From: Flagellimonas profundi
GTDB lineage: Bacteria; Bacteroidota; Bacteroidia; Flavobacteriales; Flavobacteriaceae
NCBI RefSeq assembly: GCF_017313275.1
Contig: NZ_JAFLNM010000002.1
Span: forward strand, 792,455-856,454
Length of the DNA: 64,000 bases
Direction of reading: 5' to 3'
Position numbers and translations under genes: made by a program. Of the stretch, positions 1 through 64,000 are shown piece by piece (within the stretch, counting starts at the first letter, position 1; each line of letters begins with the position of its first letter). The notes under the pieces are model-generated. The model had not been told where the DNA came from and did no database searches. It saw only the letters and a program-made list of their open reading frames with translations.

Positions 1-210
1 GGCGGGTATTATATAATCCAAAATGGTGATGGTGATCGCGATGACAAAGGTTACTCCCAAAACCCACCAATTATCGGGTACTGCCCTAGTCAAATAGAGT
101 AATAATAATCCCAACCAGCTGATAGGCGGACCGGGCAAAACGGGCAAAAAGCTACCGAGTATTCCGACCAGCATCAAAAGAAACCCCAAAATGAGCAATG
201 CTATGTCCAT
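1..210 (-). CDS. DUF456 family membrane protein, 3' end cut by window edge
   Basis: The first 70 codons of a reverse-strand gene are present; the reading frame is open to base 1. The start is ATG at 208-210. The product opens MDIALLILGFLLMLVG and continues with a second hydrophobic stretch ending at DYIIPA. Two or three membrane helices, the motif LPVLPGPPISW near residue 25 and the NWW near residue 50 match the N-terminus of DUF456 proteins, small integral membrane proteins of unknown function. The family is normally about 160 residues, so more than half is missing. A good -7 box lies 21 bp upstream of the start. Family assignment is fairly sure; function is unknown. Confidence 0.7.
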   Translation of the reverse strand, partial: MDIALLILGFLLMLVGILGSFLPVLPGPPISWLGLLLLYLTRAVPDNWWVLGVTFVIAITITILDYIIPA

Positions 211-230
211 GGTTGTGTTTTACTGTTAGA

Positions 231-261
231 CAAATGTAACTGACAATTGTTACAAACAAAA
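231..261 (-). promoter_or_regulatory. Promoter of the DUF456 gene (-33/-7 type)
   Basis: On the reverse strand the box TACATTTG (231-238) matches the Bacteroidota -7 consensus TAnnTTTG perfectly and is preceded, after 18 nt, by TTTG. Start codon is at 210. The spacer contains TGTAAC-N8-GTTACA (235-254), a possible operator. Confidence 0.45.
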
Positions 262-323
262 TAGAAATAAAACCCTACCCTAAATTTTTTCGTAAGTAAA
301 TTGAAGCCGATCATCAAAGGGTA

Positions 324-764
324 ATGAAAAAAAATAAAACATATACAAAATCAAAGCTCATCAGTACAGGATGCGCTGCAATGTGTCTGTTTTATTTACT
401 TGGACTTTTTAACGGACTGGTGTTGGAGACCTTGCATGAAGTCTCCCACGTTGTTTCTCCAGAAACCAACCACCATCATTTTGCTTCTGATCACGAAGCC
501 ATAGATTATTCTTCTTTGGAAGCCATGGCGGGCCACTCCCACGAAGCATTGGAAGCCTTAAAGGAATTGTTGGAGGCCCATCAGCCCGATGAGCAAGAAT
601 CCAAGGATAGGATTAGCTTTAAATTGGATAAACATGTTCCCGAAGAAATTAGGCTTCAACATGAAATAGGTTTGTTGCCAGTAGGTAACAACAATTGGGC
701 TTATCAAAGCATAGTTCCCTTATGGTGCCAAAGCGTAACTACACCGCCTCCCCAACATAGTTGA
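324..764 (+). CDS. Small His-rich membrane-anchored protein
   Basis: A 146-residue protein I cannot assign to a named family. It starts with a basic stretch, then a hydrophobic helix (about residues 13-36, with YLLGLFNGLVLETL) that is a signal anchor. The predicted periplasmic part contains a histidine cluster (HHH at about residues 50-52, H57, H71, H73), an acidic stretch around residues 75-95, and a C-terminus ending TTPPPQHS. It lies 106 nt upstream of a TonB-dependent receptor on the same strand, and the receptor also carries histidines in its plug region. A periplasmic metal-binding accessory of that receptor is a reasonable inference, not a demonstrated role. Confidence 0.7.
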   Translation: MKKNKTYTKSKLISTGCAAMCLFYLLGLFNGLVLETLHEVSHVVSPETNHHHFASDHEAIDYSSLEAMAGHSHEALEALKELLEAHQPDEQESKDRISFKLDKHVPEEIRLQHEIGLLPVGNNNWAYQSIVPLWCQSVTTPPPQHS

Positions 765-870
765 AAAATAGGCTAGGCCAATTTTAAGAACGAGTTCCAA
801 TCTTTTTTGGGGTGGTCTAGTACTTCTATTGTTCAGACTTATTTATCAAATCAAATTAAAAGACAACGAC

Positions 871-3096
871 ATGAGATATTTTATGACGGCATTGTTCATG
901 CTGTTCATTAGTGCTCTTGCTGCACAAAACATAGAGGGAAAACTGGTAGATGAAGCTGGTTCCCCCTTAGAGGATGCTGGAATTTTCAACAAAACTAGTG
1001 GACAACATAGCCATACCGATGGAACAGGACATTTTGTTCTGGACAGAACCTCGGTGAACGACACAATTTACTTTTCCAGGTTAGGTTATGCCACGCTCAC
1101 CCGAGTGGTGAGTGAAACGGATTTACAAAATACGATTACCATTGTACTTGAGGAAAGTTCCATTTCATTGGACCAAGTAGTTTTAGTATCCAAGGTGGAC
1201 GCCTTGAGTAGAGTGGTGGATGTGGATGTTAAAACCAATCCCGTAAAATCATCACAGGAAATTTTAAGGAAGGTTCCTGGCTTGATCATTGGACAGCATG
1301 CTGGCGGCGGAAAGGCCGAACAAATATTCTTGCGAGGCTTTGATGTTGATCACGGAACCGATGTGGCCATTAATGTGGACGGGATGCCGGTAAATATGGT
1401 TTCCCATGCCCATGGGCAGGGTTATGCAGATCTTCATTTTGTTATTCCTGAGACCATTGAGAATGTCAACTTTGGGAAAGGACCCTATTATGCCGATCAA
1501 GGGAATTTTAATACCGCCGGTTACGTGAATTTAAAGCTGAGAAAAAGCTTGGACAAAAGCGTTTTTTCCACCGAAGTTGGACAATTTGGGGCGCGCAGGT
1601 TTATGGGAATGTTCAATGTATTGGAGAACCAAAATTCCAATGCTTACGTGGCTTCGGAATTGTATTTGACAGATGGACCGTTTGAGTCGCCACAGCACTT
1701 TAATCGAATCAATCTTTTGGGAAGATATCGCTATGCTTTGCCTGGTGATCAAGAGTTGCTGTTAACTGCTTCACACTTTTCGAGCAAATGGGATGCATCG
1801 GGCCAAATACCACAACGAGCGGTCGACCAAGGTTTGATCAGTCGTTTTGGAGCCATTGATGATACGGAGGGCGGACAAACGAGCAGGACCAATTTCGTTT
1901 TGAACCATAACAAAAACTTGGGGGCGGGTAAATCGCTCAATACAATGGTGTTTGTATCCCATTACGATTTTGAACTCTATTCCAACTTTACGTTTTTCTT
2001 GGAGGATCCTGTAAATGGTGACCAGATCAAACAATTTGAAGACAGGATGCTGGCAGGTGCTAAAACCGTTTTTCAGGATAATTCGGCCAATATGGGCAAC
2101 TTGAATTTCAAATACAATGCAGGAATGGGTTTTAGATACGATAATGTAGATGATAACCAACTGTCCCACACCTTCAACCGTAAAGATCTATTGGAACGAT
2201 TGGCCTATGGAGATGTGGACGAGGTAAATGGCTACGCCTTTGCTGGAGCTGAATTCAAATCCGGTAAATTTACGTTTGAGCCCGCCCTTCGTATGGATTA
2301 CTTCAGGTTCGATTATGTTGACAAGATGAGTGAGCTTTACGACAGTCGCAGTGAGGAAAAAGTGGCTTTTAGCCCTAAATTCAATACCATTTACAGTCCA
2401 ACTCAAAACACCCAGTTTTTCTTAAAAACAGGAATCGGTTTTCATTCCAACGATACTAGAGTCGTTGTAGCAAATGAGGGTGAAGAAATTTTACCGGCCG
2501 CCTATGGGGTGGATTTAGGAACAATTGTAAAACCAGCGGATAAATTGGTTTTAAATGCCACCCTCTGGACTTTGTTTTTAGATCAAGAGTTTGTGTATGT
2601 TGGGGATGCAGCGATAGTAGAACCCAGCGGAAAAACCAGAAGAATGGGAATCGAAGTGGGAGCGAGGTACCAACCCATGGACTGGATTTACCTATATACC
2701 GATGCTAACTATACCCATGCTCGTAGCACCGAAGAGGCCGATGGAGAAGATTACATACCCTTGGCACCCGATTTTACAATGGCGGGTGGTGTTACCATGG
2801 GAGGCAACGAAGGTTTTTCGGGAGGATTTAACTATCGATACATCGATGATAGACCTGCCAATGAGGACAATTCCATTGTAGCGGAAGGCTATTTCGTGAC
2901 TGATGCAACGTTGAATTATAGTGTGAACAACTGGACCTTTGGACTGATTGTGGAAAATCTGTTCGATACCGAATGGAACGAGACACAGTTCGCTACGGAA
3001 AGCCGATTGTTCAACGAACCGAATTCTTTTGAAGAGATTCATTTTACACCGGGAACGCCTTTTTACCTACGAGGAAAGGTTACCGTAACTTTCTAA
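871..3096 (+). CDS. TonB-dependent outer-membrane receptor with carboxypeptidase-regulatory-like N-terminus
   Basis: Encodes about 741 residues from ATG 871, chosen because it gives a classic signal peptide (MRYFMTALFMLFISALAAQ); an in-frame TTG at 829 would bury it. Order: signal peptide, CarboxypepD_reg-like beta domain (about 20-100), plug domain (about 120-220) with the segment VDGMPVNMVSHAHGQGYADL, then a 22-strand-type barrel ending in an aromatic-rich strand with terminal TVTF. TonB-dependent receptors import chelated metals or other ligands through the outer membrane using TonB-ExbBD energy. The substrate cannot be read from sequence; histidines in the plug (SHAHGQG) and the His-rich upstream protein hint at a metal. 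A terminator follows directly. Confidence 0.92.
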   Translation: MRYFMTALFMLFISALAAQNIEGKLVDEAGSPLEDAGIFNKTSGQHSHTDGTGHFVLDRTSVNDTIYFSRLGYATLTRVVSETDLQNTITIVLEESSISLDQVVLVSKVDALSRVVDVDVKTNPVKSSQEILRKVPGLIIGQHAGGGKAEQIFLRGFDVDHGTDVAINVDGMPVNMVSHAHGQGYADLHFVIPETIENVNFGKGPYYADQGNFNTAGYVNLKLRKSLDKSVFSTEVGQFGARRFMGMFNVLENQNSNAYVASELYLTDGPFESPQHFNRINLLGRYRYALPGDQELLLTASHFSSKWDASGQIPQRAVDQGLISRFGAIDDTEGGQTSRTNFVLNHNKNLGAGKSLNTMVFVSHYDFELYSNFTFFLEDPVNGDQIKQFEDRMLAGAKTVFQDNSANMGNLNFKYNAGMGFRYDNVDDNQLSHTFNRKDLLERLAYGDVDEVNGYAFAGAEFKSGKFTFEPALRMDYFRFDYVDKMSELYDSRSEEKVAFSPKFNTIYSPTQNTQFFLKTGIGFHSNDTRVVVANEGEEILPAAYGVDLGTIVKPADKLVLNATLWTLFLDQEFVYVGDAAIVEPSGKTRRMGIEVGARYQPMDWIYLYTDANYTHARSTEEADGEDYIPLAPDFTMAGGVTMGGNEGFSGGFNYRYIDDRPANEDNSIVAEGYFVTDATLNYSVNNWTFGLIVENLFDTEWNETQFATESRLFNEPNSFEEIHFTPGTPFYLRGKVTVTF

Positions 3097-3102
3097 ATAA
3101 GT

Positions 3103-3133
3103 ATCCGCCAGAAAACTACGCTGGCGGATTTTT
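3103..3133 (+). terminator. Rho-independent terminator after the TonB-dependent receptor
   Basis: Stem ATCCGCCAG (3103-3111) / CTGGCGGAT (3121-3129), 9 bp perfect, 9-nt loop, followed by a short T run. It starts 6 bp after the receptor stop and insulates the following BlaI operon. Confidence 0.85.
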
Positions 3134-3145
3134 CACTAAATTATC

Positions 3146-3212
3146 AACTAAAAAATTAGTTTAAACTAAATATTTAGTTATATTTGTTTCGTATTGAACT
3201 AAAAAGTTAGTT
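3146..3212 (+). promoter_or_regulatory. Triple palindromic operator and promoter of the BlaI-M56 operon
   Basis: Three copies of the 16-bp palindrome AACTAA-N4-TTAGTT occur at 3146-3161, 3164-3179 and 3197-3212, with centres 18 and 33 bp apart. A perfect -7 box TATATTTG sits at 3179-3186 between copies 2 and 3, so bound repressor would cover the -35/-33 region and the start site. The BlaI start codon follows at 3218. The arrangement is what an autoregulated BlaI/MecI-type repressor would need, but the half-site differs from the classical TACAnnTGTA. Confidence 0.75.
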
Positions 3213-3217
3213 GAAAA

Positions 3218-3580
3218 ATGAAACAACTCACCAAGGCAGAAGAAGAGGTAATGCAGCTCCTTTGGAAAATTGAAAAGGGCAATGTGGCCGCAATTTTGGA
3301 AGAATTGCCAGAACCCAAGCCAGCCTACAATACGGTTTCCACCATTGTTCGGATCTTGGAGGACAAGGGTTTTGTGTCTCACGAAAAAGTGGGCAAGGGG
3401 CATGTGTACTTTCCTTTGATGAAAAAAGAAGAGTACAGTAATCAGAGCCTGAACAAATTGATGGATGGGTATTTCCAAGGCTCATTCTCCAGTATGGTGT
3501 CCTTTTTTATGAAGAAGAACGACATCAGTTTAAAGGAACTCGAAGAAATTATGAAAAACATTAAAGACAAAGAGCAATGA
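3218..3580 (+). CDS. BlaI/MecI/CopY family transcriptional repressor
   Basis: A 120-residue winged-helix repressor. The N-terminus KQLTKAEEEVMQLLWKI is the typical start of helix 1; recognition-helix region PAYNTVSTIVRILEDKGFV and the wing residues follow; the C-terminal half (SFSSMVSFFMKK) is the dimerisation helix that is cut by the partner peptidase in characterised BlaI proteins. Start ATG 3218 is immediately downstream of three palindromic operators. It overlaps the M56 peptidase gene by 4 bp (ATGA), so the two are translationally coupled. The target is likely its own operon plus unknown genes; no beta-lactamase gene is visible nearby. Confidence 0.93.
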   Translation: MKQLTKAEEEVMQLLWKIEKGNVAAILEELPEPKPAYNTVSTIVRILEDKGFVSHEKVGKGHVYFPLMKKEEYSNQSLNKLMDGYFQGSFSSMVSFFMKKNDISLKELEEIMKNIKDKEQ

Positions 3581-5217
3581 TTACCTACATTCTAGAATCT
3601 TTAGCGTTTCAACTCGTCTTTTTGTTGGCATACGATCTTTTTTTAAAGAAAGAGACCTTTTTTCAATGGAACCGCGCATATATGCTGGCTACGTTTGCAC
3701 TTTCTATTGCATTGCCCTGGGTAAAGATTGAGGCCCTACAGACCTCAATGCCACAGGAGTTGGAAACCACAACAGTATTTCTTGCCCAGTTGAACGGGGT
3801 AGTACTTGGGCCCGGCATGGAACAAGCTGGTTTGCTCGAACGTATTTCTTGGCCATACTTGGTTTTGGGTCTTGGGAGTACATTGGCAACGATATGGTTT
3901 GCTTACAAATTGATTCAGATAGGAAGACTCCGTAATAAAAGTGTGGTGGAGAATTATAAAGAATTCACGAAAGTCACCGTGCCTAAAAGTACTTCCGCTT
4001 TCTCCTTTTTTCGAAACATTTTTATGGGAGAAGAAATCAAAAAGGACAAGGAGCCCAATATTCTGGCTCACGAATTGGTGCACGTAAAGCAATGGCATTC
4101 CTTAGACCTGCTCTTTTTTGAGTTGGCCCGAATAGTCTTCTGGTTCAATCCCTTGGTGTATATCTACCAGAATAGAGTTGCGGAGCTTCACGAATTCATT
4201 GCAGATGAAAAAGCTGTGAAGCAAAACAAGGCAGCACATTTTGAGATGTTGTTGTCCGAAGCCTTCAACACACAGAATATCAGTTTTGTCAATCAATTTT
4301 TCAATAAATCACTAATCAAAAAACGAATAGTCATGTTACAAAAAAAGAAGTCCAAGGCCGTATGGCAATTAAAGTATGTATTGTTGTTGCCCCTTGTGTT
4401 GGGCATGTTGGTGTATACTTCTTGTGAGGTCGGTAAGGAAGAAAATAATGATGAAATGGATTCCAGTGTCCCTTTGACCATGGCTATAGAAGTGCCATTT
4501 GGTGTAGTAGATGAGGTGCCTGTTTTTCCCGGTTGTGAAGATGCCGTTGACAAAAAAGCTTGTTTCCAAGAAAAAATGCAAGCACATATCCGCAAAAACT
4601 TTCATTATCCCGAAGCGGCTCAAGAGCAAGGCATCCAGGGTAGGGTAAGCACCATTTTTATAATTGATCAAGAGGGAAATGTGGTGGATATCAATATGAG
4701 AGGTCCCCATGAACTTTTGGAAAAGGAAACTGAACGAATTTTGTCCAAACTGCCTCAAATGCAACCAGGTAAACAAGATGGACAACTTGTGAATGTTCCG
4801 TTTTCCATTCCAATAACTTTTAAGCTTGACGATGGGGATCAAACGAAAAAGTCTGCCCTAGAAAGTGATAATTCCGTTCCCTTCGCCACAATCGATCAAG
4901 TACCCATTTTCCCGGGTTGTGAAGATGCCGTTGACAAAAAAGCTTGTTTCCAAGAAAAAATGCAAGCACATATCCGCAAACATTTTAGATATCCCGAAGA
5001 AGCACAAGAGCAAGGTGTCCAAGGTAGAGTTTCAGTTTTGTTTACAATTGATACAAATGGTGAAATTTCAACTATAAAAAAGCGCGGTCCACATGAGATT
5101 TTGGAAAACGAAGCGGTTAGGATTATAAAACGATTACCAGCAATGCAGCCTGGTAAGCATGAAGGTCAAGTAGTAAAAGTACCTTTTGCAATCCCAATTA
5201 CTTTTAAATTGCAATAA
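3577..5217 (+). CDS. M56 (BlaR1-like) membrane peptidase with two TonB C-terminal domains
   Basis: 546 residues. Four N-terminal membrane helices surround a cytoplasmic zinc-metallopeptidase domain with HELVH at about residues 165-169 and the downstream ELHEFIADEKAV motif that provides the third ligand. A last membrane helix ends in YTSCE near residue 284, and then two tandem TonB_C-like domains follow (about 305-415 and 435-546), each with FPGCE, KKACF, YPE-A, GRV and RGPHE. BlaR1 homologues sense a signal and cleave their BlaI partner; the sensor here is replaced by TonB_C domains, as is common in Bacteroidota. A 66-bp exact DNA repeat shows that the second domain arose recently by duplication. 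Confidence 0.92.
   Translation: MITYILESLAFQLVFLLAYDLFLKKETFFQWNRAYMLATFALSIALPWVKIEALQTSMPQELETTTVFLAQLNGVVLGPGMEQAGLLERISWPYLVLGLGSTLATIWFAYKLIQIGRLRNKSVVENYKEFTKVTVPKSTSAFSFFRNIFMGEEIKKDKEPNILAHELVHVKQWHSLDLLFFELARIVFWFNPLVYIYQNRVAELHEFIADEKAVKQNKAAHFEMLLSEAFNTQNISFVNQFFNKSLIKKRIVMLQKKKSKAVWQLKYVLLLPLVLGMLVYTSCEVGKEENNDEMDSSVPLTMAIEVPFGVVDEVPVFPGCEDAVDKKACFQEKMQAHIRKNFHYPEAAQEQGIQGRVSTIFIIDQEGNVVDINMRGPHELLEKETERILSKLPQMQPGKQDGQLVNVPFSIPITFKLDDGDQTKKSALESDNSVPFATIDQVPIFPGCEDAVDKKACFQEKMQAHIRKHFRYPEEAQEQGVQGRVSVLFTIDTNGEISTIKKRGPHEILENEAVRIIKRLPAMQPGKHEGQVVKVPFAIPITFKLQ
4531..4596 (+). repeat. 66-bp exact direct repeat, copy 1 (TonB_C domain duplication)
   Basis: Identical to 4915-4980, 384 bp downstream (128 codons, in frame). 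It encodes the GCEDAVDKKACFQEKMQ segment of the first TonB_C domain. Flanking sequence is similar but diverged. Confidence 0.95.
4915..4980 (+). repeat. 66-bp exact direct repeat, copy 2
   Basis: Second copy of the repeat at 4531-4596, inside the second TonB_C domain of the same gene. Exact identity over 66 bp with divergence on both sides suggests gene conversion or a recent tandem domain duplication. Confidence 0.95.
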
Positions 5218-5226
5218 TCCGTCAAT

Positions 5227-6366
5227 TTGAAGAAGATATTTGTTCTCTTTCTGTTTATACTTTTTAAAGCCGGTGCCCAAACATCGGCTTTGACCGTTGG
5301 GGATAGTCTGTACGCTTTAGGAAATTACATCGCTGCCATCAACGAATATGCAAAGGTCGGGGATGATGAAAAATCCAGCCTTCAAATAGCACGTTCCTAC
5401 CATACCATCGGGAATTACGATAAGTCCATTGCCCAATACACGGCTATTTTGGATAATAACCCTGAATTTGTACTTGCACGTTTTGAACTGGGCAAGCTAT
5501 TGTTGAAAACCAAAAATTATGGACCCGCTTTGGAGATGTTCCATGTTTTGGTTAAATCAGGACAAAAAAATCCAGAGTATTTCTATTATTTAGGAAGGAC
5601 TTACGAGTCCGTCAAACAAACCGACAGAGCAACCACGGCATTCAAGACTGCTGTGGAAAAAGATAGCACCCATTTACGGAGCTTATATTCTTTGGGCAAA
5701 TATTATGTTGGTCAGGAGATAAAGGATTCCGCTCTGGTCTATATCGATAAGGGTCTCCGGTTTTACGAAAATGATGTGGCCATGATCAACTTAAAGGCAT
5801 TGGCCTTTTTTAATAATGGGCAGTTTCAATTAGCTATTCCCCATTTTGAAAGATTATTGGATTTGGGCGAGGAAAAACCTTTCGTTTATGAGAAACTTGC
5901 TTATTGTTACTTCCGGAACTGGGAGCCGGAAAAGGCATTGGAAGCTTATCGCAAATTGAGCAGTTTCCCGAATAAATTGTCGGCCGCTTATTCAGGATTG
6001 GGCGAAGTATATTTTGAGGAAAAAGAGTTGGACAGCGCCCAATATTATATCAAAAAATCCATAGAGGAGCGAATGGCTTCCTTTCCACAGGAATATGCAA
6101 GCCTTGGCCGCATAGCCCGATTAAAGGGGCAGACAAAAAAATCCATGGATTACTATGTAAAGGCATGGGAGGAGAACAAAGACAACTATTACAATTACTA
6201 TCAAGTCTGTGTTTTGGCCGACGAATACTACAAGGACCCCAAAACCCGCTTGAACTATTACGAAAAGTTGCTCGAGATGTATCCGGATCTAGTTCCGTTC
6301 CTAATGGAACGGACCAAAAACCGAATCAAAGAGATAAGGGAGGAAATCCATTTTGCCAGCAACTGA
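5227..6366 (+). CDS. Exported tetratricopeptide repeat protein
   Basis: 379 residues starting at TTG 5227, 9 bp after the M56 peptidase stop; this start is preferred because it opens a signal peptide (KKIFVLFLFILFKAGAQ). The rest is a series of TPR helices, e.g. ALGNYIAAINEYAKV, YHTIGNYDKSIAQYTAIL, PALEMFHVLVKSG and KALEAYRKLSSF, at about 34-residue spacing across residues 25-370. TPR solenoids bind other proteins; a periplasmic partner or scaffold role is likely. The tight spacing puts it in the BlaI-M56 operon, so it may act in the same envelope-sensing pathway. Confidence 0.88.
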   Translation: MKKIFVLFLFILFKAGAQTSALTVGDSLYALGNYIAAINEYAKVGDDEKSSLQIARSYHTIGNYDKSIAQYTAILDNNPEFVLARFELGKLLLKTKNYGPALEMFHVLVKSGQKNPEYFYYLGRTYESVKQTDRATTAFKTAVEKDSTHLRSLYSLGKYYVGQEIKDSALVYIDKGLRFYENDVAMINLKALAFFNNGQFQLAIPHFERLLDLGEEKPFVYEKLAYCYFRNWEPEKALEAYRKLSSFPNKLSAAYSGLGEVYFEEKELDSAQYYIKKSIEERMASFPQEYASLGRIARLKGQTKKSMDYYVKAWEENKDNYYNYYQVCVLADEYYKDPKTRLNYYEKLLEMYPDLVPFLMERTKNRIKEIREEIHFASN

Positions 6367-6410
6367 TTTCTTCAAAATGTCGTAATTTCAGCCAAATTCT
6401 AGGGGCTGTC

Positions 6411-6890
6411 ATGCAGAAGTTTGTTTTGTTAATCATTTTTATGGGTTTGCTCGTATCCTGCGAGCTGTTCGAGTCCAAGGAGGATAAGACCCAAAAACTG
6501 GTCAATGAGGAACTCCTGACGATTGATTGGAACGATGTAGACCAATACCCGCTTTTTGATGATTGTGACGAAACGGCCCCCAAAGATGCGCAACAGGAGT
6601 GCTTCCAAAACGTGATCACCGAATATTTTTCCGAAGCTTTGGCGGGACTCAACTTTCAAGTTCGGAACGATATCAACGATACGGTCTACATTGATTTTTT
6701 GATTGATGAGCATGGTTTTATGTCGGTATTGAACGTGGAGGAAAAAACATCCGTGCTCAATGAAATATCGGATTTCAACACCAAAATCTCCGCACGTTTG
6801 AACGATTTGACCACGGTGGCACCCGCATTAAAAAGAGGAAACCCAGTAAGTCTTCGCTTTAGGCTTCCACTGGTTTTAAATACCTACTAA
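6411..6890 (+). CDS. Predicted lipoprotein with a divergent TonB_C-like domain
   Basis: 159 residues from ATG 6411. The N-terminus MQKFVLLIIFMGLLVSC is a lipoprotein signal with a lipobox ending at Cys17. After a charged linker the sequence reads YPLFDDCDE, then QQECFQNVITEYF, then IDFLIDEHGFMSVLNV and a C-terminal GNPVSLRFRLPLVL. This is the same order (Cys, Cys-Phe, fi-x-D-x-x-G, and terminal P-x-x-F/L strand) as the TonB_C domains of the M56 protein upstream, though it lacks the GRV and RGP motifs. It is the fourth gene of the BlaI operon and precedes ruvC by 1 bp. Function unknown; perhaps a ligand or partner in the same envelope system. Confidence 0.8.
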   Translation: MQKFVLLIIFMGLLVSCELFESKEDKTQKLVNEELLTIDWNDVDQYPLFDDCDETAPKDAQQECFQNVITEYFSEALAGLNFQVRNDINDTVYIDFLIDEHGFMSVLNVEEKTSVLNEISDFNTKISARLNDLTTVAPALKRGNPVSLRFRLPLVLNTY

Positions 6891-6891
6891 T

Positions 6892-7449
6892 TTGGCAACA
6901 GAAAAAATTATATTGGGAATAGATCCTGGAACCACGATCATGGGCTTCGGCATCATCAAGGTGATCAAGAAACAAATGCACTTTGTGCAGATGAACGAGT
7001 TGATGCTCCGTAAGTATGATGATCCCTATACCAAGCTCAAGCTTATTTTTGAGCGTACCTTGGAACTCATTGATACCTATCACCCAGACGAAATAGCCAT
7101 TGAAGCCCCATTTTTTGGTAAAAATGTGCAGTCCATGCTCAAATTGGGCCGTGCGCAAGGTGTTGCGATGGCAGCTGGACTGTCCAGGGAAATTCCGATA
7201 ACAGAGTATATGCCCAAAAAGATAAAAATGGCTATTACGGGCAATGGGAACGCCAGTAAAGAACAAGTGGCCAGAATGCTTCAAAGTCTGTTGAATTTAA
7301 AATCCTTGCCCAAAAACTTGGATAGTACCGATGGTTTGGCTGCTGCCGTGTGTCATTTCTACAACGAAGGCAAGGTAGAAGTCGGGAAAAGTTATACAGG
7401 TTGGGAAGCTTTTGTCAAGCAGAATCAATCAAGAATTAAAAAGAAGTAA
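6892..7449 (+). CDS. ruvC: Holliday junction endodeoxyribonuclease RuvC
   Basis: 185 residues from TTG 6892, one base after the preceding stop. RuvC resolves Holliday junctions made by RecA and moved by RuvAB. The four acidic catalytic residues are visible: D11 in GIDPGTT, E71 in IAIEAPFFG, and D144/D147 in DSTDGLAAAVCHF, matching D7, E66, D138 and D141 of the E. coli enzyme. The segment NVQSMLKLGRAQGV is the conserved DNA-binding region. An initial TTG is unusual but there is no upstream ATG in frame and the protein start aligns well. ruvC here is not linked to ruvAB. Confidence 0.95.
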   Translation: MATEKIILGIDPGTTIMGFGIIKVIKKQMHFVQMNELMLRKYDDPYTKLKLIFERTLELIDTYHPDEIAIEAPFFGKNVQSMLKLGRAQGVAMAAGLSREIPITEYMPKKIKMAITGNGNASKEQVARMLQSLLNLKSLPKNLDSTDGLAAAVCHFYNEGKVEVGKSYTGWEAFVKQNQSRIKKK

Positions 7450-7474
7450 TAGTTCATTGCAAATTGTCCATTGA

Positions 7475-8623
7475 ATGAGCGGAATCTATATCCACATCCC
7501 TTTTTGCAAGCAAGCTTGTCATTATTGTGATTTCCATTTTTCCACACAATTGGGAAAAAAGGAAGCCATGGTCAATGCCATAGCCAAAGAACTGGTTTTG
7601 CGAAAATCGGAGGTTGATGATGAGGTTGAGACCATTTACTTTGGTGGAGGAACCCCATCGGTTTTATCCAATGCTGAAATTGAGCGTTTGATCCAAACCG
7701 TGTATGACAATTACAAAGTAATTGACAATCCAGAAATCACTTTGGAAGCCAATCCAGACGATTTGGTGTCATCTCGAGCGCAGTCGAGAGATCTCTTTTT
7801 GAAATACAAAAATGCGGGTATTAATCGCCTCAGCATAGGTATCCAATCCTTTTTTGAAGAAGATTTAAAATTGATGAACCGGGCACACAATGCCTCCGAA
7901 GCCGAACAGTGCATCCAAGAAGCCATTCAGTATTTTGATAATATCACCATTGATTTGATTTATGGCATCCCGGGTATGGACAATGAACGATGGGAAGCCA
8001 ATGTTCAAAAAGCTTTGGATTTTGGTCTGCCCCATATTTCGAGTTATGCCCTGACCGTGGAACCTAGAACTGCCCTGAAAAAGTTTATTGAAAAAGGTCT
8101 CGTTCCCGATGTTGATGATGAGCATGCCCAAGAGCAGTTCCATATTCTGGTGGATATGTTGGAAGCTGAGGGCTTCGTCAACTATGAAATTTCCAATTTT
8201 GGGAAACCTGGGTTTTTCTCCCAAAACAATACGGCGTACTGGTTGGGCAAGACGTATTTGGGCGTTGGGCCATCGGCACACTCTTTTGATGGAAAACATC
8301 GAAGTTGGAATATCCGAAACAATCCAACCTACATCAAAAAAATAGAAGCGGGTGTTTTGCCCATGGAAACTGAGGCACTTTCCACCACGGACAGGTACAA
8401 CGAATATGTAATGACGGGCCTGCGTACCATTTGGGGCGTGGATTTGGATAGAATAGCTTCGGAATTCGGGAAGAATTACCGAATGTATATTAATCAGCAA
8501 TCATCCAAATTTCTAGAACAGGGCTTACTGCTTATCGAGGATGGAAAATTGCTCACGACCAAAAAAGGCAAGTTTTTGGCGGATGGAATTGCATCTGATT
8601 TATTTATGCTTAATTTAAAATAG
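7475..8623 (+). CDS. hemW: Radical SAM heme chaperone HemW (HemN-like), with in-frame repeat insertion
   Basis: 382 residues. The radical-SAM cysteines are C11, C15 and C18 (CKQACHYCDF), followed by GGGTPSVL, EANPDD and NRLSIGIQSF, and a C-terminal HemN_C domain. HemW delivers heme and is often mislabelled as coproporphyrinogen oxidase; a true hemN occurs at 34374-35732, supporting HemW here. Odd feature: after EANPDDL the protein carries SSRAQSRDL, encoded by a palindromic dispersed-repeat-like sequence (7767-7795) that lengthens the loop before KNAGINRLSIG. The frame stays open, so the gene is probably functional. Confidence 0.93.
   Translation: MSGIYIHIPFCKQACHYCDFHFSTQLGKKEAMVNAIAKELVLRKSEVDDEVETIYFGGGTPSVLSNAEIERLIQTVYDNYKVIDNPEITLEANPDDLVSSRAQSRDLFLKYKNAGINRLSIGIQSFFEEDLKLMNRAHNASEAEQCIQEAIQYFDNITIDLIYGIPGMDNERWEANVQKALDFGLPHISSYALTVEPRTALKKFIEKGLVPDVDDEHAQEQFHILVDMLEAEGFVNYEISNFGKPGFFSQNNTAYWLGKTYLGVGPSAHSFDGKHRSWNIRNNPTYIKKIEAGVLPMETEALSTTDRYNEYVMTGLRTIWGVDLDRIASEFGKNYRMYINQQSSKFLEQGLLLIEDGKLLTTKKGKFLADGIASDLFMLNLK
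7767..7795 (+). repeat. Palindromic repeat element inside hemW
   Basis: The stretch reads TGTCATCTCGAGCGCAG then TCGAGAGATCTC. The core CTCGA-GCGCAG-TCGAG is an inverted repeat. The same start (TGTCAnCTCGAGC) and end (GAGAGRTC) occur in the intergenic copy at 59448-59498, so this is a mobile or dispersed palindromic element that entered a coding region in frame. Confidence 0.65.
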
Positions 8624-8632
8624 TAAATTGTC

Positions 8633-8687
8633 GTTCCTGTGTAGTCAGGAACCCATAAGTTGAATTAATTCCCGATAGTACCGGGAA
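8633..8687. repeat. Two back-to-back hairpins between hemW and the cyclase gene
   Basis: Hairpin 1: GTTCCTG (8633-8639) / CAGGAAC (8646-8652), 6-nt loop. Hairpin 2: TTCCCG (8669-8674) / CGGGAA (8682-8687), 7-nt loop. Neither is followed by a strong T run, so they look more like a palindromic repeat unit or mRNA-stabilising structure than a terminator. Confidence 0.5.
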
Positions 8688-8706
8688 ATATTAAAAGTAA
8701 CCTAAT

Positions 8707-9462
8707 TTGATAGCCTCAATAAAACACAACTCCCGAAACTATAAAATAGACCTGACCAAACCACTTGATATTTCCATACCGCTTAAAGGTGGCGACAAAA
8801 ACGTGAACGCATGGTATCTGGACCCGCCTAAAATAGCACCGCACGAACAGGATGGCTTTGTGGGCAAGGTAAGCGAGGGGGCATCCACCAATTTCAACGA
8901 TATTTGGTTCAACCCACATTCGCACGTAACCCATACCGAATGTTTGGGGCATATATCCGAAGAGTTCAATTCCATCAATAAAAAGTTAAAGAAGTTTTTC
9001 TTTTTGGCTGAGGTGATCACCGTAGCGCCCGAACAAATGGGGGAGGACTTTGTGATTTCGGAAAAGCAGATAAAATACGCTCTGGGGAACAAGAAAAGAC
9101 AGGCTTTGGTTATTAGAACCATACCCAATTTGGGAGACAAGCGCTCTAAAAAATATTCGGATACCAATCCCACCTATCTGACCGAGGCAGCCGCCAAACA
9201 TCTGGTTAAAAAAGGGGTTGAGCACCTTCTGGTAGACCTTCCTTCCGTGGATAAGGAAAGGGACGGGGGAGAACTTTTGGCGCATAAGGCCTTTTGGAAC
9301 ATAAACGGCAAACCGAGGAAAAAAGCGACCATCACAGAGTTTATCTATGTACCCAATCCTGTTGAGGACGGCACCTATTTTTTAAACCTGCAAGTGGCCC
9401 CTTTTGAGAATGATGCGAGCCCCAGTAGGCCAGTGCTGTATAAAATTGAACACAATAAATGA
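8707..9462 (+). CDS. Cyclase family protein (kynurenine formamidase-like metal hydrolase)
   Basis: 251 residues from TTG 8707 (no nearer ATG gives the full N-terminus). The motif FNPHSHVTHTECLGH (about residues 76-90) is the metal-binding signature of the cyclase/KynB family (PF04199, usual form HxGTHxDxPxH), and residues KGVEHLLVDLPSVD form the second conserved block. Family members hydrolyse amide or cyclic substrates such as N-formylkynurenine with a metal ion. No tryptophan catabolism genes are nearby, so the substrate is unknown. Its stop overlaps the next gene by 4 bp, starting a run of small conserved genes. Confidence 0.82.
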   Translation: MIASIKHNSRNYKIDLTKPLDISIPLKGGDKNVNAWYLDPPKIAPHEQDGFVGKVSEGASTNFNDIWFNPHSHVTHTECLGHISEEFNSINKKLKKFFFLAEVITVAPEQMGEDFVISEKQIKYALGNKKRQALVIRTIPNLGDKRSKKYSDTNPTYLTEAAAKHLVKKGVEHLLVDLPSVDKERDGGELLAHKAFWNINGKPRKKATITEFIYVPNPVEDGTYFLNLQVAPFENDASPSRPVLYKIEHNK

Positions 9463-9809
9463 AAACAACCCTTAAATTGGAAGAGGCAATGATGCTCGTT
9501 TTTGGCATTTACCTTTTCAGCCTGTTGGATTACTCCTGGTGGTGGTTTTTGGTATTGATCCTAACCCCCGACATTGGAATGTTAGGTTACCTTTTCGGGA
9601 ACAGGGTTGGAGCCTTTTCCTATAATTTGTTCCACCATAAAGGAGTTGCCATACTAGTTTATCTCGCAGGCATCTACTTTTCCATACCTTTATGCCAGTT
9701 GATTGGAATAGTTTTGTTCTCACACGCTTCTTTTGACAGAATGTTGGGCTACGGATTAAAATATGACAAAGGGTTTAAGTTTACCCATTTGGGTGAAATA
9801 GGTACATAA
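9459..9809 (+). CDS. DUF4260 family membrane protein
   Basis: 116 residues with three or four hydrophobic helices (about 10-30, 35-48, 62-75, 78-92). The motifs TPDIGMLGYLFG, YNLFHHKG and FSHASFDRMLGYGLKY with the closing FKFTHLGEIG are diagnostic of DUF4260, a small integral membrane family of unknown function. It overlaps the cyclase gene by 4 bp and is followed after 1 bp by a DUF4230 gene, so it is cotranscribed. Confidence 0.85.
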   Translation: MKTTLKLEEAMMLVFGIYLFSLLDYSWWWFLVLILTPDIGMLGYLFGNRVGAFSYNLFHHKGVAILVYLAGIYFSIPLCQLIGIVLFSHASFDRMLGYGLKYDKGFKFTHLGEIGT

Positions 9810-9810
9810 A

Positions 9811-10434
9811 ATGGGTGAAGTTGTAAACATCGTTTTAGGGTTGATCTTGGGCGCAATACTCATGTATTGGGTCTACTCCCTTTTCCGAAAAAAGAAGAAC
9901 AAAGAAATTACCGAAGAACAGTCTACGGTAATCCTCAACAAAATACGAAGCGTTTGTAAACTCGTTTCTGTCGAAGGGGATTTTGCCGAAATTTATCATT
10001 ACGAGAATACCAAGGACAGTTTTATGAGCTTGTTCCGTAGCAAGAAAAAGGCATTGATCGTAATCAAGGCGAAAGCACATATTGGCTACGACCTCAACAA
10101 ACTGGATATGAAGGCGGACAACGATGGAAAGAAAATTATCCTGAGCCACTTTCCCGAGCCCGAAGTGTTGTCCATTGAGCCAGATCTGCAGTTTTATGAT
10201 ATTAAAAATGGCATTTTCAATAGCTTTTCACCCACAGATCTGACTAATCTTAATCAGGAGGCCAAGGAGCACATCAGACAAAAAATACCGGAGAGCGGGT
10301 TGATGGAAACTGCCAGAAATGAAGCTTTACAGGCCGTTCTGGTGGTAGAGAAAATCGTGGAGACCATTGGATGGACATTGGATTACTCGGCCTTGGAAAT
10401 ACCCAACAAGGAAAAACAACTTTTAGAAGAATAG
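9811..10434 (+). CDS. DUF4230 family membrane-anchored protein
   Basis: 207 residues. One N-terminal helix (about 5-24, IVLGLILGAILMYWVYSLF) anchors a periplasmic or cytoplasmic domain with KLVSVEGDFAEIYHY, KALIVIKAKAHIGYDL and ARNEALQAVLVV, the conserved blocks of DUF4230. Function is unknown; members have one membrane segment and a mixed alpha/beta domain. Lies within the tightly spaced 8707-12970 gene run. Confidence 0.85.
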   Translation: MGEVVNIVLGLILGAILMYWVYSLFRKKKNKEITEEQSTVILNKIRSVCKLVSVEGDFAEIYHYENTKDSFMSLFRSKKKALIVIKAKAHIGYDLNKLDMKADNDGKKIILSHFPEPEVLSIEPDLQFYDIKNGIFNSFSPTDLTNLNQEAKEHIRQKIPESGLMETARNEALQAVLVVEKIVETIGWTLDYSALEIPNKEKQLLEE

Positions 10435-10435
10435 T

Positions 10436-10837
10436 ATGAAAACAAAAATCATAACCTTAATCTTGGTGGTAGTATTCGCCAACAGTTGTGTGCAAATCAA
10501 AAACGAAGCAGAAAATTTTGACCATACCTTTGCCCATGTGGTTTATTTCTGGTTCAAAAACCCAGAAAGTCAGTCCGATAGAGCTACTTTTGAAGCATCC
10601 TTGACCAAGTTTTTGAACAATTCCCAGTACGCGAAAACCAAGTTTATTGGTAAACCACCAAAGGCGATTCGTGATGTGGTAGACGACTCTTTTACCTACT
10701 CCTTGATTCTCTCTTTTGAATCGGCCGAAGATCAGGCAGCCTATCAAACAGAACCTCCGCACCTTGTTTTTATTGAGGAGTGCGAAGATCTTTGGGAAAA
10801 GGTGATAGTTTATGATTCTGAAGGAATTGCGCAATGA
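10436..10837 (+). CDS. Dabb (stress-responsive alpha/beta barrel) domain lipoprotein
   Basis: 133 residues. A lipoprotein signal peptide (LILVVVFANSC, Cys at about 18) is followed by a single Dabb domain: FAHVVYFWFKNP at the first strand, KFIGKPPKAIRDVVDDSFTYSLILSF in the middle, and AAYQTEPPHLVFIEEC at the end. Dabb domains dimerise into ferredoxin-like barrels; most have no known substrate. Export as a lipoprotein is less usual. Starts 1 bp after the DUF4230 stop and overlaps the next gene by 4 bp. Confidence 0.82.
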   Translation: MKTKIITLILVVVFANSCVQIKNEAENFDHTFAHVVYFWFKNPESQSDRATFEASLTKFLNNSQYAKTKFIGKPPKAIRDVVDDSFTYSLILSFESAEDQAAYQTEPPHLVFIEECEDLWEKVIVYDSEGIAQ

Positions 10838-11193
10838 ATGTAGAGGTTCTTCGCGAAGTCTGTATATCCAAAAAAGGTGTGACCGAAGAGTTTCCGTTCG
10901 ATGAAAGTACATTGGTCTTCAAGGTAATGGGCAAAATGTTTGCCTTGGTACCTTTGGAAAGACTTCCACCCCAATGCAATCTTAAATGTGACCCGGAACA
11001 TGCCATGCAGCTGCGTGAGGAATTTGATGGGGTCATCACTCCGGGCTATCACATGAGCAAAACCCATTGGAACACACTTTTTATAGAACAATTACCTTCA
11101 GACTTGATCAAAGAACTTATAGATCACTCGTATGATTTGGTAGTCGCCAGTCTTACAAAAAAATTGCAACAGGAGCTTAACGCTTTAGATTGA
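10834..11193 (+). CDS. MmcQ/YjbR family DNA-binding-fold protein
   Basis: 119 residues. The sequence TEEFPFDESTLVFKVMGKMFALV, NLKCDPEHAMQLREEF, PGYHMSKTHWNTL and the terminal SYDLVVASLTKK match the MmcQ/YjbR family, a CyaY-like fold with proposed nucleic-acid binding. No precise role is known. It overlaps the Dabb lipoprotein by 4 bp and precedes the MutS-like gene by 7 bp. Confidence 0.9.
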   Translation: MNVEVLREVCISKKGVTEEFPFDESTLVFKVMGKMFALVPLERLPPQCNLKCDPEHAMQLREEFDGVITPGYHMSKTHWNTLFIEQLPSDLIKELIDHSYDLVVASLTKKLQQELNALD

Positions 11194-11200
11194 TTTTTAG

Positions 11201-12970
11201 ATGACGGAATTAAAGGAATTTTACACCAATCAAAGGGATAAACATCAAACGGAGCAACAGCGAGAAAAGAAGAAGCTATCCATTTTAGCCACGCTCAGAC
11301 TTTTGATTTTTGTGTGTTTTTGGGCTGCGATTTATCTGTTTTGGGGCGCGACGGCCTTAGTTGTGCTACTACCACTTTTAATTATCTTATTTCTCTATTT
11401 GGTAACGCGATTCAGTAATGTGAAACGCCATAAAAAGTATTTGGAAAGGCTTGTTGCCATCAATAATAGGGAATTGCAAATCTTGAATCGACGTTACCAA
11501 GATTTGCCGGATGGGAAACAATTCTTGAAACCAGAACATCCCTATGCGCAGGATTTAGATCTTTTTGGTAGAGGCTCTTTTTATCAATATGCCAATCGTA
11601 CCATTTTGATGCAGGGCAGGGAGGTGCTTTCCAGCTTATTGTTGGACGGATATCCAAAGGATATTTCCAAAAAACAAGCGGCCATACAGGAGCTGGCCGA
11701 TTTGCCCGAGTGGCGACAGCATTTTTCCGCTTTGGCGGGCGAGACCCAACCCAAAATTTCCCCCGATCTGGTCTCCGATTGGATGAAAACCCACAAATCC
11801 TTTGTGCCCAAATGGGCAGGAATCGTTCCTCCCATTTTTGCTTTACTGTCAATTTTGGCGATCACCCTGGCTTCTATGGGTATTGTACCGGAAAGTTTGG
11901 TCCTGTTTTGGTACTTTTTAGGGGTTGGGATCGTGGGTCGGTATGCAAAAAATATTATTGCATTCACTGCAAAAGTATCCGAGGCACAAGAAACCATACA
12001 ACAACATCAACAGTTGATTTCTGAACTGGAACAACAGCATTTTACATCCGAACTTCTACAGGAGCTCCAAAAGAAATTGTTGATTCAGGGTGAAACAACA
12101 TCCAAAATTTTAAAACGCTTCTCTCAAAGTATGACCATGTTGGAACAGCAATTCAACTTGATTGTTTCCATATTTGCCCAAGGTCTTGGCCTGTATAGCC
12201 TTTATTACGCTTTTAGGGTTGAGTCTTGGATAAAAAAATATGGGCACCATGTGGAAGATTGGTTTGCTGCCATCGCCCAGTTTGATGCCTACATTACACT
12301 AGGTACTTATGCTTTTAACCATCCTGACCATACCTATCCAACTATGGTGGAGGGTGATATAGTACTAAGTGGTAAAGAGGTTGGACACCCCTTGGTGGAC
12401 CCCAATAAAAATGTGTTGAACGATTTTGAAATAGGAAAAGGGCGCTTTTGTATTGTTACCGGGGCCAACATGGCAGGAAAAAGTACGTTTTTGCGTGCGG
12501 TTGCTTTGCAAATTGTAATGGCGAATATGGGTTTGCCGGTAAAAGGAAGTGAAGTGAAATACAATCCTGTGAGGTTATTGACCAGCATGCGCTCTTCAGA
12601 TTCCTTGGCGGATGAAACCTCGTATTTCTATGCAGAACTCAAGCGTCTGAAGTATATAGTGGATGAACTGGAAAAAGAAGATTGTTTTGTTATACTGGAC
12701 GAAATATTAAAAGGCACCAACAGTGTGGACAAAGCCGAAGGTTCCAAAAAGTTCGTGGAACGATTGGTGAAAAATGGATCTACGGGAATGGTGGCCACCC
12801 ACGATCTGAGCCTTTGTACCTTGGCCGATGAACTTCCCGAAGTTGAAAACCGCTATTTTGACGCCCAGATTGTGAACGGCGAACTTTTCTTCGATTATAA
12901 ATTTAAGGAAGGGGTTTGCCAAAATATGAATGCCTCTTTTCTGCTAAAAAATATGGGTATTGTGGATTAA
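11201..12970 (+). CDS. Membrane-anchored MutS-like ATPase
   Basis: 589 residues. Two adjacent N-terminal membrane helices (about residues 28-68), a long middle region with the MutS lever/core helices (about 130-400, including another hydrophobic pair near 205-245), and a C-terminal MutS ATPase domain V with Walker A GANMAGKST (about 422-430), the signature region SSDSLADETSYFYAELKR, Walker B CFVILDEIL and MVATHDLSL. The mismatch-recognition domain I of true MutS is missing. Such MutS-related membrane proteins are frequent in Bacteroidota; their role is unknown and unlikely to be classical mismatch repair. The stop overlaps that of the convergent DUF4407 gene by 4 bp. Confidence 0.88.
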   Translation: MTELKEFYTNQRDKHQTEQQREKKKLSILATLRLLIFVCFWAAIYLFWGATALVVLLPLLIILFLYLVTRFSNVKRHKKYLERLVAINNRELQILNRRYQDLPDGKQFLKPEHPYAQDLDLFGRGSFYQYANRTILMQGREVLSSLLLDGYPKDISKKQAAIQELADLPEWRQHFSALAGETQPKISPDLVSDWMKTHKSFVPKWAGIVPPIFALLSILAITLASMGIVPESLVLFWYFLGVGIVGRYAKNIIAFTAKVSEAQETIQQHQQLISELEQQHFTSELLQELQKKLLIQGETTSKILKRFSQSMTMLEQQFNLIVSIFAQGLGLYSLYYAFRVESWIKKYGHHVEDWFAAIAQFDAYITLGTYAFNHPDHTYPTMVEGDIVLSGKEVGHPLVDPNKNVLNDFEIGKGRFCIVTGANMAGKSTFLRAVALQIVMANMGLPVKGSEVKYNPVRLLTSMRSSDSLADETSYFYAELKRLKYIVDELEKEDCFVILDEILKGTNSVDKAEGSKKFVERLVKNGSTGMVATHDLSLCTLADELPEVENRYFDAQIVNGELFFDYKFKEGVCQNMNASFLLKNMGIVD

Positions 12971-14067
12971 AGCCCTTTTACCTGGACATTGTGAAATGAA
13001 TCGGCCTGTAGGCGAAGTAACTCCTCTGCTTTTTCTTTTTTGTAACGGTACAGTTCCTCTTCAGATTTAATGTCCGCATAAATTTGCTGGTTGAGTTCCC
13101 CATCGGTGGACAACAATAATTTGCGTTGTTCCACTTTTTGGGTCACCCAAGTAGCCACCACACTTTCCTGCTCTTCAAATTTATAGTCGTATTCTCCTTT
13201 TGGGGCCAACAATTTGGCAATTATCGGAGCAGTTTCAATAGCTAAGAACAGTAAAAAGATAAAAAACGATGGAAACCAAGGCAATTTTCCCAAGGCATTG
13301 ATACGTGCCATAAGTCCATCAAAACCATCAATGATCGGTTGGGAATTTGCAACGGCAGAATCGTAATCAGATTGTAAAGCTGCTATTTGCGCTTCAATAT
13401 TTTCAATTTTGGCGCCGTTCGTTTCCTTTAAGGTATTGAGTTCTGCCAATGCTGCATCGTGCTTTTCACGTTTTTCCTTGTACACGGGGCCTTTGCCCAA
13501 TAAACCTGTTCCTGCAGTACCTTCAGCCTCGGAAATGTAGGTGTCGTAAAGCGCATTGGTCTCTGCCTCTTTGGTCGCAATTTCACTCTTCAGGTTGGCA
13601 ATGTCTTGGTTCAGGTTCTCAATTTTCGGAGTGTACTGGAGTGCCAATTGTTCCTTGTTGTCCAAGGTCATTGCATTTTTTTCCTCTAAAAGCACCTGAT
13701 TGATTTCCTTCTCAAAAATCTTCATTTCCAAAGGTTTGGAAATCACTACGGCAATGATCAAGGCCAATATAATCCTAGGAGCGGCCTGGAGCAGCTCTCC
13801 CTTAAAATTGTCCCTTTTTTTTATGGTGGACACAATGTATCGGTCCAAGTTGAAAATGAGCAGACCCCAGATCAAACCAAAGAATGTGGCTATATAAATG
13901 TTGTCAAAAACGGTGTAAAGGGCATAGCCCGAAGCGATAAAAGCCATTACGGCCGTAAAGAATACCGTGGCACCGATACCTGCGTATTTGTTGCGTTCCC
14001 CGTTGGAACAAGTCTCTAAAATTTGGGTGTCCGCACCCGAGCAGAAAATAAAAAAGCGTTGTAACAT
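12967..14067 (-). CDS. DUF4407 family membrane protein with coiled coil
   Basis: 366 residues. Helices at about residues 30-50, 53-72 and 95-113 are followed by a long coiled coil (about 118-235, rich in E, K and A repeats: LNQDIANLKSEIATKEAETN), another helix (about 255-275, FPSFFIFLLFLAIETAPIIAKLLAP) and a charged tail. The FNLDRYIVSTIKKRD motif is typical of DUF4407. Function unknown. Start ATG 14067 lies 60 bp downstream of a terminator that closes the BlaIR operon, so it has its own promoter. Confidence 0.87.
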   Translation of the reverse strand: MLQRFFIFCSGADTQILETCSNGERNKYAGIGATVFFTAVMAFIASGYALYTVFDNIYIATFFGLIWGLLIFNLDRYIVSTIKKRDNFKGELLQAAPRIILALIIAVVISKPLEMKIFEKEINQVLLEEKNAMTLDNKEQLALQYTPKIENLNQDIANLKSEIATKEAETNALYDTYISEAEGTAGTGLLGKGPVYKEKREKHDAALAELNTLKETNGAKIENIEAQIAALQSDYDSAVANSQPIIDGFDGLMARINALGKLPWFPSFFIFLLFLAIETAPIIAKLLAPKGEYDYKFEEQESVVATWVTQKVEQRKLLLSTDGELNQQIYADIKSEEELYRYKKEKAEELLRLQADSFHNVQVKGL

Positions 14068-14126
14068 ATCGTGTTCTCTTTGATTGATAGGGTATTAGAA
14101 CGTGATTTCAGGTGATTTGTTACATA

Positions 14127-14150
14127 AAAAGCCCCAAAATAGGGGCTTTT
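14127..14150 (-). terminator. Terminator of the second BlaI-BlaR1 operon
   Basis: Perfect 9-bp stem AAAAGCCCC (14127-14135) / GGGGCTTTT (14142-14150), loop AAAATA. The flanking A and T runs make it bidirectional. It lies 24 bp after the BlaR1 stop on the reverse strand. Confidence 0.88.
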
Positions 14151-14173
14151 AACAATTTTTGGGTCTCGGAAAT

Positions 14174-15649
14174 TCAGTTTTCGATGACAATGGGTTCAGT
14201 GGATAGTTTTACGATGGGATTGATTCCATTGGCTTCCCTGGCATCAATATTTATATGTTTATTTTTTTGAATCACCTCAATGGCTTTTTTGCCGGATATT
14301 TCTTTTCCGTTTAAGGTAAAACTTGCCCCTTTGGCTACCATTTTTTTGATGTGCTCTATAGGCTTTGGAGGTGCTGGTGGCACTGGTGGCGCTGGTGGCA
14401 ATGTTGGTGCCGTGGTTTTGTTTTCTTTTACGCTTTTAAGGGCTGATGGAGGCATTGGAGGTCTTGTAGCATCTGGTGCTGGTGGCGGTGGTGGAAAATT
14501 GGGAAATGGTTCCGCATCTGCCCGTTGTTTTTCCGACATTTTTCCATAAATCACCTTTAACCGCATCACCTCTTTTTTGTTGATGACCATGTTGTTGCTA
14601 TCCATGTTATTATACTTTTTGGCCAAGGCATTGTACTCTTTCATTTCTTCCCGTGAAGCACTTTGTTGTTGCTTGTTTTTTGCCAATTCATTGTGGGTTG
14701 TCAAATCTGACTGCGTGGTGTTTTCCTGCAGTTCCATGATTTGGTCAACGGAATCGTCTCTTTCAATTTGACGATGTTCACTAAACCCAAATAGCAATAG
14801 GGCAGTAAGTGGTAGAAGCAAAAAGCTTCTCAATACAAATGATTTTTTTGATGTGTTTGTTTTCATGACTGTAAAACGTTTTTTGATTGATGAATAATTA
14901 ATGGCATTTGCAATGCCGATCGACTGATGTTTATTAAAATTATCGTGTGATAAGTACGATAAGATAGTATTTTGGTAATGTGAACGATCATTGTTCTTAT
15001 TGATTACGGCCCTGTCTGCCAAGAATTCGTGGTTCAGTTTTATAGCTGATTTAAATAGGTAGATAATGGGATTGAACCATAGTAATACTTGGGCAAGTTC
15101 AATAAATAGGATATCCATACTGTGCCGTTGCTTGGCATGGGTTTCTTCATGTAATAGGACTTCTTGAGGTATGTTTTTTTCCTCAAATTGTTGTTGATTT
15201 AAAAAGATATAGTTGAAAAAAGTATGGGGAGGAAGGGATTGTTTTAAAAGTACCTTAGTGATGAAATTTTCCTTGAGTTTGGTATTGGAACGGATGCGAG
15301 ACCAAATTTGGATAAGGTGTGCAACAAAACGGAATCCAAATGCCATCACTCCAAGAGCATAGAGGCTCCAAAGCATAACTTTCCAATCAAAGCTCGATGC
15401 TCCGAAAAGTGTTCGGGATGTATCGATTTCGGAGATTCCATAGGTTGTTGGGCTGAGAACATTTACGGTGTTGGGCGAAATATCCACATATTCGGTAAAA
15501 ACAATATTCGGAATAAGAAAAGAGGCCATAAGTGCACCCAAAAGAAAGAATCGTTTAAAATGGTGTATGCTTTCCTTTTCCAAAACCAGTTTGTAGAAGG
15601 CCAGAAAAATGGTAAGGCATGCGGTGGATTTTAAAAGAAAGACTAGCAT
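14174..15649 (-). CDS. M56 family (BlaR1-like) membrane metallopeptidase
   Basis: 491 residues. Membrane helices at about 3-21, 35-52, 90-112 and 270-290 surround the zinc peptidase domain with HEETH at residues 167-171 and LNHEFLADRAV downstream. The periplasmic part differs from the first M56 protein in this window: a charged segment, a proline-rich stretch (about 390-440, PPPPPAPDATRPPMPP and PPAPPVPPAPPKP) and a short C-terminal domain with FTLNGKEISGKKAIEVI. There is no TonB_C domain. It starts 2 bp after the BlaI gene, so the pair is coupled. It should sense an envelope signal and inactivate its BlaI; the signal is unknown. Confidence 0.92.
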   Translation of the reverse strand: MLVFLLKSTACLTIFLAFYKLVLEKESIHHFKRFFLLGALMASFLIPNIVFTEYVDISPNTVNVLSPTTYGISEIDTSRTLFGASSFDWKVMLWSLYALGVMAFGFRFVAHLIQIWSRIRSNTKLKENFITKVLLKQSLPPHTFFNYIFLNQQQFEEKNIPQEVLLHEETHAKQRHSMDILFIELAQVLLWFNPIIYLFKSAIKLNHEFLADRAVINKNNDRSHYQNTILSYLSHDNFNKHQSIGIANAINYSSIKKRFTVMKTNTSKKSFVLRSFLLLPLTALLLFGFSEHRQIERDDSVDQIMELQENTTQSDLTTHNELAKNKQQQSASREEMKEYNALAKKYNNMDSNNMVINKKEVMRLKVIYGKMSEKQRADAEPFPNFPPPPPAPDATRPPMPPSALKSVKENKTTAPTLPPAPPVPPAPPKPIEHIKKMVAKGASFTLNGKEISGKKAIEVIQKNKHINIDAREANGINPIVKLSTEPIVIEN

Positions 15650-15651
15650 AA

Positions 15652-16017
15652 TTACTTCTTTTTGATTTCGTTGTCTATTAGCTTTTTCAATTCCTCCAAC
15701 TCACTTTTGCTCAAATTTGTCTCTTGGGTAAAGAATGAGGCGAACTGACTGGCACTATCATTAAAAAAGTTTTTTATGAGTCCGTTTACATGCTTGGAAA
15801 AATAGTCCTTCTTCTTTACCAATGGATAGTATTCCCTGCTTCTGCCAATAATTTTATATGCAACAAAACCTTTGTCCGCCATACGTTTTAACAATGTTGC
15901 TACCGTAGTGATAGCGGGTTTGGGTTCGGGATAGGCATCCAATAGGTCTTTCATAAAGGCCTTTTTTAGTTTCCAAACAATGTTCATTAACTCCTCTTCC
16001 GATTTTGACAACTGCAT
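15652..16017 (-). CDS. BlaI/MecI/CopY family transcriptional repressor
   Basis: 121 residues from ATG 16017 (MQLSKSEEELMNIVWKLKK), the normal beginning of the family. An in-frame ATG at 16053 would add 12 residues but lies inside the operator and -7 box, so it is rejected. Winged-helix motif KPAITTVATLLKRMADKGFVAYK, then the dimerisation tail ending ELEELKKLIDNEIKKK. The pair of TACAnnTGTA-type palindromes immediately upstream indicates autoregulation. The next gene, a BlaR1-like peptidase, starts 2 bp downstream. Confidence 0.92.
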   Translation of the reverse strand: MQLSKSEEELMNIVWKLKKAFMKDLLDAYPEPKPAITTVATLLKRMADKGFVAYKIIGRSREYYPLVKKKDYFSKHVNGLIKNFFNDSASQFASFFTQETNLSKSELEELKKLIDNEIKKK

Positions 16018-16041
16018 TTTCAAAGCTATTCCATGTTTTTG

Positions 16042-16086
16042 TTCTACAAACATAGAATAAAAATATTAATTCTACAAATGTAGAAT
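16042..16086 (-). promoter_or_regulatory. BlaI-type double operator overlapping -33 and -7 boxes
   Basis: Perfect palindrome ATTCTACAAATGTAGAAT (16069-16086) holds the canonical BlaI core TACAnnTGTA. A second, imperfect one, TTCTACAAACATAGAA, is at 16042-16057. Read on the reverse strand, the downstream palindrome contains TATGTTTG (16047-16054), a perfect -7 box, and the TTTG of the upstream palindrome (16075-16078) is 20 nt before it, in the -33 position. Repressor bound at both sites would cover the whole promoter of the BlaI gene (start 16017). Confidence 0.82.
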
Positions 16087-16108
16087 ATGTTTTAATGTCC
16101 TAAAATGT

Positions 16109-16116
16109 TAAGTTTG
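16109..16116 (+). promoter_or_regulatory. -7 box of the phnA-like gene
   Basis: TAAGTTTG matches TAnnTTTG, 17 bp upstream of the ATG at 16134. No convincing -33 box is seen. Its position next to the BlaI operators means the divergent gene could also feel BlaI. Confidence 0.4.
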
Positions 16117-16133
16117 CCGTCAAAGCAAACATT

Positions 16134-16712
16134 ATGGGATTACTGGAAGACTTACAAGAACGAAGTGGAAATACCTGCGAACTATGCGGGGCAACAGATA
16201 ATTTACAGGTATATGAAGTTCCTCCGGTTTCCACTGGTGGGGTTGATGGCAGCCTTTTGGCATGCACTACTTGCATTGACCAAATAGAAAATCCCGATAA
16301 TACAGATGCCAATCACTGGCGTTGTTTGAACGATAGCATGTGGAGCGAGCACGATGCCGTAAAGGTGGTTGCGTGGCGTATGTTGAATAGATTAAAATCC
16401 GAAGGATGGCCCCAAGACCTTTTGGATATGATGTATTTGGAAGATGAAACGCTTGAGTGGGCCAAAGCTACCGGCGAAGGTGAAGAAGAAAGTGAAAAAA
16501 TAGTCCACCGAGATGTAAACGGCAACATTTTGGAGAATGGTGACAGTGTTGTATTGGTAAAGGACCTAAAAGTAAAAGGTTCCAGCATGGTCGCAAAACA
16601 GGGAACCGCCGTTAGACGAATTTCCCTGGATCACGAAAATGCCGAGTATATCGAAGGCAAAGTAGATGGTCAACAAATTGTTATCATAACCAAATACGTT
16701 AAAAAACTTTAG
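16134..16712 (+). CDS. PhnA domain protein (YjdM-like)
   Basis: 192 residues. N-terminal zinc-ribbon-like region with CELCG (about residues 15-19) and CTTC (about 45-48), followed by HWRCLNDSMWSEHDAVKVVAWRML, and a C-terminal PhnA (KOW/SH3-like) domain from about residue 122: DVNGNILENGDSVVLVKDLKVKGSS, VAKQGTAVRRISL and QQIVIITKYVKK. The family was once linked to phosphonate use but its biochemical role is unclear. It is divergent from the BlaI gene and shares the intergenic region, and its stop overlaps the convergent dipeptidase by 4 bp. Confidence 0.9.
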   Translation: MGLLEDLQERSGNTCELCGATDNLQVYEVPPVSTGGVDGSLLACTTCIDQIENPDNTDANHWRCLNDSMWSEHDAVKVVAWRMLNRLKSEGWPQDLLDMMYLEDETLEWAKATGEGEEESEKIVHRDVNGNILENGDSVVLVKDLKVKGSSMVAKQGTAVRRISLDHENAEYIEGKVDGQQIVIITKYVKKL

Positions 16713-18097
16713 GCCTTCATCTCTGTATAATATTTGTAGAAGTAAGGGATGGTCTCGATTCCCTTTAAAAAATTCCAAACGCCAAAATGTTCGTTGGGCG
16801 AATGTATGGCATCGCTGTCCAATCCAAAGCCCAGTAAAATAGTTTTACTGTCAAAAACATTTTCAAAAAGAGCAACGATGGGAATACTTCCCCCGGTTCG
16901 TTGTGGAACGGGTGTTTTTCCAAAGGTAGTTTCCATGGCTTTGGAAGCCGCTTGGTAACCATCACTTTCAATGGGGGTTACGTATGCCTGACCTCCATGG
17001 TGGGGAGTCACCTTTACTTTCACACTTTTTGGTGCAAGGGACTTAAAATGTTTGGTAAATAAATCCGTGATCTCATGCCAATCTTGGTCTGGAACCAATC
17101 GCATGGAGATTTTGGCGTAGGCTTTACTGGCTATCACGGTCTTTGCACCTTCGCCCATATAACCTCCCCAGATACCGTTTACATCCAACGTAGGTCGAAT
17201 ACCAAAACGTTCAGGTGTTGTATATCCTTTTTCACCATGTACATCATCAATATCCAGTGATTTTTTGTAGGCTTCCAAATCAAAAGGTGCCTTGGCCATT
17301 TCGGCGCGCTCCTCATCTGAGATGATTTCTACTTTATCGTAAAAACCTGGAATGGTGATATGGTTGTTTTCGTCATGTAGTTGAGCTATCATTTTGGAGA
17401 GCACGTTGATTGGGTTGGGAGCTGCTCCACCGTAGATCCCGGAGTGAAGGTCTCGGTTGGCACCGGTCACTTCCACTTCCACGTAGCTCAGTCCGCGTAG
17501 TCCCGTGGTAATCGATGGTGTGTCGTTGCCGATCATTCCAGTATCCGATATCAGGATAATGTCGTTTTTGAGTTTTTCGCTGTTTTCTTTTAAAAAATCT
17601 TCCAAACTATCACTTCCCACTTCTTCCTCACCTTCAATCATGAACTTTACGTTACAGGGCAAGGTGTCGTTTTGGATCATATACTCCACTGCCTTGACGT
17701 GCATAAAAAACTGACCCTTATCGTCGCAGGCTCCTCTTGCAAAAATGGCCCCGTCGGGGTGCAGTTCCGTTTCTTTTATAACAGGCTCGAACGGTGGAGA
17801 GTCCCACAAGTTCATCGGGTCTGGTGGTTGCACATCGTAATGCCCGTAAACCAAAACGGTGGGCAAATTTGGGTCTATGATCTTATCGCCATATACCACT
17901 GGGTATCCTTTGGTTTCGCAAATCTCCGTGTTTTCGCAACCTGCATCGTCCAAGGATTTTTTAACAGCCTTTGCCGCTTCCAGAACATCCTTGGCATATG
18001 CCTTATCGGCACTGATGGAGGGGATTTTTAAGAGGTCTATTAACTCGTTGATAAATCTGTCCTTGTTGGTACTGATGTAATTATTTATGTCTTTCAT
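16709..18097 (-). CDS. M20 family dipeptidase (CNDP-like metallopeptidase)
   Basis: 462 residues. Zinc-binding and catalytic motifs are visible: YGHYDVQPPDP (first His and Asp), GACDDKGQFF (bridging Asp), EGEEEVGS (catalytic and ligand Glu), SDTGMIG and a late H in LDSDAIHSPNEHFG. The lid/dimerisation domain starts near residue 205 (RDLHSGIYGG). Length and motif order fit cytosolic beta-Ala-His/carnosine-like dipeptidases rather than ArgE or DapE. Probably hydrolyses dipeptides in the cytoplasm. A tRNA-Leu gene diverges from its 5' end. Confidence 0.92.
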   Translation of the reverse strand: MKDINNYISTNKDRFINELIDLLKIPSISADKAYAKDVLEAAKAVKKSLDDAGCENTEICETKGYPVVYGDKIIDPNLPTVLVYGHYDVQPPDPMNLWDSPPFEPVIKETELHPDGAIFARGACDDKGQFFMHVKAVEYMIQNDTLPCNVKFMIEGEEEVGSDSLEDFLKENSEKLKNDIILISDTGMIGNDTPSITTGLRGLSYVEVEVTGANRDLHSGIYGGAAPNPINVLSKMIAQLHDENNHITIPGFYDKVEIISDEERAEMAKAPFDLEAYKKSLDIDDVHGEKGYTTPERFGIRPTLDVNGIWGGYMGEGAKTVIASKAYAKISMRLVPDQDWHEITDLFTKHFKSLAPKSVKVKVTPHHGGQAYVTPIESDGYQAASKAMETTFGKTPVPQRTGGSIPIVALFENVFDSKTILLGFGLDSDAIHSPNEHFGVWNFLKGIETIPYFYKYYTEMKA

Positions 18098-18153
18098 ATA
18101 TATATTAAAAAGGACACTAAAAGTACAAAAAACAAGTTTTTAAAGGGAGTGCA

Positions 18154-18183
18154 TTTGCAAATCGGAAAATTGATTTATATTTG
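18154..18183 (+). promoter_or_regulatory. Promoter of tRNA-Leu
   Basis: TTTG (18154-18157), 18-nt spacer, TATATTTG (18176-18183): a full match to the Bacteroidota -33/-7 consensus, 12 bp before the tRNA. It serves as an internal reference for the promoter boxes used elsewhere in this annotation. Confidence 0.8.
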
Positions 18184-18194
18184 CACTCCATTTC

Positions 18195-18276
18195 GCGGGT
18201 GTGGTGGAATTGGTAGACACGCTAGACTTAGGATCTAGTGCCGCAAGGCGTGGGGGTTCGACTCCCTTCACCCGCA
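18195..18276 (+). tRNA. tRNA-Leu (anticodon UAG)
   Basis: 82 nt. Acceptor GCGGGTG pairs with CACCCGC, discriminator A at 18276. Anticodon stem CTAGA/TCTAG with loop CTTAGGA gives anticodon TAG. The long variable arm (TGCCGCAAGGCGT) is typical of class II tRNA-Leu. T arm GGGGG/TTCGACT/CCCTT. The CCA end is not encoded. A terminator begins 4 bp later. Confidence 0.97.
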
Positions 18277-18280
18277 CAAA

Positions 18281-18309
18281 AGCTTCTCAATCGTTGAGGA
18301 GCTTTTTTA
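18281..18309 (+). terminator. Terminator of tRNA-Leu
   Basis: Stem AGCTTCTCAA (18281-18290) / TTGAGGAGCT (18294-18303) with one wobble pair and a 3-nt loop, followed by six T. Confidence 0.85.
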
Positions 18310-18787
18310 TTTTGGAGTATTTCTACAATGTGCCGGTTTCAACGCTTCATTCCAAAATCGGGTTTCTGTTACGAGCATGAAATAGTTTAGTAGGATGGAT
18401 TATGGTGAAAGCTCTTTGTTTAGCTTAAAAATTAAACGCTCGAATTGTTGGGTTATGCGTTTTTTAATTTGAAGTCTATTTACAGCCTTGATTTCTAATT
18501 TTTCATAAAAAACCATCAAAAAAACAAATAGATGTCATTAATCAATTTAATTATTGATTTTTTGCTAAAACAAGGGAATAATTATAAATTTATAATAATT
18601 GGATTCAAAAGAAAAGTTCCCAGATTACATATTGAAGAATAATGTTTAGAGCAATAATTTCTTTGTTTCTAAAGGATTTTTGCAATAAAATGCAGCAATT
18701 TCAGTTTTAATTACTGCAAAATATTGATATTTGTCAATTTTTGATAATAACCAAACTGAAACTAACTAAAACTTAAGACCAACTGCT
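18310..18787 (+). other. 478-bp AT-rich non-coding stretch before the response regulator
   Basis: No credible coding region on either strand. Two AT-rich palindromes stand out: AATCAAT-TTAATT-ATTGATT (18540-18559) followed by six T, and ATTATAAATTTATAAT (18581-18596). The latter half is probably the long leader and promoter region of the response-regulator gene at 18788; no clear -7 box can be picked out. Confidence 0.5.
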
Positions 18788-19177
18788 ATGTACAAGGAAA
18801 TATATTTGGTCGATGACGAAGACCTCGTAAATACGGTGAATGCAATTCACTTTAGAAGAATGGGAATGGAAGATAGGGTTAAAAGTTTTACCAACCCCGA
18901 ATTGGCCTTGGACGACCTTAGGTACAGAGATGACCCAAATAAGAAAACACTTATTTTGTTGGATATCAATATGCCAGAAATGAGCGGCTTTGAATTTTTG
19001 GAGTTTATGATGCTAGAGGAGTTCCCAGAATCCAACGAAGTTCTTTTGGTAACCTCATCAGAATCCGATGCAGATAAGGAAGAAGCCGAAAAATATGGGA
19101 AGTATGTCAAGGAATTTATTACCAAGCCCTTGAAAATTGAACATTTAGAAGATTACTTACAGAGTTATAACAAATAG
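18788..19177 (+). CDS. Single-domain response regulator (CheY-like receiver)
   Basis: 129 residues consisting of one receiver domain and no output domain. Acidic pocket VDDED (about residues 8-12), phosphoacceptor Asp in LLDINMPEMSGFEFLEF (about residue 59), the conserved Ser/Thr in LLVTSSESD and Lys in EFITKPLKIEHL. Such stand-alone receivers act in phosphorelays or bind targets directly. The PAS histidine kinase 78 bp downstream on the same strand is the obvious partner. Confidence 0.93.
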   Translation: MYKEIYLVDDEDLVNTVNAIHFRRMGMEDRVKSFTNPELALDDLRYRDDPNKKTLILLDINMPEMSGFEFLEFMMLEEFPESNEVLLVTSSESDADKEEAEKYGKYVKEFITKPLKIEHLEDYLQSYNK

Positions 19178-19255
19178 AATTATAATCTTCTGTTGAAAAA
19201 AATTATAGTTTCCCCAATCCCTAAACCTTATATTTATTAGGATAAATCATAGCCC

Positions 19256-20713
19256 GTGAAACATAATCAGGTAGTAATCCATAACAAGGTCGAAATCGTT
19301 GAGGATGGTGACGATATTGTTTGGGCTATGGATGAAAATTATAGACTGACTGCTTTTAACTCTTCTTTTAAAGCTCGGCTTAAACTTGAAAATTTGGGGA
19401 ATGCAGAGCGAGGCATGGATCTTAAAAAAATCTACGATAGCGGAGGCTTTTTTAATCCGTGTAAGCAAGGCTGTGAAAGGGCACTGAAGCGATACGCCAC
19501 CACTTCCAAACATACTTTTGAGGATAGAACCGGGATTGTTGTCCATGAGTTTTCTTTTCAACCCTTTATGAACAGTTCGGGAGAGGTTGTTGGCTGCTGT
19601 ATCTGGCAAAAGGATATCACGCAAGAAGTGGATAATAACCATCGTTTACGAGAAAGTGAACGAAATTACCGAGAAGCTCAAGAAGTGGCCAATATTGGTC
19701 ACTGGAACTGGGACATGGTAAAAAATGAAATCACCTGGTCTGATCAACTTTTTAGGATTTTTGGACAAGATCCCAATATTTTTGAAGCTAATTATGAGTC
19801 GTTGGTGGATATAATCCATCCAGAGGATCGGGATGCTTTTAATGATGATGTAACCAAATGTATAGAAGAAGGAGCCTTGCACGACATTATCCATAGGATT
19901 GTTGTTAATGAGGGAGAGATAAGATATGTTCATCAAACCGGAACGGTATTTTACAATGAGGACGGAACACCTTATAGAATGAGGGGGGCAACACAAGATG
20001 TTACCAGAGACGTATTGTCGAAACGACAGATTGTTGAGCAAAACAACGAGCTTCAAAATTTTGTACGTATCATATCCCATAATCTCCGTAGCCCCATCTC
20101 CAACCTTTTAATGTTATCCAAAATCTACGAATGGGGCAAGGACGAGACCAACGATGACATTGTAAAAAAGATTGAAAATACCACCGAAGCTCTTGATCAG
20201 ACTATAAAGGACCTCCATTTATCGCTGTCGTTGAAATCTGCTGACAGGGAAAAATTCAGGGAAATAGCTTTTGCCGATGTAATGAAAGATGTTGAAGGTC
20301 TTTTATCTGAAGAAATCATCAAAAACAAAGCAACGATCAAAACGGATTTCTCACAAGTGGATACCGTGTTCGCTGCTAAAAGTTATGTGGTGAATGTTTT
20401 TTACAACCTTATTTTAAATGCCATTAACTATGCTAAAAATGGAGTTCCACCAATGGTTCAAATAACATCAGAACAAAATGAAGATTCCGTAGTGCTAAAG
20501 TTTACCGACAATGGCATAGGAATGGAACTTACCCCGGAAAAGGAACGAAAGATTTTTGATATGTATGGTAGACTCAGTGGTGCTACCGAAGGCAAAGGCT
20601 TTGGACTGTATTTGGTGAAAACACAGGTAGAGGCCATGGGAGGAAAAATCGAGGTGGATAGCGAATTGGATATCGGTACAACCTTTATCATCACTTTTTA
20701 CAAAAGCAATTAG
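19256..20713 (+). CDS. PAS-domain sensor histidine kinase, cytoplasmic
   Basis: 485 residues from GTG 19256. No membrane helix is seen. A degenerate PAS domain (about 15-120, with a Cys-containing loop NPCKQGCERALKRY), a second PAS of the PAS_3 type (about 140-260, IGHWNWDMVKNEITWSDQLFRIFG, PEDRDAF), a dimerisation/phosphoacceptor region with IISHNLRSPISNLLML (His near residue 275), and an ATPase domain with NLILNAINYA (N box), FTDNGIGM (G1), KGFGLYLVKTQ (G2) and GTTFIITF. It likely senses a cytoplasmic signal and phosphorylates the receiver protein encoded just upstream. Confidence 0.92.
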   Translation: MKHNQVVIHNKVEIVEDGDDIVWAMDENYRLTAFNSSFKARLKLENLGNAERGMDLKKIYDSGGFFNPCKQGCERALKRYATTSKHTFEDRTGIVVHEFSFQPFMNSSGEVVGCCIWQKDITQEVDNNHRLRESERNYREAQEVANIGHWNWDMVKNEITWSDQLFRIFGQDPNIFEANYESLVDIIHPEDRDAFNDDVTKCIEEGALHDIIHRIVVNEGEIRYVHQTGTVFYNEDGTPYRMRGATQDVTRDVLSKRQIVEQNNELQNFVRIISHNLRSPISNLLMLSKIYEWGKDETNDDIVKKIENTTEALDQTIKDLHLSLSLKSADREKFREIAFADVMKDVEGLLSEEIIKNKATIKTDFSQVDTVFAAKSYVVNVFYNLILNAINYAKNGVPPMVQITSEQNEDSVVLKFTDNGIGMELTPEKERKIFDMYGRLSGATEGKGFGLYLVKTQVEAMGGKIEVDSELDIGTTFIITFYKSN

Positions 20714-20719
20714 TGGTTT

Positions 20720-21655
20720 TTAAAAGGGTAAATGGCTTAGGTCCACATTTCCGCCGGATATCACAATACCTACTTTTTTATCCTTGAACTTATTTTTTTT
20801 CTTTAAAACGGCTGCCAGCGCTACCGCACTGGAGGGTTCACATACAATCTTAAGTCGCTCCCAAATCAATCGCATGGCCTCAATAATTTCCTCTTCCGTG
20901 ACACGGATAATTTCGTCCACATGTTTTTGAATGATGGGAAAATTTTTATCACCTAATTGAGTTTTTAGCCCGTCTGCTATAGTATTGGTCGTCGTATTGG
21001 TTTCTATTTTTCCACTTTTTAAGGAACGATAGGCATCATCCACCTCAAACGGCTCCCCTCCAATGGTTTTGCAATGGTTTCCAAAGTAATGGGCGGACAG
21101 TGCGCAACCGGCGATCAATCCACCACCACCAACAGGGGTTACTACAAAATCAAGGTCAGGATGTAGTTCCAACAGTTCTTTACAAGCAGTTCCCTGACCT
21201 AAAATTACTTGGTCATCATTAGAGGGATGGATAAAAGTGGCACCATATTTTTCTACAATTTGTTCTGATGCCAACTCTCTGGCTTCAAGGTTAGGTTCAC
21301 ATTCGATTAAAATACCACCATAGCTTTTGACTGCCTCTTTTTTTACCTGAGGAGCCGAACTTGGCATCACGATATAGGCCTTTACCCCTAAACTTTGTGC
21401 TGAAAGTGATAGGGCTTGTGCAAAATTGCCGGAAGAATGGGTAACTACTCCATTTTGTTTCTGCGCATCCGTAAGTTGCATGATGGCATTGGCGGCACCA
21501 CGCATTTTAAAAGCCCCCATCCGTTGAAAGTTTTCGCACTTAAAGTATAGATGGGTTCCAGCTATTTTGTTGATGAGCCTCGAAGTGAGCACGGGTGTGT
21601 TATGGATAAAAGGTTTTATCCGCTCATGGCAGTCAATTAGTTGTTGTTTGTCCAT
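20720..21655 (-). CDS. Threonine/serine dehydratase family PLP enzyme
   Basis: 311 residues, fold type II. The PLP lysine is in QRMGAFKMRGAANA (about residue 53); SSGNFAQALSL is the substrate-carboxylate loop (usual SSGNHAQG, here His to Phe); VTPVGGGGLIAGCALS binds the PLP phosphate; VISGGNVDLSHL closes the site. The length fits a catabolic threonine ammonia-lyase without the ACT-like domain, or a serine racemase/dehydratase; these cannot be separated by eye. The product would be a 2-oxo acid plus ammonia. It is transcribed toward the histidine kinase, 6 bp apart at the 3' ends. Confidence 0.87.
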   Translation of the reverse strand: MDKQQLIDCHERIKPFIHNTPVLTSRLINKIAGTHLYFKCENFQRMGAFKMRGAANAIMQLTDAQKQNGVVTHSSGNFAQALSLSAQSLGVKAYIVMPSSAPQVKKEAVKSYGGILIECEPNLEARELASEQIVEKYGATFIHPSNDDQVILGQGTACKELLELHPDLDFVVTPVGGGGLIAGCALSAHYFGNHCKTIGGEPFEVDDAYRSLKSGKIETNTTTNTIADGLKTQLGDKNFPIIQKHVDEIIRVTEEEIIEAMRLIWERLKIVCEPSSAVALAAVLKKKNKFKDKKVGIVISGGNVDLSHLPF

Positions 21656-21703
21656 AGAAAGCCTTATACCGGTTTTTAATGGTATAAAGATAACTACCGA
21701 AGG

Positions 21704-22612
21704 TTAATTGTGCGACTCTATCTCCTCCTCTTCTTCTTTTGCTTCTTTGGAAACACCCTCCATTCCCAATTCAGGAATTACCAACAAAGGTATCTGGGTA
21801 TGGAAAGCCGTTCTTTTGATGATGGGCTCACGGGTCATTTTTTCCATATAGCTATGCTGATAATTCAACATGGCCAACAAATGGATGTCCAATTCTTTTG
21901 AAAATGTCTCCAAAGTGTGGGAAACCGAATTGAGTTCGGAAACGGTGTGGACATAATGTTCAATATCGCCCAAATAGCGTCTAAGCATGTTTAGGTTAAA
22001 CTGCTGTAGCTCCGTGAGTGCTTTAATGCCATACTGTACATGTACAATTCGGATGGTGGCATTGAACATTTTTGCCATTTCCAAAAGGGGCGACAGCTCC
22101 GAAGAGGTATAGAACCGATTAAAATCGGTGGCAAATGCAATTTCCGAAGGGGTAACATATTCAAAATGATATGGAATGGCGAGAACAGGACATTTTTTGG
22201 TGCTCTTTATGATCCGTACCGTGTTACTGCCCATAAATACTTCATCCACACCCGAGGCTCCCTTGGTACCGGTTACGACCAAATTGATTTCAAAAGTCTC
22301 CACAATATCTTTTACCTCTTCCACCAGAAGGTTGAAAGAAGAAATAGTCTCAAAACTGTGGTTTGGATTACCATATTTGGTTTTGATCCGATCCACGGTT
22401 TTGTTCAATCCTTGTTCAGAATTCTCTCTTACCGCATCCACGATACGAACTCCATCAATCATTTTGGCCATAAATCGGCTACTGGGAATAACAGGGGTAT
22501 AGGTGTTGAGCAAATAAAATTTACAACGCCTGTTGCGGAACAATTGCATGGCGTAATCGATTGCATTCCATGCATTTTCCGAAAAATCCGTAGGTATTAA
22601 AATCTTCTGCAT
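21704..22612 (-). CDS. Universal stress protein, tandem UspA domains
   Basis: 302 residues from ATG 22612 (MQKILIPTDFSENAWNAI). An in-frame ATG at 22633 is rejected because it lies in the predicted -7 box. Two Usp domains: residues 1-140 with LVVTGTKGASGVDEVFMGSNTVRIIKSTKCPVL-like nucleotide-binding residues (G-x2-G-x9-S/N), and a more divergent second half (about 145-280). UspA proteins accumulate under starvation or oxygen limitation. One of three tandem Usp genes in this island; an FNR-like site sits 57 bp upstream. Confidence 0.9.
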   Translation of the reverse strand: MQKILIPTDFSENAWNAIDYAMQLFRNRRCKFYLLNTYTPVIPSSRFMAKMIDGVRIVDAVRENSEQGLNKTVDRIKTKYGNPNHSFETISSFNLLVEEVKDIVETFEINLVVTGTKGASGVDEVFMGSNTVRIIKSTKKCPVLAIPYHFEYVTPSEIAFATDFNRFYTSSELSPLLEMAKMFNATIRIVHVQYGIKALTELQQFNLNMLRRYLGDIEHYVHTVSELNSVSHTLETFSKELDIHLLAMLNYQHSYMEKMTREPIIKRTAFHTQIPLLVIPELGMEGVSKEAKEEEEEIESHN

Positions 22613-22632
22613 CTGACTAAGATTATGATGCA

Positions 22633-22675
22633 TAAAATTAGACCTATGGGTTAGGGGATACTATGACAAATGTCA
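22633..22675 (-). promoter_or_regulatory. FNR-like site and promoter of the uspA gene at 22612
   Basis: Palindrome TGAC-AAAT-GTCA at 22664-22675; on the reverse strand its centre is 36.5 nt before the end of TAATTTTA (22633-22640), one base from TAnnTTTG. This is a class II activator geometry. Confidence 0.72.
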
Positions 22676-22691
22676 GCTTTTTAAAAATGGG

Positions 22692-23381
22692 TCAAAAGCC
22701 TTCGACCATTTCCAAAAGTTTGCGTTCATCCTTGATGCCGATTTTTTTGCCGGAGGTATGAATCAAACCTTTCTTTTTAAATTCCGAAATGATCCTGATG
22801 GCAGATTCCGTAGCGGTGCCCACCACGTTGGAAATGTCTTCGCGAGATAGGGTAAGTGACAAAAATCCATCTTCGTCCTCTCCAAAATTGTTCTTTAAAT
22901 AAAGGAAAGCTTCCGCCATACGTTGTTTTACCGTTTTTTGGGATATGTTTACAATAACATCATCGGCTTCTTTCAGGTCATGGGCCATATGGCGCAGGAC
23001 CTCTAAAGTGAAATTTGGATTTTTTTGAAGGGTATTGTTGATACTTTCTTTTGGAATAAAGCAAACTTCCATATCATCTACGGCAATAGCGGAGAGATTG
23101 GTGCTTTCTTGTGAAATAACCGAGCGCTGACCCAAAACTTCACCTTTGGTGGCCAACTTTACAATTTGGTCTTTTCCGTTGGCACTTAACTTGGAAAGCT
23201 TGGAAACCCCATTTCTTACACAGTAGACCCCATTGAGCTTATCACCCTCTTCAAACAAGGGTTCTCCCTTTTTAACGGTTTTGGTGGTTTTGGAGTCGGA
23301 TACTTTTTTTAATTCCTCTTTGCTCATGGCACGGAGGGAGTTGAACTGTCGGATGATACAATTTTCACACCTGCTTTCCAT
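22692..23381 (-). CDS. Crp/Fnr family transcriptional regulator (candidate oxygen/redox regulator of the island)
   Basis: 229 residues: N-terminal CENC (Cys5, Cys8), cyclic-nucleotide-binding-type beta roll (about 25-125, with GDKLNGVYCVRNG), dimer helix (about 125-160) and a Crp-type HTH (about 165-225). Other cysteines are Cys54 and Cys107; the latter aligns roughly with Cys122 of E. coli FNR. The recognition helix GTATESAIRIISEF keeps the Glu and Arg that in FNR/CRP read the TGA of each half-site. It is divergent from the cbb3 operon, with a single palindrome midway that is positioned equally for both promoters, so autoregulation is predicted. It may carry an Fe-S cluster or use thiol chemistry; that is not proven by the sequence. 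Confidence 0.92.
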   Translation of the reverse strand: MESRCENCIIRQFNSLRAMSKEELKKVSDSKTTKTVKKGEPLFEEGDKLNGVYCVRNGVSKLSKLSANGKDQIVKLATKGEVLGQRSVISQESTNLSAIAVDDMEVCFIPKESINNTLQKNPNFTLEVLRHMAHDLKEADDVIVNISQKTVKQRMAEAFLYLKNNFGEDEDGFLSLTLSREDISNVVGTATESAIRIISEFKKKGLIHTSGKKIGIKDERKLLEMVEGF

Positions 23382-23404
23382 AATGATTAGTTTACCTGAT
23401 TCAA

Positions 23405-23447
23405 CAAAAATAGTTGATAAACAAACACAATTTACTGATAATTATCA
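23405..23447 (-). promoter_or_regulatory. FNR-like site and promoter of the crp/fnr gene
   Basis: Palindrome TGAT-AATT-ATCA (23436-23447). On the reverse strand a perfect -7 box TATTTTTG lies at 23405-23412, 36.5 nt from the palindrome centre. Predicted autoregulation. Confidence 0.75.
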
Positions 23448-23478
23448 TATTTTAAAGTATAAGAGTATTGCAAATTTG
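23436..23478 (+). promoter_or_regulatory. FNR-like site and promoter of the cbb3 operon
   Basis: The same palindrome (23436-23447) serves the forward direction: box CAAATTTG at 23471-23478, one mismatch to TAnnTTTG, again ends 36.5 nt from the centre. The first gene starts at 23501. Confidence 0.75.
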
Positions 23479-23500
23479 CCCCAGGTAAAGCAAATGTGAA

Positions 23501-25885
23501 ATGGCAGACTCGACCTGTTATCATTGTGGTGACGAGTGCGGAAAAAGTAGCGTTAAGTTTGATGATAAAGATTTTTGCTGTAATGGTTGCAAGACCGTTT
23601 ATGAGATTTTTACATCAAATGGCCTGTCCACTTTTTACGAAATAGAAGGAAAGGCAGGAACAACACCCAACGAAATCCGTCAGAAATATGATTTTTTGGA
23701 CAACCAGGAAATTGTACAACAATTGGTGGAGTTCAATGAAGAGGGTGTGCAGGTGGTTGGTTTAAGTATACCTACCATACATTGCAGTTCTTGTATATGG
23801 GTGCTCGAAAACCTGAACAAGCTGCATTCGGCCATTACTTTTTCTCAGGTCGACTTTCCAAAGAAAACCATTCGGGTAACATACAAAACAGAAGATTTCT
23901 CTCTAAAAGCGTTGGTCCTTTTGCTGGGTAGCATAGGGTACGAGCCCTATATCTCTTTAGAGGAATACAATAAAAAAGGAACTAAGGTCGATCGTTCCCT
24001 TATATATAAGTTGGGCGTGGCCGGTTTTGCCTTTGGCAATGTCATGCTGTTTTCCTTTCCCGAGTATTTTGAGGTAGAGGAATTTTGGTTGGATCAGTAC
24101 AAACACGTCTTTCGTTGGTTGATGTTTGCGTTTTCGATACCGGTAGTATTTTACGCTGCTCAGGATTATTTTATTTCCGCTTATAAAGGAATCCGTTCCA
24201 AATTATTGAATATTGATGTGCCCATTGCTTTGGGAATATTGGTCCTCTTTTTACGGAGTACGGTAGATATAGTATTTGATTTGGGCTCAGGCTTTTTTGA
24301 TAGTCTTACAGGTTTGGTCTTCTTTTTATTGTTGGGAAAATTTTTTCAACAAAAAACCTATGCCTACCTATCATTTGAGCGGGATTATAAGTCATATTTT
24401 CCCATTGCCGTTACCCGTTTGAAGAAAAATGGGGAGGAGGAGAATATCCAAATTTATAATATTGAAGTAGGGGACAGGGTGCTGATCCGTAGCCACGAGA
24501 TTATTCCTGTGGATTGTATTCTGATCAAAGGAACTGCCGAAATCGATTATAGTTTTGTAACGGGGGAGTCCGACCCTGTACTGAAGGAATCCGGTGAAAA
24601 ACTGTTTGCTGGCGGGAAACAATTGTCCGGAGTGTTGGAAGTTGAGGTATTGAAATCCGTCTCCCAAAGTTATTTGACCCAACTGTGGGGCAACTCCGTA
24701 TTTTCAAAAGACAAAGCAAGCCAATTCCAGACCCTTACCGATAGCATAGGCAAACGATTTACCGTTGCCGTGTTGAGCATAGCTACGGTGGCCACTATTT
24801 TTTGGCTGATTTTTGATCCAAGCCTGGCACTCAACGTGTTCACTTCGGTGCTGATCATTGCCTGCCCATGCGCCATTGCGTTGGCAGCTCCATTCACACT
24901 TGGCAATATGCTCCGCATTTTCGGGAAGTATAAATTCTACTTGAAAAATACCAATGTGATTGAACGCTTGTCCAAAATAGACACGGCCATTTTTGATAAA
25001 ACGGGAACGCTCACCACCAATCAAAAAGATACCATCCATTATGAAGGAATGGAACTCACAGAGGAAGAAACGGCACTTTTGAAAACAACCCTGAGGGCAT
25101 CCAATCACCCTTTGAGCCGATCTCTTTACGATATTTTGAAATCCAATGCCATAATGACCTTGGAAGAGTTCCAAGAGCATACTGGAAAAGGAATTGAGGG
25201 GAAATACAACCAGCATTCCATAAAAGTGGGGTCTGCAGCTTACGTGGGGGAAAGCAGATCCAGTTCCATTACGAATACCGCGGTTTATATAAGTGCCGAT
25301 GAAGATGTAAAAGGAAGGTTTGTGTTCAAGAACGCCTACCGGGAAGGGATGGGCCAAATATTCAATGAACTTTCGGATGATATGGAACTGGGCATTCTTT
25401 CGGGTGATAATGATGGAGAGAGGTCACAATTACAAAAAGTGCTTCCTGAAAAGACAAAGATGATGTTTGACCAAAAGCCCGAGGACAAGTTGGAATACAT
25501 CAAAAACCTGCAAGAAAAACATAAGGTTTTAATGGTGGGCGACGGACTCAACGATGCCGGTGCTTTGGCCCAGAGCGATGTGGGATTGGCGGTTTCTGAG
25601 AACATCAACGTGTTTTCGCCGGCTTGTGATGGAATTTTGGATGCGAGCAAGTTGCGAATGCTGCCAAAGTTCATAAAACTGTCCAAAAAGTCCGTTCGCA
25701 TTATAAAAATGAGCTTTTTGTTGTCGCTCTGCTACAATGTTGTAGGATTATATTTTGCGGTCACAGGTCAGTTACAGCCGGTTATTGCCGCTATTTTAAT
25801 GCCGTTGAGCTCCATCAGTATTGTGGTGTTCACCACCTTGGCAACAAATTATCTCGGTAAAAAATTAAAAACTTTAGAAAGCTGA
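23501..25885 (+). CDS. ccoI: Copper-translocating P-type ATPase for cbb3 oxidase assembly (CcoI/FixI)
   Basis: 794 residues. N-terminal Cys-rich metal-binding segment (CYHCGDECG and CCNGCKTVYEIF, about residues 5-45), a heavy-metal-associated domain with HCSSC (about 90), membrane helices, TGES phosphatase loop (VTGESDPVL, about 350), CPC ion-binding helix (IIACPCAIALAAPF, about 453), phosphorylation motif DKTGTLT (about 498) and hinge GDGLNDAGAL (about 680). CcoI loads copper for the binuclear centre of cbb3-type cytochrome c oxidase. It is the first gene of the operon, followed by ccoS, as in other bacteria. Confidence 0.96.
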   Translation: MADSTCYHCGDECGKSSVKFDDKDFCCNGCKTVYEIFTSNGLSTFYEIEGKAGTTPNEIRQKYDFLDNQEIVQQLVEFNEEGVQVVGLSIPTIHCSSCIWVLENLNKLHSAITFSQVDFPKKTIRVTYKTEDFSLKALVLLLGSIGYEPYISLEEYNKKGTKVDRSLIYKLGVAGFAFGNVMLFSFPEYFEVEEFWLDQYKHVFRWLMFAFSIPVVFYAAQDYFISAYKGIRSKLLNIDVPIALGILVLFLRSTVDIVFDLGSGFFDSLTGLVFFLLLGKFFQQKTYAYLSFERDYKSYFPIAVTRLKKNGEEENIQIYNIEVGDRVLIRSHEIIPVDCILIKGTAEIDYSFVTGESDPVLKESGEKLFAGGKQLSGVLEVEVLKSVSQSYLTQLWGNSVFSKDKASQFQTLTDSIGKRFTVAVLSIATVATIFWLIFDPSLALNVFTSVLIIACPCAIALAAPFTLGNMLRIFGKYKFYLKNTNVIERLSKIDTAIFDKTGTLTTNQKDTIHYEGMELTEEETALLKTTLRASNHPLSRSLYDILKSNAIMTLEEFQEHTGKGIEGKYNQHSIKVGSAAYVGESRSSSITNTAVYISADEDVKGRFVFKNAYREGMGQIFNELSDDMELGILSGDNDGERSQLQKVLPEKTKMMFDQKPEDKLEYIKNLQEKHKVLMVGDGLNDAGALAQSDVGLAVSENINVFSPACDGILDASKLRMLPKFIKLSKKSVRIIKMSFLLSLCYNVVGLYFAVTGQLQPVIAAILMPLSSISIVVFTTLATNYLGKKLKTLES

Positions 25886-25944
25886 TATATGTCATTTTTT
25901 GAAGCATACCATCAGAGTAGTTTTACACCTAAATTCAGGCAGGT

Positions 25945-26154
25945 ATGAGTGTTATTTATGTGTTGCTGGCCATAAGCATAACGGTGGCCATAGTCTTTTT
26001 TATAGCCTTTGTTTTTTCGGTAAAAAGCGGACAATACGATGATACCTATACCCCATCGGTAAGAATGTTGTTTGAAGATGAGGTGGTCAAGGACAAGGAT
26101 AAATCAAACCTAAATAAAAAGGAAATCAAACAAACTAAAAGTACAAACCAATAA
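25945..26154 (+). CDS. ccoS: cbb3-type cytochrome oxidase assembly protein CcoS
   Basis: 69 residues: one membrane helix (about 3-25), then the conserved SVKSGQYDDTYTPSVRMLFEDE segment, and a charged Lys-rich tail. CcoS is needed for cofactor insertion into cbb3 oxidase. It is 2 bp upstream of the catalytic subunit gene. Confidence 0.95.
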   Translation: MSVIYVLLAISITVAIVFFIAFVFSVKSGQYDDTYTPSVRMLFEDEVVKDKDKSNLNKKEIKQTKSTNQ

Positions 26155-26156
26155 AT

Positions 26157-28358
26157 ATGGAAATACAACAGTTCCGTTACGATAACAAAATCGTACAAAA
26201 GTTCTTATACGCCACTATTTTATGGGGCGTGGTGGGTATGGCAGTGGGCCTATTGTTGGCCTTTATGTTTTTGTTCCCCAATGTTACAGAAGGGATATCA
26301 TGGTTAAGTTTTGGCCGGTTGCGACCATTGCATACCAATGCCGTAATCTTTGCATTTGTAGGGAATGCCATTTTTGCGGGAGTCTATTACTCACTGCAAC
26401 GATTGCTAAAGGCAAGAATGTTCAGTGACGCCCTTAGCAACATTAACTTCTGGGGTTGGCAATTGATTATTGTCGCCGCAGCGTTGACCTTGCCCTTGGG
26501 GTACACAACATCCAAAGAATACGCAGAATTGGAATGGCCGATCGATTTGGCGATTGCCGCGGTCTGGGTAGTTTTTGGTTGGAATATGATAGGTACCATT
26601 TTAAAGAGAAGACAAAGACACTTATATGTGGCGATCTGGTTTTATTTGGCCACGTTTGTTACCGTAGCAGTGCTGCACATATTCAATAGCTTGGAATTAC
26701 CGGTTACGGCATTGAAGAGCTATTCGGTCTACGCCGGTGTACAGGATGCTTTGGTACAATGGTGGTACGGTCACAATGCGGTGGCCTTCTTCTTGACCAC
26801 TCCTTTCTTGGGGCTGATGTACTACTTTGTTCCGAAAGCGGCCAATCGTCCCATTTATTCCTATAGATTGTCCATCGTCCACTTCTGGTCTTTGATATTC
26901 ATTTATATCTGGGCAGGTCCTCACCACTTGTTGTACTCTGCTTTGCCAGATTGGGCACAGAACCTTGGTGTTGTATTCTCCATAATGTTGATCGCTCCAT
27001 CTTGGGGAGGTATGATCAACGGTTTGTTGACACTTCGTGGGGTATGGGATAAAGTGCGTACCGATGCTACCTTAAAATTTATGGTGGTAGCCATTACAGG
27101 TTATGGTATGGCTACATTCGAAGGACCTATGCTTTCCTTGAAAAACGTAAATGCCATTGCACACTTTAGTGATTGGATCATTGCTCACGTACACGTTGGG
27201 GCGTTGGCCTGGAACGGGTTCTTGACCTTTGGTATGATCTATTGGTTGGTGCCTCGGATGTTCAAAACGGAACTGCACTCAAAAGGATTGGCGAATTTCC
27301 ACTTCTGGATCGGAACCTTGGGTATTGTGCTTTATGCCCTTCCGATGTACGTAGCCGGATTTACCCAAGCTTTGATGTGGAAAGAATTCAACCCAGATGG
27401 TACCTTGGTTTACGGTAACTTCTTGGAGACCGTTACCCAGATCATTCCAATGTACTGGATGAGGGCCATTGGAGGTTCGTTGTACATCTTGGGTATGTTC
27501 GTACTGCTGTATAACGTGGTAAGAACCATTAGATCGGGCAGCAAAGTTGAAGATGAAGCGGCAGAAGCACCAGCATTGGAACGTGTTGCCAAAAGAAGAG
27601 TAGCTGGGGAAACCTTCCACAACTGGTTGGAAAGGAAACCGGTTCAGTTGACCATCTTGGCTACCATTGCCATTTTGATCGGTGGTGTTGTTCAAATTAT
27701 ACCGACCATATTGGTAAAATCCAATATCCCGACCATTACCAGTGTTAAACCGTATACACCTTTGGAATTGGAAGGTAGGGATCTTTACATCAGGGAAGGT
27801 TGTGTAAGCTGCCATTCGCAAATGATACGTCCGTTCCGTAGTGAGGTGGAGCGTTATGGTGAATATGCCAAGGCAGGGGAGTTTGTTTATGACCACCCAT
27901 TCCTATGGGGTAGTAAACGAACAGGTCCCGACTTGTTGCGTGTTGGAGGCAAATACTCTGATAACTGGCACTTGAACCATATGTACGATCCGCAAAGTAC
28001 CTCAGCGGGCTCCATTATGCCATCTTACGAATGGCTGGTTACCGATGAGCACGATCGTAGCGATGTTCAGGCCAAAATGGAAACCATGGTAAAACTCGGT
28101 GTTCCCTATACGGAAGAAGATATCGCCAATGCTCCGCAATCCATGGCAGAGCAGGCAGCTCAAATAGAGAAGAGCCTATACGCAGACCCAGAATTCGAAA
28201 AAACGTACGAAGCGGATAAAAAATACGCCGAGGAAAACGGATTGGATTTTGTGGAAATGCGAGATCGTGAAATCGTAGCCTTGATTGCTTATCTACAGCG
28301 ATTGGGTACCGATATTAAAATTGAAGGAACAGAAGAAACCATATCTCAAAACAAATAA
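26157..28358 (+). CDS. ccoNO: Fused cbb3 cytochrome c oxidase subunits I and II (CcoN-CcoO)
   Basis: 733 residues. The first about 490 form the twelve-helix catalytic subunit CcoN with heme and copper histidines in RPLHTNAVIFAFVGN, WYGHNAVAFFLT, GPHHLLYSALPDW and IIAHVHVGALAWNG. After a linker a last helix (about 497-515) leads into a monoheme CcoO domain with CVSCH near residue 548, then SQMIRPFRSEVERYG and GPDLLRVGGKYSD. The fusion is typical of Bacteroidota. The complex reduces oxygen with high affinity and pumps protons at the inner membrane. One reading frame covers both parts without interruption. Confidence 0.97.
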   Translation: MEIQQFRYDNKIVQKFLYATILWGVVGMAVGLLLAFMFLFPNVTEGISWLSFGRLRPLHTNAVIFAFVGNAIFAGVYYSLQRLLKARMFSDALSNINFWGWQLIIVAAALTLPLGYTTSKEYAELEWPIDLAIAAVWVVFGWNMIGTILKRRQRHLYVAIWFYLATFVTVAVLHIFNSLELPVTALKSYSVYAGVQDALVQWWYGHNAVAFFLTTPFLGLMYYFVPKAANRPIYSYRLSIVHFWSLIFIYIWAGPHHLLYSALPDWAQNLGVVFSIMLIAPSWGGMINGLLTLRGVWDKVRTDATLKFMVVAITGYGMATFEGPMLSLKNVNAIAHFSDWIIAHVHVGALAWNGFLTFGMIYWLVPRMFKTELHSKGLANFHFWIGTLGIVLYALPMYVAGFTQALMWKEFNPDGTLVYGNFLETVTQIIPMYWMRAIGGSLYILGMFVLLYNVVRTIRSGSKVEDEAAEAPALERVAKRRVAGETFHNWLERKPVQLTILATIAILIGGVVQIIPTILVKSNIPTITSVKPYTPLELEGRDLYIREGCVSCHSQMIRPFRSEVERYGEYAKAGEFVYDHPFLWGSKRTGPDLLRVGGKYSDNWHLNHMYDPQSTSAGSIMPSYEWLVTDEHDRSDVQAKMETMVKLGVPYTEEDIANAPQSMAEQAAQIEKSLYADPEFEKTYEADKKYAEENGLDFVEMRDREIVALIAYLQRLGTDIKIEGTEETISQNK

Positions 28359-28360
28359 CC

Positions 28361-28549
28361 ATGTTGAAATTTGTAAAAGAACATATGGAAACCATCGATG
28401 GGATAGCCAACTATCCCATGGTTTCCTTGCTAATCTTCTTTGTGTTTTTCGTTCTATTGTTCTGGTGGGTGTTTACCGCTACCAAGGAACACATAAGGGA
28501 GATGTCCGAACTGCCATTGGATAACGAAGATCAACAAAACAAACTATAA
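28361..28549 (+). CDS. ccoQ: cbb3-type cytochrome oxidase subunit CcoQ-like
   Basis: 62 residues with a single membrane helix (about 20-41, MVSLLIFFVFFVLLFWWVF) and a charged tail (EDQQNK). Position between ccoNO and ccoP (2 and 4 bp gaps) and architecture identify it as CcoQ, a small stability subunit; sequence conservation in this family is low. Confidence 0.85.
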   Translation: MLKFVKEHMETIDGIANYPMVSLLIFFVFFVLLFWWVFTATKEHIREMSELPLDNEDQQNKL

Positions 28550-28553
28550 CATT

Positions 28554-29528
28554 ATGAGTACAAGAACGCCTTGGTGGATACGAGTCCCAGTTTTATTCTT
28601 TTTGATCTTCGGATTGATGGAATTATTTATAGACTCTGGTGATAAACCCGCAATTATTGAATATCCCATCACACAGTTTTTTCTGCTGTTGGTGCTGATG
28701 ATTCTTATAGCCATAGAATTGATTTTAGCCTCCATAGAGAACATTATGTTCCAAACCCTTTCAGAAGAAGGCAAGGAGCGTTACTTGGAAGCCAAAAGCA
28801 AGAAGTTTGAATGGACGTGGGCCAAAAACCTAATGAAAAAATTGACCAAGAGCCGCTCCATCGAGCGCGAAGGTGAAATTATTCTGGACCACAATTACGA
28901 TGGGATCCGTGAGTTGGACAACGTATTGCCGCCATGGTGGGTATACCTGTTCTATGCCACCATTGTATTTGCGGTAGTGTATTTGGTGCGTTTCCATGTC
29001 ATTGGAGATTATGATCAAGAACTGGAATATGAACAAGAAGTCGCCGCGGCACAGCAGGCCATAGAGGAATACAAAAGAACCGCCAAAGACTTGGTGGATG
29101 CAAGTACGGTCGAGTTTCTTTCGGACGAATCCGACTTGGCGGCGGGGGAGAAAATCTTCCAGGCCAACTGCGTGGTATGTCACACCCAAGATGGTGGAGG
29201 TGGAATTGGTCCTAACCTAACCGACAAATATTGGATATTGGGCGGGGGCATCAAAAATGTCTTTACAACAATTTCTGAAGGTGGTCGTGACGGTAAAGGG
29301 ATGATCGCATGGAAGCAAAGCTTAAAGCCAGCTGAAATGGCCCAGGTTGCCAGTTATGTAATCTCATTGGGCGGAACCACACCTGCCAACCCAAAGGAGC
29401 CTGAAGGGGAAATCTGGATAGACCCAGATGCACCGGAAGACACCAATGGAACAGAATCCGAGACGGAAGAAACTGCCCCTGAAGAAATGGAGCAGGCCGC
29501 GGATTCAACAGAAGTTGCCATAAACTAG
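28554..29528 (+). CDS. ccoP: cbb3-type cytochrome c oxidase subunit III, monoheme (CcoP)
   Basis: 324 residues. Two N-terminal helices (about 8-27 and 35-60), a third near 120-145 preceded by the CcoP motif YDGIRELDNVLPPWWVYLFY, then one cytochrome c domain with CVVCH (about residues 206-210) and the axial methionine region GKGMIAWKQSL. The acidic C-terminal tail is low complexity. Proteobacterial CcoP has two heme c domains; this one has a single CxxCH, the form usual in Bacteroidota. It feeds electrons from soluble or membrane cytochromes to the catalytic subunit. Confidence 0.95.
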   Translation: MSTRTPWWIRVPVLFFLIFGLMELFIDSGDKPAIIEYPITQFFLLLVLMILIAIELILASIENIMFQTLSEEGKERYLEAKSKKFEWTWAKNLMKKLTKSRSIEREGEIILDHNYDGIRELDNVLPPWWVYLFYATIVFAVVYLVRFHVIGDYDQELEYEQEVAAAQQAIEEYKRTAKDLVDASTVEFLSDESDLAAGEKIFQANCVVCHTQDGGGGIGPNLTDKYWILGGGIKNVFTTISEGGRDGKGMIAWKQSLKPAEMAQVASYVISLGGTTPANPKEPEGEIWIDPDAPEDTNGTESETEETAPEEMEQAADSTEVAIN

Positions 29529-29579
29529 TCCCATTGGGACATCTGGCAGCAAAATAGTTACCCATAAACCACAAATGCG

Positions 29580-30989
29580 ATGGAAGAAAATTTTAGGGAT
29601 TCCATAGGCACAGTCACAGAAGAAGGTAAAAGGAATTGGATTTTTCCAAAGAAACCCAGTGGACGGTATTATGATTATCGAAAGTATGTAAGTTACTTTC
29701 TACTGATTTTCTTAATAGCAGCTCCCTTTGTTAAGGTCAATGGGCACCAATTCTTACTATTCAATGTGCTCGATAGAAGGTTCAATATTTTTGGACTTCC
29801 CTTTTGGCCCCAGGACTTTCACTTAGTGGTAGTGTCCATGATCATCGGAGTGATTTTCATTGCACTTTTTACGGTGGCCTATGGTCGTATTTTCTGTGGA
29901 TGGATGTGTCCCCAGACCATTTTTTTGGAGATGGTGTTCCGCCGTATCGAATATTGGATCGATGGGGACCGGGGAGCTCAAACGCGGTTGGCAAAAGCTC
30001 CATGGACCGGTAAAAAGATCCGAAAAAGAGTATTGAAGTGGATTATATTCTTCATTATCTCGTTTTTTATCGCCAACGTTTTCTTGGCGTATCTGATTGG
30101 TGGTGATCAGTTGGTCGCATATGTTACCGATGGTCCAATGGCGCACTTGAGCACTATGGTCCCGTTGCTGATTTTTACCGGAGTGTTCTATTTCATTTTT
30201 GCGTGGTTCAGGGAACAGGTGTGTATTATTGCGTGCCCTTATGGAAGATTGCAAGGGGTGCTTTTGGATGATAAATCCATTGTTGTGGCCTATGACCATA
30301 AAAGGGGTGAAGGTGAAAACGGACGCAAAAAGTTCAGAAAAAATGAAGACAGGGAGGCTCTTGGACATGGAGACTGTATTGATTGTTTCCAATGTGTGAA
30401 TGTATGTCCAACGGGGATAGACATCCGTAACGGAACACAGTTGGAATGTGTGAACTGTACGGCCTGTATTGATGAATGTGATCACATTATGGAAAGTATC
30501 CATAAGCCCAAAGGCTTGATCAGATACGCCAGTGAAGATGAGATAACCAACAATAACAAGTTTCAGTTTACCGCCCGTATGAAAGGCTATACGGCAGTGT
30601 TGGTTGTGCTGATCGGTATTCTTGTAGGGATGTTATTTATGCGGAACGAGGTCGAGGCCAATATACTGCGTTTGCCGGGACAGCTGTACGAGCGCAAGGA
30701 GAACAACATCATCAGTAATGTGTACACCTATAAAGTGGTGAACAAGACCACAAAGGATATTGAAAATGTATCCTTTGGGCTGATGTCCCACAACGGGGAA
30801 ATCAAAATGGTATCACAGGATACGTTCACTGTTCCCGCCGAGGAACTTGCAGAAGGAACCTTGTTCATCGAAATAAATGCTTCGGCATTGAACGGCGACA
30901 AGGATAAATTGAAGATAGGGGTCTACAGTGGAGATAAGCTCATAGAAACTACGGTGACCCAATTTTTGGCACCAAGGAGTTATAATTAA
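29580..30989 (+). CDS. ccoG: cbb3 oxidase accessory protein CcoG (4Fe-4S, polyferredoxin-type)
   Basis: 469 residues. Membrane helices flank CGWMCPQTIF (about residues 110-119) and CPYGRLQG; two 4Fe-4S motifs follow, CIDCFQCVNVCPTG (about 265) and CVNCTACIDECDHI. The C-terminal third (about 360-469) is an immunoglobulin-like periplasmic domain. CcoG reduces or handles copper during oxidase assembly in characterised systems. Fixed position between ccoP and ccoH. Confidence 0.95.
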   Translation: MEENFRDSIGTVTEEGKRNWIFPKKPSGRYYDYRKYVSYFLLIFLIAAPFVKVNGHQFLLFNVLDRRFNIFGLPFWPQDFHLVVVSMIIGVIFIALFTVAYGRIFCGWMCPQTIFLEMVFRRIEYWIDGDRGAQTRLAKAPWTGKKIRKRVLKWIIFFIISFFIANVFLAYLIGGDQLVAYVTDGPMAHLSTMVPLLIFTGVFYFIFAWFREQVCIIACPYGRLQGVLLDDKSIVVAYDHKRGEGENGRKKFRKNEDREALGHGDCIDCFQCVNVCPTGIDIRNGTQLECVNCTACIDECDHIMESIHKPKGLIRYASEDEITNNNKFQFTARMKGYTAVLVVLIGILVGMLFMRNEVEANILRLPGQLYERKENNIISNVYTYKVVNKTTKDIENVSFGLMSHNGEIKMVSQDTFTVPAEELAEGTLFIEINASALNGDKDKLKIGVYSGDKLIETTVTQFLAPRSYN

Positions 30990-31001
30990 AAAAAGATAGA
31001 G

Positions 31002-31448
31002 ATGAAAATTAATTGGGGAACGGGAATTGTGTTGGCGTTTATTGGCTTCATAGGGTTTATCCTATATTTTGTGATAAGGATGAGTACCGATGATAGTGCC
31101 AACCACGATTTGGTGACGGAGGAATATTATAAAAAAGAATTGTCCTATCAACAAGAGATAGATGCATCAAAAACCGCCGTGGAAATGAATGCCAACCTTA
31201 CCGTTGAAAAAACAGATGCGGGATTGATGATTTATTTTCCAGAGCGTTTCGACCCCAAAAAAATAAGTGGAACAGTGTCCCTATACAGACCGTCTAACAA
31301 GCACTTGGATACCAACTTTCCTATAAGTTTGTCCAAAACACATTTGCTCATACCTGACAATCGCTTGGTGGACGGTCGCTGGGACATTTCCATAAACTGG
31401 GAATACGAAGGTAATTCCTTTTTGCATAAAGAAAAATTGGTGTACTGA
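31002..31448 (+). CDS. ccoH: FixH/CcoH family cbb3 assembly protein
   Basis: 148 residues: N-terminal helix (about 8-27), the conserved DLVTEEYYKKELSYQQEIDA segment, and a beta-sandwich with ISGTVSLYRPSNKHLD and DGRWDISINWEYEG. FixH proteins assist maturation of cbb3 oxidase. 2 bp before the SafE gene. Confidence 0.93.
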   Translation: MKINWGTGIVLAFIGFIGFILYFVIRMSTDDSANHDLVTEEYYKKELSYQQEIDASKTAVEMNANLTVEKTDAGLMIYFPERFDPKKISGTVSLYRPSNKHLDTNFPISLSKTHLLIPDNRLVDGRWDISINWEYEGNSFLHKEKLVY

Positions 31449-31450
31449 TC

Positions 31451-32161
31451 ATGTTGACCTCTGCGTTGGTTCTGGGACTTTTGGGAAGCTTGCACTGCTT
31501 GGGCATGTGTGGGCCAATAGCCTTTATGTTGCCTTTGGACCAAAACAACAATGTTAAAAAGACGCTACAACTCTCTATTTATCACATCGGTAGACTATTG
31601 GCCTATGGGGTCATAGGAATTCTGTTCGGACTTTTGGGCAAGGGACTGTCCTTGTTCGGCATCCAGCAGAAACTTTCCATTGGTATTGGTGTGCTCATGA
31701 TCGTTTTGGTATTGATTCCAGCAAAATATATGAACGGACACAAGTTGTTGTCCCCCATTTACTCCATTATTGGCAAGGTGAAATCCAAACTTGGGGCCGA
31801 ACTCAAAAAAAAGACCCCCGATACCTTTTTGACCATTGGTTTTCTGAACGGTTTTTTACCCTGCGGACTGGTTTATATGGCCCTTTTGGGAGCTATTGCC
31901 ATGGGCAGTCCTTTGGAGGGAGGTCTCTACATGATGATTTTTGGTCTTGGCACAGTGCCACTGATGTCCTTGGTGGTATATTCCAGAGGAATGTTCAGTA
32001 CTTCCGTAAAATCTAGAATACAAAAATTGATACCGGTATTTGTGGTCATCATAGGTATTTTGTTTATTGTACGTGGACTGGGGTTGGGAATACCTTATGT
32101 TTCCCCAAAACCAGCGCCCACAGATTCAGTAACGGCGACCATAGAATGCCATCAACCATAA
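31451..32161 (+). CDS. Sulfite exporter TauE/SafE family protein (CcoH-linked membrane protein)
   Basis: 236 residues with six or seven membrane helices. LGLLGSLHCLGMCGPIAFMLPL near the N-terminus with paired cysteines and a second GFLNGFLPCGLVYMALLGA are the conserved half-repeats of this family. In cbb3 gene clusters this protein is thought to act in copper acquisition for the oxidase rather than sulfite export. It follows ccoH after 2 bp and its 3' end overlaps the alternative start of the next gene. Confidence 0.9.
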   Translation: MLTSALVLGLLGSLHCLGMCGPIAFMLPLDQNNNVKKTLQLSIYHIGRLLAYGVIGILFGLLGKGLSLFGIQQKLSIGIGVLMIVLVLIPAKYMNGHKLLSPIYSIIGKVKSKLGAELKKKTPDTFLTIGFLNGFLPCGLVYMALLGAIAMGSPLEGGLYMMIFGLGTVPLMSLVVYSRGMFSTSVKSRIQKLIPVFVVIIGILFIVRGLGLGIPYVSPKPAPTDSVTATIECHQP

Positions 32162-32175
32162 AAATCAAATCCACA

Positions 32176-33444
32176 ATGAAAATAACATCAGCGAAAGAGG
32201 CGGTAGGAATTGTTAAATCAGGCGACCGAGTCTTTTTCCAAGGGGCGGCCATGACCCCAAATGAACTGATCGATGCCTTATGCGATAGGCATGAAGAACT
32301 TGAGAATGTCGAGATTATTTCCATCCATACCGAAGGGGATGCAAAATATACGAGAAAACCCTATTGCGATGCCTTTACTTTGAACGCATGTTTTGTTGGG
32401 GGCAACGTAAGAAGTTATGTAAACACCTATATGGGTGATTACATCCCGGTTTTTTTGAGTGAAATACCATGGTTGTTCGCAGACGAATACCTCCCATTGG
32501 ATGTGGCCTTTGTTCAAGTTTCCCCACCAGACAAGCATGGCTATTGCTCTTTGGGAGTTTCTGTCGATGTTGCCTTGCCAGCCGTTAGAACTGCCAAAAA
32601 AATTGTTGCACAGATCAATCCACATGTACCCCGAACCCATGGTACCGGAATCGTTCATGTTGATGAAATAGCTTATGCCATTGAGGTCGATAGGCCCATT
32701 CATGAACATAATCCGACCGAAATATCGGAAGTGGAGCATCAAATAGGGAGGCATGTGGCTTCCTTGATAGAAGATGGCGCTACCTTGCAGATGGGAATCG
32801 GGAACATACCCAATGCGGTATTATCCAATTTGGGCAACCATAAAAACCTTGGCATACATACCGAAATGTTTTCTGATGGGGTGTTGCCCCTACTGGAAAC
32901 AGGTGTGATCAATGGAAAGGAAAAGGCGGTAAAACGTGGTAAAATTGTGGCCTGTTTTGCCGTAGGCTCTCGAAAATTATATGATTTTATTGATGATAAC
33001 CCAATCTGCGACTTTAGGGACTCCGGTTATACCAACGATACCGCCAGAATTCGAAGAAACCCTAAAGCAACTGCTATTAACAGTGCCATAGAAATTGATC
33101 TTACCGGTCAAGTTTGTGCGGACACCATTGGAGGTTACCAATTTTCCGGTGTGGGTGGTCAAATGGACTTTATGAGAGGGGCATCCCTTTCAAAAGGAGG
33201 TAAACCCATAATAGCCATGTCGTCCACCACAAAAAAAGGGGTTTCCAAAATAACGCCTTTTTTAAAACAGGGAGCAGGAGTAACCACAACACGTGCCCAT
33301 ATGCACTATGTAGCCACGGAATACGGTGTGGTGAATCTCTTTGGGAGAAATCTACATCAGCGAGCCGAAGCATTGATTTCCATTGCACACCCCGACCATA
33401 GGGAAGCATTGGAAAAGGCAGCCTACGAACGGTTCCATGGCTAA
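32176..33444 (+). CDS. Acetyl-CoA hydrolase/transferase family protein
   Basis: 422 residues from ATG 32176 (MKITSAKEAVGIVKSGDRVF), the usual family start; an in-frame ATG at 32146 would overlap the preceding gene. N-terminal domain with YCSLGVSVDVA and C-terminal domain with the catalytic glutamate in GIHTEMFSDGV, GFDF-like VGSRKLYDF and GVGGQMDFMRGA. Family members transfer CoA between acetate and succinate, butyrate or 4-hydroxybutyrate, or hydrolyse acetyl-CoA. Its place at the end of the cbb3 operon suggests a role in acetate/CoA balance under low oxygen. Confidence 0.88.
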   Translation: MKITSAKEAVGIVKSGDRVFFQGAAMTPNELIDALCDRHEELENVEIISIHTEGDAKYTRKPYCDAFTLNACFVGGNVRSYVNTYMGDYIPVFLSEIPWLFADEYLPLDVAFVQVSPPDKHGYCSLGVSVDVALPAVRTAKKIVAQINPHVPRTHGTGIVHVDEIAYAIEVDRPIHEHNPTEISEVEHQIGRHVASLIEDGATLQMGIGNIPNAVLSNLGNHKNLGIHTEMFSDGVLPLLETGVINGKEKAVKRGKIVACFAVGSRKLYDFIDDNPICDFRDSGYTNDTARIRRNPKATAINSAIEIDLTGQVCADTIGGYQFSGVGGQMDFMRGASLSKGGKPIIAMSSTTKKGVSKITPFLKQGAGVTTTRAHMHYVATEYGVVNLFGRNLHQRAEALISIAHPDHREALEKAAYERFHG

Positions 33445-33462
33445 TATCAAAATATGAAGTAC

Positions 33463-33500
33463 AAAAAAGGGGGCAATTTTAAAATTGTCCCCTTTTTTTT
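33463..33500. terminator. Bidirectional terminator between the CoA-transferase and uspA genes
   Basis: Long palindrome: AAAAAGGGGG, then CAATTTTAAAATTG, then a C-rich arm and eight T. It serves the forward gene ending at 33444 and the reverse gene ending at 33535. Confidence 0.9.
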
Positions 33501-33534
33501 TGAATTGCATGAAACCAATCAAAAATGCAACCCA

Positions 33535-34356
33535 TCAAATTTTAAAGGTAATTACCGGTGCTTCTGAATGGTTGGCGATATCTTCACCAATGCTACCCAT
33601 AAAGAAGTGGGATAAACCTCGTCTACCATGTGTGGGAATACCGATAAGATCGGCCGATACTCCCTCACTATAGTTGAGCACACCTTTTTCCACAGTATAG
33701 TCGTTATATATTTTTACTTCCATACCCACATTGGCAGCGTTCAAAAATTTTGAGATTTTATCGTTTGCATCATTTGTGCTCAAGAATTCGTCCCCTGGGG
33801 TGTTTATGTATACCAAATGAAGGTTGGACCCTAGTAAATCGGCCATTTCCTTGGCTTTTTTAAGGGCTGGGGCACTCTCTTCCTCAAAATCGGAAGCGAA
33901 CACGAAATTTTTTGGTTGAAAGTCTTCGATATCTCCTTTGATTACCAATACGGGAACGTCTGAAGTTCTAACTACACGCTCGGTATTTGATCCTATAAAA
34001 ATTTCTTGTAAGCCATCTGCGCCATGTGATCCCATAACAATAAGGTCAGCTTTGTGTTTTTCGGCCACTTCGGCCACCTCGCTGAACACTTTGTAATGTT
34101 TGATTACGGGTGTGACTTTAATATCTTTTAAATAAGGTTTATCCAAAAAGTCGGTAAACCTTTGTTCGCCAATTTTTATTAGATGCACAACTTGTTCTTG
34201 GGATATGTATCCCGATTCGCCCATAATAGCTGGTGAAAGTTCCAACATATGGAGAACAAATAATTCTGCCTTGTGCTGTCTTGCCAATGAAGCAGCAACT
34301 TTTAGAGCTTTTTCGGATTGATCGGAAAAATCGACCGGTACGATTATATGTTTCAT
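33535..34356 (-). CDS. Universal stress protein, tandem UspA domains
   Basis: 273 residues with two Usp domains: the first begins MKHIIVPVDFSDQSEKALKV and has IVMGSHGADGLQEIFIGSNTERVV (G-x2-G-x9-S nucleotide motif); the second has LIGIPTHGRRGLSHFFMGSIGEDIAN. Both nucleotide-binding motifs are intact, unlike the uspA gene at 21704. It lies 17 bp downstream of hemN on the same strand, so the two form an operon driven by the FNR-like promoter at 35759-35801. Confidence 0.93.
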   Translation of the reverse strand: MKHIIVPVDFSDQSEKALKVAASLARQHKAELFVLHMLELSPAIMGESGYISQEQVVHLIKIGEQRFTDFLDKPYLKDIKVTPVIKHYKVFSEVAEVAEKHKADLIVMGSHGADGLQEIFIGSNTERVVRTSDVPVLVIKGDIEDFQPKNFVFASDFEEESAPALKKAKEMADLLGSNLHLVYINTPGDEFLSTNDANDKISKFLNAANVGMEVKIYNDYTVEKGVLNYSEGVSADLIGIPTHGRRGLSHFFMGSIGEDIANHSEAPVITFKI

Positions 34357-34373
34357 TTTATTGCTTTTTGAGG

Positions 34374-35732
34374 TTAAACGGTCATGGAAAATATTCGGGT
34401 ATTTGGTTTTTTTCGATGCATTTTTAAATCAAATGCCATACTTATGTTTCTTACAAAGGGTCTTCCTTTATCGGTTACTTTAATTTTGGTGCCATTTATT
34501 TCTACCAATCCGTCTGATTCCAGTTCGGATAGATTGGCCAAGATGTTCCCAAAATCAGCTATTTGCTCTTCCTCTGCGTTCCATGTAGTCTCAAATTGAC
34601 ACATAATATTAAGAATATGTCTTCTTAAGATTTCGTCTTCTTCATTAAGGATGTGTCCCCTAAAAATAGGGATAACTCCATGTGAAACCAAATTTTCGTA
34701 TTCCTCCACGTTTTTTACATTTTGGGCAAAACCGTACCAACTATCGCTTATGCTGGATGCTCCCAGGCCTATCATTAGTTTGGTTTTTGAGGGAGTGTAG
34801 CCCATAAAGTTTCGGTGCAATGTTCCTTTTTCCAGCGCTTGGTACAAACTGTCCGTTGGGAGGGCAAAATGATCCATACCAACGTCTTTATATCCAAATG
34901 CTGCAAGCATTTTTTTACCCATTTCATACTGGGCCTTTTTTTCCACGGATGATGGAAGGTCGGATTCTTTATACCCTCTTTGTCCGTTACCTTTTAACCA
35001 GGGCACATGTGCATAACTGTAAAATGCAATCCTATCCGGTTTTATGGCATTGGTCTTCATAATGGTTTTCTCCACATCGGAACTGTCCTGAAATGGCAAA
35101 CCATAAATAATATCGTGCCCAACCGATGTGTAGCCAATCTCCCTGGCCCAATCGGTAACATTTTTTACATTTTCAAAAGGTTGTACTCTATTTATGGCAC
35201 GCTGAACAGTTAGATTATAGTCCTGTACGCCAAAGCAAACTCTTCTAAAACCTACATCGTAAAGTGCTTGTAAATGTTCTTTTGTCGTATTGTTCGGATG
35301 TCCTTCAAAACTAAATTCAATTTCATCTGCTTTCTTGCCGAAGCGGAGAATGCCCTTGATCAACATTTTTAAATTCCCGGGAGAAAAGAAAGTGGGGGTT
35401 CCGCCACCTAAGTGAAGTTCTTTTATAATGGGTTTTGAACCCAATAGTTCAACATATAGTTCCCACTCTTTTAAAACCGCTTTTATATAAGGACTTTCTA
35501 CTTCGTGTCGTTTGGTGATACGCTTGTGGCATCCGCAAAAGGTGCACATACTTTCACAAAAGGGTAGATGAATATAAACACTGACTCCTTCTTGGGAACT
35601 CTCCTCGAAGGCTTTCAGTACACTGGATTTCCATTTTTTCCCGGAAAAAGTGTCCAAATCCCAATAAGGTACCGTTGGATAACTTGTATACCTAGGACCT
35701 GGAACATTATATTTTTGAACTAATTCGCACAT
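34374..35732 (-). CDS. hemN: Oxygen-independent coproporphyrinogen III oxidase HemN
   Basis: 452 residues. YNVPGPRYTSYPT at the N-terminus and HLPFCESMCTFCGC (C59, C63, C66, C68) are the HemN signature; GGGTPTFFSP, EFSFEGHPNN, FGVQDYN and the HemN_C domain with KGRPFVRNISMAFD follow. The enzyme decarboxylates coproporphyrinogen III anaerobically with two SAM molecules. Residues separate it clearly from the hemW at 7475. Heme is needed for the cbb3 oxidase, and low-oxygen control of hemN is classical in other bacteria. Confidence 0.96.
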   Translation of the reverse strand: MCELVQKYNVPGPRYTSYPTVPYWDLDTFSGKKWKSSVLKAFEESSQEGVSVYIHLPFCESMCTFCGCHKRITKRHEVESPYIKAVLKEWELYVELLGSKPIIKELHLGGGTPTFFSPGNLKMLIKGILRFGKKADEIEFSFEGHPNNTTKEHLQALYDVGFRRVCFGVQDYNLTVQRAINRVQPFENVKNVTDWAREIGYTSVGHDIIYGLPFQDSSDVEKTIMKTNAIKPDRIAFYSYAHVPWLKGNGQRGYKESDLPSSVEKKAQYEMGKKMLAAFGYKDVGMDHFALPTDSLYQALEKGTLHRNFMGYTPSKTKLMIGLGASSISDSWYGFAQNVKNVEEYENLVSHGVIPIFRGHILNEEDEILRRHILNIMCQFETTWNAEEEQIADFGNILANLSELESDGLVEINGTKIKVTDKGRPFVRNISMAFDLKMHRKKPNTRIFSMTV

Positions 35733-35758
35733 AAGCTACATACCATTTCATTATAGTT

Positions 35759-35801
35759 CAAAATTACCTTGGACAGCTTGCAAAAAACATGATAATTGTC
35801 A
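35759..35801 (-). promoter_or_regulatory. FNR-like site and promoter of hemN-uspA
   Basis: Palindrome TGAT-AATT-GTCA (35790-35801). Reverse-strand -7 box TAATTTTG (35759-35766) is a perfect match and lies 36.5 nt from the centre; hemN starts at 35732. Confidence 0.78.
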
Positions 35802-35841
35802 GTATTGCCATCTTAGCAGTAAAAGACTCCGCTCTGTTCCC

Positions 35842-35884
35842 TGATGACTATCATATTTTTCCTTCGTTTACCATTGTACTTTTA
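35842..35884 (+). promoter_or_regulatory. FNR-like site and promoter of the GCS2-CBS gene
   Basis: Palindrome TGAT-GACT-ATCA (35842-35853); box TACTTTTA (35877-35884), one mismatch to the -7 consensus, ends 36.5 nt from the centre. The gene starts at 35918. Confidence 0.75.
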
Positions 35885-35917
35885 TAGGATGACCCAATAC
35901 GCTTAAACTTTATTCCT

Positions 35918-37762
35918 ATGGGAGAACATATCAAGAAAAGCTCATTTAGCGAAGAGGAGCGGAAAATTTTTGTTCAGCACCTTATTGATGATATCCAAGC
36001 CTTGGAGAATATGATCAAAGACGGATTGATCGAAGATGATATTGTTCGAATTGGTGCCGAACAAGAAATATGTTTGATAAAGGATGATTATAGACCTTCT
36101 CCAAACTCCTTGGACATATTAAAAGATATTGACGATTCCCATTTTACAACCGAATTTGCCACCTATAATGTTGAAGTCAATCTAGACCCCTATACGCTGG
36201 AAAAGGGATGCTTTACAGCTATGGAACAGCAATTGCGAACATTGTTGGGTAAGGTTAAGAAAGCTGCCAATGGGCGGGACACCAAAGTTGTTTTGACGGG
36301 AATACTTCCTACCATTAGCAAGGGTGAACTGGGTATGGATTTTATGACTCCAATTCCCAGATATTATCGGATAAATGAAGTGTTGAAGGCTTGGAGAGGT
36401 GACGATTTTTGGGTTAGGATCAAAGGTGCGGATGAGCTTTCCTTGCATCATGATTCTGTACTTTTTGAAGCTTGCAATACGAGTTTTCAACTGCATTTGC
36501 AGATAGCACCAGATGATTTTATCAAAAGTTATAATTGGGCTCAGGCCATTTCGGGACCGGTTTTGGGAATTTGCTGTAACTCTCCTTTATTATTGGGAAA
36601 AGAACTTTGGAGAGAGACTAGAATTGCCCTGTTCCAACAAAGTTTGGATACACGGGTCTGGACAAAGGCGGTAAAAGAACAAGTCGCCAGAGTTGGTTTT
36701 GGCGAACAATGGCAAAAGGAGTCAGTTGCCGAAATTTTTAAAAAAGATATTTCCACCCACCGAATTTTATTGACCAAACCAATTAAAAAAAGTTCGTTGG
36801 ACCTGCTAAAAGAGAATAAAATACCAAAGCTGGAAGCACTGAGCCTGTTCAATAGCACCATATACCGCTGGAACCGCCCCTGCTATGGGGTAGGAAATGG
36901 AAAACCCCATTTACGTATTGAGAACAGATATATTCCATCTGGTCCCACCGTAATTGATGAAATGGCCAATTTTGCTTTTTGGGTGGGCTTAATGGCAGGA
37001 AGACCAAAAAAGTACGACGATATGCCCGGCCTTATGGATTTTAAGGTGGCCAAACTCAACTTTATAAGAGCGGCCATGAGTGGAAGGCATACTGTCTTTT
37101 CGTGGTTGGACAAGACCATGACGGTAAAAAAGATAATCAAGGAAGAGCTGTTGCCCATAGCATACGATGGATTGCGAAAGCTTCATATTGATGAAGGGGA
37201 CATTACCAGACTTTTAGGAATCATCGAGGCCAGAACCAAGTATGGTACTGGTGCCGAATGGCAAATCAAAAACTTTAGGGCGCTTAAAAAGCAAATGAAA
37301 TTGGACAGTGCCATTGTTCAGCTCACTAAGGCAATGTACAATAACCAAGAAACCGAGGTTCCGGTACATCTATGGAAGCCTATTGAGGGAATGGCCAAGA
37401 CAAAGGAATCCTTCCATTGGGTGAAACAGATCATGTCGACAAAGCTGATGAAACTCTATGAGGACGATTATGCCAATTTGGCCTTAGCCATTATGCAGTG
37501 GAACAATATCCACCATATTCCTGTTGAAAATGAAAAAGGGCAATTAGTGGGATTGCTTACATGGAGCCATATAGAAAAGTTTAAAAAACTGGATACAAAA
37601 GAGGCAAGGGTATCGGATATTATGGTTAAAAATGTAATAACCGTTGAGCCCAGAACAGAAATAGAAACTGCAAAAAACCTAATGGAAGAGCACCAAATTG
37701 GATGTTTGCCTGTTTGTGTGGACACCCATACTGTGGGAATAATTAGTAAAGTAGATTTGTAA
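35918..37762 (+). CDS. GCS2-type carboxylate-amine ligase fused to CBS domains
   Basis: 614 residues. The first about 480 form a glutamate-cysteine-ligase-like (GCS2/YbdK) domain: IGAEQEICLI, EFATYNVEVNLDPYTL, LSLHHDSVLFEACNTSFQLHLQI, then HLRIENRYIPSGPTVID. The last about 110 form a CBS pair (IMQWNNIHHIPVENEKGQLVGLL; IMVKNVITVEPRTEIETAKNLMEEHQIGCLPV). GCS2 enzymes join a carboxylate to an amine using ATP; CBS pairs usually bind adenine nucleotides, so activity may respond to the energy state. The substrate is unknown and it need not make glutathione. An AstE-like hydrolase gene follows after 3 bp. Confidence 0.88.
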   Translation: MGEHIKKSSFSEEERKIFVQHLIDDIQALENMIKDGLIEDDIVRIGAEQEICLIKDDYRPSPNSLDILKDIDDSHFTTEFATYNVEVNLDPYTLEKGCFTAMEQQLRTLLGKVKKAANGRDTKVVLTGILPTISKGELGMDFMTPIPRYYRINEVLKAWRGDDFWVRIKGADELSLHHDSVLFEACNTSFQLHLQIAPDDFIKSYNWAQAISGPVLGICCNSPLLLGKELWRETRIALFQQSLDTRVWTKAVKEQVARVGFGEQWQKESVAEIFKKDISTHRILLTKPIKKSSLDLLKENKIPKLEALSLFNSTIYRWNRPCYGVGNGKPHLRIENRYIPSGPTVIDEMANFAFWVGLMAGRPKKYDDMPGLMDFKVAKLNFIRAAMSGRHTVFSWLDKTMTVKKIIKEELLPIAYDGLRKLHIDEGDITRLLGIIEARTKYGTGAEWQIKNFRALKKQMKLDSAIVQLTKAMYNNQETEVPVHLWKPIEGMAKTKESFHWVKQIMSTKLMKLYEDDYANLALAIMQWNNIHHIPVENEKGQLVGLLTWSHIEKFKKLDTKEARVSDIMVKNVITVEPRTEIETAKNLMEEHQIGCLPVCVDTHTVGIISKVDL

Positions 37763-37765
37763 AAC

Positions 37766-38968
37766 ATGTCTTTAGTTCATAGCATAGCATTGGATGAAAC
37801 CCTTGAGGTAGACCGCGTAATTGACCATATTCAAGGAATTGAAGGTGGTCCCACGGTAGTTTTCTTTGGAGGTGTACATGGGAATGAAACGGCCGGAGTT
37901 TTTGCCGTAAAGGAAATGTTCCAAGAAATCAGGTCGCAAAAAAAACCTGTTAACGGCGAAATATATGCTGTTTCAGGAAATCTGGGCGCTCTTCAAAGCA
38001 GGCAAAGATTTCAAAAAGAAGATTTGAATAGGATATGGTTTCCGGAGCGTATCGAACATATTGTCAAAAACAAAGAAGCTAATCATAACGAAGAAGAGGA
38101 ACTCAACCATCTGTATTTGCTATTAGAAAATATTTTGGATACCGGAAATCCGCCATTTTACTTTTTAGATCTTCATACGACCTCCAGCGATACTTCTCCG
38201 TTTATGGTGTTGAACGATAGTCTGCTGAACCGAAAATACGCTTCCAACTATCCGTTGCCCATTATTTTGGGGATCGAAGAATATTTGAAAGGTGCCTTAT
38301 TGAGTTATATAAATGAGTTGGGCTATGTTTCACTAGGTTTTGAAAGTGGCCAGCACGATGATGAAAAGGCAGTACAGAACAGTATTGATTTTATTCGTTA
38401 TTCCTTGGCGTTGACCCAATCTGTGAATGTTTCCGAAAAGGAGTATAAGCAGTTAAAAAAAACAATATTAAAATCCAGTACGGTTCCAAATAAGTTTTAT
38501 GAAATATATCATCAGCATGATATAGGTCCCAAAAACGACTTTAAAATGTTTCCTGGGTTTATCAATTTTCAAAAAATACCCAAAGGTGTGGGCTTGGCCG
38601 TTGTGGATGGGGTGGAGTTAAAAACAACAAGAAAACGACAGATTTTTATGCCTCTATACCAAAAACAAGGCAATGAAGGCTTCTATTTTATAAGACCAAT
38701 TCCTAAAATACTATTATGGTTGTCCAAAAAGCTAAGAGGGCTCAAGGTAGATCATATTTTGGTGAAGTTGCCCGGGGTACAATGGGAGTCCGATAAAAAA
38801 GACACGTTGATGGTAGACCAAAAGGTGGCCCGATTTTTCGCCAAATCTTTTCTCCACTTGTTGGGGTATAGGGCAAGAAGGTTTGATAGAACACACTTAA
38901 TTGCCAAAAACAGGGAACGTGCATCCAAATCTTCGGAATATGCCAAAACTGAGTGGTTCCGGAAATAA
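37766..38968 (+). CDS. Succinylglutamate desuccinylase/aspartoacylase family zinc hydrolase
   Basis: 400 residues. Zinc-binding motif FFGGVHGNETAGVFAV (His and Glu near residues 38-41), the arginine region, FYFLDLHTTSSD with the third ligand His, and SLGFESGQHDD with the catalytic Glu, in the order of the M14 AstE/AspA family. It removes an acyl group from an amino acid or cuts a related amide. Cotranscribed with the GCS2-CBS ligase, so the pair may make and break the same amide bond; that is inference. The C-terminal about 60 residues are basic. Confidence 0.85.
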   Translation: MSLVHSIALDETLEVDRVIDHIQGIEGGPTVVFFGGVHGNETAGVFAVKEMFQEIRSQKKPVNGEIYAVSGNLGALQSRQRFQKEDLNRIWFPERIEHIVKNKEANHNEEEELNHLYLLLENILDTGNPPFYFLDLHTTSSDTSPFMVLNDSLLNRKYASNYPLPIILGIEEYLKGALLSYINELGYVSLGFESGQHDDEKAVQNSIDFIRYSLALTQSVNVSEKEYKQLKKTILKSSTVPNKFYEIYHQHDIGPKNDFKMFPGFINFQKIPKGVGLAVVDGVELKTTRKRQIFMPLYQKQGNEGFYFIRPIPKILLWLSKKLRGLKVDHILVKLPGVQWESDKKDTLMVDQKVARFFAKSFLHLLGYRARRFDRTHLIAKNRERASKSSEYAKTEWFRK

Positions 38969-38978
38969 AAATAAAAAA

Positions 38979-39002
38979 AGGCCCAAGCGTTAACTTGGAC
39001 CT
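38979..39002 (-). terminator. Terminator of the tonB-like gene
   Basis: Stem AGGCCCAAG (38979-38987) / CTTGGACCT (38994-39002), one mismatch, followed on the reverse strand by a T run (the A run 38973-38979). It may also end the convergent forward operon. Confidence 0.78.
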
Positions 39003-39021
39003 CGATCTATTTGGATCATGT

Positions 39022-39750
39022 TTAGTTTTGCATTTTAAAATTAATTGGAATACTATATTTCACGCTTACTGGTTTTCCTCGTTGTTCCCCTGGTTTAACT
39101 CTTGGAAGTGAAGCAATAATACGCTCAGCCTCTTTTTCCAATAATTTATCCGGACCTCTTTTTTGGATATTGCTCACCTGGCCTTTGGAGTCTATTACAA
39201 ATTGTAAATATACTCTGCCCGTAATTCCCATATCCAAAGCAGCTGGAGGATAACTAAAATTCTTTTTAATGTGCTCCTGTACCTTTTGGTTAAAGCATTC
39301 CTTGCGCTCTGCTTGGCTCTGTAAGCTTTCACAACCTGGGAAAATCGGAACGTTTTCTATTACTGCAAATGGTACAACAATATCTTCTTCCACCTCTTCC
39401 ACATCAACATCATCAATGCTCACAACGGCATCTTCAATATAGGTTTCCTGACTACTTTCTGTACTTTCAATTACAGTTTCTTCCACGTCTTCCACGTCCT
39501 CCACAATTTCTATTATCTCCGGAGCGGATGGTGGTGGAGGTGGTGGGGTGGTTCTTAATATTTCGGTAATGGGTACATCTTCCTTAAGCTCATCGGTAAC
39601 TTGTACAACTTCTGTAGCTTGGGATTCTTCTTCATAAAACTTTACTTCGAAGGATTGCCATGTCATGAACAATACCGAAGTAAGTCCTATCATGAAATAA
39701 AGACTGCTATTGCGTCCAATTTCGGCGTTTGGGTTCTTTTTTGGTTTCAT
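39022..39750 (-). CDS. TonB family energy-transducing protein
   Basis: 242 residues: cytoplasmic basic N-terminus, one membrane helix (about 15-33, SSLYFMIGLTSVLFMTW), a linker with PPPPPPSAP and long acidic EI/VE repeats (about 80-130), then a TonB_C domain (about 135-242) with FPGCE, KECFNQKVQEHI, YPPAALDMGITGRVYL, QKRGPDKLLEKEAERI and a terminal SIPINFKM. It should link ExbBD in the inner membrane to outer-membrane receptors. The domain is closely similar to those of the M56 protein at 3577. FNR-like site upstream. Confidence 0.92.
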   Translation of the reverse strand: MKPKKNPNAEIGRNSSLYFMIGLTSVLFMTWQSFEVKFYEEESQATEVVQVTDELKEDVPITEILRTTPPPPPPSAPEIIEIVEDVEDVEETVIESTESSQETYIEDAVVSIDDVDVEEVEEDIVVPFAVIENVPIFPGCESLQSQAERKECFNQKVQEHIKKNFSYPPAALDMGITGRVYLQFVIDSKGQVSNIQKRGPDKLLEKEAERIIASLPRVKPGEQRGKPVSVKYSIPINFKMQN

Positions 39751-39772
39751 GACTTTTACTATTTAACTAGGT

Positions 39773-39815
39773 TAAAGATAACTTGGTTAAAAATCAAAAA
39801 ATATGATAATAATCA
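39773..39815 (-). promoter_or_regulatory. FNR-like site and promoter of the tonB-like gene
   Basis: Palindrome TGAT-AATA-ATCA (39804-39815); reverse-strand box TATCTTTA (39773-39780), one mismatch, 36.5 nt from the centre. Gene start at 39750. Confidence 0.7.
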
Positions 39816-39862
39816 GGTTTGTCCTTAGAGCGAAACTCTCTTGTTTTTAACGATTTATGTTT

Positions 39863-40576
39863 TCAATCGGAGTTTAGGGCCAAATCATTTTTGGTGAGGT
39901 CGATATTAAAAGATAGACTTAACCTGATCATGTGCTCAGCGGAATTTTTAAACTTTTGATTGAAGTATCCTATGTCTGCGTTCAAACTAGAGGTAATTTG
40001 TTGGCCTATGCCAATAAACACCCTATTTTGATTAAATATGCTGCCCTCTAGGTTAACAAAGATTTCATCAAAGGCCTTGAAATAAATATCCTTGTATAGG
40101 GGCCTTTTAAATTGAAGGCGATATCTAATCCTATTATTGACCTTGGCGTCTTCAGTATTGACCAGTCTTCGGTTCTCTAGACGTAAGCGATGTGCAATGG
40201 AATTATCGATGAACTTGAATTTTAGGGTGTATTCACCATATATCCAAAGCTGATTGGTATTGACCACATCGTTGGGTTCCAAATAAGAATTTGAATTGAG
40301 CAAGGCGAATCCACCTGTAAAAGTGGAGCTCTTACTTACCCTGTAGGATGCACCAGTTCTGAAAAAGAAAAATCCATATGTATCCAACATATGGTGGTGT
40401 CGGATAATACCCACTGTTGGGATGCTCCAATCTTGGTGAATTTTGGTAGTGCCACATAGCACAAGCCAAGAGCCATATTCATTTTCTTCTGAATTTTGGG
40501 CATAAAACGATTGTGCTGGAAGGACTGAGAGTACTATGGAACAAAGCAATCCTGAAAAATACTTTGTATACTCCAT
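39863..40576 (-). CDS. DUF2490 family predicted outer-membrane beta-barrel protein
   Basis: 237 residues. Signal peptide (LLCSIVLSVLPAQSFYAQ at about 10-27) then amphipathic beta strands with alternating aromatic residues: EYGSWLVLCGTTKIHQDW, YRVSKSSTFTGGFALL, AHRLRLENRRLV, NRIRYRLQFKRPL, NRVFIGIGQQI and a C-terminal MIRLSLSFNIDL. This layout matches DUF2490, a porin-like family of unknown function. FNR-like site upstream; no close partner gene. Confidence 0.85.
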   Translation of the reverse strand: MEYTKYFSGLLCSIVLSVLPAQSFYAQNSEENEYGSWLVLCGTTKIHQDWSIPTVGIIRHHHMLDTYGFFFFRTGASYRVSKSSTFTGGFALLNSNSYLEPNDVVNTNQLWIYGEYTLKFKFIDNSIAHRLRLENRRLVNTEDAKVNNRIRYRLQFKRPLYKDIYFKAFDEIFVNLEGSIFNQNRVFIGIGQQITSSLNADIGYFNQKFKNSAEHMIRLSLSFNIDLTKNDLALNSD

Positions 40577-40603
40577 AATCTATGGTTTTGGATTGTTGGA
40601 GTA

Positions 40604-40647
40604 CAAAGGTTTTCACTATTACATAGGATATAGTATGATACTTATCA
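40604..40647 (-). promoter_or_regulatory. FNR-like site and promoter of the DUF2490 gene
   Basis: Palindrome TGAT-ACTT-ATCA (40636-40647). The best reverse-strand -7 candidate is AACCTTTG (40604-40611), one mismatch, 37.5 nt from the centre, one base further than at the other sites. Confidence 0.6.
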
Positions 40648-40686
40648 TATGTCTGTTCCTTCTTATAAAAATCGACTGCTTTAGAC

Positions 40687-41649
40687 CTATTTTTTCTTTT
40701 TATTTTCCCAGATAAGGGCTGCAGCTCCACATATGGCAGCCGTTTTGCCATGCATGCTTGAGTGAAGAAGTTTCACCTTTCCTTTATAAACATCTAACAA
40801 GAATCGGTTAAAATATTTTTCCAAAGGAGTCATGATCCATTTACCGCTATTGGTCAATCCTCCCATTAAAATAAATGCCTCTGGCTGTGTAAAGGCAGTA
40901 AAGTTGGCCAATGCTTGAGCCATGATGCGGGCCGTATAATCGAAAGCTTTAAGGGCAATTTCATCCCCTTCTTCGGCAGCTTGGGTAATGTCCTCTCCAT
41001 GTAGGTCGTTATATGCAACATCCCTAAATCTACTATCTACCAAATACTTGCTCTGCATGTACAAGATTGTTCGTTTTAATCCAGTAGCGGATACGTATGC
41101 CTCCAAACCTCCTTTTACTCCAAGTCCCGTTAATCTGCCATCGCCAATGGTCATGTCCACATGGCCCAATTCACCTGCAAACCCATCAAACCCATCTATG
41201 AGTTGACCATTGGCTACAATTCCTGCCCCAAAACCGGTGCCCAAAGTGATTACGATAAAATCCGTCATATCCTTTGCTCCTCCAAACAACATTTCGCCCA
41301 AGGCCGCTGCACTGGCATCGTTCATAATACGTATGGGCATGTCCAAGCGTTGCTTTAAAAGTTTTACCAATGGCACACTTCCTTTCCAAGCCAAATTGCT
41401 GGCACTTTCAATGGTTCCATTTTTGCTGGAGGCATTTGGAGCACCAATACCGCAACCAATTACGTTGGCCCCTTCTCCAAATCGATCCAAAAGTTCGTCT
41501 ACAGTAGATTTTATTTTGTCCAGATAGTTGTCTAGGTTGGGATATTCCTTGGTCCTGAAAAATGTTTTTTCGTAGCATTCACCATGTTCGTCCACCAAAC
41601 CTATCTTGGTTTTGGTTCCTCCAATATCAACACCAATTACTAAATCCAT
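40687..41649 (-). CDS. ROK family sugar kinase-like protein lacking the zinc cysteines
   Basis: 320 residues. ATP-binding GVDIGGTKTKIGLV at the N-terminus, catalytic IMNDASAAALGEMLFGGAK, then GTGFGAGIVANGQLIDG and FAGELGHVDMTIGDG. The usual zinc site CxCGxxGCxE is here TGLGVKGGLE, so all three cysteines are replaced, while the glutamate and the GELGH histidine remain. ROK kinases phosphorylate glucose, N-acetylmannosamine or similar sugars. Activity without zinc is known for a few members, so it may still be a kinase; substrate unknown. It has no FNR-like site, unlike all its neighbours. Confidence 0.87.
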   Translation of the reverse strand: MDLVIGVDIGGTKTKIGLVDEHGECYEKTFFRTKEYPNLDNYLDKIKSTVDELLDRFGEGANVIGCGIGAPNASSKNGTIESASNLAWKGSVPLVKLLKQRLDMPIRIMNDASAAALGEMLFGGAKDMTDFIVITLGTGFGAGIVANGQLIDGFDGFAGELGHVDMTIGDGRLTGLGVKGGLEAYVSATGLKRTILYMQSKYLVDSRFRDVAYNDLHGEDITQAAEEGDEIALKAFDYTARIMAQALANFTAFTQPEAFILMGGLTNSGKWIMTPLEKYFNRFLLDVYKGKVKLLHSSMHGKTAAICGAAALIWENKKKK

Positions 41650-41770
41650 ATGTAAATTCGAATTGTTTTAAGGTTTTTTAAATATAACCAATATGATATC
41701 AAAAAAAATAACTTACCGTATTTTTATGGGGACGGAATTTTTGCTAATATCATGGAAAAGTTGGAAATAC

Positions 41771-41813
41771 TGACTTCTGTCATGTTTTAGGTGATGGGTC
41801 GATTCTACTTTTG
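41771..41813 (+). promoter_or_regulatory. FNR-like site and promoter of the uspA-slc13-pckA-pfkA operon
   Basis: Palindrome TGAC-TTCT-GTCA (41771-41782); perfect -7 box TACTTTTG (41806-41813), 36.5 nt from the centre. The first gene starts at 41843. Confidence 0.78.
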
Positions 41814-41842
41814 ATTGTGTATTGAAATAAATAAAAATAGGT

Positions 41843-42634
41843 ATGAGCAGTTTAAAAAAAATATTAGTTCCTTTTGATTTTTCGGAGGCATCCATAAATG
41901 CTTTGGAATATGTCGTCAACTTCGTTGGAACAGAACGTTCCATAGGTATTTTGGGCCTGTATGTGGGAAATATGGCCATTAGTGATGCGGACAGTAAAAA
42001 ATTGGAAAACGATTTTTCCAAGGTAATGCAGTCCTTTGGTGTTAGATTGAAGGTTGCACCAAAGTTTATGACGGATACAGGTGAAGTGATCGGCACCATT
42101 CTTTCGGCCCAAGAAAAAAGTAATGCCGACATCATCATGATGGGGACCATGGGCGATAAAATCACGGATGAAGCTATCACCAATACCTCGCAACTGGTTT
42201 TAAAGGCCAACTGTCCGGTAATCTCAATTCCTTATGGAACAAGTATTAAGGACCCTAAAAACATTGCCTTGGTGATGGGGGGCGAAAAAATTGATGACAA
42301 AGAAGTTTTGGAGACCCTTTTGGACATTGCCCGTACTTTTGACGCCCGTGTTCATGCCCTTACCATTTATAAGGATTCGATCTATGATGAAAAGGCAATC
42401 AAGGAATCCAACGAAAATCTGTTGGAATATTATTTGGAGCATTTTTATGAGGATCATTCCTTTAGCAAAAATGATGATGTGGAACAGGGCATATTGGATT
42501 ATATCGCAGAGAAAAACATTGACATGTTGACCATATTGCCACGAAACCATACGGAAAGGAGCGAGCCATCCGAAGGACGGTTGACCAAACTATTGACCTT
42601 GCACTCGGAGATTCCGGTGCTGGCCCTGGACTAA
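41843..42634 (+). CDS. Universal stress protein, tandem UspA domains
   Basis: 263 residues, two Usp domains. The first begins MSSLKKILVPFDFSEASINAL and has IMMGTMGDKITDEAITNTSQLVLK; its glycine nucleotide motif is weakened. The second half (about 140-263) is divergent, with LTILPRNHTERSEPSEGRLTKLL. First gene of an operon with an SLC13 transporter, pckA and a phosphofructokinase. Third Usp gene of the island. Confidence 0.9.
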   Translation: MSSLKKILVPFDFSEASINALEYVVNFVGTERSIGILGLYVGNMAISDADSKKLENDFSKVMQSFGVRLKVAPKFMTDTGEVIGTILSAQEKSNADIIMMGTMGDKITDEAITNTSQLVLKANCPVISIPYGTSIKDPKNIALVMGGEKIDDKEVLETLLDIARTFDARVHALTIYKDSIYDEKAIKESNENLLEYYLEHFYEDHSFSKNDDVEQGILDYIAEKNIDMLTILPRNHTERSEPSEGRLTKLLTLHSEIPVLALD

Positions 42635-42656
42635 ACTCAAACCTTTATTTCTTAGC

Positions 42657-44492
42657 ATGCTGCCACTGCTGATTATCTTAGGGGTTACCATTTTTCTATT
42701 TGTATGGGGTAAATTCCCTCCAGATGTAGTGGCTCTCATGGCCATGCTCTCACTTTTCCTGACAGGAATTTTGAACATAAGTGAGACCTTGGCAGGGTTT
42801 AGCAATCCAACTGTAATTATGATTGCGGCCCTATTTATCATTGGGGAAGGGCTGTCCAGAACTGGTTGGACAGCTATGGCAGGTCAGTTTTTCGTGAAAT
42901 GGGCCAGAAGGAACATTTCCCGCTTATTGGTCATTGTTACCTTGGGTTCCAGTTTGCTTTCCGGTTTTGTAAGCAATACAGGAACGGTCGCGGCATTGCT
43001 TCCGGTTACCGTAACTGCGGCTTGGAATGCAGGAACACTGCCATCAAAATTATTGATTCCCGTGGCCTTTGGTTCCAATACGGGCGGACTGCTCACCTTA
43101 ACAGGTACACCACCTAACATTATTGTGAGCAATGCTTTGTCCGAGAGTGGATTTACGGGTTTTTCGTTCTTTGAATTTGGATTGATAGGAGTGCCGCTCC
43201 TTATTATTTCCGTCCTCTATTTTAGGTATCTGGGTTACAAATTGCTTCCCGACCACAGGACAAATAACAAGCCTATGGCCATAGATCAGGAAATGCACAA
43301 ATGGATAGAAAACTACAGTATAGGTGATAATCTTTACCGATTACGTATCCGGTCCATGTCACAATTGATAAATACCACTATAGGGGAATGGAATTTTGAG
43401 GGTGAGCACAAGGTCTCGGTAATGCGACTAAAACGCAGACACCCCAATAAACTGCACCGGATACCACAGTTTGTGGAAATGCCCGGTTTGGATACCGAAA
43501 TGCGTTATCACGACATCATTACTGTAAAAGGTGGACCAGAAGATGTGGATAAACTTGTTTTAAAGTTCCATTTGGGTGTAATACCACTTAAGCCTGAAAA
43601 GGATATGCTCAAAAAAGAACTGATCAACCAAGAGGTGGGGATGGCAGAAATGATCATTACACCAAAATCTGTTTTTGTGGGCAAGAGCATTAATTTGGGT
43701 CACTACCTTCGTAAGACCGAGGTGCAACTTTTGGCCGTATCACGGGACAATGCCCCCTTAACGGGTAAAATAAAAATCAAAGCGGGAGATGCCTTTGTGA
43801 TTCGTGGCCAATGGGAAAATATTATAGCGCTGAAATCGATGCACGAAAACCTGGTGATATCCGGAAGTCCTGAAGCGTTGTCCAAAAATGTGGATCAACT
43901 GACTACAAGGAGTTATATTGCTTTAGGGACCTTGGTATTGATGATTCTGCTTTTGGTCCTCAATATTTTGCCCGGAGCCATAGCAGCACTGGTATGTGCT
44001 GGAATTATGATGTTAACGGGCTGTGTTCCCATATCAAAAGCATATAAAGGCATTAGTTGGACGAGTGTGGTGATGATCGCGGCCATGATCCCTATGGGAT
44101 TGGCATTGCAAAAAACAGGTGTGGCACAATTGGCGGCCAATAGTCTGGTGGATACCTTGGGAAGTATACATCCCGTAGCCTTATTGGCAGGTATTTTCTT
44201 GTTGACGGCAGCTTTTAGTCAAACCATAAACAATTCGGCAACTGCAGTTTTAATGGCGCCGATCGCTATAATGGCATCCACGACCTTGGGGGTTTCGCCA
44301 GAACCCTTTATGATTGCCGTAGCGGTAAGTGCCTCGACTGCATTTTTAACCCCTGTGGGAACAACCACCAATGCCATGGTAATGGCAGCGGGCGGATATA
44401 AATTTATTGATTATGTAAAAGTAGGGGGGCCTTTGCTCCTGCTTTTCTTTATAGCAACATTAGTATTGGTTCCATGGATATGGAGCTTCTAA
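42657..44492 (+). CDS. SLC13/DASS family transporter with TrkA_C (RCK-C) domains
   Basis: 611 residues. Membrane helices in two blocks (about 1-195 and 415-611) with the hallmark repeats SNTGTVAALLPV, PVAFGSNTGGLLTLTGTPPNIIVSN and the equivalents NNSATAVLMAPIA and SASTAFLTPVGTTTNAMVMAAG. The cytoplasmic middle (about 215-400) holds two TrkA_C-like domains (NTTIGEWNFEGEHKVSVMRLKR; KSINLGHYLRKTEVQLLAVSRD). This layout is found in sodium-coupled sulfate or dicarboxylate carriers (SLC13/CitT type). Linkage to pckA favours C4-dicarboxylates, but sulfate cannot be excluded. Confidence 0.9.
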   Translation: MLPLLIILGVTIFLFVWGKFPPDVVALMAMLSLFLTGILNISETLAGFSNPTVIMIAALFIIGEGLSRTGWTAMAGQFFVKWARRNISRLLVIVTLGSSLLSGFVSNTGTVAALLPVTVTAAWNAGTLPSKLLIPVAFGSNTGGLLTLTGTPPNIIVSNALSESGFTGFSFFEFGLIGVPLLIISVLYFRYLGYKLLPDHRTNNKPMAIDQEMHKWIENYSIGDNLYRLRIRSMSQLINTTIGEWNFEGEHKVSVMRLKRRHPNKLHRIPQFVEMPGLDTEMRYHDIITVKGGPEDVDKLVLKFHLGVIPLKPEKDMLKKELINQEVGMAEMIITPKSVFVGKSINLGHYLRKTEVQLLAVSRDNAPLTGKIKIKAGDAFVIRGQWENIIALKSMHENLVISGSPEALSKNVDQLTTRSYIALGTLVLMILLLVLNILPGAIAALVCAGIMMLTGCVPISKAYKGISWTSVVMIAAMIPMGLALQKTGVAQLAANSLVDTLGSIHPVALLAGIFLLTAAFSQTINNSATAVLMAPIAIMASTTLGVSPEPFMIAVAVSASTAFLTPVGTTTNAMVMAAGGYKFIDYVKVGGPLLLLFFIATLVLVPWIWSF

Positions 44493-44509
44493 CCATTAAA
44501 ACCACAATT

Positions 44510-46126
44510 ATGAGTACAACCAAAGACCTTAGTAAGTATGGATTGAAAAATGTCCGGGCGCAATGGAATCTTGATGCTGAAACGCTACAAAAACTTACCC
44601 TTGAAAAGGGCATGGGAGTAGAAACCGAAAATGGCACCCTTTGCGTGAACACGGGAAAGTTTACCGGAAGATCGCCCAAAGATCGGTTTTTGGTAAAAGA
44701 TGATTACACAAAGGACAAAATTTGGTGGGGCAGGATCAATAAACCTGTATCTCCCGAAAACTTTGATAAGCTATACAATGAGATAACCAATTACCTCGAT
44801 GGCAAAGAAGTTTTTGTAAGGGATGCCTATGTGTGCGCAGACCCAAAATACAGAATGAATGTTAGAACCATCACCGAATACCCCTGGTCCAACTACTTCA
44901 TCAAAAATATGTTCCTGCGTTTGGATGAGGCGGAACTTGAGGATTTTGAAGAAGAGTGGTTAGTGCTTTGTGCCCCTGGTTATGAAGCCCAAAACCCATC
45001 TGAATATGGTATATTGAGCGGAAACTTCTCTATACTTAATTTTACCAAAAAAATTGCCTTGGTAGGCGGTTCTGCCTATACCGGGGAAATGAAAAAAGGT
45101 ATTTTCTCCGCACTAAACCTTATCCTGCCCACCGAAAAAGAGGTACTCCCAATGCACTGCTCCGCCAATGTTGGTGAAGCTGGGGACACCGCAATTTTCT
45201 TTGGATTGTCCGGAACTGGTAAAACCACCTTGTCCGCAGACCCGGAGCGTAAACTTATCGGGGACGATGAGCATGGTTGGACCAAAGAGGACACCATCTT
45301 TAACTTTGAAGGTGGGTGCTATGCCAAGGTAATCGATCTTACCGAGGAAAAGGAGCCTGATATTTACAGGGCCATCAGACCTGGAGCGCTATTGGAAAAT
45401 GTGGTGTTCAAAGAAGGGACAAAGGAAGTGGATTTCTTCGATAGTTCCATCACACAGAACACACGGGTAAGTTATCCTATCTATCATATCGATAACATAC
45501 AAGAGCCATCCTATGCATCCAACCCTAAAAATATCTTTTTCTTAACTTGTGATGCATTTGGTGTATTACCGCCGGTATCTAAATTGACCCCAGGTCAAGC
45601 AGCTTACCACTTTATTTCGGGCTATACCGCTAAGGTTGCAGGAACGGAGGCAGGTATTACGGAGCCCGTGCCATCATTCTCAGCTTGTTTTGGAGAGCCT
45701 TTTATGCCATTGCACCCTGCAGTTTATGCTGAAATGCTAAGCGAAAAAATGAAAGCCTCCGGAGTTAATGTATGGCTGATCAACACCGGATGGAGTGGAG
45801 GACCTTACGGAGTAGGGTCTAGAATTAAACTGAAATATACGAGAGCAATGATTTCTGCCATTCTCGAAGGTAAATTGGACGATGTGGATTTTGATACGCA
45901 CCCCATTTTTGGATTACATATGCCAAAATATTGCCCGGGCGTTCCCACAGAAATGTTGGACCCAATGAACACTTGGTTGCAAAAAGGAGCTTATGTAAGC
46001 AAAGCGATACAACTGGCGCACTCGTTCCATATCAACTTCGATAAGTTTGCAAGCCAAGCTTCGGAGGAAATTATGAATGGTGGTCCGCTCATTGATTCGC
46101 ACCATAGTTTAACGGAACATCTTTAA
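44510..46126 (+). CDS. pckA: ATP-dependent phosphoenolpyruvate carboxykinase
   Basis: 538 residues from ATG 44510 (MSTTKDLSKYGL); an in-frame ATG at 44474 overlapping the transporter gene is less likely, since E. coli PckA is 540 residues. Motifs: NTGKFTGRSPKDRF (substrate binding), Walker A FGLSGTGKTTLS, kinase-2 LIGDDEHGW, EGGCYAKVIDL and the carboxykinase ITQNTRVSYP. It interconverts oxaloacetate + ATP and PEP + CO2 + ADP, either in gluconeogenesis or, under low oxygen, for fixing CO2 toward succinate. It is flanked by a transporter and a phosphofructokinase within one operon. Confidence 0.97.
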   Translation: MSTTKDLSKYGLKNVRAQWNLDAETLQKLTLEKGMGVETENGTLCVNTGKFTGRSPKDRFLVKDDYTKDKIWWGRINKPVSPENFDKLYNEITNYLDGKEVFVRDAYVCADPKYRMNVRTITEYPWSNYFIKNMFLRLDEAELEDFEEEWLVLCAPGYEAQNPSEYGILSGNFSILNFTKKIALVGGSAYTGEMKKGIFSALNLILPTEKEVLPMHCSANVGEAGDTAIFFGLSGTGKTTLSADPERKLIGDDEHGWTKEDTIFNFEGGCYAKVIDLTEEKEPDIYRAIRPGALLENVVFKEGTKEVDFFDSSITQNTRVSYPIYHIDNIQEPSYASNPKNIFFLTCDAFGVLPPVSKLTPGQAAYHFISGYTAKVAGTEAGITEPVPSFSACFGEPFMPLHPAVYAEMLSEKMKASGVNVWLINTGWSGGPYGVGSRIKLKYTRAMISAILEGKLDDVDFDTHPIFGLHMPKYCPGVPTEMLDPMNTWLQKGAYVSKAIQLAHSFHINFDKFASQASEEIMNGGPLIDSHHSLTEHL

Positions 46127-46138
46127 GACTTATATAAA

Positions 46139-47458
46139 GTGAATAGCACAAATAGATTTCATATAGAAAGCTTAGGGGCGCCTAAATTCAAGTCGCCCCT
46201 TGAGCTAAGTACGCTAAAGGGGGACCATATATTCGATTTTATCAGAGAATCGGATAAGCTGGTCTTTGACCTTTCCATGGAACATTACCAACAATGTTTA
46301 AAAAATGGGGAAGAGCCGCTTTGTTTGGAAAAGGCGGGCCCGCGGCAAAATCTTTTTTTTGATTCGGAGAAGGCTACGGCGGCCATTGTTACATGTGGAG
46401 GTTTATGTCCTGGTATCAATAATGTGATACGGGGTTTGGTGATGGCACTATATTATTTCTATGGGGTTAAAAAAATTATAGGAGTACCGTATGGTTATGA
46501 AGGCCTTAATCCGGAAAAAGGACATGAGTTGGTACCATTGACACCGGAAAAAGTAAAGGATATCCATCAATTTGGAGGTACATACTTGGGCTCGTCCAGA
46601 GGGGCGCAGGATGTTTCCGTTATGGTGGATACCCTGGAAAAAAACAAGGTGGATATGCTGTTTGCTATTGGAGGTGATGGAACCTTAAAAGGCGTAAACG
46701 CCTTAGGTGAAGAAATCTCCAGGAGAAACGCTAAAATCAGCGTGGTAGGCATACCAAAGACCATTGATAACGATATCGACCTGATCGATGAATCCTTTGG
46801 TTTTGAAACTGCTTTTGATGTGGCAAGTCCTATTTTGCGAGATGCCCATAATGAAGCAACAGGAGCTTATAATGGAATCTCCATTATTAAATTAATGGGA
46901 AGGGATAGTGGTTTTATCGCTGCTTCTGCCGCTTTAGCTATGCCCGTGGTGAATTTTGTGCTGATCCCCGAAATGGATTTTGCCCTGGAAGGAGAAAAAG
47001 GGTTTTTGAAAGTATTGGAACAGCGTCTACACGAAAAAAAACATGCGGTAATCGTAGTTGCCGAAGGAGCGGGACAAAAACTCTTTAAGGACAGAAAGAT
47101 TGTTAAAGACGCATCTGGGAACATTCAGCACGAGGATATTGGAGTTTTACTAAAGGAAAAAATCGTGGAATACTTCGAGGGTAAAAGCCCTGTGACCATA
47201 AAATATATCGACCCCAGTTACATTGTTCGGTGTGCTCCGGCAAACTCCAGCGATAGCGTATTCTGCAGTCGGTTGGCCTACCAGGCAGTACATGGTGCCA
47301 TGGCAGGTAAAACCAAATTTGTGGCCAGTAGGGTCAACAACCGATATGTGTATGTCCCCATTTCCGAAGTCACCAAAAAAAGAAAAAAAATAGACATTGA
47401 AGGAGAGTTTTGGTTCTCGGTACTACAAAGTACGGGGCAACCTTTTTCTTTGGGATAG
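46139..47458 (+). CDS. pfkA: 6-phosphofructokinase (PfkA superfamily)
   Basis: 439 residues from GTG 46139, 12 bp after pckA. CGGLCPGINNVIRGLVMALYY, the phosphate-binding AIGGDGTLKGVNAL, catalytic GIPKTIDNDIDLIDESFGFETA, MGRDSGFIAASAALA, and AEGAGQ. GGDG predicts ATP as donor, since PPi enzymes have GGDD here; PKTIDND, with Lys, resembles PPi-type and plant-type enzymes. The mixture is found in the longer ATP-dependent subgroup. It phosphorylates fructose 6-phosphate to the 1,6-bisphosphate. Its sharing of an operon with pckA is a notable metabolic pairing. Confidence 0.93.
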   Translation: MNSTNRFHIESLGAPKFKSPLELSTLKGDHIFDFIRESDKLVFDLSMEHYQQCLKNGEEPLCLEKAGPRQNLFFDSEKATAAIVTCGGLCPGINNVIRGLVMALYYFYGVKKIIGVPYGYEGLNPEKGHELVPLTPEKVKDIHQFGGTYLGSSRGAQDVSVMVDTLEKNKVDMLFAIGGDGTLKGVNALGEEISRRNAKISVVGIPKTIDNDIDLIDESFGFETAFDVASPILRDAHNEATGAYNGISIIKLMGRDSGFIAASAALAMPVVNFVLIPEMDFALEGEKGFLKVLEQRLHEKKHAVIVVAEGAGQKLFKDRKIVKDASGNIQHEDIGVLLKEKIVEYFEGKSPVTIKYIDPSYIVRCAPANSSDSVFCSRLAYQAVHGAMAGKTKFVASRVNNRYVYVPISEVTKKRKKIDIEGEFWFSVLQSTGQPFSLG

Positions 47459-47475
47459 ATGGAAGAAATTTAAAC

Positions 47476-47518
47476 TGACAATTGTCATTAAATCTTTTCT
47501 TTAGTAGTTATAGATTTG
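47476..47518 (+). promoter_or_regulatory. FNR-like site and promoter of hpf
   Basis: Palindrome TGAC-AATT-GTCA (47476-47487) with a perfect -7 box TAGATTTG (47511-47518) 36.5 nt from the centre. The hpf ATG is at 47540. Confidence 0.78.
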
Positions 47519-47539
47519 AATGTAATCAAAACAATAATC

Positions 47540-47839
47540 ATGGAAGTACATGTTCAATATCAAAAAATGATGACCAGTGAATCATTGACCCAATTGTTAA
47601 TGAAAAAACTGGAGGGTTTAGAAAACAAATACAGTTGGTTGATCAAAGCCAACGTACTTTTTAAAGAAGAGAACGACAGTTCTGGAGAAGGCAAAATTTG
47701 CGAAATAGAACTGAGTGCCCCGGGTCCTAGGATTTTTGCAAAGTCCAATACGGATGATTTTGAAAAATCCATGGCAAATACCATTGAAGATTTAAAAAGA
47801 CAGTTAGAAAAAAGGCAAGCTACATTTGCTACTCACTAA
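47540..47839 (+). CDS. hpf: Ribosome hibernation promoting factor family (HPF/RaiA)
   Basis: 99 residues from ATG 47540 (MEVHVQYQKMMTSESLTQLL); a TTG at 47516 lies in the -7 box and is rejected. Beta-alpha-beta-beta-beta-alpha fold: first strand VHVQYQK, helix MKKLEGLENKYSW, strands KANVLFKEE, KICEIELSAPG and RIFAKSNTDDFEKSM, and helix IEDLKRQLEKRQ. Short HPF binds the decoding centre of idle ribosomes and stores them as inactive particles. Expression from an FNR-like promoter would tie ribosome storage to oxygen limitation. Confidence 0.9.
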   Translation: MEVHVQYQKMMTSESLTQLLMKKLEGLENKYSWLIKANVLFKEENDSSGEGKICEIELSAPGPRIFAKSNTDDFEKSMANTIEDLKRQLEKRQATFATH

Positions 47840-47884
47840 ATAAAAACAAATCCATTCTGCGCATCAATCGTTAAAACTATAATC

Positions 47885-48511
47885 ATGAAATCAAAATTAA
47901 TTGCTTTAAGTCTGCTCTTACTGATGGGGTGTTCCTCCACTAGGTTGGTTAGTACCTGGAAGAACCCGGATATCGTTCTTTTTGATGCTTACCAAGTGCT
48001 AGTTGTGGGTATGATACAAGATGACAATGCCCGGATGGAGTTCGAGACCGGTTTTGCCGATGCTTTAAAGCAACAAGGTATTGATGCGGTGCGCAGTATG
48101 GATGTTTTTGATGTAGAATTTACTTCAGGCAAAAGGTCCGAGAAGGAATTGGAGGAAGTGGAGCAACAACTTTTGGATAAAGGCTTTGATGCTATTTTGT
48201 TCACTAAAGTTGTGGGTACAGAGAACAGAAGAACATTTAGGGAGCATATCAACGATGTGGATAGAATGTTGATGCGCTTTACTACGGATTATATGGAGCA
48301 TCAAGAGATTTACTTCGACCCCGAATATTACGACACCTTCAATATTTACCATGCAGAAACCTCCCTATACTGCATATGTGTTGGAAAGGAAATTGAATTG
48401 ATTTGGAGGGGGGAAGTGGACGTAACAGAGCCTGCCAATGTAAACAAAGCTATAGACTCCTACATAAAGTTGGTGACAAAGTCAATGGGAGAGCAAGAGA
48501 TTATTTTTTAG
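47885..48511 (+). CDS. DUF4136-like lipoprotein
   Basis: 208 residues. Lipoprotein signal LIALSLLLLMGCSSTRLVSTWKNPD with Cys at about 16; the STWKNP motif after the lipobox is typical of small outer-membrane lipoproteins related to DUF4136. The central part (VLVVGMIQDDNARMEFETGFADALKQQGIDAV) and the helix KRSEKELEEVEQQLLDKGFDAILFTKVVG look like an alpha/beta domain. It is 45 bp downstream of hpf and probably shares its promoter. No function known. Confidence 0.8.
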   Translation: MKSKLIALSLLLLMGCSSTRLVSTWKNPDIVLFDAYQVLVVGMIQDDNARMEFETGFADALKQQGIDAVRSMDVFDVEFTSGKRSEKELEEVEQQLLDKGFDAILFTKVVGTENRRTFREHINDVDRMLMRFTTDYMEHQEIYFDPEYYDTFNIYHAETSLYCICVGKEIELIWRGEVDVTEPANVNKAIDSYIKLVTKSMGEQEIIF

Positions 48512-48657
48512 GAAGAAAGCCCTATGGCTTCCAATACCCCTAAAAGGTCCAAAGCAATTAAAACAGGAATTGCTATCAGTATTACGATCAATACAAAAAC
48601 CATGATTCGCAAAAAGCCGACCATGAGCTTGTTTCCAAAACTAATTTCATCCGCCAT
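48508..48657 (-). CDS. Small single-pass membrane protein (49 residues)
   Basis: Reverse-strand frame from ATG 48657 to TAA 48508-48510. It opens MADEISFGNKLMVGF, has a strong hydrophobic helix (about residues 13-40, MVFVLIVILIAIPVLIALDLLG) and ends EAIGLSS. The composition is plausible for a real small membrane protein, and its stop overlaps that of the convergent DUF4136 gene by 4 bp, the same geometry as two other convergent pairs in this window. No family recognised; it could be non-coding. Confidence 0.5.
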   Translation of the reverse strand: MADEISFGNKLMVGFLRIMVFVLIVILIAIPVLIALDLLGVLEAIGLSS

Positions 48658-48762
48658 AATAGTGTAATTTCCTTCAATTTACGGAATTATTTGCGCATTA
48701 CCTTTACATGGAAACCCAATATTCGATTAACGGATGTATTTATACCGTGTGCTGTGAACCAA

Positions 48763-50154
48763 TTATTTGGAGTCTTCTTGTTTTCTACTGAGCAGTTTCC
48801 CCAGCTCTTCCAATGAGATTCCTTTCGTTTCGGGCATCATAAAGATTACCCAAAGTAATTGTAGCACCATCATAACCGCAAAAAAGATAAAAATAGGCCA
48901 AGGGTTATCTTTGAACACACCTATTTCCGCATCTAAAAAGGTAGGTGTGAGCAAGGTGATCAAAGCGGCGAATACCCAATGTGTCCCAGTTCCCCAAGAC
49001 TGTCCATAAGAGCGAACTTTATTTGGGAATATTTCGGAAATAAAAACCCATATCACAGCACCCTGTCCAATAGCGTGGGATGCGATGAAAATCAAAATAA
49101 AGCTTAGGAGAAGCACAGAATTCGCTCCAGAATAAAAGCACCATCCCACCATGGCCAAACTTACAATGTAGCCAATGGAGCCAATGTACATTAACTGCTT
49201 ACGACCCAGTTTGTCAATAAGCGAGATCCCCACAAATGTGAAAATCAAATTTATGACCCCGATGGATATGGAACTAAAGAGCGATTCCCCCGAGGCCAAT
49301 CCTGCCCGTTCCAATATTTCCGGAGCGTAGTACAATACAAAATTAATACCGGATAGTTGATTGAAAAATGCGATTAAAAAGGCCAGTACCAACGGTTTGT
49401 TGTATTTGCCGGAAAACAGATTGTCCTTGGTCTTCTCTGTAGTGTCCAACAAAGCGACCTTTATCTGTTCCAAATGAACGGAAGCCTTATCTTTTGCAAT
49501 GCCTAGTAGGGTAATGGATTCGATTACTATGGCATCTGCATGGTTTTTCATTAACAACCATCTTGGGCTGTTAGGTATTTTAAATACCATGATAGTATAA
49601 ATAAGTGCTGGCAATCCTTCGATACCCAACATCCATCGCCAAGCTATACTTTCATCAAAAATTATCCCGATGAGGTAGTTGGATATAAAAGCAATCAAAA
49701 TTCCAAAAACAATGTTGAACTGGTACATGGCCGTTAACCTTCCACGAGTCTGTGCAGTAGAAATTTCGGAGATGTATACAGGAGCCGCTACCGAAGAAGC
49801 ACCTACACCTACACCACCTATAAACCTGAAAAGCGAAAAGCTATAAGGTTCAGGCGCCAAGGCGGAGCCGACCGCCGATGCAAAATAAAGCACCCCTATC
49901 CAAAACAGGGTTTTCTTTCTTCCCAAACGATCTGTGGGAATACCGCCGAAAAGTGAGCCTAAAACGGTTCCCCAAAGCGCCATGGACATAATAAAGATGC
50001 CGTGAAAAGTAAAAATGGAGTCTCCCAAAAACCAATTGGTGTCCCATATTTCTTTTATAGGTTGGTTGGCACCGGAAATAACCACTGTGTCGAACCCAAA
50101 CAAAAAGCCCGCTAGGGCCGCTGTCAATGAAATTCTGAAAATACGCTTGTCCAT
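48763..50154 (-). CDS. MFS sugar porter (major facilitator superfamily)
   Basis: 463 residues, twelve membrane helices. Sugar-porter signatures are visible: FGFDTVVISGAN near the N-terminus, DRLGRKKTLF after helix 2, RGRLTAMYQFNIVFGI in helix 5, PNSPRWLL after helix 6, QLSGINFVLYYAPEI in helix 7, DKLGRKQLMY and the terminal PETKGISLEEL. It is a proton-coupled importer of a hexose or pentose; the exact sugar cannot be read. It follows waaA on the same strand after 32 bp. Confidence 0.94.
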   Translation of the reverse strand: MDKRIFRISLTAALAGFLFGFDTVVISGANQPIKEIWDTNWFLGDSIFTFHGIFIMSMALWGTVLGSLFGGIPTDRLGRKKTLFWIGVLYFASAVGSALAPEPYSFSLFRFIGGVGVGASSVAAPVYISEISTAQTRGRLTAMYQFNIVFGILIAFISNYLIGIIFDESIAWRWMLGIEGLPALIYTIMVFKIPNSPRWLLMKNHADAIVIESITLLGIAKDKASVHLEQIKVALLDTTEKTKDNLFSGKYNKPLVLAFLIAFFNQLSGINFVLYYAPEILERAGLASGESLFSSISIGVINLIFTFVGISLIDKLGRKQLMYIGSIGYIVSLAMVGWCFYSGANSVLLLSFILIFIASHAIGQGAVIWVFISEIFPNKVRSYGQSWGTGTHWVFAALITLLTPTFLDAEIGVFKDNPWPIFIFFAVMMVLQLLWVIFMMPETKGISLEELGKLLSRKQEDSK

Positions 50155-50186
50155 ATGGGATGAATTTTGTTAAAGCTAACCAAATT

Positions 50187-51431
50187 TTACAAAATGCTGG
50201 AAATGTATTTCATGATCAAGTCAGCTGCACCTCGGTTGGAGGTAATATAATTGGAGTTGATGTCCCCTATATTTTTAATGGAAATGGGCTTGTTCAACAG
50301 CTCGCCCATTAAATTATCAAAACTATCCTGGCTGGAAACGGGAATGATACCACCTTCGTTGACCAAGTCTTCTGCTTCCTTAAAGCCTTCAAATTGTGGT
50401 CCAATGATGATGGGGATTCCAAAAACCGCTGGCTCCATGGTATTGTGCAGTCCCGTGGCAAAACCACCGCCCACATAAGCGATGTTCGCATAGCTGTAAA
50501 TTTTGGTCAGCAATCCAATGGTATCAATAATAAGGACATCGATCTCTTTTAGATTTTGGTTGCCCAATTCCGAATAACGTATCACGCTTTTTTTTAGAGC
50601 AGAGGCAATTTTATCGATATGCGCAGGCTTTATCTCGTGGGGAGCGATTACATACTTTATCTTTTCGTTGGAGTTGTTCATGTAATTGATCAGGATTTTT
50701 TCATCTTCGGGCCAAGTACTGCCCGCTACCAAGCACAATTGATTGTTCTTGAAACGATCCATAAAATCCAAATGGTTGTTGCGCTTCAATATTTCGGAAA
50801 CACGGTCCAACCTGGTATCACCACCAATACTGGAATGGTTTAAGCCGATGGATTCCAAAAGAACTTTGGACTTTTTATCCTGAACAAAATAATGATCGAA
50901 TTTCCGTAAACTCTCTCGCATAAAGCCCCCAAAGAACTTAAAATAGATCTGCCTTTCGGAAAAAATGGCGGAGACCAAAATGGTAGGAGTGTTTCTTTTC
51001 TTGAGATGATATAGGTAATTGGGCCAGACTTCATATTTGACAAAAATGGCTAGCTCTGGGTTCACCAGGTTTAAAAAGTGCTTTGCTTTGTAATTGCTGT
51101 CCATGGGCAGGTAAACTACCACATCGGCAACCGGAGTATCCTTTTTGACCTCGAAGCCCGAGGGTGAAAAAAAACTGAGAACCAATTTATGTTCAGGATA
51201 ATTGGAGCGCAATCTTTCCAAAATGGGCAGACCTTGTTCAAACTCGCCAAGGGAAGCTACGTGCATCCAGATGGTTTTGTCCGTTTGGCTAAGTTGTTCT
51301 TCCAACAAGGGAAAAGTACTCTTTCTACCTTGCACGAACAATTTGATTTTAGCATTGAAAAGTGCGACTACTTTTAGCACAAGCCAAGCGAGGTTGATCA
51401 GGATATTATAAAGAAAACGCAAGGGCATCAT
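50187..51431 (-). CDS. waaA: 3-deoxy-D-manno-octulosonic acid (Kdo) transferase
   Basis: 414 residues. One N-terminal membrane helix (about 5-25) anchors a GT-B glycosyltransferase (GT30): IWMHVASLGEFEQGLPI with the catalytic Glu near residue 60, NPELAIFVKYEVWPNYL, FVQDKKSKVLLESIG, LVAGSTWPEDEKILI and AYVGGGFATGLHNTMEPAVFG at the CMP-Kdo site. WaaA adds Kdo to lipid A precursor at the inner membrane. Divergent from the DegT aminotransferase gene. Confidence 0.95.
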   Translation of the reverse strand: MMPLRFLYNILINLAWLVLKVVALFNAKIKLFVQGRKSTFPLLEEQLSQTDKTIWMHVASLGEFEQGLPILERLRSNYPEHKLVLSFFSPSGFEVKKDTPVADVVVYLPMDSNYKAKHFLNLVNPELAIFVKYEVWPNYLYHLKKRNTPTILVSAIFSERQIYFKFFGGFMRESLRKFDHYFVQDKKSKVLLESIGLNHSSIGGDTRLDRVSEILKRNNHLDFMDRFKNNQLCLVAGSTWPEDEKILINYMNNSNEKIKYVIAPHEIKPAHIDKIASALKKSVIRYSELGNQNLKEIDVLIIDTIGLLTKIYSYANIAYVGGGFATGLHNTMEPAVFGIPIIIGPQFEGFKEAEDLVNEGGIIPVSSQDSFDNLMGELLNKPISIKNIGDINSNYITSNRGAADLIMKYISSIL

Positions 51432-51485
51432 TTTTCGCTAAAATACATTCTTTCGATCAGAGACCATTATGGCATCTTAATTTCT

Positions 51486-51493
51486 TAATTTTG
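51486..51493 (+). promoter_or_regulatory. -7 box upstream of the DegT aminotransferase-galE pair
   Basis: TAATTTTG matches TAnnTTTG, 18 bp upstream of ATG 51512. No exact -33 box was found. Confidence 0.4.
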
Positions 51494-51511
51494 ACCTATT
51501 AATTTATTCCA

Positions 51512-52666
51512 ATGAAAAAAATACAAATGGTTGACCTAAAAGGTCAATACGAAGGCATAAAAACCGAGGTCAACGAAGCCATTGCGGAAATCTTGGATTC
51601 CTCTGCATTTATAAATGGACCCCATGTTCACGCGTTTCAAAATGAGCTGGAAGAGTATTTGGGTGTAAAACATGTGATACCCTGCGCCAATGGTACCGAT
51701 GCACTTCAAATATGTATGATGGGACTTGGATTGCAACCGGGGGATGAAGTGATCACGGCGGACTTTACATTTGCGGCTACCGTGGAAGTAATCGGTCTGT
51801 TGCAACTCACACCTGTTTTAGTAGATGTGGAACCCGATACCTTCAACATAAATGTGGAGGCCATTGAAAAGGCAATTACGCCTAAAACAAAAGCCATTGT
51901 TCCTGTACATCTTTTTGGGCAATGTGCCGATATGGACGGGATTATGGAGTTGGCCAAAAAGCACGATTTATATGTAATAGAAGATAATGCACAGGCTATA
52001 GGAGGCTCTTATTTCTCCAAAGATGGTTCTAAACAAAAAGCAGGGAGTATAGGGCATGTTGGTGCAACATCATTCTTTCCGTCCAAAAACTTGGGTTGTT
52101 ATGGAGATGGAGGTGCCATTTTCACCAACGATGATGATCTGGCGCATACCATTCGAGGTATCGTAAATCATGGTATGTACAAAAGGTATTACCATGATGT
52201 AGTTGGTGTAAATTCACGCTTGGACTCCATTCAAGCGGCTGTGTTACGGGCCAAATTGCCTAAATTGGATCTCTACAACCAAAAGCGTTGGGAAGCGGCA
52301 GCAAAATATTCCAAGGCGTTTAAAGGACAAGCGCATATTGTCGCGCCAAAAATATCTTGCGGCTGCGATACCGAGAAAAGCGTTTGTGATTGCCACGTAT
52401 TTCACCAGTATACTTTGAGGATTACCAATGGGAAACGAGATGAACTGGTACAACATTTAAACGATAATAACGTTCCATGTGGTGTGTATTATCCAGTTCC
52501 GTTGCACAAACAAAAGGCTTACGCGGACGACCGTTACAACGAAGATGATTTCCCTGTTACCAATCAGTTGGTCAACGAAGTGATTTCCCTTCCCATGCAT
52601 ACAGAATTGGATGATGAACAAATTGAATATATAACCAATTTGGTAATCGACTTTGTAAACAAATAA
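51512..52666 (+). CDS. DegT/DnrJ/EryC1/StrS family sugar aminotransferase
   Basis: 384 residues. PLP enzyme fold type I: GADALQICMMGLGLQPGDEVI-like phosphate region (NGTDAL), VPVHLFGQCADM, VIEDNAQAIGG (Asp contacting the PLP ring), SFFPSKNLGCYGDGGAI with the PLP lysine (SKNLG, near residue 192) and HGMYKRYYHDVVGVNSRLD. It transaminates a nucleotide-linked keto-sugar for cell-surface glycans. An unusual Cys-rich loop, SCGCDTEKSVCDCHVF (about residues 285-300), precedes the conserved HQYTLRI. galE follows 2 bp later. Confidence 0.93.
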   Translation: MKKIQMVDLKGQYEGIKTEVNEAIAEILDSSAFINGPHVHAFQNELEEYLGVKHVIPCANGTDALQICMMGLGLQPGDEVITADFTFAATVEVIGLLQLTPVLVDVEPDTFNINVEAIEKAITPKTKAIVPVHLFGQCADMDGIMELAKKHDLYVIEDNAQAIGGSYFSKDGSKQKAGSIGHVGATSFFPSKNLGCYGDGGAIFTNDDDLAHTIRGIVNHGMYKRYYHDVVGVNSRLDSIQAAVLRAKLPKLDLYNQKRWEAAAKYSKAFKGQAHIVAPKISCGCDTEKSVCDCHVFHQYTLRITNGKRDELVQHLNDNNVPCGVYYPVPLHKQKAYADDRYNEDDFPVTNQLVNEVISLPMHTELDDEQIEYITNLVIDFVNK

Positions 52667-52668
52667 AA

Positions 52669-53685
52669 ATGAAAATACTGGTAACGGGTGGTTTGGGCTT
52701 TATTGGTTCGCACACTGTTGTTGAATTGCAAAATGAAGGATTTGAAGTAGTCATTGTGGACAACCTTTCCAATTCATCTATCGATGTGTTAAACGGCATA
52801 GAAGCCATTACAGGTAAAAAACCCATTTTTGAAGAGTTTGATCTCCGGGACAAAGCAAAGGTTCAAGATTTCTTTCAAAAACATAGCGATATTATAGGAG
52901 TTATCCATTTTGCGGCATCCAAAGCAGTGGGGGAAAGCGTACAAAACCCTTTGCTGTATTACGAAAACAACCTTGGAGTATTGGTCTACATTCTTCAAGA
53001 ATTGAAGAAAAAAGGTGGTGCAAGCTTTATCTTTAGTAGTTCCTGTACCGTATATGGTCAGGCAGATGAAATGCCGATTACCGAGGCCGCCCCTGTAAAA
53101 CCTGCCGAATCCCCTTATGGCAACACCAAACAGGTGGGCGAGGAAATTATAAGGGACACCTGTAAGGTACATCCAGAGATCAAAGCCATTGCGCTACGCT
53201 ATTTCAATCCGATCGGGGCACATCCATCGGGTAAAATCGGGGAACTGCCCATAGGAGTGCCACAAAACTTGGTGCCTTTTATCACCCAAACGGGCATAGG
53301 TCTACGGGAACAACTTTCTGTTTTTGGAGATGATTACCCTACCGAAGATGGTACTTGTATCAGGGATTATATCCATGTGGTCGATTTGGCCAAGGCCCAT
53401 GTTGCCGCACTGCAGCGTTTGTTGGAAGGGAAGAACGAAGACAATTACGAAGTGTTTAATTTGGGTACGGGAACAGGAAGCTCGGTATTGGAAGTCATCC
53501 AAAGTTTTGAACGTGTTTCTGGGGAAAAATTGAACTACAAAATAGTGGACAGAAGACCTGGGGACATTATCCAAGCTTACGCCGACACTAAAAAGGCAAA
53601 TGAGGTTTTGGGTTGGAAGGCAAAATCAAGTCTTGACGACGCTATGAAATCCGCATGGGAGTGGGAGAAAATCATAAGAAGTTAG
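52669..53685 (+). CDS. galE: UDP-glucose 4-epimerase
   Basis: 338 residues, extended short-chain dehydrogenase fold. NAD-binding GGLGFIGSHTVVELQ, then FDLRDKAKVQDFF, FAASKAVGESV, catalytic SSCTVYG and SPYGNTKQVGEE (Tyr-x3-Lys near residues 149-153), PIGAHPSGKIGELP and GDDYPTEDGTCIRDYIHVVDLAKAH. The length and motifs are standard. It interconverts UDP-glucose and UDP-galactose for surface polysaccharides, in line with the adjacent aminotransferase. Confidence 0.95.
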   Translation: MKILVTGGLGFIGSHTVVELQNEGFEVVIVDNLSNSSIDVLNGIEAITGKKPIFEEFDLRDKAKVQDFFQKHSDIIGVIHFAASKAVGESVQNPLLYYENNLGVLVYILQELKKKGGASFIFSSSCTVYGQADEMPITEAAPVKPAESPYGNTKQVGEEIIRDTCKVHPEIKAIALRYFNPIGAHPSGKIGELPIGVPQNLVPFITQTGIGLREQLSVFGDDYPTEDGTCIRDYIHVVDLAKAHVAALQRLLEGKNEDNYEVFNLGTGTGSSVLEVIQSFERVSGEKLNYKIVDRRPGDIIQAYADTKKANEVLGWKAKSSLDDAMKSAWEWEKIIRS

Positions 53686-53726
53686 GGTAGAGTGATCCCA
53701 AACTCCAATTTGTACGTAAATAGGGT

Positions 53727-54083
53727 ATGCTGCCCAACCAAAATAACAGTTTGGAGTTGCTGAAGACCGTTCAGCAAGAACAACTCTATCAAAAATTGAT
53801 TCACCAGCTCAAAAAGGATTTTGAATTGGCCAATGTGCCTATAAATCTGCCTTTGGACATATCCCCTGAAGAACTTAAAACCATTATTCACGAAAAAATC
53901 TATTTTTTGATCGTGGAAAAGTTTCCGGAGTATCTCAACCTCTTATATGTGGTGGATATATCGGAAGATCAGGTAAAAAGGATAGCTCCGTCCGATGTTG
54001 TTGATATTTCGGCAGAGGTATCCTTTTTACTTTTAAAAAGGGAATGGCAAAAAGTTTGGTACAAGGCCAAATATAGCAGCTGA
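53727..54083 (+). CDS. Conserved hypothetical protein, helical
   Basis: 118 residues, family not recognised. It has no signal peptide or membrane helix. The sequence is mostly charged helix (NSLELLKTVQQEQLYQKLIHQLKKDF), then INLPLDISPEELKTIIHEKIYFLIVEKFPEYLNLLYVVD and a C-terminal AEVSFLLLKREWQKVWYKAKY. It is 41 bp after galE on the same strand and convergent with the next gene, 7 bp apart at the 3' ends. The codon use is similar to the neighbours, so it is likely real. Confidence 0.72.
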   Translation: MLPNQNNSLELLKTVQQEQLYQKLIHQLKKDFELANVPINLPLDISPEELKTIIHEKIYFLIVEKFPEYLNLLYVVDISEDQVKRIAPSDVVDISAEVSFLLLKREWQKVWYKAKYSS

Positions 54084-54090
54084 CCTTTGG

Positions 54091-55191
54091 TCAGACTTTT
54101 ACGTAAATGCCTTTTTTGTCCATAAAATAGCCCACGACCCAGCAGGTGAGCATTACCCAAAGGGCAAACAGCAAAGAACCGACATGTCCGCCAGACCACG
54201 ATATAAACACATTGTCGGCAATCCATCTGTAAAGTGACTCTCCATTAATGTCTATGGCAAAAAGGGTGATTATGAACAACTCCGATAATAAATAAATGAA
54301 CAAAGTGTTTTTACCAAAAACCTCAAAAAAGTAGCTCCACCCTTTGGACTTCCTCATATCCAAAATGTAAATAAGAATGGCAATGGCAAAAAGGTCTATG
54401 CCGCAGGTAAGCAAAACAAACGAGCTTGTCCAAAGTTTTTTGTTGATGGGCAAGATAAGGTCCCATGCCAATCCTACAAAAACCAGGGCAAACCCGACCA
54501 TCATCAATTTAGCCACCGTTTCAAAGTTTTGACCATTGTTCTGGATAAATCGACCAGCCAAATAACCGATGATCACATTTACAATGGCGGGAAGTGTACT
54601 CAATAGGCCTTCCGGATCAAAAGCTATGCCTTCCCCATGGTACATGTGGTTGGCGCCAATAAGCCATTCATCAAGTTTTAACACAGCATTACCCGATAAG
54701 GTGAGGTCGCCAAAACCAATTAAAATAAGATGGTATCCGACCAAAAATGCCACACTCAGCCAAATAGCTGTTTTTGTCTTCACAAAATGAAGAATAATGG
54801 AGGCAAACATATAACAGAGGGCAATACGTTGTAAAACCCCAAAAACCCGAGTCTCCGAGAAGGGCTTTAACTGTCCATCATCAAAAAATGGGTACCAATA
54901 CATTAAAAAGCCGAGCAAGAATATAATCGCTGTTCGCTTCAAGACTTTTTTGAAAACAGCGGATTGCCCCATGTTTTCGTACTTCTTCATGCTAAAGCTC
55001 ATGGAATTTCCCACTACAAACAAAAAAGTGGGGAATACAAGGTCGGTCAACGTAAAACCGTTCCATTCGGCATGTAATAAAGGTGAAAATGTAGTGGACC
55101 AGTTTCCCGGTGAGTTCACAATGATCATCAAGGCAACGTCCAGACCCCTGAAAACATCTAGGGAAAGGTACCTATTTTTAAGTTTGGACAT
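54091..55191 (-). CDS. Heparan-alpha-glucosaminide N-acetyltransferase-like membrane protein (DUF5009/NagX)
   Basis: 366 residues from ATG 55191 (MSKLKNRYLSLDVFRGLDVALM); an in-frame ATG at 55218 gives nine more residues. About ten membrane helices. The N-terminal SLDVFRGLDVALMIIVNSPGNW, TDLVFPTFLFVVGNSMSF, RVFGVLQRIALCYM and DPEGLLSTLPAIVNVIIGYLAGRF are the hallmarks of the family; the last two contain conserved catalytic-pocket residues. It is thought to transfer acetyl groups across the membrane to an amino sugar. Substrate unknown. Confidence 0.87.
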   Translation of the reverse strand: MSKLKNRYLSLDVFRGLDVALMIIVNSPGNWSTTFSPLLHAEWNGFTLTDLVFPTFLFVVGNSMSFSMKKYENMGQSAVFKKVLKRTAIIFLLGFLMYWYPFFDDGQLKPFSETRVFGVLQRIALCYMFASIILHFVKTKTAIWLSVAFLVGYHLILIGFGDLTLSGNAVLKLDEWLIGANHMYHGEGIAFDPEGLLSTLPAIVNVIIGYLAGRFIQNNGQNFETVAKLMMVGFALVFVGLAWDLILPINKKLWTSSFVLLTCGIDLFAIAILIYILDMRKSKGWSYFFEVFGKNTLFIYLLSELFIITLFAIDINGESLYRWIADNVFISWSGGHVGSLLFALWVMLTCWVVGYFMDKKGIYVKV

Positions 55192-55302
55192 GTTAAGTTG
55201 GTTTAGGTAGGCGTTCAAGTTAAATTATTTTTAGTTTATCCTGTTAATTTGAGTTAAAAATTTCATTTTTATTGCTTTCGTGTTCATTCTGTGATATAGT
55301 TG

Positions 55303-55363
55303 TAAATTTGAATAAGAAATTAAAGGGAATACAAGCATATAAATGCTAAAACCCGTATTTTTG
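55303..55363 (+). promoter_or_regulatory. Candidate -7 boxes of the sucAB operon
   Basis: Two perfect TAnnTTTG matches precede sucA (ATG 55401): TAAATTTG at 55303-55310 and TATTTTTG at 55356-55363. Neither has a clear -33 TTTG at 18-20 nt. Either or both may be used. Confidence 0.4.
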
Positions 55364-55400
55364 ACAAAATTTTCCATAAAGTTTTGGAGAAACAGAAAGA

Positions 55401-58199
55401 ATGGACAAATATTCATTTTTAAACGCTGCGCACACTTCATTTTTTGCGGAGCAATACGATAAATATCTAACGAATCCCGATAACGTAGAGCCCAGTTGGA
55501 GGGCTTTTTTTCAAGGATTTGACTTTGGTTTGGAAGGTTCCCTCGAAGATTTGGGGGTCGAATCTGACAAAGGCGGAATGGTTGTGCTTTCCAATGGAAG
55601 GAAAGTGGAGATGCCCGAAGCCCTTCAGAAGGAGTTTCAGGTAATTCGCCTTATTGATGGTTACCGCTCTCGTGGACACCTCTTTACCAAAACCAATCCC
55701 GTAAGGGAGCGAAGAAAGTATGCCCCTACTTTGGACATCGAAAACTTTGGTCTGAACCAAGAGGATTTGGATACGGTTTTTGATGCAGGAAAGATACTGG
55801 GTATCGGACCGGCATCATTAAAAGAAATTATTCGTCATCTGGAAAGCATCTATTGTGATGCTATAGGGGTGGAGTACATGTATATACGAACCCCGGAACG
55901 TATCCAATGGATTCAGGATTGGCTCAATAAAAACCACAATCACCCAAATTACACGGCCGACGAAAAGAAGAATATCCTAAGGAAGTTAAACGAAGCCGTT
56001 TCTTTTGAAAGCTTTTTGCATACCAAATATGTGGGGCAAAAACGATTTTCTCTCGAAGGTGGCGAATCCTTGATTCCAGCGTTGGATGTGATTGTTGAAA
56101 AGGCAGCCGACCAAGGCGTAAAACAATTTGTTGTGGGTATGGCCCATAGGGGGCGTTTGAATGTGCTCACCAATATTTTTGGTAAGTCACCAAAGGATAT
56201 CTTTAGCGAGTTTGATGGTAAGGACTATGAAGAAACCATCTTTGATGGTGATGTAAAATATCACTTAGGATGGACCTCTACCCGTGAAACGGACTCTGGG
56301 AAAATTGTCAATATGAACATTGCCCCGAATCCATCCCACTTGGAGACCGTTAATTCGATCGTTGAAGGAATTTCCAGGGCCAAGCAGGATCGCGACCATC
56401 AAGAAGATATTACTGAAGTGCTACCCATACTGATTCACGGAGATGCTGCTTTTGCTGGACAGGGAGTGGTGTACGAAGTAATTCAGATGGCTCGCCTGGA
56501 TGGATATACCACAGGAGGGACCATTCATATTGTGGTGAACAACCAGATTGGGTTTACCACGAACTACCTGGATGCAAGGTCATCCACTTATTGTACCGAT
56601 GTGGGCAAGGTGACCCTTTCCCCGGTTCTTCACGTAAATGCCGATGATGCCGAGGCCGTGGTGCATGCCACAACCTTTGCGTTGGAATATAGAATGCGTT
56701 ACAAGCGAGATATTTTCTTGGATTTGTTGGGATACAGAAAGTATGGGCACAACGAAGGTGACGAACCCAAGTTTACCCAACCGTTATTGTACAAATCCAT
56801 TTCCAAGCACAAGAACCCAAGGGACATTTATGCAGAGAAATTGATTGCTGAAGGTGTAATCGATGAGAACTACGTAAAGGAACTCGAAGAAAAATACAAG
56901 AACGATCTCGAGGAGGATCTTTTGGATTCCCGCAAAATCGAGAAGACCAGGATAACCCCTTTCATGCAAGATGAATGGGAAGGGTTTGAGCAAGTGACCG
57001 AGGAGGTAATGCTGAAACCTATGGATACCACCTACGACCTTAAAAAGTTGGATGAGGTGGCCCAAAGCATCACCAAGCTTCCCGAGAACAAGAAATTTTT
57101 GAGGAAATTGGTGCGATTGGTGGAAGGTCGCCATAAAATGTATTTTGAGGATAACAAGCTCGATTGGGCCATGGGTGAACTTTTGGCCTATGGATCACTG
57201 ATTGAAGAAGGTTACGATGTTAGAATGACAGGTCAAGATGTGGAAAGGGGAACCTTCTCGCACAGACATGCCGTCATCAAAACAGAGATGCACGAGGAAG
57301 AAGTAGTGTTGTTGAATGAAATGGGTGACAACCAAAATGGAAAGTTCCATATCTACAACTCATTGCTTTCGGAATATGCCGTAATGGGATTTGATTATGG
57401 CTATGCCATGGCAAGCCCAAAAACCTTGACCATCTGGGAGGCACAATTCGGAGACTTCAGTAACGGAGCACAGATTATTATAGATCAATACCTATCTTCT
57501 GCAGAGGACAAATGGAAGCTGCAAAATGGATTGGTGCTTTTATTGCCGCATGGTTATGAGGGACAAGGGGCGGAGCACTCATCGGCGCGTATGGAAAGAT
57601 ACCTGCAATTGTGTGCCAAGGACAATATGTTCGTAGCGGATGTGACCACCCCGGCGAACTTGTTCCACCTCTTCCGTAGACAAATGAAAGCCAAATTCCG
57701 TAAGCCTTTGGTGGTATTTACGCCTAAAAGTCTGTTGAGGCACCCCAAGGTACATTCCACTAAAGAGGAAATGTCCAATGGCAGTTTTCAGATGGTGATA
57801 GATGACGCCGATGCAAAGGCGACCAAGGTCAAAACCTTGGTCTTCTGTACGGGTAAATTCTACTATGATCTTTTGGATAAGCGTGAAGAGCTCGAAAGGG
57901 ATGATGTTGCTTTGGTGCGTGTGGAGCAGTTGTTCCCATTACCAGCAAAAGAAATGCGAAGCATTATCAAGAAATATAAAAACGCCGACGATATTGTTTG
58001 GGCCCAAGAAGAGCCAAGAAACATGGGGGCTTGGAGCCACATGTTGACGCATTTGGATGAGGCCAAGCAGTTTAGGGTGGCGTCCCGTAGATTCTATGGT
58101 GCACCGGCTGCAGGTAGTGCTGTGCGTTCAAAAAGACGTCATGCCCAAGTACTGGACTACGTTTTTGACAAGAGTAAGGATAACATGCAATTAAGATAA
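55401..58199 (+). CDS. sucA: 2-oxoglutarate dehydrogenase E1 component
   Basis: 932 residues. N-terminal YSFLNAAHTSFFAEQYDKYLTNP typical of E1o; VGMAHRGRLNVLTNIFGKSPKDIFSEF; thiamine-diphosphate motif ILIHGDAAFAGQGVVYEV to IVVNNQIGFTTN; second half with GQDVERGTFSHRHAVIK, SEYAVMGFDYGYA, EAQFGDFSNGAQIIIDQ and LLPHGYEGQGAEHSSARMERYLQLC. It decarboxylates 2-oxoglutarate and passes succinyl to the E2 lipoyl domain, in the TCA cycle. sucB follows after 22 bp. Confidence 0.97.
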   Translation: MDKYSFLNAAHTSFFAEQYDKYLTNPDNVEPSWRAFFQGFDFGLEGSLEDLGVESDKGGMVVLSNGRKVEMPEALQKEFQVIRLIDGYRSRGHLFTKTNPVRERRKYAPTLDIENFGLNQEDLDTVFDAGKILGIGPASLKEIIRHLESIYCDAIGVEYMYIRTPERIQWIQDWLNKNHNHPNYTADEKKNILRKLNEAVSFESFLHTKYVGQKRFSLEGGESLIPALDVIVEKAADQGVKQFVVGMAHRGRLNVLTNIFGKSPKDIFSEFDGKDYEETIFDGDVKYHLGWTSTRETDSGKIVNMNIAPNPSHLETVNSIVEGISRAKQDRDHQEDITEVLPILIHGDAAFAGQGVVYEVIQMARLDGYTTGGTIHIVVNNQIGFTTNYLDARSSTYCTDVGKVTLSPVLHVNADDAEAVVHATTFALEYRMRYKRDIFLDLLGYRKYGHNEGDEPKFTQPLLYKSISKHKNPRDIYAEKLIAEGVIDENYVKELEEKYKNDLEEDLLDSRKIEKTRITPFMQDEWEGFEQVTEEVMLKPMDTTYDLKKLDEVAQSITKLPENKKFLRKLVRLVEGRHKMYFEDNKLDWAMGELLAYGSLIEEGYDVRMTGQDVERGTFSHRHAVIKTEMHEEEVVLLNEMGDNQNGKFHIYNSLLSEYAVMGFDYGYAMASPKTLTIWEAQFGDFSNGAQIIIDQYLSSAEDKWKLQNGLVLLLPHGYEGQGAEHSSARMERYLQLCAKDNMFVADVTTPANLFHLFRRQMKAKFRKPLVVFTPKSLLRHPKVHSTKEEMSNGSFQMVIDDADAKATKVKTLVFCTGKFYYDLLDKREELERDDVALVRVEQLFPLPAKEMRSIIKKYKNADDIVWAQEEPRNMGAWSHMLTHLDEAKQFRVASRRFYGAPAAGSAVRSKRRHAQVLDYVFDKSKDNMQLR

Positions 58200-58221
58200 T
58201 ACAAGTATAAACTATAACAGA

Positions 58222-59442
58222 ATGGTTTTAGAAATGAAAGTTCCCTCACCGGGGGAATCCATTACAGAGGTAGAAATCGCCGAGTGGTTGGTAGAGGATG
58301 GAGACTATGTGGAGAAGGACCAGGCCATAGCCGAGGTAGACTCGGACAAGGCAACATTGGAGCTTCCTGCAGAGGAGAGTGGAGTTATTACCCTTAAGGC
58401 CGAAGTGGGAGATGCCGTAGCCGTTGGCGAGGTGGTTTGCCTCATCGATACGAGTGCGGAAAAGCCTGAAGGTTCATCTGGCTCATCCGATAAAAAAGAG
58501 GAGTCCAAAAAAGAAGAACCTAAGAAAGAAGCGCCCAAGAAAGAGGAGTCCAAAAAGGAAACTTATGCTTCCGGAACACCATCTCCAGCTGCCAAAAAGA
58601 TATTGGACGAAAAAGGCATCGAACCTTCATCCGTTTCAGGAAGTGGAAAAGATGGGCGTATTACCAAGGACGATGCTGTAAAGGCAAAACCATCTATGGG
58701 GACCCCAACAGGTGGTAGCCGTGGGGAGAGTCGTTCCAAATTATCCATGCTACGTAGAAAAGTGGCCGAGCGTTTGGTTGCTGCGAAGAATGAAACGGCT
58801 ATGTTGACCACTTTTAATGAAGTCGACATGTCCGCCATCTTTGAGTTGCGCAAACAGTACAAAGAAGAATTCAAAGAAAAACATGGTGTAAGCCTTGGAT
58901 TTATGTCCTTCTTTACCAAAGCGGTAATTCGTGCGTTGCAAATGTACCCGGCCGTTAACTCCATGATCGATGGTAAGGAAATGATCACCTACGAATTCTG
59001 TGATATCAGTATTGCAGTTTCCGGACCTAAAGGTTTGATGGTGCCTGTAATCAGAAATGCTGAAAACCTTTCGTTTAGGGGAATCGAATCTGAAGTAAAA
59101 CGTTTGGCGATTCGAGCCAGGGAAGGTGAGATCACTGTGGATGAGATGACAGGTGGTACCTTTACCATTACGAACGGTGGTGTATTTGGTTCTATGTTAT
59201 CTACCCCGATCATCAACCCACCACAGAGTGGGATTTTGGGTATGCACAACATTGTGGAGCGCGCGATTGTTAGGGACGGGGCCATTGCCATTGCACCTGT
59301 AATGTACGTAGCGCTTTCTTACGACCACAGAATTATTGATGGTAAGGAATCCGTTGGGTTCTTGGTCGCTGTTAAAGAAGCATTGGAAAGTCCAGAAGAT
59401 TTGTTGATGGACGGCAACGTGAAAAAAGCGTTGGAATTATAA
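58222..59442 (+). CDS. sucB: Dihydrolipoamide succinyltransferase (E2) of 2-oxoglutarate dehydrogenase
   Basis: 406 residues. Lipoyl domain with the modified lysine in VDSDKATLELPAEESG (about residue 43), a Lys/Glu-rich flexible linker (EEPKKEAPKKEESKKE), an E3-binding domain SPAAKKILDEKGIEPSSVSGSGKDGRIT, and a catalytic domain with GTFTITNGGVFGSMLSTPIINPPQSGILG and SYDHRIIDGKESVGFL (catalytic His and Asp). Transfers succinyl from lipoate to CoA. It forms the core of the complex with SucA; the E3 gene is not in the window. Confidence 0.97.
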   Translation: MVLEMKVPSPGESITEVEIAEWLVEDGDYVEKDQAIAEVDSDKATLELPAEESGVITLKAEVGDAVAVGEVVCLIDTSAEKPEGSSGSSDKKEESKKEEPKKEAPKKEESKKETYASGTPSPAAKKILDEKGIEPSSVSGSGKDGRITKDDAVKAKPSMGTPTGGSRGESRSKLSMLRRKVAERLVAAKNETAMLTTFNEVDMSAIFELRKQYKEEFKEKHGVSLGFMSFFTKAVIRALQMYPAVNSMIDGKEMITYEFCDISIAVSGPKGLMVPVIRNAENLSFRGIESEVKRLAIRAREGEITVDEMTGGTFTITNGGVFGSMLSTPIINPPQSGILGMHNIVERAIVRDGAIAIAPVMYVALSYDHRIIDGKESVGFLVAVKEALESPEDLLMDGNVKKALEL

Positions 59443-59447
59443 AATAA

Positions 59448-59498
59448 TGTCACCTCGAGCATGGCTGCTGAGCGAAGTCGAAGTGCAAGCGAGAGGTC
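59448..59498. repeat. Palindromic dispersed repeat between sucB and the retropepsin gene
   Basis: Begins TGTCACCTCGAGC and ends GCGAGAGGTC, so the outer arms ACCTC/GAGGT pair; the middle carries GAGCGAAGTCGAAGTG. The end sequences match the element inside hemW (7767-7795), with a longer centre. Confidence 0.6.
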
Positions 59499-59505
59499 CA
59501 ATAAC

Positions 59506-59540
59506 AAATGCCTTTACTTTTTTAAGTAGAGGCATTTTTT
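59506..59540. terminator. Bidirectional terminator between sucB and the retropepsin-like gene
   Basis: 14-bp stem AAATGCCTTTACTT (59506-59519) / AAGTAGAGGCATTT (59524-59537) with one wobble pair and a TTTT loop, followed by T. Its left half lies partly within the last codons of the reverse-strand gene that ends at 59514. Confidence 0.82.
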
Positions 59541-59954
59541 GTTGTAATCGATCACAGCTTTTCCCTTTTTAAGTACATCGGCGCCAATGATTCCATCTAC
59601 AGGCAGGGCATTGTGGGCTACCAAGGCTTGGTTTACGTGGGTTAGGTCAAAAAGAACGACCTTCTGCTTTTTCTTTTTCCAGTTCCCTATCCGGATTTTG
59701 TTTTTGTTGGATATCAACGTTTCCATTTCCGTGGCACCGGCACCGGCCGCTTTAATGTCCGTAGCTTCTGAGGCCATTTCAAAAAATTCGATTTTGTCCA
59801 TTCCCACGCAGGTGTTGGAGGCTCCCGTATCCAATATAAACTTACCTGTAACGCCGTTGATACTGGCAACGAGTTCAAAGTGGTTGGTTTCGGTCAATAC
59901 CAAAGGTATTTTAATGTATGCTTTGGATTTGAGGAATTTTTTGAGTGATGCCAT
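59514..59954 (-). CDS. Retropepsin-like aspartic protease domain protein
   Basis: 146 residues from ATG 59954 (MASLKKFLKSKAYIKIPL); an in-frame ATG at 59993 gives 159. The motif KFILDTGASNTCVGMDKIEF (D-T-G-A near residue 43) is the active-site signature of single-domain retroviral-type aspartic proteases; VDGIIGADVLKKGKAVIDY near residues 115-135 is the downstream hydrophobic G-x-D motif. Such proteins act as homodimers; no signal peptide is seen, so a cytoplasmic role is expected. Substrates in bacteria are mostly unknown. Divergent from the tatD-like gene. Confidence 0.88.
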   Translation of the reverse strand: MASLKKFLKSKAYIKIPLVLTETNHFELVASINGVTGKFILDTGASNTCVGMDKIEFFEMASEATDIKAAGAGATEMETLISNKNKIRIGNWKKKKQKVVLFDLTHVNQALVAHNALPVDGIIGADVLKKGKAVIDYNKKCLYLKK

Positions 59955-60030
59955 AGGAAAATATGCTCTTGACGAATCTTTAATCGGAAACAAAGTTTTG
60001 GGACATCTAAGATAAGCCTATTTTTGCGAT

Positions 60031-60798
60031 ATGATTATTACAGATACCCATACCCATTTATATAGTGAGGCCTTTGATGAGGATAGAAGTGAAATGATGC
60101 AACGTGCCCTGGATGCAGGGGTGAAGCGCTTTTTTATTCCCGCCATCGATTCAACCTACACCCAATCCATGTTGGATTTGGAAACCCATTACCCCGATAA
60201 TGTTTTTTTGATGATGGGCTTGCACCCAACACACGTCAAAGAAAATTATAAAGACGAATTGGCCCATGTGGAAGAATGGTTGTCCAAGAAAAAGTTTTAT
60301 GCCGTTGGTGAAATAGGGGTAGACCTATATTGGGACAAGACCTTTCTCAAGGAGCAGCAAGAAGCCTTTGCCTATCAGATCCGGTTGGCGAAAAAACATC
60401 AATTGCCAATAGTGATCCATTGCCGTGATGCCTTTGATGAGGTGTTCGAAGTGCTGGAACAGGAAAAAGGGGAGGGCCTCTTCGGGATTTTCCATTGTTT
60501 TACGGGAACTTTGGAACAGGCCCACCAAGCCCTATCCTACAACATGAAGTTGGGTATTGGGGGCGTGGTCACCTTTAAAAATGGAAAAATCGATAAATTT
60601 TTGAACGAAATCGACCTGAAACACATTGTGCTGGAAACGGATGCTCCGTATTTGGCACCGACGCCCTATCGCGGAAAACGTAACGAAAGCTCTTATATCA
60701 TAAAGGTGTTGGAAAAACTATCTTCCATATATAATAAGCCTGAAGAAGAGATCGCGGCAATCACTATGGAAAACTCCAAGGAAATCTTTGGAATCTGA
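60031..60798 (+). CDS. TatD family metal-dependent hydrolase (DNase-like)
   Basis: 255 residues. TIM-barrel amidohydrolase: DTHTHLYSEAFDEDR (two His ligands near the N-terminus), GLHPTHVKENY, YAVGEIGVDLYWDKT (Glu ligand), PIVIHCRDAFDE (His), GIFHCFTGTLEQA (His) and VLETDAPYLAPTPYRGKRNE (Asp). All metal ligands are present. TatD/YcfH proteins are 3' to 5' exonucleases or DNA-repair hydrolases. The asparaginase gene starts 3 bp downstream. Confidence 0.94.
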   Translation: MIITDTHTHLYSEAFDEDRSEMMQRALDAGVKRFFIPAIDSTYTQSMLDLETHYPDNVFLMMGLHPTHVKENYKDELAHVEEWLSKKKFYAVGEIGVDLYWDKTFLKEQQEAFAYQIRLAKKHQLPIVIHCRDAFDEVFEVLEQEKGEGLFGIFHCFTGTLEQAHQALSYNMKLGIGGVVTFKNGKIDKFLNEIDLKHIVLETDAPYLAPTPYRGKRNESSYIIKVLEKLSSIYNKPEEEIAAITMENSKEIFGI

Positions 60799-60801
60799 TC
60801 T

Positions 60802-61833
60802 ATGAAAAAAAAGACCAATATATTGCTGATCTATACCGGGGGTACCATCGGTATGGTAAAGGATTATAAAACCGGCGCACTCAAGGCGTTCAATTTTGAT
60901 GAACTGGTAAAGAATATTCCAGAGCTGAAACAATTGGACTGTAATCTTAGGGGCGTATCGTTCGATAATCCGATAGACTCCTCCAATATGAATCCGCATT
61001 ATTGGGCGGTCATTGCATCCATTATCGAGGAGCATTACGAGGATAATGATGGTTTTGTGGTGCTTCATGGCAGTGATACCATGAGTTATTCTGCATCGGC
61101 ATTGAGCTTTATGTTGGAAAATTTACAGAAGCCGGTCATCTTCACGGGCTCTCAATTGCCCATAGGTGATTTGCGCACCGATGCGAAGGAGAACCTGATT
61201 ACTTCCATCGAGATTGCTGCACTTCAGAAAAAAGGGAAACCGGTATTGCAGGAAGTAGGGCTGTATTTTGAATATAAACTTTATCGGGGCAACCGCACCA
61301 CCAAGATAAATGCCGAACATTTTGAGGCTTTTGATTCGTTGAACTACCCACCTTTGGTGGAATCGGGAGTTCATTTAAAAGTGCATCAGAACTATTTGAT
61401 CAAAAAAGTGACGAAAAATAAGTCGTTACAGGTCCATAAAAAAATGGACAATCGGGTGGCGATACTAAAGTTATTTCCTGGAATCAACCAAAATGTGCTG
61501 CAATCAGTCCTTGCTATTCCCGATTTAAAGGCATTGATTCTGGAAACCTATGGTGCGGGGAACGCTCCTATGGATGGATGGTTTCTGAATGCGATAAAAA
61601 ATTCAGTGGAAAATGGTTTGCATATAATCAATGTGACACAATGCTCGGGAGGAAGTGTTTTTATGGGGCATTACGAGACCAGTGAAAAACTCAGGGAGAT
61701 GCAACTTGTTAACGGCAAGGATATTACAACCGAGGCTGCTATTACAAAGGCGATGTACCTATTGGGGACAGGGGTTCCCGACAAATTGTTCAAGACAATT
61801 TTCGAGACACCACTTCGCGGTGAAATGGTGTAA
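60802..61833 (+). CDS. ansA: Type I L-asparaginase
   Basis: 343 residues. First catalytic threonine in IYTGGTIGMVKDYKTG (near residue 16), second in VVLHGSDTMSYSASALSFML (near residue 94) with Asp next to it, then GSQLPIGDLRTDAKENL and lysine-containing segment. No signal peptide, so cytoplasmic type I, hydrolysing asparagine to aspartate and ammonia for catabolism. Length matches AnsA. Probably cotranscribed with the tatD-like gene. Confidence 0.93.
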   Translation: MKKKTNILLIYTGGTIGMVKDYKTGALKAFNFDELVKNIPELKQLDCNLRGVSFDNPIDSSNMNPHYWAVIASIIEEHYEDNDGFVVLHGSDTMSYSASALSFMLENLQKPVIFTGSQLPIGDLRTDAKENLITSIEIAALQKKGKPVLQEVGLYFEYKLYRGNRTTKINAEHFEAFDSLNYPPLVESGVHLKVHQNYLIKKVTKNKSLQVHKKMDNRVAILKLFPGINQNVLQSVLAIPDLKALILETYGAGNAPMDGWFLNAIKNSVENGLHIINVTQCSGGSVFMGHYETSEKLREMQLVNGKDITTEAAITKAMYLLGTGVPDKLFKTIFETPLRGEMV

Positions 61834-61899
61834 AATTAACGCTTCAAATTTCTATAACTAATTATTTTTTTGTTTATTGGTCGCCCTAAATGAAACAAT

Positions 61900-61987
61900 A
61901 GAGAGGTGGCCGAGTGGTCGAAGGCGCACGCCTGGAAAGTGTGTATACACCAAAAGTGTATCGAGGGTTCGAATCCCTTCCTCTCTG
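61900..61987 (+). tRNA. tRNA-Ser (anticodon GGA)
   Basis: 88 nt. Acceptor AGAGAGG pairs with CCTCTCT, discriminator G at 61987. Anticodon stem CACGC/GTGTG, loop CTGGAAA, anticodon GGA. Long variable arm (GTATACACCAAAAGTGTATC) is typical of tRNA-Ser. T arm GAGGG/TTCGAAT/CCCTT. CCA is not encoded. Confidence 0.96.
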
Positions 61988-62065
61988 CAAGGTATTTTAG
62001 TTTTTCTATTATAAAATTTTTATATCTTTAACATTATTAACTAACTAAATTTAAGTTTAAGTAAA

Positions 62066-62794
62066 ATGAAAAAAATATCCTTTACTCTGGCGGCTGCCGG
62101 AATGTTTGTGATGGGAACTACAACTGCGTCTGCAGCAATGTTGCAAGAAGAAGCTGAAGCCAGCAAAGGTTTCACCCAAGTGTTAAAAGAGCAATTTATC
62201 CAAGGAGGTCCTGCCTTTATGGGTATTGTACTTCTATGTTTGATCTTGGGATTGGCTGTAGCCATCGAAAGAATTATTTATTTGAATTTGGCAACTACAA
62301 ACTCCACTAAGTTGAAACAACAAGTTGAGGACGCCTTGACTTCCGGTGGTGTTGAAGCTGCTAAAGAAGTTTGTAGAAACACTAAAGGACCTGTTGCTTC
62401 TATCTACTACCAAGGTTTGGATAGAGTTGATGAAGGAATCGAGTCTGCTGAAAAAGCTGTAGTTGCATACGGTGGTGTTCAAATGGGTCAATTGGAGAAA
62501 AACGTTTCCTGGTTGTCTTTGTTTATCGCTATTGCTCCCATGCTTGGGTTCATGGGTACGGTAATCGGTATGATTCAAGCCTTCCAGAAAATTGCTGCAG
62601 TAGGTAACTTGAGTGCTTCCTTGATTGCAGGTGATATCCAGGTAGCGTTGTTGACAACCGTATTCGGTTTGATCACAGCGATTATCCTTCAGATTTTCTA
62701 CAACTATATTATTGCTAAAATCGATAGTATCGTAAATGACATGGAAGACAGCTCAATTGCATTGATTGACATGTTGGCTGCCCATAAGAAATAA
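62066..62794 (+). CDS. exbB: MotA/TolQ/ExbB family proton-channel protein
   Basis: 242 residues. N-terminal helix (about 5-24; may be a signal anchor, with SAAMLQ), a second (about 48-68, GIVLLCLILGLAVAIERIIYL), then after a cytoplasmic loop two more (about 148-172, SLFIAIAPMLGFMGTVIGMIQAF and 190-215, GDIQVALLTTVFGLITAIILQIFY) that carry the family's channel residues. ExbB forms a pentamer with ExbD and powers TonB by proton flow. Followed by a small membrane protein and two exbD genes in one operon. Confidence 0.95.
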   Translation: MKKISFTLAAAGMFVMGTTTASAAMLQEEAEASKGFTQVLKEQFIQGGPAFMGIVLLCLILGLAVAIERIIYLNLATTNSTKLKQQVEDALTSGGVEAAKEVCRNTKGPVASIYYQGLDRVDEGIESAEKAVVAYGGVQMGQLEKNVSWLSLFIAIAPMLGFMGTVIGMIQAFQKIAAVGNLSASLIAGDIQVALLTTVFGLITAIILQIFYNYIIAKIDSIVNDMEDSSIALIDMLAAHKK

Positions 62795-62820
62795 TTACGA
62801 ATTAAAAACTATCGAGAATC

Positions 62821-63258
62821 ATGAATAAAATAGTAAAAATATTACTCATCGTCATCGGATTGGTTGCAGCCGTTCTTTGGTTCTCTCTTCCGTCTGCCGA
62901 TGATCCAGGTGCCATAAACAGTGGATCAATGAACTTCATGTTCATTATTATGTACATCTTGTTGGCTATTGCAGTTGTAACTTCAGTAGTTTTCGGATTG
63001 GCAAAACTGTTTACCACAAAAGGAAGTTTAAAGAAAGCTCTTTTCGCAATAGGAGGATTGGCTATTGTTGTAGCTGTATCATACGGGCTTTCTTCTGATA
63101 ACATGGCTGTGGTTGAAGCTATGTCCGAAAGAGGCGTAGAGACCACGGAAGGAACTGTGAAAAACATTGGAATGGGATTGAACGTATTCTTTATCCTAAC
63201 CGTTATCGCGGTGATTCTAATGGTTTTCCCAGGATTGAAAAGAATGTTTATTAAGTAA
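62821..63258 (+). CDS. Small four-helix membrane protein in the exb operon
   Basis: 145 residues with four hydrophobic helices (about 5-22, 40-60, 73-91 and 121-139) and little else; charged patches are short (SADDPG, SERGVETTEG). I do not recognise a named family. It is the second gene of the exbB-exbD operon (26 bp after exbB, 11 bp before exbD). An accessory membrane component of the TonB energising complex is plausible. Confidence 0.75.
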   Translation: MNKIVKILLIVIGLVAAVLWFSLPSADDPGAINSGSMNFMFIIMYILLAIAVVTSVVFGLAKLFTTKGSLKKALFAIGGLAIVVAVSYGLSSDNMAVVEAMSERGVETTEGTVKNIGMGLNVFFILTVIAVILMVFPGLKRMFIK

Positions 63259-63269
63259 AAAGTTTTATT

Positions 63270-63878
63270 ATGCCTAGAAGAAAAGGAGCGCCGGAAGTAA
63301 ATGCTGGTTCCATGGCGGATATCGCTTTCCTCTTGCTTATCTTTTTCTTGGTGACTACCACTATAGAAACAGATGCAGGTTTGGATCGTATGTTGCCGCC
63401 GTTCGAGCCGCCAAATGAAGAACCGCCTGTAATTAAGCAGAAAAACATTTTTACTGTGAACATCAACAGGAATGGTCAGCTTTTGGTTGAAGATCAATTA
63501 ATGGAAATCAGTGATTTGAGAGAGGCTGCTTCTAAGTTTCTTGAAAATGGAGCTGATGGTTCTTGCGATTACTGCAAGGGTAGAAAAGATCCTGCCTCAT
63601 CGGATAATCCAACAAAAGCCATTATTTCATTGAAAAATGATCGGGAAACCAAGTATAGTACCTACATTACCGTTCAGAACGAATTGGTAGGTGCATACAA
63701 CGACTTACGGAACCGTGAAGCCCAACGTATTTATGGTAGGGATTTTACCGATATGGAGGCGGAGTACCTTAATCCGGAAACTCCTTCAAACGTAAGAGAT
63801 GAGTTGAAGGACAAAGTGAAGCGTATCCAGGATATGTTCCCACAAAAGCTTTCAGAAGCTGAAACAACAACCAATTAA
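63270..63878 (+). CDS. exbD: ExbD/TolR family protein, long form with Cys-containing insertion
   Basis: 202 residues, longer than the usual 130-145. The membrane helix carries the essential aspartate in SMADIAFLLLIFFLVTTTIETD (Asp near residue 17). The periplasmic domain has NIFTVNINRNGQLLVED, and then an insertion with GSCDYCKGRKDPASSDN (about residues 102-118) before the final ExbD core; the C-terminal tail (about 150-202) is charged and helical. ExbD gates the proton channel and interacts with TonB. Insertion with CxxC may be a local disulfide. Confidence 0.93.
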   Translation: MPRRKGAPEVNAGSMADIAFLLLIFFLVTTTIETDAGLDRMLPPFEPPNEEPPVIKQKNIFTVNINRNGQLLVEDQLMEISDLREAASKFLENGADGSCDYCKGRKDPASSDNPTKAIISLKNDRETKYSTYITVQNELVGAYNDLRNREAQRIYGRDFTDMEAEYLNPETPSNVRDELKDKVKRIQDMFPQKLSEAETTTN

Positions 63879-63890
63879 ACTATATTTAAT

Positions 63891-64000
63891 ATGGCTAAGT
63901 TTACCAAAAAGAAAGATGGCGATTTGCCAGCGGTGTCAACAGCTTCGTTGCCTGATATCGTTTTCATGTTGTTATTTTTCTTTATGACAGTAACCACAAT
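63891..64000 (+). CDS. exbD: ExbD/TolR family protein, second copy, 3' end cut by window edge
   Basis: 36 complete codons from ATG 63891. The product begins MAKFTKKKDGDLPAVSTASL and continues PDIVFMLLFFFMTVTT, with the conserved Asp in the first helix. A cotranscribed second ExbD is common in Bacteroidota. Confidence 0.85.
   Translation, partial: MAKFTKKKDGDLPAVSTASLPDIVFMLLFFFMTVTT

Follow-up and report, generated by a model that had tools for sequence, protein, structure and literature searches.

What do the TGAY-N4-RTCA palindromes that recur before the transcription units of this locus of a marine flavobacterium do, and which regulator reads them? Soil, freshwater and the sea all harbour abundant Flavobacteriaceae, yet to our knowledge targets have been defined for few of their transcription factors. 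In this study, we propose from sequence comparison that the palindromes are very probably the sites of Crp/Fnr-family class II activators, which would control a low-oxygen regulon with a promoter grammar common to REC-Crp hybrid regulators.

Palindromes and promoter spacing in the window

The window is the whole 64-kb stretch of DNA that was analysed. Its relevant genes and sites, with the -7 box of each site (TAnnTTTG, at most one mismatch) and the number of relatives that keep it, are as follows.

21704..22633, minus: usp1, universal stress protein (Pfam)
22664..22675, minus: palindrome for usp1; box TAATTTTA at 22633-22640; kept in 78/80 relatives
22692..23381, minus: crp/fnr regulator gene, 229 aa; cNMP_binding and HTH_Crp_2; Cys5, Cys8, Cys54 and Cys107
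23436..23447, both strands: palindrome common to the divergent crp and ccoI promoters; boxes at 23405-23412 (minus, TATTTTTG) and 23471-23478 (plus, CAAATTTG); ccoI side kept in 79/80 relatives, crp side in 74/80
23501..25885, plus: ccoI-type heavy-metal P-type ATPase (Pfam; NCBIfam heavy-metal subfamily model above cut-off)
25883..25894, plus: palindrome TGATATATGTCA, overlapping the ccoI TGA stop and preceding ccoS and ccoNO; box TAGTTTTA at 25918-25925; kept in 75/80 relatives
25945..26154, plus: ccoS, 69 aa (FixS in Pfam; NCBIfam ccoS above cut-off)
26157..33444, plus: ccoNO, ccoP, ccoG, fixH/ccoH, DsbD_2 and acetyl-CoA hydrolase genes (Pfam)
33535..35732, minus: hemN and usp2 (Pfam; NCBIfam hemN above cut-off)
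35790..35801, minus: palindrome for hemN; box TAATTTTG at 35759-35766; 12/12 relatives
35842..35853, plus: palindrome for the CBS-domain gene; box TACTTTTA at 35877-35884; 10/11 relatives
35918..38968, plus: 614-aa CBS-domain protein and AstE/AspA-family gene
39022..39750, minus: TonB_C protein
39804..39815, minus: palindrome for the tonB-type gene; box TATCTTTA at 39773-39780; 11/11 relatives
39863..40576, minus: DUF2490 protein
40636..40647, minus: palindrome for the DUF2490 gene; weak box AACCTTTG at 40604-40611, spacer N24
40687..41649, minus: ROK gene, a unit without a site, used as negative control
41771..41782, plus: palindrome for the usp3 operon; box TACTTTTG at 41806-41813
41843..47458, plus: usp3, CitMHS/TrkA_C transporter, ATP-PEPCK and 6-phosphofructokinase (the last above its NCBIfam cut-off)
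47476..47487, plus: palindrome for hpf; box TAGATTTG at 47511-47518; 9/9 relatives
47540..47839, plus: hpf-type gene (Ribosomal_S30AE in Pfam, on the ORF from 47516)

For hpf, start distances make the ATG at 47540 likelier than the TTG at 47516, and its protein matched no NCBIfam model at 1e-10. The usp1 start is likelier at 22612, because its -7 box ends at 22633. The metal of the ccoI-type ATPase is presumably copper, judging from gene context; the copper model scored below its cut-off.

Rescanning returned all eight palindromes of the first-pass annotation at the same first bases (22664, 23436, 35790, 35842, 39804, 40636, 41771 and 47476), and remeasuring gave the same distances for its nine promoters: the box ends 36.5 nt downstream of the palindrome centre for usp1, crp, ccoI, hemN, CBS, tonB, usp3 and hpf, and 37.5 nt downstream for DUF2490, the sole deviant. 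These eight palindromes are intergenic, as had been claimed of all, but a ninth at 25883, overlooked at that time, runs into the ccoI stop; with it, nine of ten window promoters have the 36.5-nt distance. Among the units that could be delimited, the ROK gene is indeed the only one without a site. The site consensus is (A/C)TGAY-N4-RTCAT within A4/T4 tracts, the inner TGAY-N4-RTCA being demanded by the search itself.

In the window the 12-mer occurs 13 times, against a mean of 4.5 (sd 2.4) in 100 dinucleotide shuffles, one of which reached 13. Between 21.66 and 48.5 kb, the 1,477 intergenic bases contain eight whole palindromes, whereas 2,000 mononucleotide shuffles gave a mean of 0.10 and at most 2. 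These bases are taken from our own gene list, in which the ccoS ends are off by about 20 bases. A box stands at exactly 23 nt (N23, the gap from palindrome to box) for 9 of 26 palindrome orientations (binomial p = 3e-10, intergenic box frequency 0.017); the palindrome at 18725, outside 22633..47518, is without a box. One report (PMC9723704) places the TAnnTTTG box of Flavobacterium psychrophilum at -12 to -5, and with the end of the box at -5 the palindrome centre would fall at -41.5. With this borrowed position the window promoters would have the class II arrangement, and the fixed spacing and the F. psychrophilum box agree with the value of about -41.5 given earlier.

The same layout in the genome and in the family

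The cluster suspected by the first-pass annotation is present, but the sites are not confined to it, as 72 palindrome-box pairs with at most one mismatch are found across the genome, against 3 for the pattern read backward. Of the exact pairs from N10 to N40, 20 stand at N23, and the remaining 30 spacings give 12 in all. A nitrous oxide reductase operon has the same grammar. For two sites in the neighbourhood of REC-Crp genes, C2:332606 and C2:495331, a gene start is missing from the expected place. One site set omitted five sites, mostly within coding sequence, and C2:323671, which has no gene start in the stretch examined; the protein scan covered 40 proteins, 38 encoded behind sites and both REC-Crp regulators, a part of all genes behind sites.

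Moreover, exact pairs occur in 29/29 other genomes of the same family (263 sites in all, where the reversed pattern gives 5). Site counts were made in 80 close relatives for usp1, crp, ccoI and the ccoS side, and in 12 of 18 candidate genomes for hemN, CBS, tonB, DUF2490, usp3, hpf, ROK and usp2; one alignment of relatives took in 69 of the 80, and L144 was left out of alignment A1 for a stop codon at the chosen coordinates. The DUF2490 palindrome has a box in 8/9 relatives, five at N24 and three at N23. The usp3 site is present in 12/12, although in one relative the matched gene has only 23% identity and may be a different Usp gene. No site stood before the negative controls in relatives, namely the ROK gene (0/7) and the operon-internal usp2 (0/12). 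On two of the points to which the first-pass annotation had tied its reading, the sites are kept in related genomes, and the palindrome-box pair is not equally frequent in control patterns or spacings.

The window regulator and the REC-Crp hybrids

The protein encoded at 22692-23381 belongs to the Crp/Fnr superfamily (PF00027, 3e-19; PF13545, 6e-15), and its best NCBIfam model is Fnr (NF008365), at 113 bits, below the cut-off of 228. Its best match by sequence among solved structures is PDB 2gau, presumably a Crp/Fnr-family protein of Porphyromonas gingivalis; the match begins at residue 21, which leaves the N-terminal CxxC outside it. Cys5, Cys8, Cys54 and Cys107 are invariant in 80/80 close homologs and in 58/58 more distant ones, the latter a biased set in that they are the best matches to this protein. 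The ligand cysteines of E. coli FNR are C20, C23, C29 and C122. In comparison with FNR (structures 5cvr and 5e44), Cys5, Cys8 and Cys107 align with FNR cysteines and Cys54 is not at a ligand position; the C29 position is Asn14 here and is Asn, Ser or Gly, never Cys, among the 58 homologs. With Asn or Ser at this third-ligand position in 57 of the 58, the protein would not carry a textbook FNR iron-sulfur site. An AlphaFold model of poor quality (mean pLDDT 61, pTM 0.42) puts Cys54 and Cys107 in predicted strands. The FNR recognition helix reads E-x-x-S-R, of which E and R are kept in the alignment and Ser is replaced by Ile. The DNA site departs from the classical FNR site, TTGAT-N4-ATCAA, as well: of 51 sites at Crp/Fnr loci, 92% have T as the outer base following RTCA.

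It is possible, though we hold it to be a minority reading, that oxygen is not the signal. The regulator might instead sense nitric oxide, redox state, carbon state or a nucleotide, for example, and the regulon would be a general response to energy limitation. The grammar of the nitrous oxide reductase operon, the existence of NO-sensing FNR relatives, the fourth invariant cysteine away from the FNR ligand positions and the many stress or energy genes among the targets would suit such a signal, and carbon sensing (MalR-like) is predicted for Crp/Fnr homologs of a Flavobacteriales genome in another report (PMC8510549). However, three of the cysteines are at FNR ligand positions, and cbb3 and heme genes are up in oxygen-limited F. 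psychrophilum (PMC9723704, as excerpted). The targets in the window comprise the cbb3 oxidase and its assembly genes, ccoS, hemN, the heavy-metal P-type ATPase, hpf and Usp genes, and crp itself is preceded by a site. Low-oxygen regulons typically include cbb3, hemN and ccoS among these. The FNR-like reading made at first pass is supported by the microaerobic targets, the site before the regulator gene, the fixed -41.5 geometry and the conservation.

The low-oxygen reading leaves the choice of regulator to be considered. The only Crp/Fnr gene of the window does sit amid the sites, as first noted, but the genome holds four genes with a Crp-type HTH, this crp among them, and two of the others encode REC-Crp hybrids, which carry the receiver domain PF00072. 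Their genes are overlapped by histidine kinase genes, and in other genera the kinase ends at most 200 nt upstream of the REC-Crp gene in 20/20 loci; with a receiver domain and a partner kinase, the hybrids are response regulators. Across 60 genera of the family, the median number of exact sites is 16 with both regulators (n=14), 6 with Crp/Fnr only (n=23), 8 with REC-Crp only (n=11) and 1 with neither (n=12; carriers against none, Mann-Whitney p = 9e-7); genome G469, with neither regulator at cut-off, still has 9. Loci sampled from 20 of 36 other Crp/Fnr genera have 51 sites at N23, where each of the remaining spacings between 13 and 33 has 1.8 on average; those from 20 of 24 other REC-Crp genera have 98, against 2.7; seven genomes are in both samples with different loci, and some stretches ended at contig ends. 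The two hybrids appear to use the same promoter grammar as the Crp/Fnr protein.

It is unlikely, somewhat more so than a different signal, that the hybrids mainly control the window sites and that the Crp/Fnr protein is minor or specialised. The 11 genomes that encode REC-Crp and lack a Crp/Fnr orthologue at cut-off retain 5-16 exact sites each, and the REC-Crp loci are the richer in sites, 98 against 51; however, the window itself encodes only the Crp/Fnr gene, the 23 genomes with Crp/Fnr alone retain 2-15 sites, and Crp/Fnr loci of other genera retain local ones. The half-site base beside TGAY also differs, being A in 13/16 cases in the window against 2/28 near REC-Crp genes, with 11 of the 72 sites left out for imperfect palindromes. 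The difference is weak in other genera, where A is found in 74/92 cases at Crp/Fnr loci and 115/186 at REC-Crp loci (p = 0.0017), and C in 1/92 and 15/186 (p = 0.025). Since A prevails at both kinds of locus there, paralogue-specific half-sites (TGAYA for Crp/Fnr, TGAYC for REC-Crp) were dropped and are not claimed.

That the palindromes, sitting just upstream of the promoter, are overlapping repressor sites is very improbable, because a repressor needs no single exact spacing, whereas the constant centre at -41.5, seen genome-wide and in many genera, is how class II activators are placed. The 12-mer alone would occur 4.5 times per window by chance, but an origin of the palindromes by chance in AT-rich intergenic DNA is ruled out to near certainty by the spacing histogram, the reversed-pattern controls and the conservation.

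A proposed low-oxygen network and known systems

Returning to class II activation at low oxygen, we infer binding, the direction of control and oxygen sensing as follows. A Crp/Fnr-family dimer at -41.5 would touch the flavobacterial sigma-A RNA polymerase at the -7 box and activate transcription, and the palindrome at 23436, with a box at equal distance on each side, would serve the divergent crp and ccoI promoters. In the window the activator is most likely the Crp/Fnr protein, which may sense oxygen or redox state through its four conserved cysteines, perhaps with an iron-sulfur cluster. Low oxygen would then switch on the cbb3 oxidase and heme synthesis, together with universal stress proteins, enzymes of central carbon metabolism and ribosome hibernation. 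The hybrid response regulators, each encoded directly behind a histidine kinase gene, would read the same grammar at other places in the genome. We give even odds to a wider proposal, in which Flavobacteriaceae have a two-input low-oxygen and dormancy network with one rigid grammar, consisting of a redox sensor and of REC-Crp fusions driven by kinases. The sensor would be a new FNR subtype in which one of the four invariant cysteines has shifted out of the N-terminal loop into the beta-roll, and the fusions would unite in a single protein what FixJ and FixK do separately in rhizobia. Both would act at -41.5 on one palindrome class, single palindromes serving divergent promoters.

With so rigid a grammar (palindrome, 23 nt, -7 box), candidate low-oxygen regulons may be read from sequence throughout the family, and one layout links cbb3 respiration, hydrogenase, N2O reductase and dormancy-type genes. 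Two questions also become testable: how signal sensing works in an FNR-like protein when one cysteine is displaced, and how sites are shared by a two-component hybrid. Among the matches listed from the open-licence literature, in the parts available, none describes an FNR regulon of flavobacteria, the site of such a regulon or REC-Crp hybrids, which is weak evidence of absence.

The FNR/ANR class II regulon is already known as a kind. The FNR/ANR/FixK regulons of Proteobacteria likewise have a Crp/Fnr activator centred at -41.5, with cbb3, hemN and universal stress proteins as targets and a site before the regulator gene. In contrast to their TTGAT-N4-ATCAA, the site here is (A/C)TGAY-N4-RTCAT in A/T tracts, the -7 box is the flavobacterial TAnnTTTG, an invariant Cys54 takes the place of the third FNR ligand, and the grammar is common to REC-Crp hybrids. 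The mycobacterial DosR dormancy regulon is alike in content only, with many universal stress proteins, Hsp20, a hibernation factor, phosphofructokinase and P-type ATPases, whereas its regulator family and DNA site are unrelated. In the rhizobial FixLJ-FixK cascade a PAS-domain histidine kinase also feeds a Crp/Fnr-type output; here, however, a single protein combines the receiver with the Crp output, and its gene follows directly on that of the kinase.

Palindromes and −7 boxes at a fixed spacing

The window holds 13 TGAY-N4-RTCA palindromes versus 4.5 expected from dinucleotide shuffles, and a −7 box lies 23 nt away in 9 of their 26 orientations (p = 3e-10), an arrangement that we refer to as a site. 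Our window scan recovered at their exact positions the eight palindromes that the first-pass annotation had assigned to an FNR-like class II regulon in 22633..47518, and it bore out the constant spacing claimed there, with 36.5 nt from palindrome centre to final base of the −7 box in eight promoters and 37.5 nt in that of DUF2490. A ninth palindrome of the same stretch had been overlooked, at 25883, where it overlaps the ccoI-type ATPase stop codon; it lies upstream of ccoS and ccoNO, likewise at 36.5 nt. The intergenic DNA of 21.66–48.5 kb (1,477 bases, delimited by the gene list made in this analysis) contains eight palindromes, versus 0.10 on average after mononucleotide shuffling.

Class II activators are centred near −41.5. 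If the Flavobacterium psychrophilum sigma-A box coordinates are applied (TAnnTTTG at −12 to −5, according to an excerpt of PMC9723704), the box would end at −5, so that the palindrome centre would lie at −41.5, the class II position. The usp1 open reading frame starts at 22633, on the final base of its own −7 box; for this reason translation more likely begins at the following ATG, 22612. A palindrome at 18725–18736, 57.5 nt upstream of a response regulator gene (18788), lacks a −7 box at the fixed spacing.

Across the 4.0-Mb genome, the exact pair (TGAY-N4-RTCA, 23 nt, TANNTTTG) matches 20 times versus 12 altogether at 30 other spacings (10 to 40), and up to one mismatch gives 72 sites versus 3 for the reversed pattern; the pair is thus not equally frequent in the controls. 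Crude ORF calling places 54 of these 72 palindromes outside ORFs of at least 50 aa, and an in-frame ATG lies 40–100 nt from the centre in 53 (50–80 nt in 43). Five palindromes have a box (at most one mismatch) at 23 nt on each side:

window 23436, double-sided palindrome
C2:308745, double-sided palindrome
C2:1721814, double-sided palindrome
C3:44464, double-sided palindrome
C6:12840, double-sided palindrome

Two contigs carry the same 43-base site (C4:19803 and C5:80215; loci L060 and L063), each copy preceding a predicted 127-aa protein, and the first 70 residues are the same in both.

Conservation of the sites

The nearest matches to the regulator (97–99% identity) are named Flagellimonas, Allomuricauda or Muricauda, plus one genome labelled Algicola, which makes this group the most probable origin of the window. 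The sites are kept in related genomes: 80 loci around crp (1.55 Mb) contain 317 sites with at most one mismatch versus 2 for the reversed pattern. The usp1 site is retained in 78/80, the palindrome shared by crp and ccoI in 79/80 on the ccoI side and 74/80 on the crp side, and the ccoS/N site in 75/80, part of the misses being cut contig ends. In 12 of the 80 (L111, L119, L121, L126, L129, L130, L132, L133, L134, L138, L142, L145), a stretch of about 730 nt, which contains an ORF of 147–231 aa, separates the shared palindrome from crp, which is apparently the second gene of an operon there.

Distal sites, followed in 12 relatives, were found for hemN (12/12), CBS (10/11), tonB (11/11), hpf (9/9) and usp3 (12/12, of which one match, at only 23% identity, may be a different Usp gene); for DUF2490, 8/9 show a palindrome with a box, five at 24 nt and three at 23 nt. 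No site precedes the ROK gene in the seven relatives examined or the operon-internal usp2 in the 12 examined. Of 296 genomes sampled across the phylum, 29 besides our own belong to the family, and every one of them has exact pairs (263 versus 5 reversed controls); outside the family 94 of 266 have any. The top count of that table, 28 exact sites, belongs to a genome of another Bacteroidota family (G271). A second family sample gave a pattern match in 107/120 genomes.

Regulators associated with the sites

Crp-type HTH (PF13545) matches occur at four places in the genome. The window Crp/Fnr protein carries cNMP_binding and HTH_Crp_2; two others are REC-Crp hybrids, in which a receiver domain is fused to the same pair:

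L074:1483–2556, REC-Crp hybrid
L075:664–1713, REC-Crp hybrid

Each hybrid gene overlaps a PAS histidine kinase gene at the latter's 3′ end and is surrounded by sites and universal stress genes. The fourth protein has both Crp domains and, compared by eye, a different recognition helix. Of 60 family genera searched with a cut-off of E ≤ 1e-60, 25 have REC-Crp and 37 have the Crp/Fnr protein; this cut-off may overlook divergent regulators, perhaps so in G469, a genome with nine exact sites and neither regulator. Median exact sites per genome were 16 with both regulators (n = 14), 6 with Crp/Fnr only (n = 23), 8 with REC-Crp only (n = 11) and 1 with neither (n = 12); carriers differ from non-carriers at p = 9e-7, the genera being non-independent samples. 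At the loci of 20 genera, 98 sites lie at 23 nt around REC-Crp (at most 6 at each other spacing from 13 to 33) and 51 around Crp/Fnr (at most 5), and in 20/20 REC-Crp loci a kinase gene ends no more than 200 nt upstream. We read this as one grammar used by both regulators alike, which is a correlation, not binding.

The window protein aligns over residues 4 to 225 with FNR of solved structure (5cvr and 5e44, which we take to be Aliivibrio fischeri FNR; E about 1e-24), and its top NCBIfam model is Fnr, at 113 bits, below the cut-off of 228. Cys5, Cys8 and Cys107 align with FNR cysteines, presumably 20, 23 and 122 in E. coli numbering. Together with Cys54 they are invariant in 80/80 close homologs and in 58/58 more distant ones, the latter being best matches and hence a biased set. 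The FNR C29 position is Asn14 here and Asn, Ser or Gly in those 58, with Cys in none; several class-level homologs have an extra Cys near position 17, missing from others. We infer that the predicted sensor may hold a metal or iron-sulfur centre whose fourth ligand is shifted to the beta-roll; the structure model of the protein is of poor quality. The 51 Crp/Fnr-locus sites read AAAAn(A/C)TGAY-AWWT-RTCATnTTTT, a consensus whose outer base differs from that of the FNR site, and the recognition helix has Ile where FNR has Ser, which fits the altered base.

Genes behind the sites and known regulons

Window targets comprise cbb3 oxidase and its assembly genes, hemN, three universal stress proteins (including usp2, internal to the hemN operon), an hpf-type gene, PEPCK, phosphofructokinase, one transporter, a TonB-type protein, a CBS-domain protein and DUF2490. 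Beyond the window, the genes preceded by sites include those for universal stress proteins, Hsp20, pyruvate phosphate dikinase, lactate/malate dehydrogenase, FtsH, the NiFe hydrogenase small subunit, HypA, a pyridine nucleotide-disulphide oxidoreductase, a ferritin-like protein, OmpW and NadA. Another site on C2 heads an operon of cytochrome c, nitrous oxide reductase (Sec-dependent, above its NCBIfam cut-off) and NosL (L033:1416–5689); its palindrome is common to a divergent Rrf2 regulator gene.

Low-oxygen induction of the window targets is supported only indirectly, by F. psychrophilum, in which oxygen limitation raises cbb3 and heme genes (PMC9723704). Against it counts the prediction, in part of another report, that Crp/Fnr homologs of a Flavobacteriales genome are carbon sensors (PMC8510549).

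On limited evidence, we found no description of a flavobacterial FNR regulon or of REC-Crp hybrids among the papers listed by searches of an open-licence library. FNR/ANR class II regulons have long been known. The mycobacterial DosR regulon is a further point of comparison, alike in gene content only, through the window targets together with Hsp20 and more universal stress genes elsewhere.
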